DNA from: Trifolium pratense
Lineage: Eukaryota; Streptophyta; Magnoliopsida; Fabales; Fabaceae
Assembly: GCF_020283565.1 (NCBI RefSeq)
Contig: NC_060064.1
Span: forward strand, 26,432,337 to 26,496,336
Reading direction: 5' to 3'
DNA: 64,000 bases
The position numbers and the translations under genes are program-made. Each line of letters starts with the position of its first letter. Positions within the stretch are counted from its first letter, which is position 1. Positions 1 through 64,000 of the stretch are shown one piece after another. Under the pieces are notes generated by a model that had not been told where the DNA came from, did no database searches, and saw nothing but the letters and a program-made list of their open reading frames with translations.

Positions 1-201
1 TGGACAAGCATGGTAAACCGAGGATCGAGCCTCGTTTTGTTAATACCAAGCTATTGTTGTCGTGCAAGACTGTTTTGGCCGAGGACACTCTGCTGGGTAT
101 CTGTTTTTCTGCATGCCCGTCTTTTACTTGTAATAAATTTCAGTATTTTATGTTTGATTTCTCCCTGTGATTCTGACCACGTTTTTAACTTTGCAGGTAG
201 G

Positions 202-1239
202 ATGGCAGATCTTGCTAGTGAGCTTGTCAGGATAGCTGCTGAACAGAAAGGGGAGAAGGCTAGGAAAAAGGCGAGGAGGGCCAAGCCAACCATTTTGATG
301 GGCGATCAGGGTGCTTCGGGGAGCGTCTCCCAATCTTCCCCGGTAGGAAGTTCAGCTGGGACTCCGGGTGGTCGTTCGAAGAGGCATCGGGAGGAGCAGA
401 TGACGCCCATCGTCGACTTGTCAGAGGGGGACGGTGGCTTTGTCCTCCCCGCGTGTTTGAGCAACCGGTGCTTTTTTGACAAAAATCCCCTCCAGGTGCC
501 TGCATCGGAGAAAAAGTATATATTGGGCGCTTCTGCATCTGCCCGACAGAAGCAGCTCAACGAGGATGTTGCTGCTGTCATCCGTCTGGCGGAGACAGCC
601 TTGGTGCTGAATGAAGGGGGACCAACTCACGAGGTGGAGAAGTTGGCCGCTCGGAATGCCAAGCTGGAGGGGAAAATTGTGCTGATGGAGGGTGAGCTGA
701 TCGACCTGAGGGGAAAGCAAGAGAATTACGGTCAGCTGTTGGAAGATGTTAGGGTAAGCCGGGACGAGTTGGAGCTTGCCAAGAAAAACCTCGAGGAGGT
801 GGAGGCCCGGAGTGCCGAGGAGAAAAGGCAGTTGGAAGGGGTGATAGCTGACCTACAGTCCAAGCTGGCTCCTGCTGCCGATGAGGGTGCTGAGATTTCC
901 AAGATGGTTAGTCGGGCTGACCTAGTCAAGGAGATCAAGAGGCAGCGTGGTCTGATGTTGGCGAGCATGGTCCACGGATGGAAGAATGCGATCGCCCAAC
1001 TTAGGGTTGTGAATGCCGAGCGTGACTTGATTACTGAAGGTATTCACAAACTCAAACGGGTTGAGAACGGGCAGCTCGTCATTCCGGAAGAGTACAGGGA
1101 AATGGAGCTGGAGGAGGAGAAGTTGGATGAGGAGGCTGTTGATGATGAGGACGAGGAGGATGAGGAAGTCGAAGAGGAAGTTGTCGGGGAGGAGAGGGCA
1201 CCGGAGGGCAACCCAGAGGGTCATGATGAAAGCTCCTGA
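202..1239 (+). CDS. Antisense coiled-coil ORF of the Tat retrotransposon (C-terminal part)
   Basis: The frame is open from base 10, but the first convincing start is the ATG at 202 (345 residues). It directly follows a pyrimidine-rich stretch ending TTTGCAG at 190-195, which looks like a splice acceptor, so upstream exons may lie left of the window and bases 10-195 may be intron. Residues 1-30 are basic (KARKKARR), about 143-223 are a heptad-rich coiled coil, and the last 50 are very acidic (runs of E and D). No catalytic motif is visible. The gene runs opposite to gag-pol and the two 3' ends converge on 1240-1970. Extra ORFs of this kind, some antisense, are known from Tat-lineage elements such as Grande, but their role is unknown. 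Codon structure is intact. Confidence 0.7.
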   Translation: MADLASELVRIAAEQKGEKARKKARRAKPTILMGDQGASGSVSQSSPVGSSAGTPGGRSKRHREEQMTPIVDLSEGDGGFVLPACLSNRCFFDKNPLQVPASEKKYILGASASARQKQLNEDVAAVIRLAETALVLNEGGPTHEVEKLAARNAKLEGKIVLMEGELIDLRGKQENYGQLLEDVRVSRDELELAKKNLEEVEARSAEEKRQLEGVIADLQSKLAPAADEGAEISKMVSRADLVKEIKRQRGLMLASMVHGWKNAIAQLRVVNAERDLITEGIHKLKRVENGQLVIPEEYREMELEEEKLDEEAVDDEDEEDEEVEEEVVGEERAPEGNPEGHDESS

Positions 1240-1970
1240 TCTCCCCGGTTTTTTATTTGGGCCTGCGCGCCAATGACTTGTAATTTATTTGCTTTTCTGA
1301 TAATTTATTTTTGGGGGCCTGCGTGCCCGGTTTTTGTAATATTTGACAAATGGGTTTTTGTGCCCGGTAATTTATAACAATGATGCCCGTTTTATTCATC
1401 CTGCTCGTCCATTTTGTGCTCCTCGTTTGTATGTTTTAAATTATTGCTCTTTGTTTTTGCTAAGTTATGCCTGTTCGTATGTGCATGTCTTTATGCTTGC
1501 TCGTTTTTAACTTAACAAATTTTTGGTTTTGATATTTGTATATTTGCTCGACATTGTTGTATGCCTGCTCGACAAAACCTTTATTATATTTGCAAGTTTT
1601 TTGTTGCGAGCGCGTTTCATCGAGGAGCTCGTCCTCGGATTTAACTTAGAAAGTTTAGGGAACTGACTAAGCGCCTAGAGTTGTTTTCTGAGGCTAATAC
1701 GGAGGCCGACACGTTGTTGTGCCCGTCCCCGCGGCTTGAACTTCCCATCGCGAGCTGGGCGTTAAGCCTTGGCACGAAAGACGAGGAGCTTGTCTTAAAG
1801 GTTATCCTTGTCGGGGAGATGCTATGCCCTTCCTGAGCCAAAGTATCTCCTTTTCAATAACTGGATCGAGCACGTGTGCCCGCGTGCTCTCCGTTGTCTT
1901 GCTGTCGGGCTCGTTGCTTGAGGATCCGAGCAGCCTCCTTTGAGGGTATGTTTTTTAGTTCGGCAATAAC
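1240..1970. other. Non-coding spacer between the antisense ORF and pol
   Basis: About 730 bases with no supported ORF separate the convergent 3' ends of the antisense ORF and gag-pol. The first half is T-rich and carries repeated GCCTGCGYGCC and TGCCCG words, consistent with 3' untranslated sequence of the antisense transcript. No other structure was recognised. Confidence 0.5.
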
Positions 1971-4900
1971 TTAGCTGTAATATTGTTTTAGTTTTTGGGC
2001 GTTCCAAGGTCGGGGAAGTTTCTTTCCTCGAAGATCCTCGAGATAATACGCGCCATTTTCTGTTTTGTCAATGACGCGATACGGTCCTTCCCAGTTGGCC
2101 GCCAATTTACCATCCTGGGAGTCCTTAGCATTTCGTCTTAAGACGAGGCTGCCCACTTCAAATTCTCTTTTGATGACTTTGACGTCATGTCGGGCAGCTA
2201 TTTTTTGTTTAAGGGTGGCTTCTCGAAGAGATGCCCCCGTGCGAATTTCCTCGACGAGATCTAGCTCTTCGCGAAGAGCTTCGTCGTTCATTTCTTCTTC
2301 GAGCGGTTGCTCGGTTCGGCGAGATGGCTCGCCCACCTCCACGGGGATGACTGCTTCTGTTCCATACACCATTCTAAATGGAGTCTCCCCGGTTGTGGAG
2401 TGTGGTGTTGTGCGATAGGCCCAAAGGACGCTTTCGAGCTCCTCGACCCATTTCTTTTTATTTTGGTCCAATCTTCGTCTTAGGCCGCGCAGGATCACTC
2501 TGTTGGCGGCCTCGGCTTGCCCGTTAGTTTGGGGATGCTCCACGGAAGTGAAATGTTGCTTGGTCCCCAGGGCAGCGAGGAAGTCTTGGAATCCTTTGTC
2601 CGTGAATTGTGTCCCGTTGTCCGTGACGACGGCTTGTGGTATTCCAAACCGGCAGAGTACGTCGCGTTTGAAGAAACGGAGTATCCTGAACGACGTTATG
2701 TCGGAGAGAGGTTCAGCCTCTACCCATTTGGTGAAGTAGTCCACGGCGACTATCAGAAATTTATTTTGGTGGAGTCCCTTTGTGAAGGGGCCAAGTATGT
2801 CCATGCCCCACCAAGCGAAGGGCCATGGTGACGACAAAGATTTGAGTTCGTGGGGAGGAGCTAGGTGCATGTCCCCATGTCGTTGACATTTGTCGCATTT
2901 CTTCACATGGTCCTTTGCGTCTTGCTGCATGGTGGGCCAGTAGTATCCTGCTCGAAGAGCTTTCCTGGCCAGCGATCTTCCTCCCAGATGCTGGGCGTTG
3001 ATTCCCTCGTGTACCTCGCGCAAAATATAGTCGACCGTTTCCTCGTCGACACATTTAAGGAGTGGGATTGAGAATCCTCTTCTATATAACTTTCCGTCGA
3101 GGATGACATATGCGCATGCTCGACGTCTAATTATTGCTGCCTCTTTCTGATCGTCAGGGAGGGTTCCATTCGCGAGGAAGTTGTACACGGGGGTCATCCA
3201 GCAATTTTGGTCGCCAACGACATTTATGTCGAGGACGTTGCTCGCCTTCTCGATGCTGGGTCGGGGGAGTACTTCCTGAATGACGGATTTGTTTCCGCCT
3301 TTCTTTTTCGTGCTCGCCAGTTTGGACAGGATATCTGCCCGTTTGTTGTGCTCGCGTGGGACGTGTTGCACCTCCACGGATTCGAACTTAGTGATTTTTT
3401 CCTTCACTAATGCTAGATATTCAGAGAGATTATCATTTTTGGCTTGATATTCCCCCAATACTTGTGAGGCAACAAGTTGTGAATCTGTGAAAATTTTTAC
3501 CTCTTTTGCCTCCATGTCCTCGGCCAACCGTAGCCCTGCTAGGAAGGCTTCGTATTCTGCTTGGTTATTTGATGTCGGGAAGGATAGTGCTAGGGATACT
3601 TCAATGATGATCCCATTTTCGTTTTCTAGGATAATTCCTGCTCCTGCTCCCGTGGAGCTTGACGCTCCGTCGACGAATATTGTCCATTTGTCTGCCTCGC
3701 TTGTCGAGGAGGCTGGACTCGTCATTTCGGCCACAAAGTCTGCTAGGACTTGTGATTTTAGCGCTTTCCTGCTTTCGTAACGAATGTCGAATTCGGAAAG
3801 CTCGAGGGACCATTTGAGCATCCTGCCCGCCATGTCTGGTCGACCAAGCAATGATTTGATTGGTTGGTCGGTTCGGACTACGATTGTGTGTGCTAGGAAG
3901 TAGTGACGTAGTCTTCTCGCTGCGTTGATCAAGGCAAGGGCCACCTTTTCGATTTGTGTATATCTGAGTTCGGGCCCCTGTAGAGCCTTGCTCGTGAAGT
4001 ACACTGGTTTTTGTCCTTCCGTTGTTTCGCGGACAAGGGCTGCGCTGACGGCCTCGGATGCGACGGAGAGGTAGATGTATAACACTTCCTCGACATCCGG
4101 GCGCGAGAGGACTGGAGGTTCGGACAGGGCCTTCTTTAGATGTTGGAGGGCCTGCTCGCACTCGTCCGTCCATTCGAACACAGCTTCTTTCCTTAGTAAT
4201 TTGAAGAGGGGCAATGCGTGTTGAGCAGATTTTGCTACGAAGCGAGACAATGAGGTCAGCATTCCGTTCAGGGTTTGTATGGATTTTTTGTTGCTCGGAG
4301 TTGGGAGCTCCGTAAAGGCACGACATTTGTCGGGGTTGGCTTCGATTCCTCGTTCTGTTAGGTAAAAACCGAGGAATTTTCCTGCCCGTACCCCAAAGGT
4401 GCATTTTTCTGGGTTAAACCGCATATTATGTTTTCTGGCCTGCTCGAAGACCTTACGTAAGTGGGCGGTATGGTCGATTTCCTCATGGGATTTTACGATC
4501 ATGTCGTCCATGTAGACTTCGAGCATGTCGCCTATTTCTGCCCGGAATACCTTGTTCATCATCCGCTGGTATGTAGCACCAGCGTTTTTTAGACCGAAGG
4601 GCATTACGTTGTAGTAATAGTTGCCCGACTCAGTCATGAAAGCTGTTTTTCCCCTGTCGGCCACAGCCATTGGGATTTGGTTGTATCCTGAATATGCATC
4701 CATAAAAGACAATAATTTAAAGCCAGAAGAATTATCGACTAATTTATCAATGCAAGGTAAAGGATAGGAATCTTTAGGGCAAGCCCTATTGAGATCGGTA
4801 TAGTCAACACACATGCGCCATTTTCCATTAGATTTTTTAACTAGTACAACGTTTGACAACCAGGTAGTGTATCTGGCTTCAGAAATAAAATTTGCCTCTA

Positions 4901-7900
4901 GGAGGTCTTTTACAGCTTTTTCAGCAGCCTCCGCTTTTTCGGGAGACTGCCTACGCCTACGTTGCACTACGGCACTAGCAAGTGGGTCGACAGTAAGTTG
5001 ATGACAAGCGATGTTTGGATCCAGCCCGGGCATGTCGGCAGCGTGCCATGCGAACAAGTCAGCATTTTCTCTAAGGCAGGCTTTCAGCTGCTTCCTCGCC
5101 AACTCGGGGAGCCCTGTCCCAATCTTGACTCCTTTTTCTGGATCCTCGCCAAACTGGACTATCTCGAAGTCTCCATCTGGAATGGGGCGATAATGTTCTT
5201 TGCTCGCCTCGTCGTCCTCTTTCTCCTCCTTCTTCAGCTTTTTCTCCTCCTTATGCTCTTTCTTGGAGGTGCGGCTGTCAAGATCAACAGAGCTCACACT
5301 TGGACCGGGCAGACTTGGTGGTGCTTCCGGGGATGGCTTTGGTGGTGTTTCCGAGGAAGGCTTTGGCTTCTTTGCTTCAGGAGCTTTGCCAATGAAGTTG
5401 TTGCCTTTGGATGCTGCGTCAAAGCACCTCCTCGCGGCTTCGATGTCCCCGTGCAGAGTAGCAACCTGCCCCTTATGAGTGTAATACTTCATCTTCAGGT
5501 GGGCGGTGGAAGGGACAGCAACCAGGTCTGCTATGGCCGTCCTGCCGATGATGCACTGGTAGAGGCAAGGGCAGTCCACGACCAAGAATTTCACCCTGAT
5601 CGACTTGGCAGTCTCTTCGGAGCCAAAGGTGACGATCAGGTCGACATAACCCCAAGGCTTAGTAGTTGCTCCATTGAATCCTGTGAGATCTGAGCCCAAG
5701 TATGGGGTGAGATGTGTCTCGTCCAGCTGTAAGGTCCTGAACAAACTGGCGTACATGATGTCGCAGGAGCTTCCCGGGTCGATGAGGACCCGACGAACGT
5801 CCATGTTGGCCATGTCTGCCCGGACGAGGAGGGGAATTTGGAAATTGGCTGTCCCACCGGGCAGCTCTTCTCGATAGAAGGCTAAAGGCATTGATCGCCC
5901 CTTCGCCTTGTCCAGCGTTGCGTTCATATTCGAGGACGTGTTGATGAGATCCTCGAATTTTCTTTTTATTGATCCGACGGTGTGCTTGTCCATGTGACCG
6001 CCGGATATGACGAGTGAGTCTGTGAAGTAGTCCCCCGTGCTAAGCGTAGGACCAGTATAGGTGTCCTCAAAATCGCTGGGGATAGCCAAATCTTCTGGCC
6101 GGGATATGCTCATAGCTATCTGCTTGGCGTTTTTCTGCCCGGCTGGCTGTGGAGGGACCTCCTCGACCGCGCGAGTCTCCGCGGTTTCTGGTCGGGGATC
6201 ATTGTTTCTTCTTACGAACTGTCTTAGTTGTCCGTTTCTGATCATGATTTCAATAGCATCCTTCAGTTGGATGCAGTCGTCGGTCCTGTGACCATAACTC
6301 TTGTGGTATCTGCAATACCTATTTTTGTCTTGGCCGGGCTTTAGGGGGGTTGGCTTTGGTTGCTTCACATTTGCTCTGTCGAACTCAGAGATGTGAACCT
6401 CAGCGAATATCTCTCCCCGTGATTTGACGAGTTGGGTGTAGGTGGCGAATGTGCTTGGCGGGCCGCGAGGCTCTCGTCTTTCACCCCTCCTTCTGTCTCT
6501 GCCCCTCTCGCCACCCCGATCGCCGCCTCTATCGTGTCCCCTGTCGCCACCCCTGTCGTCGTTCCTGTGGGTGGATTCGTGGGCAGGGTGGCTGCTCCCA
6601 GGTCGGGCGAGGCGAGCGACATCAGCTGCCTGGACCTCCTCGTAGTCGATGTATTTTTGAGCTTTTAGGAGGAGGTCGTCCCAGGTGGGTGGTTTTTCTA
6701 TGCCCACAGCTTTAGCAAAATCGCTGCCCGGGCGAAGGCCCCTCTGCAGCAAGTATTTCTTCATGTCGTCGGTCGTTTCGACCTGCACAGCCTCTTTGTT
6801 GAATCTCTCGACGAAGTTGCGGAGAGTTTCGTCTTCGGCTTGGTATATGGCCTCCAAGGCGTGCACAGTCTTTGGGTGCTTGCGGGAAGCAGTGAAGTGT
6901 CTAGAAAACTGTTCAGTAAGATCCCTCCATGAATGGATGGATTGAGGGGGCAGGCTTTGGTACCATGCCATTGCTCCCTTCCTCAGCGTGGTTGGGAACA
7001 GTCTGCACCTAATGGCACCGCTAATGTTCCTGAAATCCAGGTTCGCGTTGACATTGGCTATGTGATCGTCGGGGTCGGTCAAACCATCATACGCGGGGAG
7101 CGTAGGAGGTCTCTCGAAACCCTTTGGGACGCGCTTCCTTAGAATGTCTGCGGACAGGGGGCATCGGGGATCGCCCTCGTCACTCCCGTTGGGAGAATGG
7201 TCCTCGGAAGACCGGGGAGAGTAGTCGCCGGGCATGGGCGTTGGACTGCGAGATTTGCGAGGACGGTAGCTGCCCGACGCGCCATGCTTGGCCATGTTCG
7301 CCAATCCTTGAGGTGAATGGCGGCGCGGAGCTTCGTGTTTTCCTTTCTTGCCCGGGGAGAGCCTACCCTCGCGATGTGGAGGAGTGCGGTCCTTCTTCCG
7401 AGGAGTAACTTCGACCCTCTCTAAGTCGGGGCGTCGATGTTTGACGACCGCCGGTCGAGGAGGGGAAGGAGTAGCCTGGTGTCTCCGCGGGGGAGAGTTG
7501 GTCTTTCTGCGACGCCGGCCTTTCTCCAGCGCGGCGATTCTTTCGCTCTGCTCGTCAAGTCGACGATTTTGAGCCTGCATGGCCTCCGTTGTTTGTTTGA
7601 GGGCAGCGATCAAGGCTGCGACCTCAGAGTTGGCCAAGACGGTGGGCTGTTCGGCGTTGTTTGCCGGAGCTTCTTGTTTCAATTGCGGGCGTTTGCCCAT
7701 CCGACGATCGGTTAGGATCTCGACGTCCTCTTCATCGGAAGAGAGTGAGGCCTCCCGTCCGTCGCGGGAGTCGGTTTCTGGACCGCGTGTCACGGTGGTA
7801 TCGTCACGCACCGGTGATAGGACGGTGTTATGTTGCGGCGGCGGAGAGGATGGAACGTTGAGGACGTTGTCGTCGCCGGCGTCGGTGTTGAGTTGCTGTG

Positions 7901-7913
7901 ATGAACTAGCCAT
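1971..7913 (-). CDS. Gag-pol polyprotein of Tat-like gypsy element, intact (1980 aa)
   Basis: One uninterrupted frame encodes all proteins needed for reverse transcription and integration. Residues 1-270 are a low-complexity basic region. Retrotransposon gag domain at about 274-425 (starts AYDGLTDPDDH). Arg/Gly/Asp-rich stretch near 450-480. Zinc knuckle variant CX2HX4HX4C at 534-547. Aspartic protease at about 700-800 with DPGSS at 712. Reverse transcriptase at about 1000-1180 with FMDAYSGY near 1072 and YMDD at 1134-1137. First RNase H-like domain at about 1270-1390, in which the first catalytic Asp is not obvious. Second RNase H starting IFVDGASSS with Asp 1415. Integrase from about 1620, with an HHCC zinc finger, GMDILGP near 1705, VTDNGTQF near 1764 and the catalytic Glu near 1800. 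The protease reads DPG where many plant gypsy elements have DGG or DTG. The start ATG lies 74 bases from the primer binding site. Confidence 0.95.
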   Translation of the reverse strand: MASSSQQLNTDAGDDNVLNVPSSPPPQHNTVLSPVRDDTTVTRGPETDSRDGREASLSSDEEDVEILTDRRMGKRPQLKQEAPANNAEQPTVLANSEVAALIAALKQTTEAMQAQNRRLDEQSERIAALEKGRRRRKTNSPPRRHQATPSPPRPAVVKHRRPDLERVEVTPRKKDRTPPHREGRLSPGKKGKHEAPRRHSPQGLANMAKHGASGSYRPRKSRSPTPMPGDYSPRSSEDHSPNGSDEGDPRCPLSADILRKRVPKGFERPPTLPAYDGLTDPDDHIANVNANLDFRNISGAIRCRLFPTTLRKGAMAWYQSLPPQSIHSWRDLTEQFSRHFTASRKHPKTVHALEAIYQAEDETLRNFVERFNKEAVQVETTDDMKKYLLQRGLRPGSDFAKAVGIEKPPTWDDLLLKAQKYIDYEEVQAADVARLARPGSSHPAHESTHRNDDRGGDRGHDRGGDRGGERGRDRRRGERREPRGPPSTFATYTQLVKSRGEIFAEVHISEFDRANVKQPKPTPLKPGQDKNRYCRYHKSYGHRTDDCIQLKDAIEIMIRNGQLRQFVRRNNDPRPETAETRAVEEVPPQPAGQKNAKQIAMSISRPEDLAIPSDFEDTYTGPTLSTGDYFTDSLVISGGHMDKHTVGSIKRKFEDLINTSSNMNATLDKAKGRSMPLAFYREELPGGTANFQIPLLVRADMANMDVRRVLIDPGSSCDIMYASLFRTLQLDETHLTPYLGSDLTGFNGATTKPWGYVDLIVTFGSEETAKSIRVKFLVVDCPCLYQCIIGRTAIADLVAVPSTAHLKMKYYTHKGQVATLHGDIEAARRCFDAASKGNNFIGKAPEAKKPKPSSETPPKPSPEAPPSLPGPSVSSVDLDSRTSKKEHKEEKKLKKEEKEDDEASKEHYRPIPDGDFEIVQFGEDPEKGVKIGTGLPELARKQLKACLRENADLFAWHAADMPGLDPNIACHQLTVDPLASAVVQRRRRQSPEKAEAAEKAVKDLLEANFISEARYTTWLSNVVLVKKSNGKWRMCVDYTDLNRACPKDSYPLPCIDKLVDNSSGFKLLSFMDAYSGYNQIPMAVADRGKTAFMTESGNYYYNVMPFGLKNAGATYQRMMNKVFRAEIGDMLEVYMDDMIVKSHEEIDHTAHLRKVFEQARKHNMRFNPEKCTFGVRAGKFLGFYLTERGIEANPDKCRAFTELPTPSNKKSIQTLNGMLTSLSRFVAKSAQHALPLFKLLRKEAVFEWTDECEQALQHLKKALSEPPVLSRPDVEEVLYIYLSVASEAVSAALVRETTEGQKPVYFTSKALQGPELRYTQIEKVALALINAARRLRHYFLAHTIVVRTDQPIKSLLGRPDMAGRMLKWSLELSEFDIRYESRKALKSQVLADFVAEMTSPASSTSEADKWTIFVDGASSSTGAGAGIILENENGIIIEVSLALSFPTSNNQAEYEAFLAGLRLAEDMEAKEVKIFTDSQLVASQVLGEYQAKNDNLSEYLALVKEKITKFESVEVQHVPREHNKRADILSKLASTKKKGGNKSVIQEVLPRPSIEKASNVLDINVVGDQNCWMTPVYNFLANGTLPDDQKEAAIIRRRACAYVILDGKLYRRGFSIPLLKCVDEETVDYILREVHEGINAQHLGGRSLARKALRAGYYWPTMQQDAKDHVKKCDKCQRHGDMHLAPPHELKSLSSPWPFAWWGMDILGPFTKGLHQNKFLIVAVDYFTKWVEAEPLSDITSFRILRFFKRDVLCRFGIPQAVVTDNGTQFTDKGFQDFLAALGTKQHFTSVEHPQTNGQAEAANRVILRGLRRRLDQNKKKWVEELESVLWAYRTTPHSTTGETPFRMVYGTEAVIPVEVGEPSRRTEQPLEEEMNDEALREELDLVEEIRTGASLREATLKQKIAARHDVKVIKREFEVGSLVLRRNAKDSQDGKLAANWEGPYRVIDKTENGAYYLEDLRGKKLPRPWNAQKLKQYYS

Positions 7914-7986
7914 GATGAAAGTTGTTGAGAGAATCGGTTTTGATCTTTGTTTCTTTAGGAAAGATTAAAGAAGGGGAGGAACTCAG

Positions 7987-8004
7987 TTCCCACAGACGGC
8001 GCCA
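7987..8004 (-). other. Primer binding site of the Tat element
   Basis: On the minus strand the sequence TGGCGCCGTCTGTGGGAA begins two bases after the 5' LTR. TGGCGCCG is the usual start of primer binding sites in Tat and Athila elements. I did not match the full site to a tRNA 3' end. Confidence 0.85.
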
Positions 8005-8005
8005 C

Positions 8006-8597
8006 TGATCGTACCTGGTGATCAGAATAGGTTCGAAGGCCGGTCCGTTGAGCAAGCTTCCACACCGAAGGGGGGGTTTGTACCTGCAGGTGCTCCGATG
8101 CCTAAGTCAGCAAGGTGAACAAGAGAGATACAAAGAAGAGAGAGAAAGTATGGTATAGAATGAATTAGAATACCTGGCTCTCCTGTCTAGGAGAGCTTAT
8201 ATAGTGCCCCCAGCGCTGGGCCAAAGGTTGGTCTATTGGGCCTGGATAACCGGCCCAATAGACTCAACTGCCAAGATAGTCCCTGTATCGTAGGGGAAGG
8301 CCGTTATTTGCCTCTATCTTGGTTGGAGCCGTTCCGCTATTCGCGGGTAAGGGATAGGCTCGATGACAGATGCAGTTGGATAATGGAGCACGGGTTAAAC
8401 GTGCAGCTTAGCTGTTAAGCTAAGGCTGAATGAGTTATTATGCTCGGATAGTCGAGCACGTGATTAGCGTGAAGCTAATCTGTTATGTCGAGCAGAACAC
8501 GTCAAGGCTGACGTGTCGGGGAAACCTCCCCTTATTGGGCTGTGCCCCAAATGTCGGGCATAAGTGATTGGGCCAGCTCTTGGCCCAGTCCAGAACA
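8006..8597 (-). repeat. 5' LTR of Tat element (592 bp)
   Basis: On the minus strand it starts TGTTCTGGACTGG and ends GGTACGATCA, directly before the primer binding site. It contains a TATA box (8196-8204), and the first transcribed bases probably lie near 8170. The U3 part is rich in GGGCC words. The partner LTR is outside the window, so the boundaries rest on TG/CA ends, the binding site and the interrupted MITE at 8603. Confidence 0.85.
8196..8204 (-). promoter_or_regulatory. LTR TATA box
   Basis: CTATATAAG on the minus strand, in the 5' LTR and upstream of gag-pol. This is the likely RNA polymerase II core promoter of the retrotransposon. Confidence 0.7.
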
Positions 8598-8602
8598 GTA
8601 AT

Positions 8603-8624
8603 AATTATTTTGGGACGGAGGGAG
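8603..8624 (-). mobile_element. End of a Stowaway MITE interrupted by the Tat element
   Basis: The bases next to the 5' LTR target site read, on the minus strand, CTCCCTCCGTCCCAAAATAA, the typical Stowaway (Tc1/mariner) terminus, followed by TA at 8625-8626. Only one end is present, so the gypsy element landed inside the MITE and the other half should lie beyond its 3' LTR. Confidence 0.75.
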
Positions 8625-8626
8625 TA

Positions 8627-8940
8627 TATTTTTTTTGTTTTTATTCAATTACGTAAGATTTTGCTTTCTTTTTTTGACACAAGTAATATTTTGCTGTGAA
8701 ACATTAAAGCATGCCATTGATGGTTATTTGGGGTTTTCATCGTGCAAGACTGTTTTTTATAAAATTATGTGAGAAGCCGTAATAACTTGTATATTTTATT
8801 TCATGGAAATTTTAAAATTTAAATACTTATATTTACATTGAAAACTTCACATATAGCATCAAAATTTAAGATTTTAATTTAACACAAAAGTTTTAAACTA
8901 CATTAATATCATAAAATTTAAAATGTTACATATTTTTTAT
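8627..8940. other. AT-rich intergenic sequence
   Basis: About 310 bases of AT-rich sequence between the Stowaway end and the next transposon. No gene, hairpin or repeat that I can name. Confidence 0.6.
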
Positions 8941-9760
8941 CAGGGCCGTTTCTGAGTATTTAGAGGTCCAGGGCAAAAAATAAAAATGGACCCCTTATAA
9001 AAATATAATATATCTAAATTGTAAACAATTTCAATAACATAAAAAATAATCATTCATTATTTAGTAATAGACTATTAGCACAAATAACCTCATGTTCAAC
9101 AATTTTCGTAAAAAAAAAAAAAAAAAACCTCATGTTCAACAACAATAACATCATCATCAACAACAATTATGATATGAACTATCCTTTCCTAATAATGAAC
9201 AAAGAAGAAATTAACAATTTAAAAACAAAAACAATTGATCAATTAAATACTAACCTTGAATTTTGATTTTTTTCTTAGGGTTATGATTTTCCCCTTTAGT
9301 TTCATTGAGAGAGATCGAGAAAGAGAGGAGAAGGGAGGACGAAAAATTCCCCTTTAGTTTCACGGTGCGGTGACGAAATTGGTGATTCGGTGAAGGGAGG
9401 AATCGGAGGATGAGGAAGTGAAAGACGCTGAAGTTGATCAAGGGTGAAGAAGGGGTGAAAGAGAAAGTGTTTAGACGCAATATACCACTTTTCTAATTAT
9501 GTTTTTTTTTTTTTGAAATATATTTTTGTTTTTTTTTTTAATCTAATTATGAAATATATTTTTGTTTTTTTTTTTAATCTAATTATGTTTTTTTTTTTAA
9601 ATACATTTATGTTTTGTTGGGCCATAAATGTTGCTGGGCCACTATTGTTGCTATTTAAACCCCCCCAATATTACTACCTATTACCATTTTTTTTGTGGCC
9701 CCCTTATTTTTTGTGGCCCTGGGCTGGAGGCCTGGAAGCCCAGGCCCAAAACCGGCCCTG
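8941..9760. mobile_element. Non-autonomous hAT element, copy 1 (820 bp)
   Basis: It starts CAGGGCCGTTTCTGAG and ends AAAACCGGCCCTG, so the termini are inverted (CAGGGCCG). It is flanked by a perfect 8-bp target duplication TTTTTTAT (8933-8940 and 9761-9768), the hAT hallmark. There is no transposase. A related element with the same GGCCCTGGGCTGGAGGCCTGG subterminal block lies at 57309-58030. Confidence 0.9.
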
Positions 9761-9768
9761 TTTTTTAT

Positions 9769-10110
9769 AAAGGTTGGTTCTGATTAGACTGGAATTTAAA
9801 GGTGTTCAAATAAAATGTGGACAATTCGTGAACACCCATAACTACACAATATCGATTATTCATAGGTTAATTTAAAAACTTATAGTATAGATTATTTTGT
9901 AAAAAATAAAATAAATATAAGTGATATATTAGCTGATCCTATCTAAAATAATACTCATGAACTCAATTGCACACTTCCTTATACGAGATGACTCAGATCT
10001 TTTCCAACTTACTCACAGGGAGCCATCCATTATATATGGTCCTATCGATTCAATCGAATAATTAGGCTTCGTAATTGTGTGAGGAGAATATCAATTTTAC
10101 ACCCAAAAAA
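9769..10110. other. AT-rich intergenic sequence
   Basis: No ORF of interest and no repeat that I recognise. It leads into MIR2111 unit 1. Confidence 0.55.
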
Positions 10111-10581
10111 TGATCATGACTTTATTCTTTTTTGTTGTAAATTAGCAATGAGAACTAAATGGTCCTCCTATATGCTCAACATTTATGGGCTTGTCCTAAA
10201 AATATGAAATTCTATACCATTCAAATGAACTTCAAGAATAACACTCCGAATGGTCCTTAAGTATAGAACATCTGCTTAAAGTATTAGATTTGTTGATATC
10301 TATTCTTTGTAGATTGAAGTGTTTCCAAGAAGCAAGGTAATTTCATTAGTGTAGTGTTATGCAAGGTGGTGCAGCCTTGTGGCTCTGCATCTAGTGGTAT
10401 CTATTCTGAATGAAAAAAGAGACAGAAATTTCAGTATATGCCTAACATATTGAATGTGAAATTGATAGAATTTGGGTTGGGCCTAACTAAATATTACTAA
10501 ACTTATTTTTAGGTCATCTCTCATTCAATGTGAGATACTAAGACTCAAACTCGTAACACATTGAATGTGACATTTTGTTTT
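10111..10581 (+). repeat. MIR2111 unit 1, upstream block
   Basis: This block recurs at 14175-14540, 50700-51100 and 58620-58920. Shared landmarks are TGGTCCTCCTATAT, GAACATCTGC..AAAGTATTAGATTTG, TGTTTCCAAGAAGCAAGG, GGTGCAGCCTTGTGGCTCTG and GACAGAAATTTCAGTATATG. At 10486-10555 it carries a degraded TRIM-type LTR in reverse orientation (GGGCCTAACT ... TTTAGGTCATCT) that unit 3 has at the matching place. The block has no coding potential and is most likely the promoter-proximal part of the duplicated MIR2111 segment. Confidence 0.75.
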
Positions 10582-10671
10582 TGTTGGAGATTTGTGTTGG
10601 TCTCATTTTGCTAAAACAAATATTCAAGCTAGATGTTGGACTGAATGTTTCAACATCAGGTACAAGCAAGA

Positions 10672-11041
10672 TGTTGGCTAGTATTGGGTTTTTGTGATTG
10701 GCTACATTTTGCAAAAGCCAATTCTAGCCAGATGCTGGACAAGATGCTGCAAGCATTCGCGTACAGCATTATCCGCTCTGTTTTGCGCAGAATTTTATAT
10801 CATATCAAAGACAAGATTTGTTTCGATTATATATGCAAGCTTATGCGCCAAGCCAAAATGAGTCTTGTTCTCCAAGTTTCTTGAAGGCAGTTTAAGTATT
10901 ATTATTTAAAACAAAAATATAACATGTTATTTTTTTGCGTGAAATAAAACTTGGTTATATTTTTTAAAATAATTTATGGCTGGCCGCAATTCTTACAGTT
11001 ATGTGTGTCTGAAAACCTAGCTTGCACATCAAGACAATTAA

Positions 11042-11125
<84 letters not shown>

Positions 11126-11717
11126 AAGCCTCAGGCCTATTCAACGTGTATTTTCTAAACCGTGTTCACTAAAAGTGTGTGTTTTAGGGTTTAGTGTTTT
11201 GTGTTAATTATGAGTCTTTCTTGTGTCACTTTGATGCAAGTTTAGGACCGTGTCTTGGGTTTTAATTGTAAACTACTCCTAAGCTTTGAAGCACAGAGTT
11301 AGTGTGTATGTTTCACTCGAGAGCTTTTAAGCGAGAGTGGAATCTAGTTTCTTAGGAGGTTGTCTCAATCTTTGATCGTTATAAAGTTGACAGCAACACA
11401 GTACGTGTTGTTAGAGGGAATTGGGACGGGGTCTCATATCTAGGAGGTTCCTAGGTAGGATTGCACGGGTAGTGTCTAGGCGATAAGTCAAGTACCGGGT
11501 GTTGGTCGAGGGCTTTGAACTAGAGCTATTATAGTGGATTCATTCTTGGATTGGTATCCCCCTAGAGTAGCTGACGTTGCACAGAACTGAGTTAACAAAC
11601 AATCTGTGTTATTTATTTTTTCTGCTGTTTATCGCTTTATTATATTCAGCGTTTATATTGCTACAACAATTGCTGTAGCATCTTGCGTAACATCTGTTCA
11701 CTGCGTGCTAGATTTCA
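10672..11717 (+). mobile_element. Solo LTR, Sirevirus-like subfamily A, nested in the subfamily B LTR
   Basis: It is homologous over its whole length to the LTR at 29731-30697 (reverse strand there): TTTTGTGATTG near the start, CTGGCCGCAATTCTTACAG, AGCTTGCACATCAAGACAATT, and CACTGCGTGC near the end. A TA microsatellite of about 77 bases stands where the relative has its TATA box. It interrupts LTR B at the GAATGTTTCAACAT word. The exact ends and target duplication are uncertain. Confidence 0.78.
11046..11122. repeat. (TA)n microsatellite, about 38 units
   Basis: A pure TA run between AAAGAC and TGTGAAGCC. The related LTR at 29731-30697 reads GAAGACTATAAATACGTGAAG at this place, so the run replaces the LTR TATA box. 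Confidence 0.95.
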
Positions 11718-12628
11718 GATAGAATGCTTCAACATTGGATACAACATCCAGCGGGCCGGGCCTTGCGTTTTCTTAATCTCGCGCCTTATTCTATTTATGG
11801 AATCCACGTTATTTTTCTTGTGCGCCAAGTAGCGCCTTTCCTAATGTTCTAGAAGGTGGCCATGACCTAGTTTTGTTTCAGAATGTATCAACTATTTTAG
11901 GAAACAAAACATTTGATTCAGGAATATTCCTAGAAGGAACTTTCGAACCTGCTGCGTTATTGAAGCCCAATTGAAGACCTAGCCCGTGCTAGCTCAGGTT
12001 ATATAAAGGAAGACTGAACCCTTGTGCAAATCACTGAAGCCGCAATTGTGTTTTACAAAGCGTGTGTTTAGAGTTTTAGTATTGTTCATTGTGAGCGTTT
12101 TCTTGTAATGCATTGATTCAAGACTAAGGACTGTGTGTTATTGAGTTGTAATATCTCCAAAGTTTTTAAGCAAGGAGATTAGTTGTGTGAACCATTCCTA
12201 AGCTTTGAAGTACGGAGTTGGTGTATGTTTAAGAAGTGTGTCTTCATTACAAGCTGTAACGTTTATGATCACAGGGGCTGTGATTAAGAGGAGGTGAGTT
12301 GGGACCTTATACCTAGGTGTGTCGTAGGCAGAGTATAGCACAGGTAGTGATTAGGTGATAAGTCATAAACAGGGCGTTTAATTAAGGCTTTGAACTAATA
12401 CTATCATAGTGAATTCACTCCTGGATTGATATCCCCCAGAGTAGGCTGTTATGCTGAACTGGATTAACAAATAACTGTGTTATTTAGTTTCTTGTTATTT
12501 ACATTTACTCTTGTTCATCTAGTACTGTGTTGAAGTAGTGTTGGATCATCGGATCAAACATCACAATCTCATTACAGTGTTGGAGCATCACATTCAATAT
12601 CGGGATACTAGTGTGCCAGAATTATTCA

Positions 12629-13144
12629 ATGATTGTAGAGCCTATGCTTGATACATGTATATGCTGCAAATCTGCAATCACCTAATATAATTTGTATCTA
12701 TCCACGGCTGATGTAGCCTGGATATATATGAGATTATGATATGAGATTATGATATGAGATATAAAGATGAGAAGCTGTCACAAAGCAAAATAGTTGGTAA
12801 CAAGATACAACAAACAAAATGCCGCAAATATAATGTACCACGAACTCAAATAGCGTACCGACTATGTATACTCCTAACGTACCGAATACTTTGAGGGTCG
12901 TGTACCGCGTTCCAGAATGCGTACCACAAAGTGATTTGCGAACCATGTGACTACGGGCAAATTAACCTTTTGAGAGTGAGTTCTAAAGTATTGCACGGAT
13001 AAGATGGATCTATAATAAAGCAGATTCTTTTGTTACACATTGCTATAAGTGATCTAAATACTTTTCAAAAAAGCGCATTCAAAGAAAGAATCTTTAAAAA
13101 AATATGATTGGCTCCCAAATTTTGTCGAATATGTTTGAGGAAAA
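12629..13144 (+). repeat. MIR2111 unit 1, middle block up to the promoter
   Basis: Conserved with 51105-51655 and 59390-59720, and in part with 43018-43606. Landmarks: AGCCTATGCTTGATACAT, CCACGGCTGATGTAGCC, AGATGAGAAGCTGTCACAAAG, TAATAAAGCAGATTCTTTTG, and ATATGATTGGCT. It is non-coding and ends at the TATA box of the MIR2111 transcript. Confidence 0.75.
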
Positions 13145-13152
13145 CTATAAAT
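13145..13152 (+). promoter_or_regulatory. TATA box of MIR2111 unit 1
   Basis: CTATAAAT, with the following TCCTATAATCG..CAGA.GTTTCA.AATCAAAC. It is found at the same place in unit 4 (51656) and in changed form in unit 5 (59721). It lies about 100 nt before the first hairpin, a normal distance for a plant pri-miRNA promoter. The conservation between copies supports it, but transcription was not tested. Confidence 0.65.
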
Positions 13153-13244
13153 TCCTATAATCGCCCAGATGTTTCATAATCAAACATAATTCAGCATTCT
13201 TCTCCTAGTCTCATTTGCTTAATACAACCAATTGGGGTCGGTGT

Positions 13245-13345
13245 TAATTGGGTGAGGATAGTGTAATCTCTGCATCCTAAGGTTTAAAACAATGTTTGTG
13301 TTGTATCTACTTAGGATGCATATTACATATTCCTTAATATCAATG
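13245..13345 (+). ncRNA. MIR2111: MIR2111-like hairpin 1 of unit 1, degenerate
   Basis: The 5' arm (13264-13286) matches miR2111-5p except for an extra CT after UAAUCU and a G-to-A change late in the arm. The 3' arm reads TTAGGATGCATATTACA (13311-13327) and can pair back. The flanks GGTGTTAATTGGGTGAGGATAG and TTCCTTAATATCAATG extend the stem as in the intact copies. The inserted dinucleotide would shift or unpair the mature region, so this hairpin probably does not give the standard 21-mer. Confidence 0.7.
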
Positions 13346-13366
13346 TAAATTATACCTATTAAATGC

Positions 13367-13472
13367 ATATTGGGTGAGGATGGGATAATCTGCATCCTGA
13401 GGTTTAGAAGAGCAGTCGCATAATTGTAACTAAACCTTGGATTGCAGATTATCTCTTCCTCATAACCAATGC
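13367..13472 (+). ncRNA. MIR2111: MIR2111 precursor hairpin 2 of unit 1, exact mature sequence
   Basis: Bases 13386-13406 equal the conserved 21-nt miR2111-5p (starts UAAUCUGCAUCC, ends GAGGUUUA). The star arm CCTTGGATTGCAGATTATC lies at about 13435-13453. The lower stem pairs TTGGGTGAGGATGGGA with TCTTCCTCATAACCAA. miR2111 guides cleavage of F-box kelch-repeat mRNAs; in legumes the target is TML, a root suppressor of nodule formation, and the miRNA moves from shoot to root. Loop about 27 nt. Likely transcribed with hairpins 1 and 3 from the TATA box at 13145. Confidence 0.92.
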
Positions 13473-13542
13473 AGAACTATGGAGTCAGCTTAATAGTTTC
13501 CATCTTCCAATGGTGGAATTTTCCTTCATGGTGGAGTCAGTA

Positions 13543-13650
13543 TAAATATTGTGTAGGGATTAGATAATCTGCATCCTGAGGTTTACAACAGCTATATTTT
13601 AGTTGTCTTTAATCCTCAGAATGCAGATTACCGCATCCTTATTGTCACTC
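13543..13650 (+). ncRNA. MIR2111: MIR2111 precursor hairpin 3 of unit 1, exact mature sequence
   Basis: Bases 13565-13585 equal miR2111-5p exactly. The opposite arm, 13612-13632, reads ATCCTCAGAATGCAGATTACC and pairs with the mature strand with only two or three mismatches, the best duplex of the unit. The lower stem is shorter than in hairpin 2 (TGTAGGGAT opposite CGCATCCTTA). It lies about 180 nt downstream of hairpin 2, with GGTGGAATTTTCCTTCATGGTGGAGTC between them. The same spacer occurs in unit 4 before its third, decayed hairpin. Confidence 0.92.
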
Positions 13651-14174
13651 ATGCTAATTCTTATGGTTTGCAACTTTCGTTCTTTGTAGCTTAAATTTGT
13701 GCCACATATCTTGTGATGTAAAACTTCCAAATACCAATAGTTGGTTTCTCTGTTATTACAATGCAAAACTTCCTTCTTATTTTCACAAATATGAAGCTTG
13801 TACTTATTTTTCTAGCCCTCTAAGAAGGTTTTATTAGGATTTTCTCTTGAACAGAAAAGAACATACGTTTTTCCATTTTTGTTAAAATTTTCTCCTTTTA
13901 ATTTTCTGCATGTCAATTCACTATCAAACCTTGTGAACATTATGCTATTGGCAAGCTATTGCTTTGATTCCAGAATATAGTATTGTTGTTTGCATATGCT
14001 ATCCTCTTTTTTCTACTTAAGATTTTCATACTAATTTCATATTTTCTATAGTATATAGTATTAACCAATGAGCCAATGACAAATCTGTGAAATAGATTTT
14101 AGATACTAATTTTGAAGATTTTGAATGGCAGGGTGTTACATGAATCAAGAGATGCCATGAATCAGTGAAAGAAC
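13651..14174 (+). other. 3' flank of MIR2111 unit 1
   Basis: AT-rich, without ORFs. GTCACTCATGCTAATTCTTATGG, just after hairpin 3, has a counterpart at about 52310-52340 in unit 4. Nothing else is recognisable before unit 2 begins. Confidence 0.5.
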
Positions 14175-14544
14175 TTAATCAAAAGGGGTAAATTAGTAAT
14201 GAGAACAAAATGGTCCTCCTATATATATGCTCAACAATTATGGGCTTGTCCTAAAAAAATTGAAATTCTATACCATTCAAATGAACTTCAAGAATAACAC
14301 TCTGAATTAATGGTCCTTAAGTATAGAACATCTGCATAAAGTATTAGATTTGTTGATATCTATTCTTTGTAGATTGAAGTGTTTCCAAGAAGCAAGGTAA
14401 TCTCATTAGTGTAGTGTTATGCAAGGTGGTGCAGCCTTGTGGCTCTGCAACTAGTGTTATCTATTCTGAACGAAAAAAGAGACAGAAATTTCAGTATATA
14501 CCCAACATATTGAATGTGACATTGATAAAATTTGCTTCTCTAGT
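14175..14544 (+). repeat. MIR2111 unit 2, upstream block (hairpins lost)
   Basis: Close copy of 10111-10480: AATGAGAACAAAATGGTCC, then GCAAGGTGGTGCAGCC and GACAGAAATTTCAGTATA. Similarity breaks off near 14545, where LINE sequence starts. No miR2111 sequence follows, so the hairpin part of this unit was deleted or replaced. Confidence 0.75.
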
Positions 14545-16262
14545 AGTAATCTACAACCAAAGACATTAACTTTGGACGGAACATCGTTCTTCCGAAGCTT
14601 GTTGACAACTAATACTACATTTGAATCAAGAACAATGGGGTTGCAAGACTGTATATAACAACAAAGTATAGTAGTAATTAACAGAAAAGAGACTGACCGA
14701 ATCCGGAATCCAACGCCATTTATCTTAGGTATTTGATGGGAAAATAGAGCCAACCAATAGATCCTTAAGCTCATCTTGTTGTTGTTCATCATTGTTGGAT
14801 AATGCTTCAGACCAATGCCAAGACCATGGGAAGCTTCCCGTTCCAACTCAGCCTATCTACAATCATAACATCCTGACGTTCTTCTTTAGCAAATAGATTG
14901 GAGAATAAGTCACAAAATGAAACTTTACCAAACCACTTAAACCTCCGGTTGGATATTTGTGTATTGGCCTCATTTTGCTAAAACAAATATACTATTAAGA
15001 TGTTGGACCAAATGTTTCAACATGTGGGTACAACATCCAGTGTGCCCTATTTCGCGCTTTATTTACACGTCAGATCTTTTGAAGATTATATATGGAAATA
15101 ACGCACGCTTACTTGTGCGCCAAGACGCGGGTATTCTCGAAACCTAAAGAAGGTGGCATTGCTTTGCTGTCTTCGAAAAATGTTTCAACATTTAAGGAAA
15201 TAGGTTATTTTGGTTCTAGAATTTGTATGCTGGACATTGCATGGACTAGCTGCGTTTGAAGCCCTATTTGTTGATCAATCCCATGGTTGCTCAGAGTATT
15301 TAAAGGAAGACTTAAAACCTGATTTTACTAATGAAGCCGTTATTGAAGAAGAGTGTCTTTAGGGTTTGAGTCTTTTCATTGTTCATTGTTTATTGTGAGC
15401 TTCTCTAGTATCACCTTGATGCTAGAGTAGGATTGTGTTATTGAGTTGTAATTTGTGAACTACTCCTAAGTTTTGAAGTACAGAGTTGGTTTGTGTTATT
15501 GGAGTTGTCCTCCATCGGATTTTTATTAGTTGTATTCATAGGTTGTGTGATTGAGGGGAAGTGAGATGAGATCTCATATCTAGGAGTTCCTAGGTAGAAG
15601 TTAACACGGGTAGTGATTAGGTGAGAAGTCGTAAACTGTGAGTTTGCTGAGGGCTTCAAACTAACACTATTATAGCTTGCGCCTCTAGAGTAAGTGAGTT
15701 TACACCAAACTGGGTTAACAAATAACCAGTGTCATTTATTTTTCTGCCTTTATATTTATTTTGTTCATTATGCTATGTGTTAATACCATGTTGGAACATT
15801 AGACTCAACATTCGTTCACTATTCTGGTGTTGCAACATCGTGTACAACATCTGTTACTAGCGTGCCATAATTTCACCTCCAAAACCCAATGTTCTTTCCA
15901 TTACCATCACTACAACTCACGTTAAACCGATCAGCCTCCAACGACCTACCAATGCCTATGACATCCTTCCACCAAATAGACTCCTTACCACCAACCTATG
16001 TTGTTACTCTGCTTAATATTTTAGTGGGTAAATGACCGTATCTAAAACACAACAAATCGGCCCACTTTGCATCTTTGTCTACTAAGAATCTCCATTTCCA
16101 TATGCTTAACAACGCCGCATTGAAGACTTTAAGTTTTTTCACCCCTAAACCTCCTTGATCCTTCAGTTAGTATAGTCTTTTAGATATATATTTGCTTGTA
16201 ACTTTCATTATGTTATGCCATTGTAACTCCATTGAAACCCTAGCTACCTTTTATCTTTTGGT
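14545..16262 (-). mobile_element. LINE (L1) ORF2 fragment, split by a solo LTR
   Basis: On the minus strand it matches the fragment at 43607-44110 (RC landmarks: GAGCTTAAGGATCTATTGG, GGCGTTGG, AAGTGGTTTGG). Translation in broken frames gives the region C-terminal to the L1 reverse transcriptase: words like VKNLEVFNAAL, W.WRF, WW.DV.GIG and GNNDEQQLDELKDLL. The reading frame is broken by stops. The LTR at 14947-15875 sits inside it; joined across that gap the flanks match the uninterrupted copy at 43.8 kb. Confidence 0.7.
14947..15875 (+). mobile_element. Solo LTR, Sirevirus-like subfamily B (929 bp)
   Basis: Homologous to 10582-12628. Its first base is changed (GGTTGG for TGTTGG) and it ends GTGCCATAATTTCA. 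A perfect 5-bp target duplication CCTCC flanks it (14942-14946 and 15876-15880). No internal region remains, so it arose by LTR-LTR recombination. It carries the landmarks GATCTCATATCTAGGAG and GGGTTAACAAATAA. Confidence 0.85.
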
Positions 16263-17170
16263 ATATCTCTATTATTAACATATGGTATTAGAGTTCGATT
16301 GGGGAGCAATAAGTGAGTGGTGATAAATCATGGATGCAGAGAGACTCATATGAATTCTATCAAAACAGAAAATTATATAGAAAACAATAAAACAAATAGC
16401 AGAATACTATTCAATATTTCAAAATTCTAATTTCTACTATATAGTAACTTATTGGCCTTTAAGTCTTACTCCAACTGCCATCCATAATCACATAAGTACA
16501 ACATAAACTAATAAAATATATTGGTTTGAAATCCTTCGATCAACTTAAAAATCAAGCTAACTCACAATAACATAAAATTAAAATTGAGAATACAAAACTT
16601 GGAGGACATCCAAGTTTGGACCTAAAACAAATGACAACTATGCCTCATTAAAAACCTTACCTTTAAATCCTACAGGATAAATCAGGTGAAGGGAAAAAGA
16701 GTGCAGTCTCAAAGAAAACTAACATAATCTATATTCAAGAAGAAAAAATTTATTCGTAAAAAAGAAATTACATATATTAGTGGGGAATGGGGGTAGCATC
16801 CATTATTTTTGAGAGAATAATCCAACAAACTCTATGGAACACCCTAATGCTCCACTTTATTCTCATGAAAATTTTGGGCCTGCATATAATTCATTAAAGA
16901 TAAATATGTAAGAAGCATGGGGTGAGATAAGTTATAAATCACTTCAAGTTTTATAACAATTTCAATTGATTGAAACAAATACACAAAAGTACATTTGAAA
17001 AACCAAACCGTCAAAGGTGTACATATACTTGTACAAGATATGTATATCAAATGCAAAGTTCATCCACCTCTCCTCCTTTTGCATATTGTACCAATAATTC
17101 AAACTCAAGAAAGTATACTAGAGGACATGTCACAAAAAGAGGAACAACACACTTTTGGGTGAATTGAAGT
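16263..17170. repeat. 3' flank shared by duplicated units (counterpart at about 52.8-53.3 kb)
   Basis: Similar to 52790-53290: AATAATCCAACAAACT, CCACTTTATTCTC, GAAACAAA.ACACAAA, CCAATAA.T.AACTCAA. On the minus strand it looks like untranslated 3' sequence, and I find no exon. Bases 16263-16380 contain the end of a TRIM-like piece also present at 44215-44290 (GGGGAGCAATAAGTGAGTGGTGAT). Confidence 0.5.
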
Positions 17171-17806
17171 ACATCGCACGTTGACTACTATGATATTGTT
17201 AGGTGATTAGTCAGGGTTTCACAGCTTTATAATTATGCCCTAACGTCCAAGGATCGACGTGAATAATTGGGGTTTCCATACCGAAGCTTAAACACCTCCA
17301 GGCTTAAACAGTGGATTAAACTCCTACAAACTTATATAATGATTAAAGTTAGGTAGCCTAAGTATTAGGAATCAATTGGACCTCAAAAACATGATTTTTC
17401 TCGATAGGAAAGTCCCAATAGATTGGGACAGTTACAGGATACTTCCAATCTATTGAAATATGGTTTTTGCCACATGAACAGTGTTTTCAATCTATTGAGG
17501 CAGACTGACAGGTTTCTCAATCGATTGGCCCTGTCGAATTTGAAAAACAGTTGCTCAATGCGAAGGTCATAACTTGAGCTATGATTATCCGATTGAGACG
17601 AATAAAACGGAGATGAAAAGAGCTACAACTTTCATTCTGACAAAAATAGTTTTTCTGCACTTTTTAAACTATGAATCTCAATTTTCAAACTTCCCAAAAC
17701 CTCATTTTTGATCCCATAGCACCCAAGAACCTCTCTAATCACTATACACGGTTATGTTTCTGAACTTAGATGCAAAGATAGTTGGTCATGCATTTATAAC
17801 TAGTGG
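17171..17806 (+). mobile_element. LTR-like fragment with repeated CAATCKATTG palindromes
   Basis: Between 17400 and 17545 near-palindromes of the form CAATCTATTG or CAATCGATTG occur four to five times, separated by about 40 bases. The following GAAGGTCATAACTTGAGCTATG and AACGGAGATGAAAAGAGCTACAAC are words I associate with plant gypsy LTRs. The sequence seems to continue at 25377-25480 beyond the CACTA element. No TG/CA ends or target duplication identified. Confidence 0.4.
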
Positions 17807-17814
17807 TGACACTA

Positions 17815-18070
17815 GTAGAAAAATGACTTTTGGCTAAGAGATTCCACTACTGGTATGTCAATACCAGTAGTTAAAACCATTTGACCAAAGGATTCCACTA
17901 CTGATATTTGAATATCAGTAGTGAAAAGTTCATAGACAAGGGATTTCACTACTGGTTTTCTTAAATCAGTAGTGAAAAGTGGACACGGTGGCAATGTTGT
18001 AATTACGTTGAAATTTGTTTTAATTGTATTTCACTACCGATTTGGTATTCACCCGTAGTGGAATCCCTAT
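17815..18070. repeat. Left subterminal hairpin array of the CACTA element
   Basis: Four palindromic units of 50-70 bases. Each has ATTCCACTACTGG or a variant followed within 10 bases by its complement (for example CTGGTATGTCAATACCAG). The last one uses CACTACCGATTTGG...CCCGTAGTGG. They match the array at 24865-25360. Confidence 0.85.
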
Positions 18071-18483
18071 TAGTGTTCATTAATTAATTTGTTCATTCTC
18101 ATTCCATTCCCAATCCCTAACATACGCGAAGCCAAAACTCGCCATCTTCATCGTCCCAAGTTCTTCAAATCGCCAAATCCCTAAATCAAAACACTCCTGC
18201 GCCAAATCCCAATCATTCTCCAATCTCTTCTTCGTTTTCATTCGGTTTCATTCTCCAATCATTCCCTTTATCGTCCCATCGAGAGAAGCGATCGAACCCT
18301 AGACGGCCGACCCTGCAGAACGCCTAATCGCCTCCAAATTTCTTCGTTTTCATTCGGTAAAGGTATGAATAAATCAAACTTCCTCCAAATTTCATTCGTT
18401 TTTGTTTTCATTCTTGTTCATTCGTTTTCATTCGCTTGGGTTAGACATTGTTTTTCGAGATTACGAGAGACCCGAGTAAGAAA

Positions 18484-18855
18484 ATGATGATGAAAGGTAG
18501 AGGAATGGGTAGGAATAGGATTAATCCTGTTCAAACAAGTTCAAGTCATATGGGTGATAAGGATAAGATTCAAGGTATTGATTTTGCTTATTGGTTAAAG
18601 AGTGTTGTTACAAGTAAAGATTTTGTTGTTGTGAAAATGGATGTTGAAGGTACTGAGTTTCATTTGATACCTAAGTTGATTCAAACTGGTGCTATTTGTT
18701 TGATTGATGAGCTTTTTCTTGAGTGTCATTATAATAGATGGCAGAGATGTTGTTCTGGTCAGAGAAGTTCTAAGTTTCAGAAAAGTTATTCTGATTGTTT
18801 GGATTTGTTTACTGAACTTAGAGATATTGGTGTTCTTGTTCATCAATGGTGGTGA
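18484..18855 (+). pseudogene. Captured C-terminal fragment of a DUF7870/FkbM-type methyltransferase-like gene
   Basis: Open in frame from at least 18448; the first ATG is 18484 and the stop is at 18853-18855 (123 residues). The reading carries the C-terminal signature of a conserved plant family: DFVVVKMDVEGTEFHLIPKL, CLIDELFLECHYNRWQRCC and a terminal GVLVHQWW. KMDVEGTE resembles the conserved segment of FkbM-like methyltransferases. The N-terminal half is absent. It sits next to the left CACTA array and is free of stops, so it was captured recently or kept open by chance. Upstream bases 18120-18360 look like a 5' untranslated exon. A working enzyme is unlikely; a chimeric transcript is possible. 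Confidence 0.75.
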
Positions 18856-19228
18856 TAATCCATAGTGTACAAACTTGTTTGTATAGGTTTTTTTTATACT
18901 AGGGTTTTATATGATTAAATTGATTCTTTTGTAGATTCTTTTTTAGTCAATTGTAGAGTTTAATGAATGAAAGATTTTGTTTATTCTATCGCATTTAAAT
19001 AATAGTTATTGAAACTCAAGCTATAAAGCGCCGACACAAACATGAACGCCGAATGTGACATAAATACGGACACTAGATACATCTTCAATATAAAGTATCG
19101 GTGCTACATAACTCAAGCGTTTGAAAAGAAGCATATCTGGTACTCCAGCAGGCCTCTGGTATGTTATCGTTTATTTGATGAATCTGTCAATTCTATAATA
19201 GGCGTTTTTACTAATATGTGTTTGTGGG
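18856..19228 (+). other. Captured 3' untranslated sequence
   Basis: AT-rich sequence after the natural-looking stop codon of the captured fragment, up to the copia element. Probably the 3' UTR that came with it. No further exon is certain. Confidence 0.4.
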
Positions 19229-19452
19229 TGTTAGGAATGGTTAGCTTGTGCCTTAAGAAATGGTTGCAGCCTGAGCCAAGCCATGCCTGCTGGCCTGCAG
19301 ATGGGCGCGCGCGTGCCAAGCCTGGCCTGCCTTGCCTTGCCTGCAGGCTTGCATAGCCAACTGGTTGGCTTGAGCTGCAAGCTAGTGTACTTTGCCTATG
19401 AAAGGCTTTATGATCAATGGAATAAACGAGCTGATTACCCCTAAAAACAACA
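19229..19452 (+). repeat. 5' LTR of young copia element
   Basis: Starts TGTTAGGAATGG and ends AAAAACAACA. Compared with the 3' LTR it has T for C in AAATGGTTGCAG and G for A in the TATA box (CTATGAAAG at 19396-19404). So the promoter copy upstream of gag has a damaged TATA box. Confidence 0.95.
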
Positions 19453-19604
19453 ATTGGTATCAGGTTCTCTCATCTAGGGACCTGAAGAGAGAGAAATTGC
19501 AATTTCCTAACCAAATTAGTTGCAACCGTTTTTGCAACCGTTTTCCGTTAGATCATCTTCGTTCTTCCTCGTTCTTTCTCATCTGAAGCCTCTTCTCCTC
19601 AGCA

Positions 19605-22600
19605 ATGGCGGAAGCAACGAAGTATAATCACACAAAAGTTCCTAAATTTGATGGCTATTACGAGCATTGGGCAATGCTAATGGAAAATCTCATACGATCG
19701 AAGGAACTTTGGAGCCTAATTGAACCAGGCATCACGGTGGCGCCACCTGATGCAACAGCGGAGCAATTGCAAGCAATTGAAGCACTCAAATTGAAAGACT
19801 TGAAGGTAAAGAACTACCTCTTTCAATCTATTGATCGTTCCATTATGGAAACGATTCTTGTTCGAACCACATCCAAAGATATTTGGGATGCTATGAAACG
19901 CAAGTATCAAGGTTCTACGAAGGTGAAACGAGCTCATCTTCAAGCATTGAAGCGTGAATTTGAGGTTCTTGAAATGAAGGATAATTAATCAGTGGAACAG
20001 TATTTCTCAAGAACTCTTGCAATTGCAAATCGCATGAGTGCACAAGGTCAAACTCTGCAAGAAGTTGAAGTTGTTGAAAAGATCTTGCGATCTATGTCTT
20101 CAAAATTCAATTATGTGGTTTGCTCCATAGAAGAATCCAATGATGTTACAGCTATGTCCATTGATAGCTTGCAGAGTAGTTTGATTGTGCAAGAACAAAG
20201 AATGAAGAGACAGATTGAACTTCCAGATGAACAGGCTTTGAAGGTCTCAAATCCTGAGAAAGGTTATGGTAGAGGGAGAGGAAGAAACAATGGTGGTAGA
20301 GGTCGTGGCAGAGAAAGGCAAAACAAAGAGTTTGTTGAATGCTTCAAATGCCACAAGCTTGGACATTATCAGAGTGAATGCCCTGAGTATGAAGGTAATG
20401 TTCATTATGCTGAATATAATGGTGAAGAAGAAATGCTGCTTATGTCTAGAACTAGTCAAGAATCAAAGGTTAATGCAATTGAACCTTGGTATCTTGACTC
20501 TGGCTGTAGTAATCACATGATAGGTCATCAAGATTGGTTTATTGATTTTGATGATAGCTATAGAGATTCAGTCAAACTTGGAGATGATTCAAGAATGGCT
20601 GTGATGGGAAAAGGTAGTGTTAGATTGAAGATTAATGATCTGGTCCATGTGATTACCAATGTATACTTTGTTCCTGGTTTAAAAACCAATCTTATTAGCA
20701 TAGGACAATTGCAGCAGAAAAGAGTCACAGTTATCTTCAAAGATGATATTTGCAAGATTTATCATGAAGAAAAGGGCTTGTTGTTCTCTAATGCTATGTC
20801 TAGCAATAGAATGTATGTGATTTCTGCAACTGTTATCAACTCTAGATGCTTGTTGTCTGCAAAACAAGAGTCAACTGTGCTGTGGCATGGAAGATATGGT
20901 CACCTACATTTCAAGGGATTGAATACTCTATCTAAGAAGCAAATGGTTAGGGGACTACCAGAGCTTGAAGAAATAGAAGATAATTGTGTTGATTGCTTGG
21001 CTGGTAAGCAATCCAGAGACTCTATCCCAAAACAAGCTAATTGGAGAGCCTCTGCAAAGCTTGAACTGGTTCATTCAGATATCTGTGGCCCTATTACTCC
21101 TCAGTCAAATGGAGGAAGCAGGTACTTCATGACATTCACAGATGATTTCAGTAGAAAGACCTGGATTTATGTGTTAAAAGAAAAGTCTCTTGCATTTGAA
21201 TGTTTTCAATCTTTTAAGGCCCTTGTTGAGAAAGAAGCTAAGTGTGCTATACAATGTCTTAGGACAGATAGAGGTGGTGAATACACCTCTAAAGCCTTTA
21301 GTGACTTTTGTAGTAAGGAAGGGATTAAGAGACAATTAACTGCAGCTTATACTCCTCAGCAGAATGGAGTTTCTGAGAGGAAAAATAGAACATTATTGAA
21401 CATTGTAAGAAGTATGATTCATGCAAAGAATGTGCCTAAAAGATTCTGGCCTGAGGCAGTGAAATGGGCAACATATGTGATGAATAGGAGTCCTACACTC
21501 AGTGTGAAAGATATGACACCAGAGGAAGCATGGAGTGGGAGGAAACCATCTGTGAATCACTTTAAAGTCTTTGGATGTGTGGCTCATGTTCATATTCATG
21601 ACAGTCAAAGAAAGAAGTTGGATGACAAGAGCAAAAAGTGTGTTTTGCTTGGTGTTAGTGAAGAATCTAAAGCATACAAGCTTTATGACCCTATTGAAAA
21701 TAAGATCATAATCAGTAGAGATGTAATCTTTGAAGAATCAAAGAGCTGGAATTGGAGCAAGCCAAAGAAGGCAGCTAAAACTGGTAATGAATGGGAAGAG
21801 ATTGATTCAGCAGATGGAAGTAATGATGAGGAACCAGCTTGTACTGATGAACAGGCTACAGCTGTCAACAATGAAAATGTCAACAATGAAAATGTGGTTA
21901 ATGAGACATCTAGTGATAGTGAAGCTGAGAGAAGTTCACCACTTGGTCCAAGAATAAGAAAACCATCTGTAAGATTGAATGATTATGTAACTGGTCAAGC
22001 TGCAGAAGTTGATGAAGATGAGTTGGAACTGCACAATCTTGCAGTGATCAACACTAACAATGATCCAATTTCATACAGTGAAGTAGTGAAACATGAAGTT
22101 TGGAGACAAGCAATGGATGTTGAGATGGAGTCGATCAAGAGTAATGACACTTGGGAGCTCACTACTCTACCAGCTGGTTGTAACTCCATTGGTGTGAAAT
22201 GGATATATAAAACAAAGTTTAATGAAAAGGGAGAAGTAGATAAGTACAAGGCAAGATTAGTAGCTAAAGGCTACACACAGAAGCATGGCATAGACTATCA
22301 TGAAGTTTTTGCACCAGTGGCAAGATGGGACACTATCAGATCCATTCTAGCAGTTGCAGCTAATAATGGATGGAAGATATTCCAACTGGATGTTAAATCT
22401 GCTTTCTTACATGGTGAATTGACAGAAAATATCTATGTAAGTCAGCCATTAGGGTATATCAGCAAAGATAAGTCCATGGTGTATAGATTGAAGAAGGCCT
22501 TGTATGGACTAAAGCAAGCTCCAAGGGCTTGGTATAGTAAAATTGAATCTTACTTCAGTGCAGAGAAGTTTGAAAAATGTCCATATAAGCATACCCTATT

Positions 22601-23609
22601 TGTCAAGTATGGTATGAAGAATGAAATCTTGTTGGTGAGTTTGTATGTAGATGATTTGATCTACACTGGAAACAATCAAGGAATGATGGATGAATTTAAG
22701 TCATCTATGAAGAAGAAGTTTGCTATGACTGATTTAGGAAAGATGAGATTCTTCCTTGGTGTGGAAGTTATTCAAAATAGCAATTGAATCTTCATTACTC
22801 AGCAGAAGTATGCAGCAGAAGTTTTGTCAAGGTTTGGCATGGAGCACTGTAATCAAGTAAGCAGCCCTATAGTCCCTGGTTGCAAGCTGGTTAGAGATGA
22901 AACTGAGCAAGGAACAGATGTAACTGTCTATAAGCAAATGGTAGGGTGTCTAATGTATCTTCTTGCCACAAGGCCTGACTTGGCCTATTCAGTTTGTTTG
23001 GTGGCAAGATTCATGGAAAGGCCAACTGAGATGCATGTCATTGCTGTGAAGAGAATCATGAGATATCTGAAAGGTACTTTAGGGTTTGGAATTTTGTACA
23101 AGTCTAAATCCAATACAGGTTTGTGCTTGAAAGGGTGGTGTGACTCAGATTATGCTGGTGATTTGGATGATAGGAAAAGCACTACTGGTTTTGTGTTCAT
23201 GTTGGGAGGTGGTGCTATTTCTTGGTCTTCAAAAAAACAGCCTATTGTGACTTTGTCAACCACTGAAGCAGAATATGTGTCAGCTGCAGCTTGTGCTTGT
23301 CAAGGAATTTGGTTGAAGAATGTTCTGAATTACTTAAAGATGAAGCAGTCTGAATGCACTTTGATCTATTGTGACAACAGCTCCTCAATTAAACTTTCAA
23401 AGAATCCAATTATGCATGGTAGATCAAAGCACATTGATGTTAGGTTTCATTTCCTTAGAGATCTCACTAAGGATGGAACTATTGAGTTGGTTCACTGCAG
23501 AAGTGAAGAGCAGCTAGCAGACCTGCTCACTAAGCCCTTGAAGTTGGAGTCCTTTTGCAAGTTAAGGGAGGGCTTAGGCATGTGTGATGTTAATAGCTTA
23601 GTGTATTGA
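19605..23609 (+). pseudogene. Copia gag-pol with two in-frame stop codons
   Basis: The frame runs from the ATG at 19605 to the stop at 23607-23609, broken only by TAA at 19986-19988 (in gag) and TGA at 22785-22787 (in reverse transcriptase). Order: gag with VPKFDGYYEHWAMLMENLI; zinc knuckle CFKCHKLGHYQSEC; protease WYLDSGCSNHM; integrase with HSDICGPI, FTDDFSRKTW, RTDRGGEYT and QNGVSERKN; reverse transcriptase with FQLDVKSAFLHGEL and LYVDDLIYTG; RNase H with WCDSDYAGD, STTEAEYVS and CDNSSSI. This is the copia order (integrase before RT). There is no frameshift, so decay has only begun. As it stands the copy cannot make a full polyprotein without readthrough at both stops. Confidence 0.95.
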
Positions 23610-23671
23610 ACATTTGTTTTTGTTTTGCTGTGTTTGTTTAGTGTTTGTATATGTTCAATTAAGGGAGGGTA

Positions 23672-23895
23672 TGTTAGGAATGGTTAGCTTGTGCCTTAAG
23701 AAATGGCTGCAGCCTGAGCCAAGCCATGCCTGCTGGCCTGCAGATGGGCGCGCGCGTGCCAAGCCTGGCCTGCCTTGCCTTGCCTGCAGGCTTGCATAGC
23801 CAACTGGTTGGCTTGAGCTGCAAGCTAGTGTACTTTGCCTATAAAAGGCTTTATGATCAATGGAATAAACGAGCTGATTACCCCTAAAAACAACA
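23672..23895 (+). repeat. 3' LTR of young copia element
   Basis: 224 bp, identical to the 5' LTR except at two positions. Keeps an intact TATA box CTATAAAAG at 23839-23847. It can therefore still act as a promoter reading into the downstream captured PELOTA exons. Confidence 0.95.
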
Positions 23896-24135
23896 GTGGG
23901 AACCATGGGAAATAATGGATCTGCTAGTTTATGTAATATATCTTTAACCCTGCACCCATTTATAGTAGGGAAAAATGTGCAAAAGTGAAGTAATTAAGTA
24001 AATGTTTCATGTAGAATCACATTCATATTCATTAAGCAAAATGGAAGTCATGTTCTTCATCTGGTCGGCTTGTAATATGATTGTTGGTGTAAATAATGTC
24101 AATATGGTAAACAATATTCCATGTTTATTTTGCAG

Positions 24136-24629
24136 ATCCTGCTGCAAGTGCTGATCTAGCCGTGGTGTTAATGCAAGAAGGATTAGCCCATATCCTCCTT
24201 GTTGGTAGAAGGTACTATATTAGTAACATTCATTAAATAGGTTTCACTTATCATTTTTATATTAAGATTAAGATGACCATTCGATAGAGTAGTAGGATTG
24301 TTGGTGTCGGGTGTGTTTGATTTCTGTGTGGAACCACATACCATGTATATTAAATACTGGTTCTTCTTGTTGATGTATTTATTCATCATCTTATGACTGA
24401 CATAACAGTATGACTGTTACTCGTTCACGGATAGAAGCTTCAATTCCTCGCAAGCATGGGGCTGCAATTGCTGGTTATGAGAAAGTATGTTCTCTCTGTC
24501 TGCCTCTCTTTTAAAATAATAATAGTTACATACTGCTGTGAATGAATTCTATAACATGACTGTTCCAATTCTAAAGCATCGTCCTCCTTTTTGTAGGCTT
24601 TGAATAAGTTCTTTGAGAATGTTTTGCAG
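24136..24629 (+). pseudogene. PELOTA: Captured exons of PELOTA (Dom34), a ribosome-rescue factor
   Basis: Three exon pieces with intact splice sites, all on the plus strand. 24136-24211 encodes [20 protein letters not shown] and then LLVGR. 24409-24484 encodes SMTVTRSRIEASIPRKHG followed by AAIAGYEK. 24597-24629 encodes ALNKFFENVLQ. Introns start GT and end AG, and the phases agree between exons. The reading matches the middle domain of eukaryotic pelota, which with HBS1 releases stalled ribosomes. The N- and C-terminal thirds are missing. The piece lies between the copia element and the right CACTA array, so it was carried by the CACTA element. Confidence 0.88.
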
Positions 24630-24681
24630 GTAAATTCTTCCCGAGTACTGGTATTTCTCATGCTTAGCATTTATTCTCATT

Positions 24682-24684
<3 letters not shown>

Positions 24685-24719
<35 letters not shown>
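24685..24719. repeat. (TA)n microsatellite
   Basis: A pure TA run of about 35 bases between the last captured PELOTA exon and the right CACTA array. Confidence 0.9.
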
Positions 24720-24721
<2 letters not shown>

Positions 24722-24864
24722 GGAATTATGTCAATTTTTTTGTGCGTTATTAGCTACTAGTAATTTCTATGTTGTATAATTTCTGCGCCGAAAAAGTGTA
24801 GGCCATATAATTAATATGGCACAGGAAGCTACAAAACAATGAAAAAAAATAAAACTAACATACC

Positions 24865-25360
24865 ACTACTGATATTTATAATAAACAGACGTGAAAACTA
24901 CACATACCACTACGGGTAAAGGTAATGACCCGTATGGAATCCCCATTTCTTTAAAAAAAAAACTGGAAACCATACATACCACTATGGATATGCGTAAATA
25001 CCCGTAGTGGAATCCCCAATTCTTTAAAAAAAAAACTGGAAAACCATCCATACCACTACGGATATGTGTAAATACCCGTAGTGGAATCCCCATGATTTAT
25101 ATTAAAAAAATTTGAAACCATACATACCACTACTGGTATTCATTATAACCGACGTGAAAACCATATATACCACTACGGGTAATTGGAAAAACCGACGTGG
25201 AATCCCCATAATTTTAAATAAAAATTACAGAAGAAATTAGGATACCACGTCGGGTATTAAACGACCCGACGTGGAAAGTATAGACTTACAACGACGCCAG
25301 CGTTTACTACTGGCCACGGCCAGTAGTGGAAAGTCCCTTTGGCCAGTAGTGGAAACCCCT
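24865..25360. repeat. Right subterminal hairpin array of the CACTA element
   Basis: Seven to eight imperfect units of 60-80 bases. Each has ACCACTACKGRTA followed by CCCGTAGTGGAATCCCC or GACGTGGAATCCCC. Several are spaced by oligo-A and AAACTGGAAACCA. The last unit, next to the terminus, reads CAGTAGTGGAAAGTCCC. These are probable transposase binding sites. Confidence 0.85.
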
Positions 25361-25376
25361 TTTTGCACTAGTGTGA

Positions 25377-26249
25377 TTCTCATAATGTGGTTGAGTTGTG
25401 GGACTTCGAGTGGACCTATTAGCTAGTGACATGAGTTTAGTTGGACTAGTGAACAAGGTTTACTAGGTGTGAGCTGAACTAGAATTGTTGGAGACTAACA
25501 ATAGCTTGAAGTATGTTTCAGAGGAGTTGGAGAGGTCTTGCGTGTTACAAGGTAGAGATCATGGTGGGTATATTTTGGTGGAAACTCAGTTTGAGGTGGA
25601 GTCTTCCATTAGTGGTAGACAGTCAACATTAGCTCTTGGCTATCTAATCGGAGATAAGGAGGAGAGTGGCATTGTTGAACCAAAGGTGGATGACCATGGA
25701 GACCTTGTGGGTTATGTTTCAATTGTGGCTGAAGAAGTGCAAGACCATGAGAGGATCTTCAGGGAGACAATAGAAAGAAACGGTGATCATACTATGTAAT
25801 TTGATGTTGTAGCTTGTTGAACCGCCTAAAATTTCAAGGTTGGTTTGGAGCCAAGCAATACTTCGAGAGGACGGAAGGCATTTCGGGGAGTCGAAGGGTG
25901 GTGAAACTTGTTGGGCTATCTAAAATGTTGCTGATAGTGGGGAACAAGTGTTTCTACAGGGAGGTACGGACTTGATCACTCCGGAATCTGAAGAGGGTGC
26001 GGTGAATCTTGTGGGTGCTACCAAACATCCTATGGTAGTGGGATGCAAGATCTTCATGAGGGCGGAAGACATTCCGAGGGATGAAGGGGAGGTACAACTT
26101 GCGGGAAGCAGGGGGAGGATGGTACCTAGGTCAACGTTCAAGTAGGACTTGTACTTGACCGGTAATCTTGAATGGGAGAGTTCAAGGAGGATGGAGAGCA
26201 GCACGGTGGTTGATGGGATCACAATCAATTTAAAGGCAAGGTGGAGAAT
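25377..26249 (+). mobile_element. LTR fragment followed by the 3' internal part of a copia element
   Basis: 25377-25480 looks like the continuation of the LTR broken by the CACTA element. From there to 26249 several short frames are open (for example 25485-25799, about 104 residues, no recognised domain), with shifting frames and stops. The last bases, AAGGCAAGGTGGAGAA, are a polypurine tract next to an LTR. That makes this the decayed 3' internal part of an LTR element. No 5' LTR is seen. Confidence 0.5.
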
Positions 26250-26917
26250 TGTTGAAATATGCCATGAAATCTCAGTTACAAGAAGTTAGAAAAATCTTTG
26301 TTGAATCTTTTTGCATCTTTGCTATTTTGGAGATTTATTGGGAAAAATATATATTTTCTTGAAGTACACTCTGACTTGGATTTGTTTTATTTTAAAATAG
26401 ATTTGCTACTAGTTTTTTGGCATATATTTTTTTATAAATAGGGAGTGCTTTATTCATAGAAAAATAAGAGAGTAGAGATGTAGAGGCAAAGGATTAGGGT
26501 TTGCCACCACACACAGGCTAGAGTTTTAGAGAGGTAAATGAGTTTTCTCTTGGTACAACTTTAGGGTGGGTGAACTATATTTGTGGTACACATTGGGAAA
26601 CACTTATCAAATTGAGTCTATTGGTCACGGGAAGAGATTCGGGTTTTGGGTAGAATTAGGATTAATTCTTGTAACTCAATTGGGAATTTCTTTGTAAAGT
26701 TACTCTTTGATATAGTGGAATGGAGGGGCTGCTCTCTCCCCCAGACTAGGTCATTGTTGGACCGAACAGGGTAAACAAATTATTGTGTTCTTTCTTCTCC
26801 TTTATCTTTTTTATCGTTGTTATTATTATTGCTTATTTTGCTTGTTATTTGGTTGCCGTTCTATTGCTCCACACATCAAGTTCTTTTATTGGTATGATTT
26901 AAGATGAATTCACAACA
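26250..26917 (+). repeat. Copia-type 3' LTR (668 bp)
   Basis: Starts TGTTGAAATATGCC right after a polypurine tract and ends GAATTCACAACA. TATA-like TTTATAAATAGGG near 26430. Shares GGTCACGGG.AGAT.TTCGGG, TAGTGGAA.GGAG and CACACATCAA with the solo LTR at 54198-55747, so they are one family. Unlike that copy it has no GC-rich repeat array before the TATA box. Confidence 0.75.
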
Positions 26918-27106
26918 GATATCATCGCAATATATGCAAACACCTTTTTGGTTTTTATAAAATGCATGTTCTGAAATATTCCTATTTACTTACTGCTTGT
27001 AACTTCAAATTTTAATTTCCTTGTACTTTAAAAATAAGGTTATACAAATTAGCACATCTCAGTCTCTCATTATGATAACACTATTATGTTATTAGATGGT
27101 AGTTGT

Positions 27107-28473
27107 TGATATGGTTTTTTGTGTTTTTGTATTGCGGAATTTGGTGAGATATAAATTTAGGCAGAAAACTCTCCTCAAATATAGGGTTATATGAAGAATA
27201 CTAAAGTTCTTATTTTATTCATTATGCTTATGGCTCTATATATAGAGCTACATAAAAACAAATCATATATTTTTAAAACAAAACTAATCCTATAATAAAT
27301 TCTAAACAAATCTTAAATATTCTAAATAGAAATATAAATCATAAAACCTAATATTATCATATTTTAAATATAAATCTAAATAATATTTAAATCTAAGATC
27401 TTCCAAAAAAGATATTTAGGTATTATTCCCAACACTCCTCCTTGACTGAATATCTTTTTGTTGTATCCAATCTGAGATTTGCACTGAAATTTTATTGTAT
27501 TTTTTGTTTATCAAGCCTCTCCTCTTTGACCGAATATCTTTGTGTTGTATCCGACCTGAGATTTGAGTTGAAAAAACTTTTTTGAACACTCCTCCTCGAC
27601 TGAATATCTTTGTGTTGTATCCGGCATGAGATTCATGTTGATTTTTGTTGTTGTTGTTGTTCATCCACATTCTTTGTTGCTGTTTTTGTTTAACACTCCT
27701 CCCTGACTGAATATTTTTGTGTTGTATCCAGCCCGAGATTCATGTTGATTTTTGTTTTTGTTGTCTACATCTTCATATGAGACTTGAGCTTTTTTCATGT
27801 ATTTGTTATGGTTATACATGAAACTATCTCGCATATAACATATGAAAGATGCAGGTTATGGTTATGGTTTTTCTACAACTTCATATGAGACTTGAGCTTT
27901 TTTCATGTATTTGTTATGGTTATGGGTTATATAATACATGAAACCATCTCGCATATAACGTATGAAAGGTGTAGGTTATGGTTATGGTTTTTGGCTATGG
28001 ATTGTTTTTCTCTTCTTTTTCACATCTTCATAATAAAGATGCAATCAAGGTTATGGGTTGTTGATTTCATGGTTTCTTCTTTTTCTTCGTCTTCATCATC
28101 TTCTTCCATCTTCACAGATCTGAACCTTAGCGCTCTGATACCACTGATAAGGTTTTTTGTGTTTTTGTATTGCGGAATTTGGTGAGATATAAATTTAGGG
28201 AGAAAACTCTCCTCAAATATAGGGTTATATGAAGAATACTAAAGTTCTTATTTTTATTCATTATGCTTATGGCTCTATATATAGAGCTACATAAAAACAA
28301 ATCATATATTTTTAAAACAAAACTAATCCTATAATAAATTCTAAACAAATCTTAAATATTCTAAATAGAAATATAAATCATAAAACCTAATATTATCATA
28401 TTTTAAATATAAATCTAAATAATATTTAAATCTAAGATCTTCCAAAAAAGATATTTAGGCATTATTCCCATCA
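27107..28473 (-). mobile_element. Small non-autonomous LTR retrotransposon (TRIM/LARD-like, 1367 bp)
   Basis: LTRs at 27107-27434 and 28145-28473 (328 and 329 bp) are nearly identical. The target duplication GTTGT is perfect (27102-27106 and 28474-28478). On the minus strand the primer binding site TGGTATCAGAGCGC follows the LTR at 28145, giving the orientation. The 710-base internal region encodes nothing. The LTRs carry TCTATATATAGAGC, a palindromic TATA. It is copia-type by its binding site and depends on other elements for mobility. Confidence 0.92.
27434..27745 (-). repeat. Tandem copies of the polypurine-tract region
   Basis: Four to five diverged units of about 60-100 bases, each with CACTCCTCCYYGACTGAATATC (plus strand), TGTTGTATCC and GAGATT. 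On the minus strand each unit ends in GGAGGAGTG, the purine tract next to the 3' LTR. So the plus-strand primer site has been copied several times within the internal region. Confidence 0.7.
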
Positions 28474-28825
28474 GTTGTAACAAGATATCCTATAGTGTAA
28501 AACTCAATCATTTTAAATCAATCATGTAGGTCATATTTATCCATAGAAATATCTACATTGTTAATTCCCCAACAAAAATTGATAACAGATTTCATAATAT
28601 ATTAAATATGAATCTTCATTGTAGGTCTTTGAATTTTGTTGCATTCATTGGATTACGCCTTATAATCATTTATTAATTTATATATATTCCATTCAGAAAC
28701 AATGTTTAAAATGCTATTACAAGATCGGGGAAATATATGAAAGTATAAGACAAATTATAAGAGTGAAAATACTATGATGAGCAAAAAACTAGGAGGTAAT
28801 TAATAATTGAGAAATAAGACTTACT

Positions 28826-29104
28826 TTATTCTATCAGCGGTACTCCACAAACACCATCCTTGCACTCCACTGCTCCACGATTAGCCAATGGGAACATTTT
28901 ATAACAATCCTCATCAGTCTCACACTTTGTTTCGTAAGGTACTGTACATTAAGAATAAGGAAATTTTACAAAAATAAATGAAAGATTGTCTATGAAATAA
29001 ACAAAAAAAAATATGAGAATGAATTTACCTTGACCAACGACAACAACCATAAAAAGGGAAACAAAAAGGATCAAAGTATAAGCAAACTTAAGAATTAGAG
29101 CCAT
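28826..29104 (-). CDS. Nodule-specific cysteine-rich (NCR) peptide gene, 4-Cys type (63 aa)
   Basis: Two exons: 29029-29104 and 28826-28941, with a GT...AG intron of 87 bases after phase 1. Exon 1 encodes a signal peptide, MALILKFAYTLILFVSLFM and then VVVVGQ. Exon 2 encodes the mature peptide with spacing C-X5-C-X13-C-X4-C (CETDEDC, ECKDGVC). That is the 4-Cys NCR plan: a conserved hydrophobic leader, a short variable secreted peptide and acidic residues after the first Cys. In these legumes NCR peptides go through the secretory pathway to symbiosomes and drive bacteroid differentiation. A TATA box lies at 29151-29160. Splice sites and frame are intact. Nodule-specific expression is inferred from the family only. 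Confidence 0.88.
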
Positions 29105-29150
29105 TTTTTTTTTTCACCTTTGCATGTAATAAATGTAAACTGGTTTCATC

Positions 29151-29160
29151 ACTTTATATA
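29151..29160 (-). promoter_or_regulatory. TATA box of NCR gene 1
   Basis: TATATAAAGT on the minus strand, 47 bases before the start codon. The block between it and the ATG (GTTTACATTTATTACATGCAAAGGTG) recurs in the NCR fragment at 29684-29730 and in altered form before NCR gene 2, which supports a conserved promoter and leader. Confidence 0.7.
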
Positions 29161-29308
29161 GTAATTAGTAAAAACCGTTTGTTATGTTTATACATCAATT
29201 GAGTAGTTTTTTATGATTATTTTGTTGCTATAAATCATTTTTTAAAATTAGAATAATTATTAAATGTATTTAAAATACACTGATGAATAATATTTGTCCC
29301 TTTAGCTC

Positions 29309-29339
<31 letters not shown>

Positions 29340-29461
29340 CACAAAATAACTTTACTTGTAATTATAGAGTTCATTTTTGTTTTATCAACCTTTCGTTATT
29401 ATTTAATTTTATTATTTCTTGTCTATCCTTTCATTATGAAGAGAGGAAAACCAAAATTATT

Positions 29462-29730
29462 TTATATATTAGAGTTAGTGTAGACCCGCATATCTTGAAT
29501 GTCTCGTCTTGGAATTTTGTGGTTAAGTAAAATATGGTTAGAACGAGAGACCTCATATAATATTTTCACTAAAATTCTCTTGTTGAGTGACATATGGTTA
29601 GCACGTCCCACACGCTCATTATGATATTGCTCGGGTAGCCAACCCTCGAGTAACTTAAAAGTTAGAGCCATTTTTTTTTTCACCTTTGCATGTAATAAAT
29701 GTAAATTGGTTTGATCACTTTATATAGTAT
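29462..29730 (-). pseudogene. Truncated NCR gene: promoter and first codons only
   Basis: 29665-29730 repeats the TATA box, leader and start codon of NCR gene 1 almost exactly, then reads MALTFKL and departs. The following frame (to 29462) continues as about 60 residues from an unrelated repeat (LEGWLPEQYHNERV...), with no cysteines, so the peptide is lost. Upstream the promoter is cut at 29730 by the Sirevirus LTR. It is therefore a partial duplicate broken on both sides. Confidence 0.72.
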
Positions 29731-30697
29731 TGAAATATGGCACGCAGTGAACAGATGCTACGCAAGATGCTATATCAATTGTTGTAGTAATATAAACGCT
29801 GAATATAATAAAGCGATAAACAACAATAAAGTAAATAACACAAAACGTTTGTTAACCCAGTTCAGTGCAACATCACCTACTCTAGGGGATACCAATCCAG
29901 GAATGAATCCACTATAATAGTTCTAGTTCAAAGCCTTCGACCAACACCCGGTACTTGACTTATCGCTTATACACTACCCGTGTAATCCTACCTAGGAACC
30001 TCCTAGATATGAGACCCCGTCCCAATTCCTTCTAACAACACTCACAGTGCTGCTGTCAACTTAATAACGATCAAAGATGGAGACACTCTCCTAAGAAACT
30101 AGACTTCACTCTCGCTTAAAAGCTCTCAAGTAAAACACAATGCAAACTAACTCCGAACTTCAAAGCTTAGGAGTAGTCCACAATTAAAACCCAAGACACA
30201 GTCCTAAACTTGCATTGAAGTGACACGAGAAAGGCTTACAATTAACAACACACTCTAAACCCTAAAACTCACACTTTTAGTAAAACACGATTTAGATTAC
30301 ATGAGTAAAATAGGTTCGAGTCTTCACGTATTTATAGTCTTCAATTGTCTTGATGTGCAAGCTAGGTTTTCAGACACACAGTCTGTAAGAATTGCGGCCA
30401 GCGCTAGATTGTTTTAAAAATAAAACAATATTTGATTTAATACAAAAATATATCACGTTATATTTTTGTTTCAAATAAAACACATAAACCGCCTTTCAGA
30501 AACTTGGAGAATAAGGCACGGTTTGGCTTGGCTCATAAGCTTGATCATATAAACGAAACAAATCTTGCCTGCGATATGATATAAAAATTCCTGCGCAATA
30601 CAGACCAGACAATGCTGTACTCATATGCTACAACATCTTGTCCATCATCTTGCTAGAGTTGGCTTTTGTAAAATGTAGTCAATCACAAAACCCAACA
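29731..30697 (-). repeat. 3' LTR of the Sirevirus-type element (967 bp)
   Basis: Minus strand starts TGTTGGGTTTTGTGATTG directly after the polypurine tract and ends GCGTGCCATATTTCA. TATA box GACTATAAATACG near 30332-30344. Subfamily A, the same as the nested solo LTR at 10672-11717. Confidence 0.85.
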
Positions 30698-31036
30698 ATC
30701 TCTCCCTTTGGCAAATTTTGGCTAAAACAACCTTAGGTCAGTGCATAGATAGATACAATTTAAACTTTCCTTCGAGTCAACACAAGCACACAACTAGGAA
30801 AGAATGTAGAACATTTCTAAGCTATTTAAAGAGAAACATCAGATGATAGATAGCTAGCAAGTAACACATCTAGCCTCATAGATTACAGTCAGAGAGAAAT
30901 AAACTCTCACAAAGTGGATTCAAGATAGGAGAAATAAACTCCTTCATATTAAAGCAATGCCACACAGACTAGGAAAAATAAATTCCTATAATGGCACACA
31001 GTCAGACATGCACATCACATATAGTAGAAAAATAAA

Positions 31037-31748
31037 GGCTTAAATGCAGTTTTGGCCCCTCAAGTTTCACAATTGCTTGATTTTGGTCCCCCACATTTCA
31101 ATTGCTTGATTTTAACCCTCTAAGTTTCACAATTGCTTGATTTTAGCCCTCCAAGTTTCAATTGCTCGATTTTGGCCCCCCAAGTTTACCCCCTTTTGCA
31201 TTTGCTAGCCCCCCGTTGACTTTTTTGACTATAAATTGCTTGTGTGACATTTTAAAAAAATTAAAAATATGTTTTAATTAAAAAATAATAATATTTGCTT
31301 TTATAAAAATGTATTAAAAATTGTTTTTTTAATAAAAAGTTTAATAATTATTTTTTATTTTAAAAAAAGTTTACAAAGTTTTTAAAAAATAATTCATAAA
31401 ATGTTTTTTTTACTTTTTTATATAACAAAATTATTTTACAAACTACATATAATAAAAAAAATATTTTATAATTTAGTTTTTAAAAAACAATTTGTAATTT
31501 ATTTATTTATTTTTAAATACTTATTTGATTTTAAAATGCCACATAACCAATTTTTAATCAAAAAAGTCAACGGGGGGCTAGCAAATGCAAAAGGGGGTAA
31601 ACTTGGGGGGCCAAAATCGAGCAATTGAAACTTGGAGGGCTAAAATCAAGCAATTGTGAAACTTAGAGGGTTAAAATCAAGCAATTGAAATGTGGGGGAC
31701 CAAAATCAAGCAATTGTGAAACTTGGGGGGCCAAAACTGCATTTAAGA
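31037..31748. mobile_element. Foldback MITE (Mutator-like) with long, almost perfect inverted repeats
   Basis: Starts GGCTTAAATGCAGTTTTGG and ends with its complement. The inverted repeats are about 200 bases each and almost identical. Each arm holds four tandem variants of a 30-35-base unit (CAAGTTTCACAATTGCTTG plus ATTTTGGCCCC). The AT-rich centre has no ORF. I could not resolve a 9-bp target duplication, so the Mutator assignment rests on arm length only. Confidence 0.75.
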
Positions 31749-32050
31749 TGCATAAAATTCTACCTACTCCCCCTTAATACATGCATAAAATTCACTCCCC
31801 CTCAAAACATACATATCACACATAAGATGCTATACTAGAGGCTATAGCACATCATGCACATCAGAAATATTACTCCCCCTTTTTAACCATAAATTTTGAC
31901 AAATAAAGTCAGTACCAGAGAATAGGAGCAAAATACAGAGTACCATAGAGTATCAGAGCATAGAAAGCCATAAAGTGCATATTACAAACCATCAGGGCAT
32001 AGTCCACAAAATAAAAATCTGAAAATACATGGAAATAAAGCATAAGCAGG

Positions 32051-33070
32051 TCACATAGGTGGACTTGCATCAGAGTCCTCCTCTACCTCAGACTCACCAC
32101 CTGCATATTCATCCTCAGGAATAATAGGACTAGCATGAGAAGGTCCTTCTTCAACCTCAGCAGCTGTTGGTTCTTCAAGCTCCAAAGCTTGGATGACACG
32201 ATCCACCAAGTCCTTCTTCTCACATAAAGATTTACTAACCTCCTTGAGATTAGCAACCATCTGCCTCCTAGTCATGGCACCTGTTGGTTGCCTCACAGAT
32301 GGTGCAGCAATATCTACAACATGTGTACCCTCAAACATTCTAAAGTCTAGAGACCAGTCAGAGTCTCTCTATCTAGGCACATCAGCCTCAGTGCAGATAC
32401 CAGGATGTTAAGACAGAATAATATCACAAATTAAAGAAGGAAAGACTATAGCATTTTCACAGCACAAAATGTACCATGCAGAATTGTCTCATAGAAAATA
32501 TAAGCACCATAGTCAAAAGCAGTTCTTGTTCCTACAACATAAATGAATTTGGCCAAACCTGTAACTACACTATTATAATGTGTAGTGGGAGCCCAGTTGG
32601 CAGCTGTTATCTTGTTAAGAAGTGCATACTTTGCAGTGAGCTTGCCATGCTTTCACAAGATTACCAGTGAGTGTCTTGCATATATCCTTCATAGCTACCT
32701 CCAGCTCACGGACATTATCAGCACATCTACCCATATGTTGATTTATGATAGCTGGTGAAAAATCAACACATCTTCCCCTCACAAATATTTTCTTATACTT
32801 AGGACTCAGGGGTTCACCACAGTTAGCTTGTATGTTTACTAAAAATTCTTTGGTAAGCATTTCATAGCACTTACCCAGCCCTGTCACAGTTTTCATCAAT
32901 CCAGCTTCATTAATCAAATCAACAAGCTCTTGGCATTGTAAAAAATCTTCACTTAGATTCCTCTCCACAACAAACCTTCTTTTTATATTTGAAGGTGTTC
33001 TTTGGGAGTTCATCATCTTCAGACTCAGTATCAGCATGTTCAGGAGCTGCTTCATTGTTTTGAGGTTCAC
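32051..33070 (-). pseudogene. Env-like extra ORF of the Sirevirus, broken by stops
   Basis: Two open pieces in one frame, 33070-32615 (151 codons) and 32338-32051 (95 codons), with stops between them. The first has the pattern ERNLSEDFLQCQELVDLI ... NAG/EAGLMKTVTGLGKCYE ... LVNIQ ... YKKIFVRGRCVDFSPAIIN, which I recognise from the extra ORF downstream of pol in legume SIRE/Maximus-type elements (often called envelope-like, also found as a plant transposon protein domain). The second piece is acidic and Ser-rich (ESEVEEDSDAS). No transmembrane segment is evident, so an envelope role is not supported here. Confidence 0.7.
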
Positions 33071-33113
33071 AGTCTGTGGGAACTATGACATTCAGAGGTT
33101 CTACATGAATAAT

Positions 33114-34420
33114 TGTTGGTGTAAGCCCTAGAGGCCAATTATTTATAATTGCATGATACTTGTATTGGATAATTTACTTATTAAATAAAGGCTTTTCTTT
33201 ATTATGTTTATGTGTTAAATAATAATAGAGTCCCTAGAATAGTATGTTCATTGAATGGAACGTTAAGTGTGACTTAATCGTGAGAGTCCATTACACATAA
33301 GAACACTATTCTTAAAACATCCGTAGTCGAGCTTTAATGTGAATTGGGATAACATCAAAACATAGAGACTATTATGTTGGTAGACTGATAATCACATCTC
33401 ACGGATCATAGATAAAGAGTTATCAAGTCTTCACATAGATATAAATATTAAGAGTAATATTTATATCGGATTGACCCACCATGAGAATACTACATAGTAT
33501 GTTATGAAATGTCATAGGATATTCTCATAGTGATAAGTGGTGTATTCCACCTTTCGACCTGAAACCACTATGTTCCCTAGATGTAGGAGTGTAGTATTTG
33601 TCGCCATTCAAAGTTATCCGTAACAGGATGACTATAAAGTTGGTTGATGGGTATTCCACGAATCATGCTAAGGGACATGAGTGACCTAGATGCAATTTAC
33701 CCCTCCTACATAACAGGAGATATGTCTATGGGCCCAATATTGAACTTAACAAGGGTGACGTACTATGCCTTGTGTTCAATATAGACATAAGGGTAAAAGG
33801 GTAATTATACACATGAGTTTTATCACGGAAAGGTTTGTCAGATCACGTGACATTCTTGTGACTTGGGTAGCAGTGATGTTTTGCTAGATACCGCTCACTG
33901 TTTATAATATTAAGAATAATATTATTGCCAACGTTATAAGAACCTACAGGGTCACACACATAAGGACAGTCGATATGGAAGAAATAAGTAAGACTTATTT
34001 TGAGGGTGCGATTAGTGAAAAACGGTTTTGGGCTTAAGAAGACCAAACACCGTTTGGCCCAACTGACCACACAAGAAACTCTATAAATAAGAAGCTTGTG
34101 TAGTTCAGTGATGGCTTGCTTTTTCACAATTCGTTTTTCAGAGAAACCTAAAGCTCTGAAACCCTAACCGCACTTCCTAAGCCTTCATCTTGTAGCAGCT
34201 AGCACTGAAAGTTGAAGACCTGTTCGTGTGGACTAGCTAGAGGTGCTGCCGTCGTGTGGTGCTTGTGATCAACGAATAGAAGCAAAGAGTTTGCTGTTTC
34301 AGTTCACCAAAAGGTATAACGTTTAACCCCGATCATGACCATTCGCAAGGATCCATTGAAGGAAAAAAATTTAAAATTCCGCTGCGTTTTAGACTCTGTT
34401 TTTAACACGATTTTCCTTCA
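33114..34420 (+). repeat. 5' LTR of the nested copia element (1307 bp)
   Basis: Starts TGTTGGTGTAAGCCC and ends TTTTCCTTCA. A TATA-like CTATAAATAAGAAG near 34081 lies in the part missing from the 3' LTR. Confidence 0.94.
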
Positions 34421-35828
34421 GTGGTATCAGAGAAACTTGTGAAACCATGAATCGGTTTGTTGTTTTATTACTGTTTTATTAATATTGTTTTTAATCGGTA
34501 TTAATAATAATAATAACAAGGATTAATAAAATTTGATTGATCGGTTTTAAAATATATATGTGATATATATTTCTGATACGACGCATCGGTGTATGTGATA
34601 CATTGATCGTGTCATTCATTCGATGAATGATTACTGTATTAATTTTGTAACAATACAAGGGTTGTGTTGTTATAAAAACAGAGTACGGCTAGGGTTTGTA
34701 TCTGAAGCATCAAGTGTTGGTGCGATTAGGATTCATTGATGAAGTGTTCATCAAAATTTAGCTTCCGGGGCTCCGCCCCGGAGGCCCCGCAAGGGGCACT
34801 GCCCGGGCAGCAGAACCCCCGGCTAACTCTGCGTAAGGTGATCAATCATGGTATTTTATTAATTGGACTAATGTAATAATAATAAATTGTGTGTTTATTG
34901 TTATTAAAGTTGCATGATGAATGGTTATGGCCTTAGTTCTTCTTTTCGTTTTATTTGGGATTTTAAATACGGCCTGCGTGTCGTGCCTCTCTTATATTCT
35001 CTTGATGTAATTTCTTTTCTCATCTCACTCCCTCGTATGAACACGAGTTTCTTGTAGTGATGTAATATAAGATTAGCAAATAGGACAGGAAGGACAGCAA
35101 TGAAGATCTATCTTGGAGAAGTATAGGTCGTTCTTAGACATAGCATAGGTTCTCTCATTGGCTTGAGGGAACAATCACGCTAGGGGCCATAACCATATCA
35201 TTTTATTATATTATGTATGTTGATGCATGTTACGTATGGAGTGACGTCATTGTATGTAAGCCGTGGTAAGGTGAGATCAAATTAATTATAAAAGCCCTCA
35301 AAGGAATTAATATTAAGTTTTATCGCTTTCCAACGAATAGCGCCCTTCAAGATCAATATCGATCAATGTAGGTTTTGCCAACGCGAAGTGCATTGTCAAT
35401 ATTGATAAGTTGCGATGGGGTAATTTATTTATCCGATCGCTATTTAATGGGTCTAACTTAACTAAAGAAAATATAATAAGATTATATGACTTTAGAAGCA
35501 AGTATTGGGTTATTCCATGTGATGGATTAGAATAAGCGTTATTCACCCAATAGAAAGGATATGAGAGTTGTATGAGATACAATTGGAAAGGAGTTTCCTA
35601 CCTAAATAACTAAGTTTTGTGTAATCAGCCCAACGCTGACTTAAAACGAAGTGAAATATGGATCTCATTCTCACTAGAAAATCTTCCAACGGGATTTTCC
35701 GAATCAAATGTCGAGGGTCATTTGTTTTGAGTAAAATAGTGAGAGCACATGTTTAATTAAAGGCCTAATTAAATGTGTATTAAAATTGTTCAATACTTAT
35801 ATTTTCACTTTTACAATTGTAGATCACC
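34421..35828 (+). other. Long leader of the nested copia element
   Basis: 1.4 kb between the LTR and the gag ATG, with no coding frame. It contains the binding site (34422-34432) and a GC-rich hairpin cluster (34765-34808) in otherwise AT-rich sequence. Packaging and dimerisation signals of LTR elements are expected in this region. Confidence 0.7.
34765..34808 (+). repeat. GC-rich hairpin cluster in the copia leader
   Basis: Three adjacent inverted repeats: CCGGGGCTCCGCCCCGG (34765-34781), GCCCCGCAAGGGGC (34784-34797) and GCCCGGGC (34801-34808). Each would fold into a short, very stable stem in RNA. Confidence 0.85.
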
Positions 35829-38800
35829 ATGTCAAACACCAATACTTCAAACAACATTTTGCGAAGCATTCTTGACAAATAGAAATTGTCTGGGACAAAT
35901 TTTCTTGATTGGCATCGTAACTTGAGGATAGTCCTCATGCACGAGAAAAAGTTGTATGCTATTGAGGAACCCCAACCTAACCCTGAGGATGAACCTGCGG
36001 CCAATGCTCCTAAGGCTCAAAGGGATGCTTATCAGAAGCGTCTTGATGATGCCATGGATGCAAAGTGCCTCATGCTGGCTACCATGACCTCTGAGCTTCA
36101 GAAGCAACATGAGGACATGAATGCGTTCGATATGATCGAACACTTGAAGACGCTCTACCAAGAGCAAGCCAGGATTGAGAGGTTTGAGGTTTCCAAAGCC
36201 CTGTTTTCAGCCAAGCTATCTGAGGGATCTCTAGTAAGTCCACATGTGCTCAAGATGATTGGGTACGTGGGGAACTTAGAAAAATTGGGATTTCCACTTG
36301 GAAATGAGCTTGCAACTGATCTGATCCTGCAATCGTTGCCGGAGAGTTTTAATCAGTTTGTTCTGAACTTCACCATGTCGGACATGGAGAAGACTCTGCC
36401 ACAACTGCTAGGCATGTTGAGGCAAGCTGAGCAGAACATGAAAACAAAAGGGAAGTCCAACCATGTTCTTATGATTGGCAATGGAAACAAAGGGAAGGGC
36501 AACAAAGGGAAGAGAGGCAAAGGGAATGGCAAGGAAGTTGCCAAACCCAAACCTACCCCTAAAGCCTTGAAGCCCACTGGGGAGTTGCAAAGGAGGGTAG
36601 GTGCTTCCACTGTAACAAGACTGGACATTGGAAGAGGAACTGCCCAAAATACCTGGAAGATAAAAAGAATGGAGTAGAGAGCTCCAATTCAGCAGGTATC
36701 TTTGTTATTGAAATTAATTTATCTACTTCTTCTACATGGGTATTAGATACCGGATGTGGTTCTCACATTTGTACTAATGTGCAGGGGCTGCAAAGGAGTA
36801 GAGGATTGACTAAAGGTGAAGTCGACCTACGAGTGGAAAATGGAGCAAGAGTTGCCGCATTAGCTGTAGGAGTTTTTAATTTGACTTTACCTTCTGGTTT
36901 AATAATACAGTTAGAGAACTGTTTTTATGTACCTGCCATTAGCAGGAATATTATTTCTGTTTCTTGTTTGGATAAACTTGGCTTTTCATTTATAATAAAG
37001 AACAATTGTTGCTCCATTTATTTAAATGACATCTTTTATGCCACAGCACAAATGAGTAATGGATTATATATTCTTGATCTTGAAATGCCAATATATAACA
37101 TTGATACAAAAAGGATCAAACCTAATGAGTTAAATCCTACATACCTTTGGCACTGTCGTTTAGGCCATATAAATGAGAAACGCATTTCCAAGCTCCATAA
37201 AGATGGGCTCTTGGATTCATTTGATTATGAATCTTTTGAAACATGCAGATCTTGCTTATTGGGAAAAATGACAAAGACCCCATTCACTGGTAAAGGTGAA
37301 AGGGCAAGTGATCTCTTGGCTCTCATACATACTGATGTATGTGGACCATTGAACACACATGCTAGAGGAGGTTTTCAATACTTCATCACATTTACTGATG
37401 ACTACAGTAGATATGGATATGTGTATCTAATGAAGCATAAATCCGAATCCTTTGAAAAGTTCAAAGAATTTAAAAATGAAGTACAAAACCAACTAGGAAA
37501 GAAAATCAAAATCCTTCGATCAGATCGAGGAGGTGAGTATTTAAGCCTAGAGTTTGATGACCATCTAAAAGAGTGTGGGATCTTATCCCAACTCACTCCT
37601 CCTGGAACACCACAATGGAATGGTGTGTCTGAGAGAAGAAACCGAACCTTGTTGGACATGGTGCGGTCTATGATGAGTCACGCTGATCTTCCAAACTCCT
37701 TTTGGGGACACGCCCTATTAACAGCAGCTTATACACTTAACCGTGTTCCTTCTAAAACGGTTGAAAAGACACCATATGAGATGTGGAGTGGCAAGAAACC
37801 ACATATGTCTTACTTAAAGATTTGGGGTTGCGAAGTTTATGTAAAACGTCAAATTTCTACTAAACTTGAACCTAAATCTGACAAGTGCTTCTTTGTGGGA
37901 TATCCAAAAGAGACAAAAGGATATCACTTCTACAATCCTTTTGAGGGCAAAGTGTTTGTCGCTCGAACAGGAGTATTCCTAGAAAAGGACTTTGTTTCCA
38001 AAGGAATCAGTGGGAGGAAAGTAGATCTTGAAGAAATTCACGATCCACAAAGTAATGACACACCAATGGAGGAACAAGAGCGGGATGCACAAGATGTTGT
38101 GACAGAGAATCCAGCTCATATAACACAAGAACCACGTAGGTCCAACAGGATACGTCAAGAACCTGAAAGATATGGATATCTCATATCGGAACAAGGTGAT
38201 GTATTACTCACGGATCAAGATGAGCCTGTGACTTACCAAGAGGCCATTACTGGCCCTGAATCTGAGAAGTGGCTTGAAGCCATGAAATATGAAATGGATT
38301 CCATGTACACAAATCAAGTTTGGAACTTGGTGGAAGCTCCTGATGGGATTAAACCCATAGGATGCAAGTGGGTCTTCAAGAAGAAGACTGACATGGATAG
38401 AAAGGTACAAACCTACAAAGCGCGATTGGTTGCTAAAGGTTTCAAACAAATTCATGGGGTAGACTATGATGAAACATTTTCACCAGTTGCGATGATCAAA
38501 TCCATTCGGATCTTACTTGCCATCGCTGCATACTATGATTATGAAATCTGGCAGATGGATGTAAAAACTGCCTTCCTTAATGGGAGTCTCCTTGAGGATG
38601 TGTATATGACACAACCTGAAGGCTTTTGCATTCCAGGAGAAGCCAAAAAGATATGCAAATTACAGCGATCAATCTACGGATTGAAGCAAGCTTCCAGAAG
38701 TTAGAATCTTCGTTTTGATGAAACTGTAAAACAGTACGGATTCATTCAAAATGAAGATGAGCCTTGTGTTTACAAGAAGGTTAGTGGGAGCATAGTCGCA

Positions 38801-39802
38801 TTCCTAGTATTATATGTAGATGACATATTACTAATAGGAAACGACATCCCTACCTTGCAACAAATTAAAACTTGGTTAGGGAATTGCTTTTCTATGAAAG
38901 ATCTGGGTGAAGCAGCCTATATATTAGGAATAAGAATCTATAGAGATAGATCACAAAAACTGCTTGGCCTAAGCCAGAGTACATACATAGATAAAGTGTT
39001 AAGACGCTTTAATATGCATGATTCCAAGAAAGGATTCATTCCTATGCAACATGGCCTATGTCTTTCAAAGACACAGTCTCCTTCATCTAAGGAAGAAAGA
39101 GACCGCATGAGTAAGATCCCTTATGCATCGGCTATAGGATCTATCATGTATGCCATGATATGTACTCGACCAGATGTTTCATATGCCTTAAGCGCAACAA
39201 GCCGTTATCAGTCTGATCCTGGTGAGGCTCATTGGGTGACTGTCAAGAACATCCTTAAATACTTAAGGAGGACTAAAGACTCATTCCTAATATATGGAGG
39301 CCAAGAAGAGCTAAATGTAATTGGTTACACTGATGCTAGCTTCCAAACAGGTAGGGATGACTTTAGGTCGCAATCAGGCTATGTGTTTTGCATAAATGGT
39401 GGCGCTGTGAGCTGGAAGAGTTCAAAGCAAGATACAGTTGCTGATTCTACAACCGAAGCTGAGTACATCGCTGCATCAAATGCAGCAAAGGAAGCTGTTT
39501 GGATAAAGAAGTTCATTACTGAACTTGGCATATTCCCTAGCATTGTGGATCCCATTGAATTATTTTGTGACAACAATGGTGCAATCGCACAAGCTAAGGA
39601 ACCTAGATCTCACCAAAAGTCCAAACACATACTCAGGCGCTATCATCTTATTCGAGAAATAATTGATAGAGGAGATGTGAAAATATGCAGAGTACCAACA
39701 CTTGACAATGCTGCTGATCCACTTACAAAGCCTCTTGCTCAGCCGAAGCATGAGGGCCACACTAGGGGCATAGGTATTAGGAGTATGCCTGATTGGCTCT
39801 AG
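35829..39802 (+). pseudogene. Copia gag-pol with two stops and one frameshift
   Basis: Starts at the ATG 35829. TAG at 35880-35882 follows 17 codons. Gag then stays open to about 36590 (LSGTNFLDWHRNLRIVL). A frameshift near 36585-36600 moves the frame; the zinc knuckle CFHCNKTGHWKRNC (from 36602) and the rest use the new frame. Protease WVLDTGCGSH near 36738. Integrase with HTDVCGPLN, FTDDYSRYGY, RSDRGGEYL and WNGVSERRN. Reverse transcriptase up to TAG at 38702-38704 (probably once TGG, after KQASRS), then LYVDDILLIGND near 38815. RNase H with YTDASFQTG, STTEAEYIA and CDNNGAIA, ending at 39800-39802. The element cannot code for its own mobility. Confidence 0.93.
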
Positions 39803-39816
39803 TGCTAGTGGGAGAT

Positions 39817-40738
39817 TGTTGGTGTAAGCCCTAGAGGCCAATTATTTATAATTGCATGATACTTGTATTGGATAATTTACTTATTAAATAAAGGCTTTTC
39901 TTTATTATGTTTATGTGTTAAATAATAATAGAGTCCCTAGAATAGTAAGTTCATTAAATGGAACGTTAAGTGTGACTTAATCGTGAGAGTTCATTACACA
40001 TAAGAACACTATTCTTAAAACATCCGTAGTCGAGCTTTAATGTGAATTGGGATAACATCAAAACATAGAGACTATTATGTTGGTAGACTGATGATCACAT
40101 CTCACGGATCATAGATAAAGAGTTATCAAGTCTTCACATAGATATAAATATTAAGAGTAATATTTATATCGGATTGACCCACCATGAGAATACTACATAG
40201 TATGTTATGAAATGTCATAGGATATTCTCATAGTGATAAGTGGTGTATTCCACCCTTCGACCTGAAACCACTATGTTCCCTAGATGTAGGAGTGTAGTAC
40301 TTTGTCGCCATTCAAAGTTATCCGTAACAGGATGACTATAAAGTTGGTTGATGGGTATTCCACGAATCATGCTAAGGGACATGAGTGACCTAGATGGAAT
40401 TTACCCCTCCTACGTAACAGGAGATATGTCTATGGGCCCAATATTGAACTTAACAAGGGTGACGTACTATGCCTTGTGTTCAATATAGACATAAGGGTAA
40501 AAGGGTAATTATACACATGAGTTTTATCACGGAAAGGTTTGTCAGATCACGTGACATTCTTGTGACTTGGGTAGCAGTGATGTGTTGCTAGATACCGCTC
40601 ACTGTTTATAATATTAAGAATAATATTATTGCCAACGTTATAAGAACCTACAGGGTCACACACATAAGGATCCATTGAAGGAAAAAATTTAAAATTCCGC
40701 TGCGTTTTACACTCTGTTTTTAACACGATTTTCCTTCA
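39817..40738 (+). repeat. 3' LTR of the nested copia element, internally deleted (922 bp)
   Basis: Matches the 5' LTR up to CACACATAAGGA and resumes at AAGGATCCATTGAAGG. The missing 385 bases include the TATA region. AAGGA occurs at both edges in the 5' LTR and once here. A few scattered substitutions otherwise. Confidence 0.93.
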
Positions 40739-40743
40739 ATAAT

Positions 40744-40941
40744 ATGTTCTAAGTATCTTGGAATCTCTGAATCTCCATCATCTGATACCTGAAACTTTGA
40801 AAAACCTTCAAAAAGCTCTGACACTTGATCAGGCTCTTTGTCATCAAATTTGACATGCATAGTTTCTTCCACAGTATGTGTATCAGAAATATACAGTCTG
40901 TATGCTTTTGAGCGTTCATAGTATCCTATGAAGATACCCTT
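40744..40941 (-). pseudogene. Sirevirus integrase C-terminal fragment
   Basis: About 66 codons on the minus strand: KGIFIGYYERSKAYRLYI, then VEETMHVKFDD, the conserved end of copia integrase before reverse transcriptase. It belongs with the 3' part at 29731-33113; the two are separated only by the nested copia element. The next sequence on that side is env-like, so RT and RNase H were deleted. Cut near 40941 by an LTR beginning TGTAACATCCCGG. Confidence 0.75.
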
Positions 40942-41510
40942 TGTAACATCCCGGATTTTCATCCAAGATATTTGTAACGACCCAAATTTATTATTGACTA
41001 TGTGAGTGTTTAATTATTTGGTGACGTGATTTTAAGTAAGATAGTAACTTTAAGTTATTTATCGAGAGCTTTAGTTAACGCGCGAGTTAGTGGGAGTTTA
41101 CGCGTGTTGGACCGTGTTATTGGGCTTTAGGCCCAATGGGCCGTAAGACACATGTGGGCGCCTATTTAAAGGCCTTGTAGAGAGAGAAATTCATTTTCTC
41201 TTTGTTTTTGGAGAAGTAGAGAGAAGGAAGAGCAAGAGGGAGCTAGGGCAAGCTTGACCAAGAGAGGTCAAGATAAAATCGTCGAGCTTTCGTCGGATTA
41301 AGGTAAGAGAGTAGATTTCATATTCGTATAGGTGATACGAGAAATGGGAGAATGTCGATTTCCCTGTACCCAAACTTTCTCCACCCCATTTTCGTTTGGG
41401 TTTTTGGGTGATTTTCTTAAAGAAAATGATAGAGCAGTTGTAATAAAGAGCAGTTGAAATAAAGAGTTGAGTTTCAGATGAGAACAAGTGGTTAAGTACT
41501 TTTTGAATTC
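40942..41510 (+). mobile_element. LTR fragment, chromovirus-like
   Basis: TGTAACATCCCGG and, 30 bases on, TGTAACGACCC are typical starts of plant gypsy LTRs. GGGCTTTAGGCCCAATGGGCC and a TATA-like CTATTTAAAGGCC near 41162 follow, then a GA-rich leader and GGTAAGAGAG resembling a splice donor. Lineage is uncertain and no internal region was found. Confidence 0.5.
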
Positions 41511-42690
41511 CTTCCCCCTATTCCTGCTTGGTAACTGGCGCTATATCTGCTTACTATCGAAGTATTATCTGGAGATTAATTTCTATTAAAGTAAGCTTAG
41601 TTTAGCTATACTTACTTCTATTGTAATCTGCTTAGGGTGAATCAATTAAACTAGGTTTAGCCTTCGTTATTTCTTGTCCTTACCCTTAACGGGTTCAGCC
41701 TGCAATAGGCATCCTTACCTTTCAAGGTTCCTAATTTAACAAGTTCTCTAGCGTAATTGGTTCCCTAATATCAGTACAGAATTTAGCTTTGTGTAATTCT
41801 TAATCTCAAACCTAACCGCAGATACATAATTTAGTATCCCTTTGTTTCCGAAGTCTTAGATGTGTCATGATATCCACTTCGACCCTAATTACTAATAGAA
41901 TATGCATACGTTCATATATGCTAGTGTATAAAACGATAAATACAAATACTAATAGATAATAAATGAATAGAAATTTGTATATAGACTTGGAAAATAACCA
42001 GATTACATGTTCTCAAGCATTCCCAAGGGAGTTCATCTACTTGACCTAACCTTGATGGGGTTTAGCTACTAAACACCATAACAAAACAATAAGGAAAAGA
42101 AAGCATAAAGATTACCCTTATGCCCTTGGAGCACCTGAGCCTTCCCTCCTCCTTAGAGTTCTCTTAACTCTCTTGTGAATATCGAATTGTTCTCAATATT
42201 TTTGAATGAATAATAGTGGAGGAAGGAGACTCTATTTATAGTTTTTCAGCTGGGTTTGAGCTTTTTCTGCGCATCCATCGCACCCATCGTGGCCACAATG
42301 GTGTGTATTTTCGCCTCATCGTGGCCACGATGGATCATATCGTGGTGCGATGGAAGATTTCTTTAGGATTTTCTGCGTGTTTTTCAAGTCATCATCGTGC
42401 CACGATGACAAGCCATCATGGTAAGATGGAAAAGATTTTCTGCTGATTTTCTTCAAATTAACTGACTTCTCATCGCGCCACTCCGGATCTCATCGTGGGT
42501 ACGATGGGTTGCGTTGTATATTACGTTTTTACCCTTTTTTGACGCTTTTTCCATTTTTCTTGCTTCCGGGCCAAGTAACTTCCCTTTTTCAGGTATTTGC
42601 TTGCTTTTGGGCTTCAATTGATATTAAAACTATACTAAATTACTACTAAAAATACCATCTAATTGACTGTCATCACAACCCCACACTTAA
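41511..42690 (-). mobile_element. Gypsy-type 3' LTR with adjacent polypurine tract
   Basis: On the minus strand, TTAAGTGTGGGGTTG (42690-42676) directly precedes TGATGACAGTCAATTAG, the LTR start (42675). TATA box CTATAAATAGAG near 42231-42242. The U3 between them holds a palindrome-rich array (42250-42510). The downstream end near 41511 is not defined. Only about 85 bases of internal sequence remain, after which a second copy of the first 46 LTR bases occurs at 42804-42849. Confidence 0.65.
42250..42510. repeat. Array of ATCGTGGCCACGAT-type palindromes next to an LTR TATA box
   Basis: At least six imperfect copies: CATCGTGGCCACAATGG, CATCGTGGCCACGATGG, TATCGTGGTGCGATGG, CATCGTGCCACGATGA, CATCATGGTAAGATGG and CATCGTGGGTACGATGG. 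Each is its own reverse complement apart from one to three bases. Spacing is about 25-60 bases. It lies just upstream of the TATA box in minus-strand reading. Confidence 0.85.
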
Positions 42691-42775
42691 ACTGTTGCTC
42701 ATCCTCGAGTAACATGTCTGCCAAACAAAATCGTCAGCGAAACAACAGATAACTTTGACGACAGACAATTCACAA

Positions 42776-43085
42776 CCGGCTTGTAAGATGGAAATTGCCC
42801 CCACTATACTAAATTACTACTAAAAATATCATCTAATTGACTGTCATCAGTGACATTAATAGAAGAATTTGGGTTGGTCCTAACTAAATTTTATAAAATC
42901 GGCTTGTAAGATGGAAATTGCCCCCACTAATAAACATATTTTTAGGTCATCTTTCATCCATGGTCAGACTCATATTCGTAATTGGTTGAATGTAACATTT
43001 TGTTTTAATCAATGATTGCAGAGCCTATGCTTGATACATACATGCTGCAAATATGCAATTCACCTAATTTATTTTGTTAATGTGA
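42776..43085. repeat. MIR2111 unit 3, upstream part, with TRIM LTR and rearrangement
   Basis: GGCTTGTAAGATGGAAATTG plus CCCCCAC occurs twice (42777-42803, 42901-42927), with an LTR end between. 42868-42985 is a TRIM-type LTR in reverse orientation, at the place where unit 1 has one. 42995-43080 matches unit 1 (ACATTTTGTTTT, AATCAATGATTGCAGAGCC, CTTGATACATACATGCTG). Confidence 0.6.
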
Positions 43086-43440
<355 letters not shown>

Positions 43441-43606
43441 TGTATCAACGGCTGGTCTAGCCTACATATATGTGAGAATAAGGTATGAGATATGAAGATA
43501 AAAAGTTGTCACAAAGCAAAATAGTTGGTAACAAGATACAATAAACAAAATGTGACAAACCTTTTGAGATTGAGTTATAAAGTATTCCATGGATGAGATG
43601 TATCTA
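43441..43606 (+). repeat. MIR2111 unit 3, residual middle block
   Basis: CAACGGCTGGTCTAGCC, CACAAAGCAAAATAGTTGG and AGTATTCCATGGATGAGATG match 12700-13010. The match ends at 43606, where LINE begins; no hairpins follow. Confidence 0.75.
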
Positions 43607-44515
43607 CAACGCCATTTATCTTGGGTATTTGATGGAAAAATAGCGCCAACTAATAGATCCTTAAGCTCATCTAGTTGTTGTTCATCATTATTGCCAAGAC
43701 CATACGGGAAGCTCACCGTTCCAACTCAGCCTATCTGTAATCATATCATCCCGACGTTCTTCTTTAGAAAATAGATTGGGGAATAAGTCACAAAATGAAA
43801 CATTACCAAACCACTTAAACCTCCATAATCCAATGTTCTTTCATTACCAACATTACAGCTCACGTTGGGCTTAAACCAATCGGTCTCCAACGTCCTACCA
43901 ATGCCTATGACATCCTTCTACCAAATGGAATCCTTACCACCAACCTGTGTTGTTACCCAGCTTAATATTCTAGTGGGTAAATGACCGTATCTAAAACACA
44001 ACAAATAAGCCCACATTGCATCTTTGTCTACATAAGAATCTCCATTTCCATTTGCTTGACAACGCCGCATTGAAGACTTCTAAGTTTTTCACCCCTAAAC
44101 CTTCTTGATCCTTCGGTTAGTATAGTCTATTAGATTTGACTATATATTTGCTTGTAACTTTCATTATGTTATGCCATTGTAATTCCATTGAAACCCTAGC
44201 CACGTTTTATCTTTTGGTATCAAAGCCCGATTGGGGGAGCAATAAGTGAGTGGTGATGAATCGTGGATGTAGAGAGACTCACACTTGAGGGAAGATGTTG
44301 AGGTATGAAGTGTGAGTAAAAAGTCTCACATTGGTTGGAAGAGTAAAGATTGAGCACTTTATAAGTGAGGGAACTCATAACCCAGTGTATTAAGGTTTGA
44401 TCTTTAGACAAACAAATTTGATCCCACTTAATCCAACACAACTTCTTATCCTCTAAACAACCTCCCCACAAAAAATTCCTTTGGATCTTCACGAATTATT
44501 TAATAACACACTTTT
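43607..44515 (-). mobile_element. LINE (L1) ORF2 fragments with a TRIM-like insertion
   Basis: 44515-44400 reads MKIQRNFLWGGCLEDKKLCW then IKWDQICLSKD, and 44110-43607 continues with KWKWRFL, IWWKDVIGIG, and LGNNDEQQLDELKDLLVGAI. These are conserved L1 ORF2 segments after the reverse transcriptase. Between them, 44130-44385 has TGGTATCAAAGCCC, GAGGGAAGA and TGTTGAGGTATGAAG ... CTCACATTGGTTGG, the layout of a TRIM element. The same LINE piece is in unit 2 (14545-16262). Confidence 0.65.
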
Positions 44516-45305
44516 GAACCTTAAAGAAAGAGAACATAACACAAGAGATCTTTTTACATGGTTACACACAGAGATACAAATGAACTTTGGCTTTTGCTAA
44601 CGAGAACAAAAAATATACTGGGTGCAGAGGCGATTATGCCGCCGGGCATGCCTGACACGTGCCTGGGCTGCCCAATTTAATTTTTTTTTTAATAAAAACA
44701 AAAACAGAAAAATAAGTAAAAGAAAGAGATCGTACTTCACTTTCTCGATCTCTCTCTCTCAAACTCGCCGTCCTCAAGCTCTCTCTCACTCGCCGCTCTC
44801 AATCTCTCTCCCTCACCTCGCTGTTCAATCTCCAATCCACCGCACCACCGCTCACCGCGCCGCAACGCATCACCGCTCTCACTCTTTCTCCTCGTCGCAA
44901 AGGTTTTGAGGTAAGCAAACTACAAACCTAAAATCCAACATACTGCAATTAATTTTTAACAACCTAAAACCTTCTCAATCTAGAATCTTTGTTTGATGAC
45001 TTGGTGTTGTTTTGAATTTTAAATTTGTTAAGTTGTTTTGATTGTTAAGTGATTATATAAATAAGCTATTTTGGTTATATAAATAAGTAGTTTTAGTTGG
45101 TTCTGCAATAGGTATGTACTTTGGTATACACAAAGAATCTCTTTTTTTTTTTGCAAACCACTTGAACTTGTAATACTGCAAGCACAAGCAAACATGTCCA
45201 ATGGAATTCCGTTTTCAATAATTAGTATTCAGTTAGTGAAAATATATTATACACCAATTTGTCTCTGTTTGTTATTTCTTAATTTTGCATAATTTAATTT
45301 CAGAG

Positions 45306-46345
45306 ATGAGGAAGTTTTTGGTTCCTAGAGCTATTGAGAATGTGAATATTGTACAATCGGATGCCGAACCAGAAGAACCACCACCTAATGTGGCCAATGA
45401 GGTCAATGAGTTTAATTCAAATGAGATTGTGCGTGATCCGAGTCTTAGGAAACAAATTCATGAGTATGCTCCGGATATTCAAGATCAAGTGAGGAGGGCA
45501 TATATATTGAAGGGTCCAACGCAAACAATTTTGAAAAATTATCCTCAAACTCAATTTGGAAGAGAAAAATCAAAAAGAGCATTTTGTAAAACATGGTATG
45601 AGAGGTATACATGGATAGAATACAGTGAGTTCAAGGATGCAGTTTATTGTTTCCATTGTTTTCTCTTTAAGCGTGAGGGCCGAGCACTTGGGTAATGAAG
45701 TCTTCACCAAAGGCGGATATAAAAATTGGAAGAGTGCATCCAGTGGCTTGAAAGATCATGTTGGTGGTCATGGTAGTATGCACAACTCATGTACGAAGCA
45801 CTATGATGATTATAATAATCAAAGACAAAGTATAGCAAATAAGTTTCTTAGAGCAACTAGAGTATCGGAAGAATTGTATAAGATCCGTTTGACTTATTCC
45901 TTAGATTGTTCAAGATATCTCATAGCACAAGGCATGGCTTTCCGTGGCCATGATGAATCTCTTACTTCTATAAACAAGGGCAATTTTAGAGAGATGGTAG
46001 ATTGGGTAAAATCTAATAATGAACAACTGAGAGATGCTTTTGACCGTGGTGCAAAAGATTGCATAATGATTTGTAGTGACATTCAAAAGAAAGATTCTAG
46101 GTGCAAAAGAAAGGTTAAGAGGGCAAGGATATGATGGGGCTTCAAATATGAGAGGTGAATTTAATGGTTTGCAAAGAAAGATTCTAGATGAAAACCCTTA
46201 TGCTTTATATGTCCATTGTTATGCTCACCGTTTACAATTATTGGTGGTTGTGTCTGTTGCTAGTAGTTGCTCTATTCATGATTTCTTTGAGTACATCTCC
46301 TTGATTGTAACCACGACAAGTGCATCTTGCAAAAAAAATGAACTA
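45306..46345 (+). pseudogene. hAT transposase (DUF4371/TTF-type zinc finger), N-terminal and middle part
   Basis: ATG at 45306. The first frame (to 45695) has DPSLRKQIHEYAPDIQDQVR and the finger region YFCHCFLFK-like (VYCFHCFLFKREG). A frameshift near 45690 leads to GGYKNWKSASSGLKDHVGGH and FRGHDESLTSINKGNFREM. A second break near 46085-46115 joins SDIQKK directly to RGQGYDGASNMRGEFNGLQ, so about 90 residues with the first catalytic Asp are missing. The frame then runs through YALYVHCYAHRLQLLVV and stops at the LTR insertion after SCKKNEL. It cannot be active. Confidence 0.85.
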
Positions 46346-47094
46346 AGTATGGTTCAATTGCCTTGTCGAATCAATCAACAATCCCTGGCAACGACGCCAA
46401 AAACTTGATGAATATTTAGCAACTGTACTAAATTGTCGTCAAGTAATAAAATCAAAGTTCGTATCCACAGGGATTGTTTCAATCTCGACAAAACAATTAA
46501 ATTAATTTAGGATTAATAATTAAAATGCAAACGGGGGGAGTTTAACTTGGTTTGGATTTTTATCATAAACTTAGAAATAACTTGGGATTCAAATTGAATG
46601 AAAGAAAAACGATTGATCCTTTTGGTTCATCTAATTACTATTTCTCTTGGTAATTTCATGTACGATTACAAATTACTCAATTTAGTTTCATGATTAGATT
46701 AAATCTCAAGTGATTATGCCCAATGTCTTGGTAACATAATTCTCTCCCTTGATCATCGATTCCTAATGTCTTAGGTAATCTATGATCAATTGAGGAATAT
46801 AAACTTTAATCCGTTAATCTCAATTAACAATCTGAAATGTCTTAAGTGAAAGCTAATTGATCAATTATTCTTAGATCGATGATTTATTCCTATTGTCATA
46901 GTAAAACAAATCATTGAAATCATCATATAAGTCGCGAATGATGACGGATCGTCACACTCTCATAATTCATGCTATTTGAGGAACATTAGACTCATTTTAG
47001 TAGTTTTTAAGCAATAAAATCAAGAGAAATCAACTCGGAAGCAAGATTGCTTGTTCTACAAGAAAGCAGGAAAATATGCAGGAAAATCACAATT

Positions 47095-47410
47095 GCACTA
47101 CGCTGGGGGCGTGATGGACCACGCGCAGCGTAATTCCTGCACCAGAGAGACCAAAAAAACTGCTTCTATTATGCGCGGCGTGATGGCTATCACGCGCGGC
47201 GTAATACTCTGCCTGAAGATGAACTGGCTCACTGACTTAGTCACGCGCGGCGTGAGATCTATCACGCGCGGCGTGAAGGAGAAAATTGCACTACGCTGGG
47301 GGCGTAGCCCATATCACGCGCAGCGTAGTGTTAATTTCAGCAACCACGCGCAGCGTAGTGTTAATGTCAGCAACCACGCGCAGCATGGTAGATCTGACGC
47401 GCAGCGTGGT
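47095..47410. repeat. Array of CACGCGCRGCGT motifs upstream of an LTR TATA box
   Basis: About ten copies of CACGCGCAGCGTAG, CACGCGCGGCGTRA or TACGCTGGGGGCGT, some in opposite orientation, spaced by 10-45 bases. The last three are a tandem repeat of about 29 bases (CGTAGTGTTAATKTCAGCAAC). A striking GC-rich island within AT-rich LTR sequence. Confidence 0.88.
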
Positions 47411-47419
47411 TACAATCAG

Positions 47420-47428
47420 TATATATAG
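47420..47428 (+). promoter_or_regulatory. TATA box of the gypsy solo LTR
   Basis: TATATATAG, 10 bases after the last motif of the GC-rich array. Likely core promoter of the former element. Confidence 0.6.
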
Positions 47429-48970
47429 AAAAGTCAGTTTTCTGGATCGGGGTTCGAAATTCTGATACTGTTCATCTACATTTTGATTTTCTGAGAGTTC
47501 ACACCAGTTGGATCCTAATTTCCATTGGATAGCTTCAAGCACCTCAGCAGCATGGATTCTCAAGCGATAAAGTTAAAGCTAGGAGGCGAACGAAGCAACA
47601 TGAGGAGCTAGACTTCTTGTGGAGGTAGGATCTAGGATAGCTTAGGATGTAGATTTATTGATTGTAATCTGCTGAATTGTATGAATTTACTCTTGTAATA
47701 GTGTTTACTTAATGCAAATCTGAACTTAATGCCTTATGATCCTTCATTAGTGTTGTAATGGATTTCGATTTAAGTCACGTATGAGAATATTGATTTAATT
47801 TCTGAACTGATATGCATTAAGCACTCGAGTGTTTCCGGTCGAGAGATTGAAACATAGAGTGTAGCGAACGATCAACGCACTTTCAAATCATTCGTTGTAG
47901 GTAGCTTTCATCCGAGAGATCGGAGGAGTATCGACAACGAATAGAGTGGATTTTGACAAGAGATTGCGATTCACCATATTGTTGATCCAGTTGTGAATGC
48001 TTGAGTGAATTCATATGATCTGGTAGATTGCATGAGATTAAACTATAGACTAGGTGATTCTGATGATTCTACCTCGCTTTTCCACTTATTGAATAGCACG
48101 TTTTTCTTACCGTTCAATTACTCAAACAAACCCCCAATTTATGTTTTCTTATTGCATGATGTTTATAGACACTATTATACTTGTTTAGTCGCGCAATCCC
48201 TGTGGATCGACAACTCATTTTTATTACTACGTGGCAATTCGTACACTTGCGAATAGGTCATCAGCGAATTCATACAAAGCATTAAGCACAAGGAATAATC
48301 AAATAAACTAACTTCGTAATTCATTGATCATATCAAATGATAATCACATGGTTCAAGATAAATTGAAATTAGAATTCCCTAAGGACCAATCATGAAAATT
48401 TAGCTCGACATAATTGTGACAATAAGCAACATAGAGAATAAAATAAAACCAGATAACATATGATGCTCCTGCTTGTTGCGCTTTTGCCGTTCTCCAATTC
48501 TGTTGCGTGATGCCCCGCTCCTCCTGGGCGTGATTCTTCTTTCTTTTCCTCTGTACGTGATGTTGATCCCCTCCTTCTCATTGTGGTGTTTTAATATATG
48601 TCCAACCAATGAAACCTAAACACCTCACTTTTTGATCCGGGTCAACAAGACTTAAAGCCATCATTCCTTATAGAGAAATGTTTCCTAGACACAAATTTTA
48701 AACACAGACCAAACAAATATATGGTCGGTATATCATTTTCACTTTTTAAATAATATATTTTCTTCCCCGGTTTGCGTGCACACTCCCATTTTCTCTTGTA
48801 TATGATACTTTGTCAAATACGTGTTGGTCACAATCGTGTCAAAATAGCAGGCCTCTTCCTTTTAATTTGTCCATGATATTAAAATAGTGTACTCCACTTT
48901 GGTCAAACACAATATGTCAATAGCTTCAACAAATAAAAACTACATAAAATACCATATTATTCGATAAAAT

Positions 48971-49315
48971 TGTTTTTAGGGGGGGGGAGGAGTACCTAAT
49001 GTTGATCAGTTAATTGACCAAATCAAATAGGTCGCTCGGGTAGATATAGTGACTTTGTGTTTACAGATTGGCTCACACAACCTTTAGAGTGTCTTTTAGG
49101 GGGGGGGGGGAGGAGTACCTAATGTTGATCAGTTAATTGACCAAATCAAATAGGTCGCTCGGGTAGATATAGTGACTTTGTGTTTACAGATTGGCTCACA
49201 CAACCTTTAGAGTGTCTTAAAAAACTCTAAGGGCCCTTTTGTTGTATTTTGTAAGATTTTGAGTACTCCTTGTACTACTTATTAATACAACTTTTGCTTA
49301 TCAAAAAAAAAAATA
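48971..49315 (+). mobile_element. 5'-truncated LINE tail with target duplication
   Basis: Ends TTGTACTACTTATTAATACAA ... GCTTATCAAAAAAAAAAA, a plant L1 3' end with poly(A). The 16-bp target duplication TATTATTCGATAAAAT (48955-48970 and 49316-49331) is perfect. About two thirds of the insert is a tandem duplication (48974-49216). Confidence 0.88.
48974..49216. repeat. Exact tandem duplication of about 120 bases with a variable G-run
   Basis: Copies at 48974-49093 and 49094-49216. They appear identical except for the G-run near their start (9 versus 12 Gs). Each begins TTTTAGGGGG and ends CCTTTAGAGTGTC. Confidence 0.92.
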
Positions 49316-49453
49316 TATTATTCGATAAAATGCTTAATTGACTCGGTAAATCAAAAATCACAATTTATTTAAAATGACTCTAAATTAAACACTAAATTAA
49401 TAAAATGGTATTAAGACTAGAAATAGCGACTGATATGAGGATTCATCAGTATT

Positions 49454-50113
49454 ATGGTGCCAAGTATGGATGCAAAAATACCGGTTCGGGGTCGTTCAAG
49501 GCTAGAAGGGATGACTGTCACTATTCTTTATCATTACCGTGCTGAGATTTTTTATGTTGCTATTGACAAAATATGTGTGGAGATGGATCACCGCTTTAGT
49601 GAAGGAAGTAACATTGTGCTTAATTGTTTCTCATGTCTTGACCCCAAGAATTCTTTCTCCAAGTTTGATGTTGATAAGCTTGCTCGTCTTGCTGATATTT
49701 ATCATGCAGATTTTTCTAATGTAGACCGTGGAACAATAAGGAAGCAACTTGAGACTTATGTAGTTCACGTGAAAAGTCATGTTTCATTTTTCTATTTGTG
49801 TAAATGTTCAAAGTTTGGCTATGAAGATGGTTCAAACTGATAAACATTTCATATTTCAATTGGTCTACAAACTTATTGATTTGGCTTTGATATTACCGGT
49901 GTCGACAGCATCCGTTGAAAGAGCATTTTCCGCAATGAAGATTATTAAGACTAAATTGTGCAACAAGATCAACGATGAGTGGTTTAATTTAATGACTTGA
50001 TGATATGTTACACCGAGCGGGAGATATTCAAGTCACTTGATGATGTTGATATTATAAGAACCTTCACCGCAAAGAGATCTCGGAGAGGGAAGTTGCCTCC
50101 TAGTTTTATGTAG
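49454..50113 (+). pseudogene. hAT transposase, C-terminal part with dimerisation domain
   Basis: Resumes after the nested elements with VPSMDAKIPVRGRSR and YRAEIFYVAIDKI. A frameshift occurs near 49830, then ALILPVSTASVERAFSAMKI and IKTKLCNKINDEW, the hAT C-terminal dimerisation domain, and a final piece RTFTAKRSRRGKLPPSFM ending near 50113. About 250 residues between SCKK (46345) and this segment are not present. Belongs to the pseudogene at 45306-46345. Confidence 0.85.
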
Positions 50114-50385
50114 TGGCTATTGGTATGTTATATTTCATCCCTCTTATTTGATTGCGTTTTGATGGTTTTTTCTATTTTGTGTAGCCTCTTATTTAGTTGA
50201 GCCTTAATTATGTTGGAAACATGACTATACTCTTGCTTGTTGTTTCTTGTTCAAAAATTCCTTCCAAAATTAAATATTGAAAAACAAGGTTTAAATATTC
50301 TATATTCGAAATTTGGGTTGATAAAATTGTCTCCAAAAATTTGCCCAGGCTCTCTAACATTCGTGGAGTCGCCACTGACTGGGTG

Positions 50386-50699
50386 AGGAGCTTTCTTTAA
50401 AACAAAGAACTTACAATCATAGATTAATTTCATCATAATAATGCCTATACCATGTTGTCTATTCTCGTGTGTATTGATAGTCTCAACATATTTATCATTA
50501 AAAAACCCGGTTATATACTTCAGGGGAGTTGCACAATATTGCGAATAATTCCTTAATTCAGTGACATGCCTCCGGTAGTTTTCAGCCATCCACAACAACA
50601 ATCTATCTAAGAAATTATGGTTGGAGATGAATTTGATTCTCGAATTTACCGGAAATATTTACATGATTCAAGCTCATGAATAACGAATCTCTAATTATA
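50386..50699. other. Intergenic sequence, unassigned
   Basis: About 310 bases between the hAT element and MIR2111 unit 4. On the minus strand a frame reads KYVETINTHENRQHGIGIIM, for which I know no family. Nothing else stands out. Confidence 0.35.
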
Positions 50700-51655
50700 A
50701 ATGATCATGACGTTTATGCAATCACAAAAAAATGATCATGACTTTATTCTTTTTTGTTCAAATTTTTATTTTTGTGTATTATATTATTCTCATGAAACAC
50801 AAGTTATTAGTAACGAGAACAAAATGGACCTCCTATATTCACAAACAATTATGGGTTTGTCCTAAAAAATGAAATTCTATACCATTCATACTAACTTCAA
50901 GAATAACACTCTGAATGGTCCTCAAGTATAGAACATCTGCAGAAAGTATTAGATTTGTTGATATCTATTCTTTTTAGAATGAAGTGTTTCCAAGAAGCAA
51001 GCCTCGTGGTTCTGCATCTAGTGGTATCTATTCTGAATGAAAAAAGCGACAGAAATTTCAGTATATGCCCACATATTGAATGAGACATTTTGTTTTATCA
51101 ATGCTTGTGTAGCCTATGCCTGATCCGATCACTAATATCTGTTAAAATATGTTATATTTTCTTGCGTAAATTGGGTATCCTCTGCGCGCAAATGCAGAGA
51201 CTAATCCTTCAAGCTTTGGGCGATCCAAACAGGAGGCAAACTCTCCCTGAGAGTTTTAGCACTGCTGAATACTCAAGAGACCTGCGCCATCTCATCTAAG
51301 TGTCATTGGGGTGAATGTGCATTGTGAATTAAAGGAAATTAAAACTATCAACATAAATGTATCCACGGCTGAAGTAGCCTGCATATATGTGAGAATAAGA
51401 TCTGAGATTTGAAGAGGTGAAGCTGTCAAAAAAAGCATAAAAGTAAGTAACAAGATAGAACACACAGAATTTGGCAAGCTTTTTGGGTGAGCTATAAGTA
51501 TTGCACGGATGATATGTATCTATAATAAAGAAGATTCTTTTGTTACAGATTGCTATTTAGTGAACTAGATACTTTTTCAAAAAAGCGTGTTCAAAGAAAG
51601 AATCTTAAAAACATATGATTGGCTGCACAATTTTATCGAATATGTTTGAGGAACA
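50700..51655 (+). repeat. MIR2111 unit 4, upstream and middle blocks
   Basis: Full set of the landmarks of unit 1 without LTR insertions: AACGAGAACAAAATGG, TGTTTCCAAGAAGCAAG, GACAGAAATTTCAGTATATG, ACATTTTGTTTTATCAATG, CCACGGCTGAAGTAGCC, AAAGAAGATTCTTTTGTTAC, CATATGATTGGCTGC. It shows the pre-insertion state of the LTR in unit 1. Confidence 0.8.
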
Positions 51656-51663
51656 CTATAAAT
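51656..51663 (+). promoter_or_regulatory. TATA box of MIR2111 unit 4
   Basis: CTATAAAT in GAACACTATAAATTCCTATAATCG, the same context as in unit 1 (13145). About 125 nt before the first hairpin. Confidence 0.65.
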
Positions 51664-51784
51664 TCCTATAATCGTGCAGAAGTTTCACAATCAAACCTAA
51701 TTCAGCATTCTTCTCCTAGAGTATTTGCTCATATTCTTTCTTTCGGCCTCATTTGCTTGATACAACTTGCAATTGGGGTCAGTG

Positions 51785-51888
51785 TTATTGGGTGAGGATA
51801 TGGTAATCTGCATCCTGAGGTTTAGAGCAACGTTTGCGTTTGTATCTAGTCCTTAGGATGCGGATTATCTTTTCCTTAATACCAATGT
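51785..51888 (+). ncRNA. MIR2111: MIR2111 precursor hairpin 1 of unit 4, exact mature sequence
   Basis: 51804-51824 equals miR2111-5p exactly. The 3' arm GTCCTTAGGATGCGGATTATC (51849-51869) is close to the Arabidopsis miR2111-3p sequence. The lower stem pairs TTGGGTGAGGATA with TTTTCCTTAATACCAA. Loop about 24 nt. It is the counterpart of the degenerate hairpin at 13264 in unit 1 and shows what that one looked like. First of a series of three behind the TATA box at 51656. Confidence 0.93.
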
Positions 51889-51913
51889 AAAATAGACTTG
51901 TTGAATGGGAGTA

Positions 51914-52013
51914 TATTGGGTAAGGATAGGATAATCTGCATCCTGAGGTTTAGAACAACAGTTGTGTAATTGTATCTAAGCCTTGGATTGCGGATTATCT
52001 TTTCCTTATCACC
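51914..52013 (+). ncRNA. MIR2111: MIR2111 precursor hairpin 2 of unit 4, exact mature sequence
   Basis: 51932-51952 equals miR2111-5p exactly. The star arm is GCCTTGGATTGCGGATTATC near 51980-51999. The lower stem pairs TTGGGTAAGGATAGGA with TTTTCCTTATCACCAA with few mismatches. The same loop and arm changes occur in hairpin 2 of unit 1 (13367-13472), so the two are direct counterparts. Confidence 0.93.
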
Positions 52014-52089
52014 AATGCAGAACTGTGTAATCAAATGATAGTTTCCTTTTTCGCCAATGGTGGAATGTTGCTTCATGGTGGAGTCGGTG

Positions 52090-52205
52090 TAAATATTCGG
52101 TACATATTAGATAATTTGCATCCAGAGATTAATTTACAGCAATATATTATTGTTAGTTGTCTTGTCTTTAATGCTTGGAATGCAGATTATCCCTTGTTTT
52201 ATTTA
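52090..52205 (+). ncRNA. MIR2111: MIR2111-like hairpin 3 of unit 4, degenerate
   Basis: 52112-52132 differs from miR2111-5p at four positions (5, 13, 17 and 20 of the mature strand), and the 3' arm GGAATGCAGATTATCC is at about 52178-52193. Position and flanks (GGTGGAGTCGGTGTAAATATT) match hairpin 3 of unit 1, which is exact. Two of the changes lie in or next to the seed and cleavage region, so targeting of TML would be weakened or lost. Confidence 0.7.
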
Positions 52206-53468
52206 TGCAAAATAGTTTAGTCGATCTGATGTCGCACAAACCATAGAGAAGCATACTATAAATCTAATAGGTAACATTTAGTTAACAGAAATATTTGCCA
52301 CATATTGTTACTTATTCATGTTCATTCTTATGGTTTGCAGTTTTTGCTCCGACTATATGATATATATGACCAGGAACCATGTGTTTGAGATGATATATAT
52401 TCTATCATGCTTATGCAGTTACTTTGAGAGAGAACATTAGCTATGTTTTATATCCCACCTTAAAATTTGTTTTTAAAAGCATTTTTCATAACAAAAGAAA
52501 AATATATATTGGATTTAGAATCATAATTTTGTGATCAATTCTATATTTCAATGACGTATTTTACTTACCATTTTTCCATATCATATATATCCTTATAAAA
52601 ACTAAAAAAGTATTATGTGGAATAAATAAATGTTCACGCAATATGGAATATCACATCATCGATCGCCATAAATAACAATCCAACACAATAATTGAAAATA
52701 AAATATTTTCACATTATAGTGTCTTACAATTATCCTCATAACGAAATGACATATATAATATTTTCTCAAGAACATATTATTAAACTCGGCCCTGATGTAA
52801 AAATATCAGAGCCTTGCAACACAATTTAAACATACAAAATAATCCAACAAACTTTAAAGAACACCATAACATAGGAGAGAGAATAATCCTCCACTTTATT
52901 CTCGTGAACAAACACCTCGATACTACAACTGAGTCTTGTCTTGAGGATAGTTATAACGGCCTGTATAGAGAACCAGATAGAATTCTTGGAGTGAGATAAA
53001 TTTTAAATCATTTAAAGTGTTATAAAATTGCAGTGAATAGAAACAAACACACAAAGATACATTCCAAACATCAAACGATCTAAGGTGTGAATATAATTGT
53101 AAAATATATGTAATGTGGATGCACTTGTACTCGTTATGCGCATGTTGTTCCAATAACTTAGACTCAAAAAAGTATATTATAGGAGGACATGGTCAATTAA
53201 AGAAAAATAACACCCTTCCAAGCTTAATAAGTATGTCTTAACATCAAAAGGATCATCATTATTCATTGGTGTTTCCACACTGATGCTTAATCATCTCCGA
53301 GACTAAGTTAATGAACCAAACGGGTTCCTTTGCCGTCCATTTATTTAAAATTTTGCCTCACACGTTAAACAACCTTTGTATCGATGCATGTTTCACAAAA
53401 CAAAATATAAACAAACATCATCCTATAATTCACGTCGAAAAATTAATACCATATACACCTTTCACAAG
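52206..53468. repeat. 3' flank of MIR2111 unit 4
   Basis: AT-rich and non-coding. 52310-52340 matches 13650-13680 after hairpin 3 of unit 1. 52790-53290 matches 16810-17170 behind unit 2. So the duplicated segment extended at least 1 kb past the hairpins. No gene recognised. Confidence 0.55.
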
Positions 53469-54120
53469 CAGGCCCGGCCCTGAGCTATGACCACGGGTGC
53501 CACGGCCTGAGGCCTAGGGGGCCAATTTTTCTAATACCTACCTACTATTAAAAAAACAAATTAATTCTGCTGAAATAAAAAATCAATTATGCTTAAAGAA
53601 AGAAAACGTGACAATTGAGGAATTGAAGACACTTAAAAGTATCTTTTAATTTTTATAGGGATGATAATGGGTTGAAAGAATGTTGTGTTAAATTTCACTC
53701 AATCTTTTTTCATGGTACTTTATCATATGTTGATGTAGATTGATATATTCTCTGAGTGTTACAATTTGCTTATTATTATTCGAATAACAATTCCTATAGA
53801 GTTTTTCTGATAGTGCATGTGACTGTAGCATCGGCGGAAAGAAGCTTTTTAAAATTGAAGTTAATTAAAACCTACTTGAGATCGTTTGATAACTTTGTCA
53901 ATTGAGAAATATATCTTGGAGGACATTGATGTCGATGCGATTATCAATGATTTTGCATTTCAAAATTGTCGAAGAAATCACGTCTTATGAATTTTCAAGT
54001 ATTTTTTTTATATTTTATAAAACTATTATTATGTATTAATGTATATTATATTAAATGGAATAAGTTTTTTTTTCCTTATATTTGGCCTAAGACCCATAAA
54101 ATATCGAGAACGAGACTATT
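53469..54120 (+). mobile_element. hAT remnant with the end of a transposase
   Basis: Left end AGGCCCGGCCCTGAGCT followed by GGCCTGAGGCCTAGGGGGCC resembles hAT termini. Near 53805-53990 frames read TVASAERSFLKLKLIKTYLRS and then WRTL/ILEDIDVDAIINDF-like words, the C-terminal dimerisation domain, with a stop at FD*. TTTGGCCTAAGACCCATAAAAT near 54080 marks the other end. Most of the transposase is deleted; no target duplication seen. Confidence 0.6.
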
Positions 54121-54236
54121 CACCTTAGCACAATCCTTTACTCTCGTGAGCATGGTGTTGTTCAGGATAAAATTATATGCAACACATACAATCACAATGT
54201 TGGTATTTTGCCTTTGATTTGATGCAGTTTTAGGTT

Positions 54237-54370
54237 TCAGAGCACCACACGGGGCGTGGCCCTGGCTCACGCGAGGAACAATTGAAGTGCTTGGTTGGGG
54301 TTTGAATGTTGTCCACCACGCGGGGAGTGCCACTGTTCACGCGGGGCGTGGCACTGTTCACACGAGGCGT
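54237..54370. repeat. Array of CACGCGGGGCGTG-type motifs upstream of an LTR TATA box
   Basis: Five imperfect copies: CACACGGGGCGTGG, CTCACGCGAGG, CCACGCGGGGAGTG, TTCACGCGGGGCGTGG and TTCACACGAGGCGTGA. Several are followed by CACTGTT. The array ends 10 bases before the TATA box. It is absent from the related LTR at 26250-26917. Confidence 0.85.
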
Positions 54371-54785
54371 GAGACTGCTGTATAAAAATGCATAATCAGT
54401 TTTTGCAGCCGCCAGGAAGAGAGAGAAAGTGGAATTTTAGGGTTTTTTGATCCAATATCAAGTCTAGGAGCAAGAGGGTTTATCTTGGGTTATTTCTAGT
54501 GTTTGGATCTCTTTTCTTTCACCTTGTAATCACTTATTGATTGAATCTCTTGGTCACGGGGAAGATATTCGGGAAAATGGTAGATTTAGGAAAACTCTAA
54601 ATCTTGTAACTCTGTGTGGTTGAACCTTTTCTAATTAAGTTTTCATTGATAGTGGAACGGAGAGCTTTCTCTCCCCCATACTAGGTTGTTATATCCGAAC
54701 TGTGTAAACAAATTATTCGTGTTATTTATCGCTTTTGGTAGTTTAGATTTTTTTGATTTATTGCTCATTCATTTTGATTTGGTTG

Positions 54786-55674
54786 TAGGGATGACAATTT
54801 GACTCATACCCAGAGGGTACCCGCAAAAATTACCCACAACGGGTAGGGTAAAAACCCGCATTTTGGGTACGGGCACGGATATGGGTAATTGCCCGCAAAA
54901 ATTAACGGGTATGGGTGCGGGTACGGGTACTAGAGCTGTAAAAAGGGCCTTAAGGGGCCGGCCCTTTAAGGGGCGGACCCACTTATTCCTGATTATTAAT
55001 TTTATTTAAATTTTAAACAATTTTTCTAGTGTCGTGAACTTATTCTCTTTTTCTTCAATCAGCACTGTCCACGATCGGCACCCTAAAAAAACTGTGTTTA
55101 AAATTTAAATAAAATTAATAATCAGGAATAAGTGGGTCCGCCCCTTAAAGGGCCGGCCCCTTAAGGCCCTTTTTACAGCTCTAACGGGTACCTTAGTACC
55201 CACCTCGCCCCATACCCACATAATATATATTTATTTTATTTATATTATTATATAATAATATATGTAAATCAATTTTAAACAATACAACTCTATTAAACTA
55301 TTACATATTTTTAATAAAAATATTTATTTATAACATAATACAAAAATAATGTGAATATTTAACATAAATATGAACTTTAACATAAGGTTAGTAATAATTT
55401 TGTTTATAATTTTCATGAGTCAATAATAAAATCTTTGAAATTTTTTTAATTCTATTAAAATTATATGATATTTTATAATTAATCAATTTATTTTTAGTAA
55501 AAGTACGGGTAACGGGTACGGGTATGGGTACCTAGGTACCCATATGGTATGGGGACGTGGGGAAAAGTTGTTACCCACGCTGGTATGGGGATGGGTACGG
55601 GTATTTTTTCAATCCGCGAGTATGGGGATGGGTACTATAGTACCCTACCCATACCCTACTCATTGTCATCCCTA
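54786..55674. mobile_element. hAT-type MITE in the solo LTR (889 bp with its own insert)
   Basis: Inverted ends TAGGGATGACAAT / ATTGTCATCCCTA. Perfect 8-bp target duplication TTTGGTTG (54778-54785 and 55675-55682). Subterminal runs of GGGTACGGGTA / TACCCGTACCC. No coding sequence. It holds a second hAT MITE at 54931-55183. Confidence 0.93.
54931..55183. mobile_element. hAT-type MITE nested in the previous one (253 bp)
   Basis: Inverted repeats of about 88 bases, identical as far as I can read, beginning TAGAGCTGTAAAAAGGGCC. Perfect 8-bp target duplication ACGGGTAC (54923-54930 and 55184-55191). The middle is about 75 unpaired bases. Near-identity of the arms points to a recent insertion. Confidence 0.95.
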
Positions 55675-55831
55675 TTTGGTTGCTTCAATTTATTTGTCCC
55701 ACACATCAAAGTATTATTAGTGTAGTTTTCGGTTCGAATTCACAACACACAAGAACAACCTTATTAATTTATATATGTATATATGTCAAGCAACGAAAAT
55801 GGAATGACATTATAGATAAATCATATTTACT

Positions 55832-56128
55832 TTATGGTCTGCAACCGCAAAAACCTCTAACGCAGTGTAGTCTTGAATTTAAATCACAATGAGGACACTT
55901 GTTTATGCACTCATAGTCATGAGTGCAGCTTATTCTTTCTCTTATTGGTCTTTCTGTAATATAAAATAACAATATAGAAATATAACTAAAATTGGTGAAA
56001 GATTGTGTATAAAATTAAAAAAAAAAATTAAAAAATATGAGAAAGAGCTTACGGCTATCAACGGCTACAACGAGCAATAAAGAAATAAAAAGGATCATAG
56101 TATAAACAAACTTGAGAGTTTCACCCAT
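55832..56128 (-). CDS. Nodule-specific cysteine-rich (NCR) peptide gene, 7 Cys (65 aa)
   Basis: Exons 56053-56128 and 55832-55953, intron 99 bases with GT...AG, phase 1 as in NCR gene 1. Exon 1 encodes a signal peptide MGETLKFVYTMILFISLLL then VVAVDS. Exon 2 encodes a basic mature peptide (RPIRERIS, then CTHDYECINKCPHC, and CVRGFCGCRP at the end). Cysteine spacing is C-X5-C-X3-C-X2-C-X7-C-X4-C-X1-C. The last C-X4-C-X-C is the usual 6-Cys NCR ending; one extra cysteine in the middle makes seven. It would be secreted and oxidised, and an odd cysteine could allow dimers. Frame and splice sites are intact. Leader and TATA region resemble those of NCR gene 1. Confidence 0.87.
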
Positions 56129-56170
56129 TTTTTAACCTTTGCATGTAAAATATATAAAGTGGTTTGATCA

Positions 56171-56180
56171 CTATATATAG
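56171..56180 (-). promoter_or_regulatory. TATA box of NCR gene 2
   Basis: CTATATATAG, 43 bases before the start codon, in TTTGATCACTATATATAG, the same context as in NCR gene 1 (ATCACTTTATATAG). Confidence 0.65.
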
Positions 56181-57308
56181 TAAAAATATGTTGCTATGTT
56201 TACGTTAATTAAATAGTTTAATTTAATGATGATGTCGTTGCATAAAATATTTATTTAAAATTAATAATTATTAAATATGTGTCCAGAGTACAATGATTAA
56301 TGATATTTGTCCCTCTAGCTCAAAGAATAGATCTCACGTAATAGTTTTGCTTGAAATTTGAGTTTACCTATTTTTTATTATAATTTTTTATTTCTTATGT
56401 ACCCTTTGATAATAGTAGAGAGAGGAAAATCAAAATATTTTAGTATAAAGAAACAGAGTACAAAAGCATGATATGATTGTTGGAAAATTCTTCAATTGGC
56501 AAAAATACAAATGATATTTGTTAGGCACACTCACAAAATCATAAAAATAATTAAAAGAAAAGAAGTAAAATAATGTTAATTGATGTGACTATTTTATTTT
56601 CTTTTAAACTTTTTGATTTGTGTTTGTGTGTCTAAATATATTTTATTTGGGTTTGTGCCTAAACAAGAATTGCTCATTCTTCAAAAAAAAAGAATTGCTC
56701 ATGATTGTTATGACTTCCCAATTATTTCGGTACTCCATAAGGTCTTCTATCATTTGTAGCACCTTAAAGAAGTTTATTAAATAAAAAGAAATGAAAATAG
56801 AAAAGATACTTGGTGTTTGGGCTGAAAATGAGTCGAGTTGAGTCGAATTCACATCAGCTCGATTCAACTTGTTAAAAATTGGTCCAACTCAAAACTCGGT
56901 TTGAGTTTATTACGAACTATTTTTTTAGCTAAAACTTGACTCATTCGAAGTTCACGAACTATTTGGTTCAGTTCCTTAGGTTCAATTCGTTAAGTGAATC
57001 ACGAGATTTTAAAGACAATTTTTTGGTCAAAAATTTAAAAATTGGATCTTTAAGCTTTAAAACTATTTTTTTAAAGAAAAAAACAAATATTAAAATAAAA
57101 TAAAAGTTACCCAAATGTATAACAGAAAAACGAGAACAAAATTCAAATTGACAAAAATATGCAGAAAAATATATAAAACCATAAATCAAGAAAAATAGAA
57201 GTCAGTTCAAGTGTGTATAATGAATAAACACGTATAAAATTGTTTTTTTTTGGGTAAAATTAAAGGACAGTTTAGAAATAAAATTAAGTACTAGGTATAG
57301 ACAATAGT
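56181..57308. other. AT-rich intergenic sequence
   Basis: Upstream region of NCR gene 2. 56280-56400 resembles 29270-29440 upstream of NCR gene 1 (TGATATTTGTCCCTCTAGCTCA), so the duplication reached at least 250 bases upstream. The rest is unassigned. Confidence 0.5.
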
Positions 57309-58030
57309 CAGGGCCGATTCCGAGATTTTGGGGGCCCAGAGCAAATAATAAAAATGAATACCTAATAAAAAATAAATTTACGCAAAATATAACTATTTTT
57401 AAAAGAACATCATTTATTTAAATTGTAAATAGTATTAAAAACATAAAAAATAATCATTTATTCGTGTAACTAACATAAAAAAAGTCATATTCTGCATCGT
57501 TGAAATTAAACCAATAAATAAAAATTAAAAGATAATTAATAAATAAAATTAATATTTACACAACAAATAAAATAAATAATAAAACAAAACAAATCAAATA
57601 AATAATAAAATAACTAGATGTTCAATGGATTCAATTCCCGACAACTTTTCTTTAGTTTCTTAATTTCTTTAATAAAAAGACTCTTAAAATAAAATATTTA
57701 AAAAAAAAATAAGCAACTCATTACCAAAAGGAAAAAACAATATAAGACTTGGCTGATGTTTTTTTCTCTATTATAATAGTTTTTGTTTCAAAAAAAAAAT
57801 AATAAAAAAACAAAAAAAATAACTGGGAGAGCGTTAAACTGGCACCTCTCCATGTAGGAGTCATAGACACCGTGCGCACTACCATTGCGACAGATTAGAT
57901 TAGTTGAAATTTTTATGTTACAAACTATACTTAATCAATTATATTGATGGGCCCAAAAAAAATTTGAGGCCCCAATATTTTGGAGGTCCTGGGCTGGAGG
58001 CCTGGTTGCCTTGGCCCAAAACCGGCCCTG
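57309..58030. mobile_element. Non-autonomous hAT element, copy 2 (722 bp)
   Basis: Starts CAGGGCCGATTCCGAG and ends CAAAACCGGCCCTG. Target duplication ACAATAGT / ACAATAGC (7 of 8). Same family as 8941-9760, with GGTCCTGGGCTGGAGGCCTGG near the right end. The centre is A-rich and non-coding. Confidence 0.88.
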
Positions 58031-58619
58031 ACAATAGCCATATATAGGCTTAAATGAATGTATGCAAAGTTCATTTATATGTGTATAGTTTAAAAAGATT
58101 TTGAAAGTTAATTAGTGTGTATAAATGTTTAATATGAAAGAGTGTTTTAAGTACTGCAATATGCACAAATCGTGAATAACATTATAACAAATATAAATTT
58201 TACAAAATTATCATTGGATCAAAAGTTTATATCATATTGATCATCCATAAAACAAAATTAGGAAAATTAAAAATCACTTGATATTGTTATTGGATCCGTC
58301 AAGATTAATGATTTATGAATTTTTATTGAATATCGTTATTCTTGATGAGTCTGAATAACATATCATATGACAGGGTGGGAGCCAGTCATGGGCTGCGGAC
58401 GCCATGGCCCGCCCTAAGTCTTAATTTTTTTTTATAGGTACGTATATGTCATATAAATTAACAAAAGTTGATTGTTGACTCATATATCTCTTTTAAAGAG
58501 AGGACCAAAGGTAATGTCACATAATTTTTCGTTGTTAATTACATCATAAAGTAATAAGTATTGGCTTAGTAATATACCAATATACTGATATATTAATTAG
58601 CTAATGATCTTGCATTTAT
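58031..58619. other. Intergenic sequence with one hAT-like end
   Basis: 58372-58425 (CAGGGTGGGAGCCAGTCATG, GCCATGGCCCGCCC) looks like a single hAT terminus without a partner. The rest is AT-rich and unassigned. Confidence 0.4.
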
Positions 58620-59013
58620 TTTTAATTTCTTTGTAATTGTAAACACAATGGTCCTCACGCCTCAACAAATTGAGATAGATATTTTACACCATTCAAATTA
58701 ACTTCAAGAATAACAGTCTCAATGGTCCTCAAGTATCGAACATTTGCAGAAAGTATTACATTATTCTAAGTGTTTCCATGAAGCTAGCTAATCTCATTAG
58801 TGTGTAGTTGTATGCAGGGGTGGTGCAGCCTTGTGGCTCTGCATCTAGTGGTCTCTATTCTGAATGAAAATAAAGACATAAATTTCGATATAAGCCCACA
58901 TGTTGAATATGACAGAAGTTCCAAATACAGCTATCCAACATGATGTGGCACAATTGCCGGATAATTGAGTTCCTTAATCAAGTGATAATATAGGTTTCGA
59001 TACCTGATTAGTG
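58620..59013 (+). repeat. MIR2111 unit 5, upstream block
   Basis: AATGGTCCTCAC, AATGGTCCTCAAGTAT, GTGTTTCCA.GAAGC, GGTGCAGCCTTGTGGCTCTG and AATTTCGATATAAGCCC match the upstream blocks of the other units, more diverged than between units 1, 2 and 4. Confidence 0.7.
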
Positions 59014-59227
59014 TGTATTAGAAGTCCAACATCGGTTGCGAGATGACCTAAATATATGTTTATAAAGAAGATGCAATCTCCACCTTACAAGCCGGTTTTG
59101 TAAGGTTAAGTTAGGCTCAACTGATCAATTCTAAGATGGTAGCAGAGCCTCCTCCATGATTCGTTGGGCCGCGCCTGCTATCGAGTTTTTGATCGGATCA
59201 TCCACCAGTGCTGGGCGCGAGGGGGCG
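59014..59227 (+). mobile_element. TRIM-type miniature LTR element, 3' LTR decayed
   Basis: LTR-like 59014-59134 (TGTATTAGAAGTCCAACATC; TTACAAGCCGGTTTTGTAAG; GGCTCAACTGATC), primer-site-like TGGTAGCAGAGCC at 59137-59149, and a purine stretch GGGCGCGAGGGGGCG at 59213-59227 before TGTTAAGAA. The same LTR type lies, reversed, in units 1 and 3. Confidence 0.55.
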
Positions 59228-59720
59228 TGTTAAGAAATCTTAAATTGAAAGATTAGTAAATAACTTCGGGCCAGAGGATACCTTGGACTAAAGAATAGGC
59301 ACATAATTTATTTTTGAGGCAATATGAAGATATTAATAAGATCTATGTGCATTGTTAAAATTTTGGAAATTTACTACAATCAACATACATATATCCAAGG
59401 CTGAAGTAGCATGCATGCATATATGTGAGGTGAAGATATGCGATGGGAGATGTGAAAGTAATACTGTGTGCCAAAGCATAAAAGTTAGATAAAACACAGA
59501 GAATATGGCAAACTTTTTGGGACAAATATTCTAAAGCACTGCAAGGATTGAAATGTATAATAAAGCAGATTCTTTGTTACATATTGCTCTGATTCAAGTG
59601 CAATGGAAATCATATGTCAAGAATAAGTGATGTACATTATTTTCATCATAACAGTCAAGATAAGAATCATTAAAAGAATGATTTGCTAAACCGTCTTAGT
59701 CGAATATATTTGTGGAACAT
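59228..59720 (+). repeat. MIR2111 unit 5, middle block
   Basis: CCAAGGCTGAAGTAGCATGC, GATGTGAAAGTAATACTGTG, AAAGCAGATTCTTTGTTAC and TCGAATATATTTGTGGAACA match the block before the TATA box in units 1 and 4, with some extra sequence. Confidence 0.7.
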
Positions 59721-59727
59721 TATAAAG
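59721..59727 (+). promoter_or_regulatory. TATA box of MIR2111 unit 5
   Basis: TATAAAG in GTGGAACATTATAAAGTAATATGATC, aligned with CTATAAATTCCTATAATCG of units 1 and 4. About 70 nt before the hairpin stem. Confidence 0.55.
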
Positions 59728-59764
59728 TAATATGATCATTTGCTTAATACTACATCGATTTGGA

Positions 59765-59876
59765 GTCGGTGTACATTGTTTGAGGATAGGGTAATCTGCA
59801 TCATGAGGTTTAGACCATACATATATGCATTGTGTCTAGTCCTTGGGATGCAGGTTACCTTTTCGTTATTACCAAT
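59765..59876 (+). ncRNA. MIR2111: MIR2111-like hairpin 1 of unit 5, one mismatch
   Basis: 59792-59812 equals miR2111-5p except for position 12 (A for C). The star arm 59839-59859 reads GTCCTTGGGATGCAGGTTACC and still has the G that would pair with the original C, so the change opens a mismatch next to the cleavage position. The stem otherwise pairs well (TTGTTTGAGGATAGG with CCTTTTCGTTATTACCAA). It could be processed as a miR2111 variant with changed target pairing. Confidence 0.83.
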
Positions 59877-59897
59877 ACAAGAAACTTGTTGAATGAG

Positions 59898-59945
59898 AGT
59901 AAATGAGAGCAAAATAATCTGCATCCTCAGGTTTAAAATAAGAGT
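59898..59945 (+). ncRNA. MIR2111: MIR2111-like half hairpin of unit 5, 3' arm lost
   Basis: 59915-59935 equals miR2111-5p except for position 14 (C for G). No complementary arm follows: the next bases are a short repeat (GAGTAAATGAGAGTGAACG) and then a Stowaway MITE at 59979. It is probably not processed and is a relic of the second hairpin. Confidence 0.7.
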
Positions 59946-59978
59946 AAATGAGAGTGAACGAGAGTAAAATTAATAATA

Positions 59979-60103
59979 CTTCATCCGTCCCAAAATATAA
60001 GCAAATATGAGCCAAAAAAACTTGATGTAATTTGTTAAAGATTTGGACCAAATACATTCACCTTTGTTGACTAATTTTTGCTTATATTTTGTGACGGAGG
60101 GAA
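59979..60103. mobile_element. Stowaway MITE (125 bp)
   Basis: Ends CTTCATCCGTCCCAAAATAT and TTCCCTCCGTCACAAAATAT as inverted repeats continuing into AAGCAAA. TA target duplication (59977-59978 and 60104-60105). Confidence 0.92.
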
Positions 60104-60105
60104 TA

Positions 60106-62102
60106 TTTTTTAAAATTTTTTACTATAAACGATAGTAAAATCTATATTTTAACCCAATCAATATTAGATATCCCTTAAATGTTCCAAAGAAAAATGCATG
60201 ACTGTTCTTTTTCACTTCTGATTTTATCATGAATCCGAATCGGGGTGAATTAAAGGCCATGCATGATCATAAACAAATCATATGAACCATATTCCTTTTC
60301 ACGTTTTCGCTTTCGGTTTCAAGCTTACGCAAGAGTAGATGCTATAAGTATAAAGCCAAGGGAAGGGGCTACGTTAAGATATCAATTTACGTGCTACAAA
60401 TAGCAAAATTGTTTGGCTTCCTTGCAAGTGGCAACAATTCATGACTGCATATAAGGTATATTAAGCGGGGATCAATATCATTTGTAGATCGTGCTGTGCA
60501 TGTGCTGTACTTAAGGACCATGCATACGAATGTTATTCTTGAAAATGATTTAGAAGGAATAGTATTCCATTTTGTTAAGGATATGATAAGCAAGTAATGA
60601 TAACTACATCAAGCATATAAAACAAAGTCGGTATACTAAGGACCATTTTCTACCAATTATGTACGGGTTTTCATAACAAAAAGCATATTCCCTAATTGCT
60701 ACACTTTCATGAATGAATCATGGGTGTGTTGCATTCATCATAGCCTAAAATTAACAACATTAAACAAAAAATAGAGGTAAGCAACTATATTGGTCTAATG
60801 GTGACGGATTTAGTTAGTATGTTAGAGGTCTTAGATTCGATCATTAACTCTATTGTAGACAAAAAAAAAGGATTAAAACAATTTATATAATAGGAGGTAA
60901 ATCTGGGATGCCATCAGGTTACTTTCTTTTATACCATTTTCGTTTTTTATATTTATATATTATATATTTACCATTCAGAAAAAAAAAATATTTACATTCC
61001 ATTAATTTTCATGTACCTATAAAACAATTTTTTTTTTTTTTTTTGTTTTCCTATAAACCAAAACTTTAAAGCAAGGCCTTGTAACAAATCATTTTTGGAA
61101 TGAAATATTTTAGTTTGGACTAAAATTGCAACAACTATAATACTAAGGTGACGGAAAAGTAGGAGGTCAATTAATGTTATTTAATAAAAATTTAAAATTA
61201 TTTGATATGTTATTGAGACAAATCAAGATTAACATATTTAATAAAAAATGCAAAATTTTTAATCTTAATCGGTCTCAATAACATATCAACCGATTTTAGA
61301 TTTTTGTAAAATTTAAATTTAACATAAATGATCCATACGATATAAACTTTCAATCCAACGTTGAATTTTGTAAAATTTATATTCATAAATTGTTTAAATA
61401 ATATTTATGAACATTCATTTATTTTAATTAGAAATTAAAAAAGAATTTATTGTCATGAAATTTCCAAGGACAAAAAGTAGTTACCATATGTCACAAAATA
61501 AAATTATAATAAATAGGTGTTGACCTTGACCTTGATTTTTAGTCTTAATAATTTTATCGGACTAACTTGGAAGAATTTGTTGTCAATGAAGTTGCCTATA
61601 GGACAAACAATAGTTACCAATATGTAACAAAAGTAAAAAAGTATAATACGGTGTTGACCTTGACCCTTGACCTTGATTTTTAGTGTTAATAATTTTATGC
61701 GAGCAATATCTTGGAAATGCCTAAGATATTTAATTTTCTTGTGTCATTGGAATGCATTGTTAAATTATGGTTGGTTTTTACGTGTGGTTTGGTGGTGGAC
61801 TAATTCAAGACACTATCCAATCCAATACTGTATATTCTAATTGTTGCATGTGTGACGTATGGGGGGAATTTCTTCTGGCTCACGTAACCGTGGTACTTTA
61901 GTTTTTATTTGGACTTTAATTTCCAGACGATTTCCAGACACAGCTCCGAAGTTAATTAATTAATTTTTCTTTAGGTAAAAGGTCTCGGACGATGTGTTGT
62001 TTAATAAGGTAAAAATTATTTGTTGATGATGGTTGAAGATTATAATAATTTTAGTTATGTTTATGTGGTGCTTTCATCCCTTAACTTTAGTAGGGGAATA
62101 AT
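60106..62102. other. AT-rich intergenic sequence with a tandem duplication
   Basis: No gene recognised over 2 kb. 61441-61570 is repeated, diverged, at 61571-61700 (GAATTTRTTGTCA, GTGTTGACCTTGAC, TTTTTAGTSTTAATAATTTT). 61200-61330 holds an inverted repeat with arms TGATATGTTATTGAGAC / GTCTCAATAACATATCA. 60900-61100 contains poly(A/T) runs. Confidence 0.55.
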
Positions 62103-62272
62103 GTTAACAACACACTTTTTAAACACTTTAACACACTCTTTTTTATTGGTTAAAATTCACATGAGTCCCATAAACAAATGTGGACCTATATAACTTTTAT
62201 GGGACCCATATAAATTTTAACCAATAGAAGAGAGTGTGTTTGTTAAAGAGTGTGTTGCTAGCACTCCTCTTA
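62103..62272. mobile_element. MITE with long inverted repeats (about 170 bp)
   Basis: Arms GTTAACAACACACTTTTTAA ... ATTGGTTAAAATT and AATTTTAACCAAT ... TTAAAGAGTGTGTTGCTAGC are inverted over about 55 bases with some mismatches. Superfamily not clear; no sure target duplication. Confidence 0.65.
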
Positions 62273-62540
62273 TTATGGATTCATTATGGCTAAAAAATTT
62301 GGCAATTCGAAACAAAAAAAATTGTTTTCAAAACTAAGTGTAAGCCATTGTTAGTGCTCTTGAAGAAATACTATATGTTTGTGTAAAAGTTGATAATTCG
62401 ACTTCTTAATAGATTTGTTAGTTCTACCGCTTGTAAATGTTTTAAAAATCCTAAAATCTTTATGGTCTTATATTGGATCACCATCATATAGTTCATATAC
62501 TTTTAAGAAGAAAAAAAAATAGAAAAGAGAATAATGTGAT

Positions 62541-63230
62541 AAATGTGATAAAATTATAACCGTTTTACTCTGTCTCCTTTGTTTGGGTTGAGTTTGTCCG
62601 GGACAATTGCAAAGGTGTGGGGGAGTTGGGTACCGCCAAAGGTTATAGTTTTGTCTTGGCAAGCTCTTTTGGGGAGGATTCCAACACGTGTAAATCTCGC
62701 TCGTCGAGGTGTTTTTTTCGGCGGTGAGCCTATTTCTTGTATTTTTTGTGATTCTGCCAAGGAATCAGAGAACCATCTTTTTTCTTCTTGTTCGTTGTCA
62801 TGGGCTGTGTGGTCGAAGGTCTTTAGGTGTTTTGGTGTGGCCATGGTGTTACCTCACTCTATGCTCTCTATTTTTTAGACTTTTCGGGGTGTGTGTTGGA
62901 ATAGGAAGCATGGAAGAAAAAGAGTTCTTATGGTTTGAAATGCAGTTATTTGGGTGCTGTGGTGTTCTAGGAATGAAAGAATTTTTTTTGGGTAAAATTG
63001 TAGAAATACAAAAGTTGGTGGATAGAATTAAGCTTGTTTTTTTGAAATGACTTTTGACAAACAAGATTGGTACACCATGTTTGTTTTACGAATGGTGTCT
63101 AGATCCTCTAAATTGTATAGCTAGGTAGTTTTGGTTATATGTTTCCGGATTGGGATGAGTACTATTTGTACTATTTCTACAAAGGGTGGATTGAGTATTA
63201 CTTGTACTTTTTCATTTCTCTATTAATATA
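62541..63230 (+). mobile_element. 5'-truncated LINE (L1) remnant
   Basis: Begins inside ORF2 with a zinc-binding region (62579-62878) and runs through broken frames to an L1-type 3' end (GAGTATTACTTGTAC, CTATTAATATA). No poly(A) remains; a MITE sits at that point. Confidence 0.75.
62579..62878 (+). pseudogene. LINE ORF2 fragment with the zinc-binding domain (zf-RVT)
   Basis: About 99 open codons (no real start codon): SLSGTIAKVWGSWVPPKVIV, SWQALLGRIPTRVNLARRGV, ISCIFCDSAKESENHLFSSC and WAVWSKVFRCFG. This is the zinc-binding domain C-terminal to L1 reverse transcriptase, with the CxxC...HxxxxC pattern (CIFC, HLFSSC). Reverse transcriptase is absent, and after 62878 the frame is broken. An inactive relic. 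Confidence 0.85.
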
Positions 63231-63232
63231 TA

Positions 63233-63336
63233 CTCACTCCGTAACACTTTATAAACAAAAATACACTTTCTAGATTTATTTTATATACAATGAATCTAAA
63301 AAGTGATGTTTTACTTTTAAAGTGTTACGGAAGAAG
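63233..63336. mobile_element. Stowaway-like MITE at the end of the LINE (104 bp)
   Basis: Inverted ends CTCACTCCGTAACACTTTA and CTTCTTCCGTAACACTTTA. TA target duplication (63231-63232 and 63337-63338). Confidence 0.85.
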
Positions 63337-63338
63337 TA

Positions 63339-64000
63339 TAATATTTTGCCGTTAAAAAAATTATTGGTGTGATAGAAAGAGAGAAATATTGATAATAATT
63401 AAAAGAAAGTGTGTTGAATGAGTGTAAAAGAATATATTGATTGTTCAAATGTTATTGTTGATATATAACTTAGTTATATTGGAAAATAGAAAAAGTAATA
63501 TTTTTTTTAAGTTTACAATGACCAGAGAATCAAACTCAGGATCTTATTCATATTATACTAAATCTAGTGGCTTGATAAATAAAAAAACATTTGTTATATG
63601 TCAAGTGCAATTTTATTCTTCTATATAATATTATATTATTTATTTAATTTTCTTAGTTTCAATTTATTTTATTTCAATTGTATTCTCAAATAAACATTGC
63701 CGCTCAACCACACGCAATCTCCACGAAAAAATAACAAAATTGTCGTTCTTTCAATGTGCGAGTAATTTAATTTCATTTCATCTCAAGAATATCAACCGAA
63801 CAGCGTAAGTCAAAGTCACAAGTCAAAACTTAACAATAACACGTTACTTTTTCAAACCAAATTTTAAATACACTGAAATATCACACAAATTTCACTCTTT
63901 CTTTCTTTCCCTCTTTCTCACCACTTTCCAAATCGAAACTCCACCTTATATAATCATAAGTAACCAATCTCAAATGCTTCACAACAAACCCAACGACAAC
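63339..64000. other. AT-rich sequence to the window end
   Basis: No supported gene or named repeat. The last 120 bases become CT-rich (CTTTCTTTCCCTCTTTCTCACC), which could be the 5' leader of a gene beyond the window, but nothing more can be said. Confidence 0.35.

Follow-up and report, generated by a model that had tools for sequence, protein, structure and literature searches.

The 64-kb stretch of red clover (Trifolium pratense) DNA analyzed here (the window) very probably belongs to a multi-unit MIR2111 gene cluster with TML as its target, and the evidence supports its assignment as the MIR2111 locus of this nodulating legume. In other legumes, miR2111 is a leaf-to-root mobile small RNA that permits nodules and contributes to setting their number. 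The window forms the middle of a 75-kb MIR2111 cluster on contig C6, and holds five sound precursors (hairpins A2, A3, B1, B2, and C1) together with three decayed ones (A1, B3, and C2).

Mature sites and hairpins in the window

The search query was the miR2111-5p 21-mer. With up to three mismatches allowed, it gave seven matches in the window and none in 100 shuffles. On the + strand, the matches at 13386, 13565, 51804, and 51932 are exact, and those at 59792 and 59915 have one mismatch; the seventh is the star arm of hairpin A3 read on the minus strand, not a mature site. A looser scan added 13266 and 52112, each with four mismatches. Family membership by mature sequence can, thus, be read from eight sites, four of them exact, two with one mismatch, and two with four. 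The first-pass annotation had claimed eight sites, four of them exact, and all eight are present on the + strand; the complementary arm that it described for seven is indeed seen facing seven of them, and is absent at 59915.

Plant miRNA precursors are expected to carry the mature sequence in the 5' arm, with no more than five unpaired positions and no more than three asymmetric bases. Six of the eight sites (A2, A3, B1, B2, B3, and C1) have such a stem; A1 and C2 do not. In unit A (z-scores here and below are somewhat favoured, the folded stretches having been picked for lowest energy per base), A2 (13371..13464, + strand; z -9.1) carries the exact 21-mer at 13386-13406, with two unpaired mature positions and no asymmetry, and A3 (13550..13642, +; z -8.2) carries it at 13565-13585, with two unpaired mature positions. 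The A3 antisense also folds (z -8.8) and bears a two-mismatch 21-mer. A1 (13251..13337, +; z -5.75) is decayed, with a 2-base insertion in the mature region and eight of 21 mature positions unpaired. In unit B, B1 (51789..51879, +; z -9.7; exact 21-mer at 51804-51824) has one unpaired mature position, and B2 (51917..52011, +; z -10.2; exact at 51932-51952) has two. Star sequences are predicted at 13433-13453 (A2), 13612-13632 (A3), 51849-51869 (B1), and 51979-51999 (B2). B3 (52097..52192, +; z -3.7) has four mismatches in its mature sequence (52112-52132), whose target penalty is 5, versus 2 for the canonical miR2111 sequence. In unit C, C1 (59777..59869, +; z -7.0) carries a variant of miR2111 in which position 12 reads A instead of C, with three unpaired mature positions, while C2 (59915..59935, +; z -0.3) is a mature 21-mer with one mismatch and no 3' arm. 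Down to 62500, the stretch closest to the B2 star had nine mismatches out of 21 (control stretches, seven to nine), and no 3' arm was found beyond the nearby MITE-like repeat either. The three variant 21-mers (C1, C2, and A3 antisense), in RNA and DNA letters, did not occur in the literature searched.

A covariance model built from six window hairpins and run over the whole window (both strands) returned the seven hairpins. The next matches, at 62145 (E 0.0003) and 61201 (E 0.007), both lie on inverted repeats and had no 21-mer within seven mismatches. When the partner arm was slid, pairing across the six hairpins fell from 92% to 34-47%; covariation across them did not exceed that of column shuffles. 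Rfam reported no family in the window at the gathering threshold, and its five matches below threshold in 13.0-14.0 kb were all to other families.

Genome-wide inventory and unit architecture

With up to two mismatches, the 21-mer was found at 16 places in the 413.6-Mb genome (none for the reversed-pattern control): 11 + strand mature sites inside 75 kb on contig C6, two on contig C4, and three others, namely the A3 star arm, a TML site (contig C6), and one place on contig C1 without a sound hairpin. Two further units flank the window: unit E, with four hairpins (E1-E4), at 5 kb on the left, and unit F, with a single hairpin (F1), at 6 kb on the right; a separate pair (G1 and G2, unit G) lies on contig C4. 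The folds of E1-E4, F1, G1, and G2 each leave no more than four mature positions unpaired. The places examined yielded 12 sound and four decayed hairpins, a minimum inventory given the two-mismatch limit. The 46-kb spread described at first is, therefore, that of the sites in the window, and the locus is wider.

Units A, B, and C share an upstream block, X, and a putative promoter region. In unit A, block X1 (10137..10474, +), which matches X2, X3, and X4 and was co-duplicated with the unit (K2P 0.086 between A and B), is followed by a 2-kb insertion (10583..12622) and by the putative promoter (12622..13246, +), which has a TATAAA at 13146 and aligns with those of B and C. Divergence between A and B reaches K2P 0.113 over 12964-13246 and 0.084 over the TATA core (13120-13207). 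The insertion has relatives at 14948-15872 and, reversed, at 29731-30695. In unit B, block X3 (50806..51089, +) precedes the putative promoter (51357..51784, +; TATAAA 51657); in unit C, block X4 (58678..58914, +) precedes that at 59345..59772 (+; TATAAA 59721; K2P 0.386 between B and C). From the end of X to the first mature sequence there are 753 bases in A (leaving out the 2-kb insertion), 715 in B, and 878 in C. Unit A is followed by one more copy of the block, X2 (14188..14534, +), which outside gaps shares 95.9% identity with X1 (K2P 0.043) and is possibly the remnant of a further unit.

The distance from the TATAAA to the first mature sequence is 120 bases in unit A, 147 in B, 71 in C, and 146 in F. 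As the window's + strand contains 71 such hexamers, the evidence lies in their common position in aligned units rather than in their mere presence, and the TATA boxes of F and G, which do not align with the other units, weigh little. In each of A, B, and C, the mature sites that follow the single aligned TATA box are spaced by 120-180 bases (171-179 in E). The description of units with up to three hairpins each is borne out within the window. Among A, B, C, and D, only A (13111) and B (51622) have an inverted CCAAT 35 bases upstream of the TATA. No element common to all units emerged when their upstream regions were scanned for P1BS, G-box, and W-box; the phosphate element P1BS occurs once, upstream of A only.

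Unit D (42850..43609, +) consists of the X tail and promoter pieces (42850-43077 and 43435-43609), with no hairpin. It is unbroken across the site of A's 2-kb insertion (43006/43005), which it lacks, and is colinear with A over 10456-13015, before jumping 1.7 kb onward to A 14711-16348. It contains a plastid rpoC2 fragment (43102..43323, - strand), which matches the beta'' chains of plastid RNA polymerases (E 2.7e-26). Block X as the tail of a host gene is unsupported, its longest open stretches being of 63 residues at most and differing between copies. Units A and D are followed by a common block (14711-14946 after A, 43607-43824 after D) that had been judged LINE-derived by eye; Pfam returned no family for its two ORFs.

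Duplication, decay, and dose

In an unrooted hairpin tree, type 2 (A2, B2, and E1-E3; support 88) and type 3 (A3, B3, and E4; support 75) form groups, as do F1 with G1 (84) and G2 with G3 (94). The type-1 hairpins (A1, B1, and C1) do not form one group and are matched by position. The shared promoter, TATA position, and block X support growth by segmental duplication, as originally suggested.

Over the three A-B hairpin pairs, four of 63 aligned mature positions have changed (gapped columns, and hence the 2-base insertion of A1, left out), versus 21 of 74 in the loop (Fisher p 0.0008); in the star arm, 10 of 60 have changed, which is not significant at 0.05 (p 0.09). The A-B comparison, thus, displays the conserved mature arm and variable loop of a MIR2111 family member. 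Across the 12 sound hairpins, mature divergence is 4.7%, versus 35% in loops, a figure that is partly circular as these hairpins were found and picked by their near-exact mature sequence. That A and B keep exact mature sequences and sound folds despite loop divergence suggests selection, at least until recently.

The accompanying idea that dosage shrinks by transposon damage does not hold for the lesions traced, which are small mutations and deletions: a 2-base insertion in A1, substitutions in B3, the missing 3' arm of C2, and, in D, deletion of the hairpins and gain of plastid DNA. At 0.9%, the divergence of the terminal repeats in the two Copia elements is far below that between units, so these two inserted later than the units; transposons spaced the units apart. 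Type-1 hairpins are lost in A and E and type-3 in B, type 2 is tripled in E, and D has lost all; about a dozen sound hairpins remain.

Beyond the sequence, folds, duplication pattern, and target site, which are observed, a working model can be proposed. The ancestral unit very probably comprised block X, a promoter, and one hairpin each of types 1, 2, and 3, in that order. Tandem copying followed, with the type-2 hairpin of unit E copied twice more, and different hairpins then decayed in different units: type 1 in A and E, type 3 in B, and all types in D; in unit C, type 2 is broken and type 3 absent. Each unit would be one Pol II gene, with its TATA box 71-162 bases ahead of the first mature sequence, and would give a single transcript containing between one and four hairpins, all presumably cut by DCL1 into 21-nt miR2111. 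The pooled miR2111 may then move to the roots, direct the cutting of TML mRNA, and influence nodules. As the pool should guide TML cutting, the dose is plausibly set by how many hairpins are sound. It is tempting, and fairly doubtful, to go further and view the units as interchangeable dose modules, red clover tuning its nodulation signal by gain and loss of units and of hairpins within units; hairpin number would then vary from one clover population to another and contribute to setting the number of nodules.

Related systems and the TML target

The red clover mature 21-mer is that of Arabidopsis MIR2111a and b, two precursor loci that contrast with the multi-unit cluster. The Arabidopsis target is, according to PMC10700597, the TML homologue HOLT, and TML is the predicted target in red clover. 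For Lotus, the available part of PMC7562733 describes tandem paralogous MIR2111 loci, single- and multi-hairpin ones adjoining on one chromosome, and a dose-dependent effect of shoot miR2111. Its MIR2111-2 and MIR2111-7 resemble the red clover units in carrying several hairpins per locus, but they have two, whereas red clover has two three-hairpin units (one hairpin decayed in each), one four-hairpin unit, and one hairpinless remnant; their transcripts are demonstrated, while those of the red clover units are predicted. The single-hairpin MIR2111-5 can be likened, by hairpin number, to unit F beside the cluster. By copy number, red clover (12 sound and four decayed) is high like Medicago truncatula, for which the accessible text of PMC8321092 gives 15 copies. 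Multi-copy, multi-hairpin MIR2111 being already known in Lotus, the cluster confirms rather than overturns the biology of the family. Among the literature matches listed, no title or abstract opening concerned a red clover MIR2111 locus, and a report may exist elsewhere.

These systems bear on how the copies are to be read. It is conceivable, if somewhat unlikely, that the locus is real and most units in this transposon-rich stretch are silent, nearly all miR2111 coming from one unit, such as F or E outside the window, in which case copy number would say little on dose. In Lotus, according to PMC7562733, leaf expression is highest for the single-hairpin MIR2111-5, detection in leaves failed for three of the seven loci, and overexpression of MIR2111-4, an expressed locus, left nodule number unchanged; F1 is likewise a single hairpin. 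The retention of exact mature sequences and sound folds in A and B, although their loops diverged, speaks against this reading, as it suggests that selection kept them at least until recently. A conserved job in how roots generally respond to the supply of nitrogen or phosphate (lateral roots), with nodulation secondary, appears quite unlikely: miR2111 and TML/HOLT do govern lateral root initiation in both Lotus and non-nodulating Arabidopsis (PMC10700597, available part), yet the copy numbers in the accessible text of PMC8321092 (seven in Lotus, 15 in Medicago, and six in soybean, versus two in Arabidopsis and rapeseed) fit an added symbiotic role, of which they are no test. That the hairpins are MITE-like inverted repeats merely resembling miRNA, as self-complementary repeats in the window might suggest (e.g., 59966-60119, 61179-61312, and 62102-62263), is very unlikely given the exact 21-mers, the loops diverging more than the mature arm, the common aligned promoter, and the genomic count, at up to two mismatches, of just 16 places, 11 of them + strand cluster sites. 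Read as a MIR2111 gene cluster, the locus, mapped in a forage crop with its units, decayed copies, and target site, offers a place to compare copy number, dose, and nodulation directly. Its layered record of unit duplication, within-unit hairpin expansion, and hairpin-by-hairpin decay is a clear example of plant miRNA family turnover.

The TML homologue lies on the cluster's own contig. Its predicted miR2111 site pairs with 19 of 21 positions and stands 143 bases into the CDS, consistent with a TML/HOLT target, whose mRNA is complementary to miR2111 early in the CDS, and in agreement with the site position given for Medicago TML1 in the portion of PMC11668588 available. The candidate is a 100% match to 'F-box/kelch-repeat protein At3g27150 [Trifolium pratense]' and has kelch domains; Pfam reported no F-box domain in it, and the name rests on homology. 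The 12 sound hairpins carry six mature changes in all. Three of these fall at positions 19-20, which are unpaired with TML regardless of the change, and one at position 21. A second T. pratense TML (P0255) is 63% identical and bears PQDADY.

Extent of the MIR2111 cluster

Searching the window for the miR2111 21-mer at up to three mismatches gave seven matches, whereas 100 dinucleotide shuffles gave none. Of the seven, four are exact (13386, 13565, 51804, and 51932), two carry a single mismatch (59792 and 59915), and the seventh is the star arm (the strand pairing with the mature miR2111) of hairpin A3, read on the minus strand; a looser scan of the window added 4-mismatch sites at 13266 and 52112. 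Together, these searches recovered all eight sites, four of them exact, reported in the first-pass annotation, which had also correctly named the locus MIR2111. The hairpins, numbered by unit, are borne by units A (13.2-13.6 kb), B (51.8-52.2 kb), and C (59.8-59.9 kb). The antisense strand of A3 (13550-13642, minus strand) has a fold as good as that of its sense counterpart, and its product would be a miR2111-like 21-mer with two mismatches.

The window corresponds to C6:26432337-26496336 in a 413.6-Mb assembly. At up to two mismatches, this assembly contains 16 places (versus 0 with the reversed pattern), split between C6 (13), C4 (2), and C1 (1). On C6, 11 of the 13 are plus-strand mature sites, located from 26,427,082 to 26,502,357: four in unit E, left of the window, six in the window, and one in unit F, to its right. 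The other two are the A3 star arm and a site at 30.15 Mb in the target gene TML. The locus is real, but the 46 kb initially assigned to it is too small, as the window holds part of a larger cluster. In unit E (stretch L009), block X (described below) and a promoter are accompanied by four hairpins, the matures lying at L009 7083, 7262, 7433, and 7612; unit F (L010:6001) has one hairpin with the exact 21-mer. On C4, unit G (stretch L012, minus strand) consists of two hairpins, beside which lies a decayed third, G3 (L012:4005-4096, minus strand), whose mature region has lost one base. No sound hairpin was found at the C1 place, nor any further site in three stretches around the cluster (L011, L015, and L016) within 5, 5, and 6 mismatches, respectively. 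Twelve of the 16 hairpins in these places are sound (E1-E4, A2, A3, B1, B2, C1, F1, G1, and G2), seven of these 12 with the exact 21-mer, and A1, B3, C2, and G3 are decayed; with a genome search at up to two mismatches, this inventory is a lower bound.

Unit architecture and hairpin history

The promoter-to-hairpin stretches of A, B, and C are co-linear in alignment, with hairpins in the order h1, h2, h3 (h2 being broken in C), and A 12964-13657 matches B 51476-52211. Upstream of each lies block X, of about 240-340 bases (10137-10474, 50806-51089, and 58678-58914, respectively). As the end of X is separated from the first mature by similar distances, of 753 (A, a 2-kb insertion left out), 715 (B), and 878 bases (C), X is part of the duplicated unit. 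With gaps left out, A-B K2P divergence is 0.086 in X, 0.113 in the proximal promoter, 0.084 around the TATA box, 0.202 in the distal promoter, 0.14-0.26 in the hairpins, and 0.17 and 0.38 in the two spacers. B-C divergence is higher (promoter 0.386, X 0.23, h1 0.227). Between A and B, the low divergence of block X is on a par with that of the TATA region, although X stops about 0.7 kb short of the first mature.

In the three A-B hairpin pairs, decayed ones included, 4/63 mature positions are changed versus 21/74 loop positions (p 0.0008), and 10/60 star positions (p 0.09 versus mature); gapped columns are excluded, so the 2-base insertion of A1 is not counted. Among the 12 sound hairpins, the mean pairwise difference is 4.7% for mature, 22% for star, and 35% for loop, figures that are biased, since these hairpins were found and chosen by their near-exact mature sequence.

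An unrooted tree of 15 hairpins (C2, without a 3' arm, being excluded) groups A2, B2, E1, E2, and E3 (support 88), A3, B3, and E4 (75), F1 and G1 (84), and G2 and G3 (94), with remaining supports of 50-79; it did not recover A1, B1, and C1 as one group. From this grouping, unit E consists of three type-2 hairpins and one type-3 (types following hairpin order), and its expected type-1 place, judged by eye, holds flanking sequence only. Type 1 is thus lost in A and E, and type 3 in B, while C has a broken type 2 and no type 3.

Decayed units and transposons

Unit D (42850-43609), a decayed MIR2111 unit recognized by its match to A, follows A from the X tail through the distal promoter to A 13015, then jumps to A 14711. 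It is devoid of the TATA-box place and all hairpins, and contains a different TATAAA hexamer at 43576. A plastid rpoC2 fragment (43102-43323, minus strand), not found in A, separates two D promoter pieces. Downstream of A, a further copy of block X (14188-14534), 95.9% identical to that upstream of A, may be the trace of one more unit that was lost.

Terminal-repeat divergence in the two Copia elements is 0.9%, far below the unit divergence, so both were inserted after unit duplication. Transposon damage, previously proposed as the cause of loss, is not borne out: the traceable losses consist of small mutations and deletions. A Gypsy ORF matches T. pratense proteins, reaching 100% identity across 59% of its length. 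Among 10 ORFs tested, one (18445-18855, plus strand) has a Pfam DUF7870 match (E 1.3e-22), and is a plant gene or gene fragment. A DUF4371 (hAT-type transposase-like) fragment lies at 45619-46134. At 48979-49218, a 123-base unit starting with a G run is perfectly duplicated in tandem, which may reflect a recent event or the assembly.

Target, proposed mechanism, and known MIR2111 families

The 2-mismatch site at C6:30,151,503 lies inside an open frame with kelch repeats (L013:4361-5587), on the same contig as the cluster, 3.65 Mb apart. Pfam reported no F-box in this frame, whose product matches the 409-residue 'F-box/kelch-repeat protein At3g27150 [Trifolium pratense]' at 100% identity. This match identifies the plant as red clover, and the protein as the homologue of TML/HOLT, the F-box kelch target of miR2111. 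The site begins 143 bases into the CDS, like that of Medicago TML1, as reported in passages of PMC11668588. Predicted pairing covers positions 1-18 and 21, leaving 19 and 20 unpaired. Of six mature changes in the 12 sound hairpins, three fall at 19-20 and one at 21 (E1, G1 twice, and G2); the E2 change (position 5) gives a G:U pair with TML, and the C1 change (position 12) a true mismatch. In a second TML protein of T. pratense (P0255), the corresponding place holds, at the protein level, a PQDADY peptide.

Judging from sequence features, each unit is most likely one Pol II gene. A TATA-like hexamer precedes the first mature by 120 (A), 147 (B), 71 (C), 162 (E), 146 (F), and 148-150 bases (G), those of F and G having been looked up within 500 bases only, where chance occurrence is possible. 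In A, B, and C, the hexamers align with one another, and the E sequence matches that of A over this stretch. Each unit's transcript would contain between one and four hairpins, which DCL1 would process to miR2111, the products being pooled. In Lotus, according to passages of PMC7562733, shoot miR2111 lowers root TML mRNA and raises nodule number dose-dependently; we infer transcription, processing, movement, and effect of miR2111 in red clover.

The same paper describes seven Lotus MIR2111 loci with ten hairpins, four loci being expressed, two of these with two hairpins each; all except MIR2111-1 (chromosome 1) form tandem pairs near the chromosome 3 pericentromere (PMC7562733). The literature searched (titles and passages) yielded no red clover MIR2111 locus and no three- or four-hairpin units. 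The red clover cluster fits the pattern of known MIR2111 families, for which a passage of PMC8321092 gives 15 copies in Medicago, six in soybean, and two each in Arabidopsis and rapeseed; the arrangement in Medicago could well resemble that of red clover.
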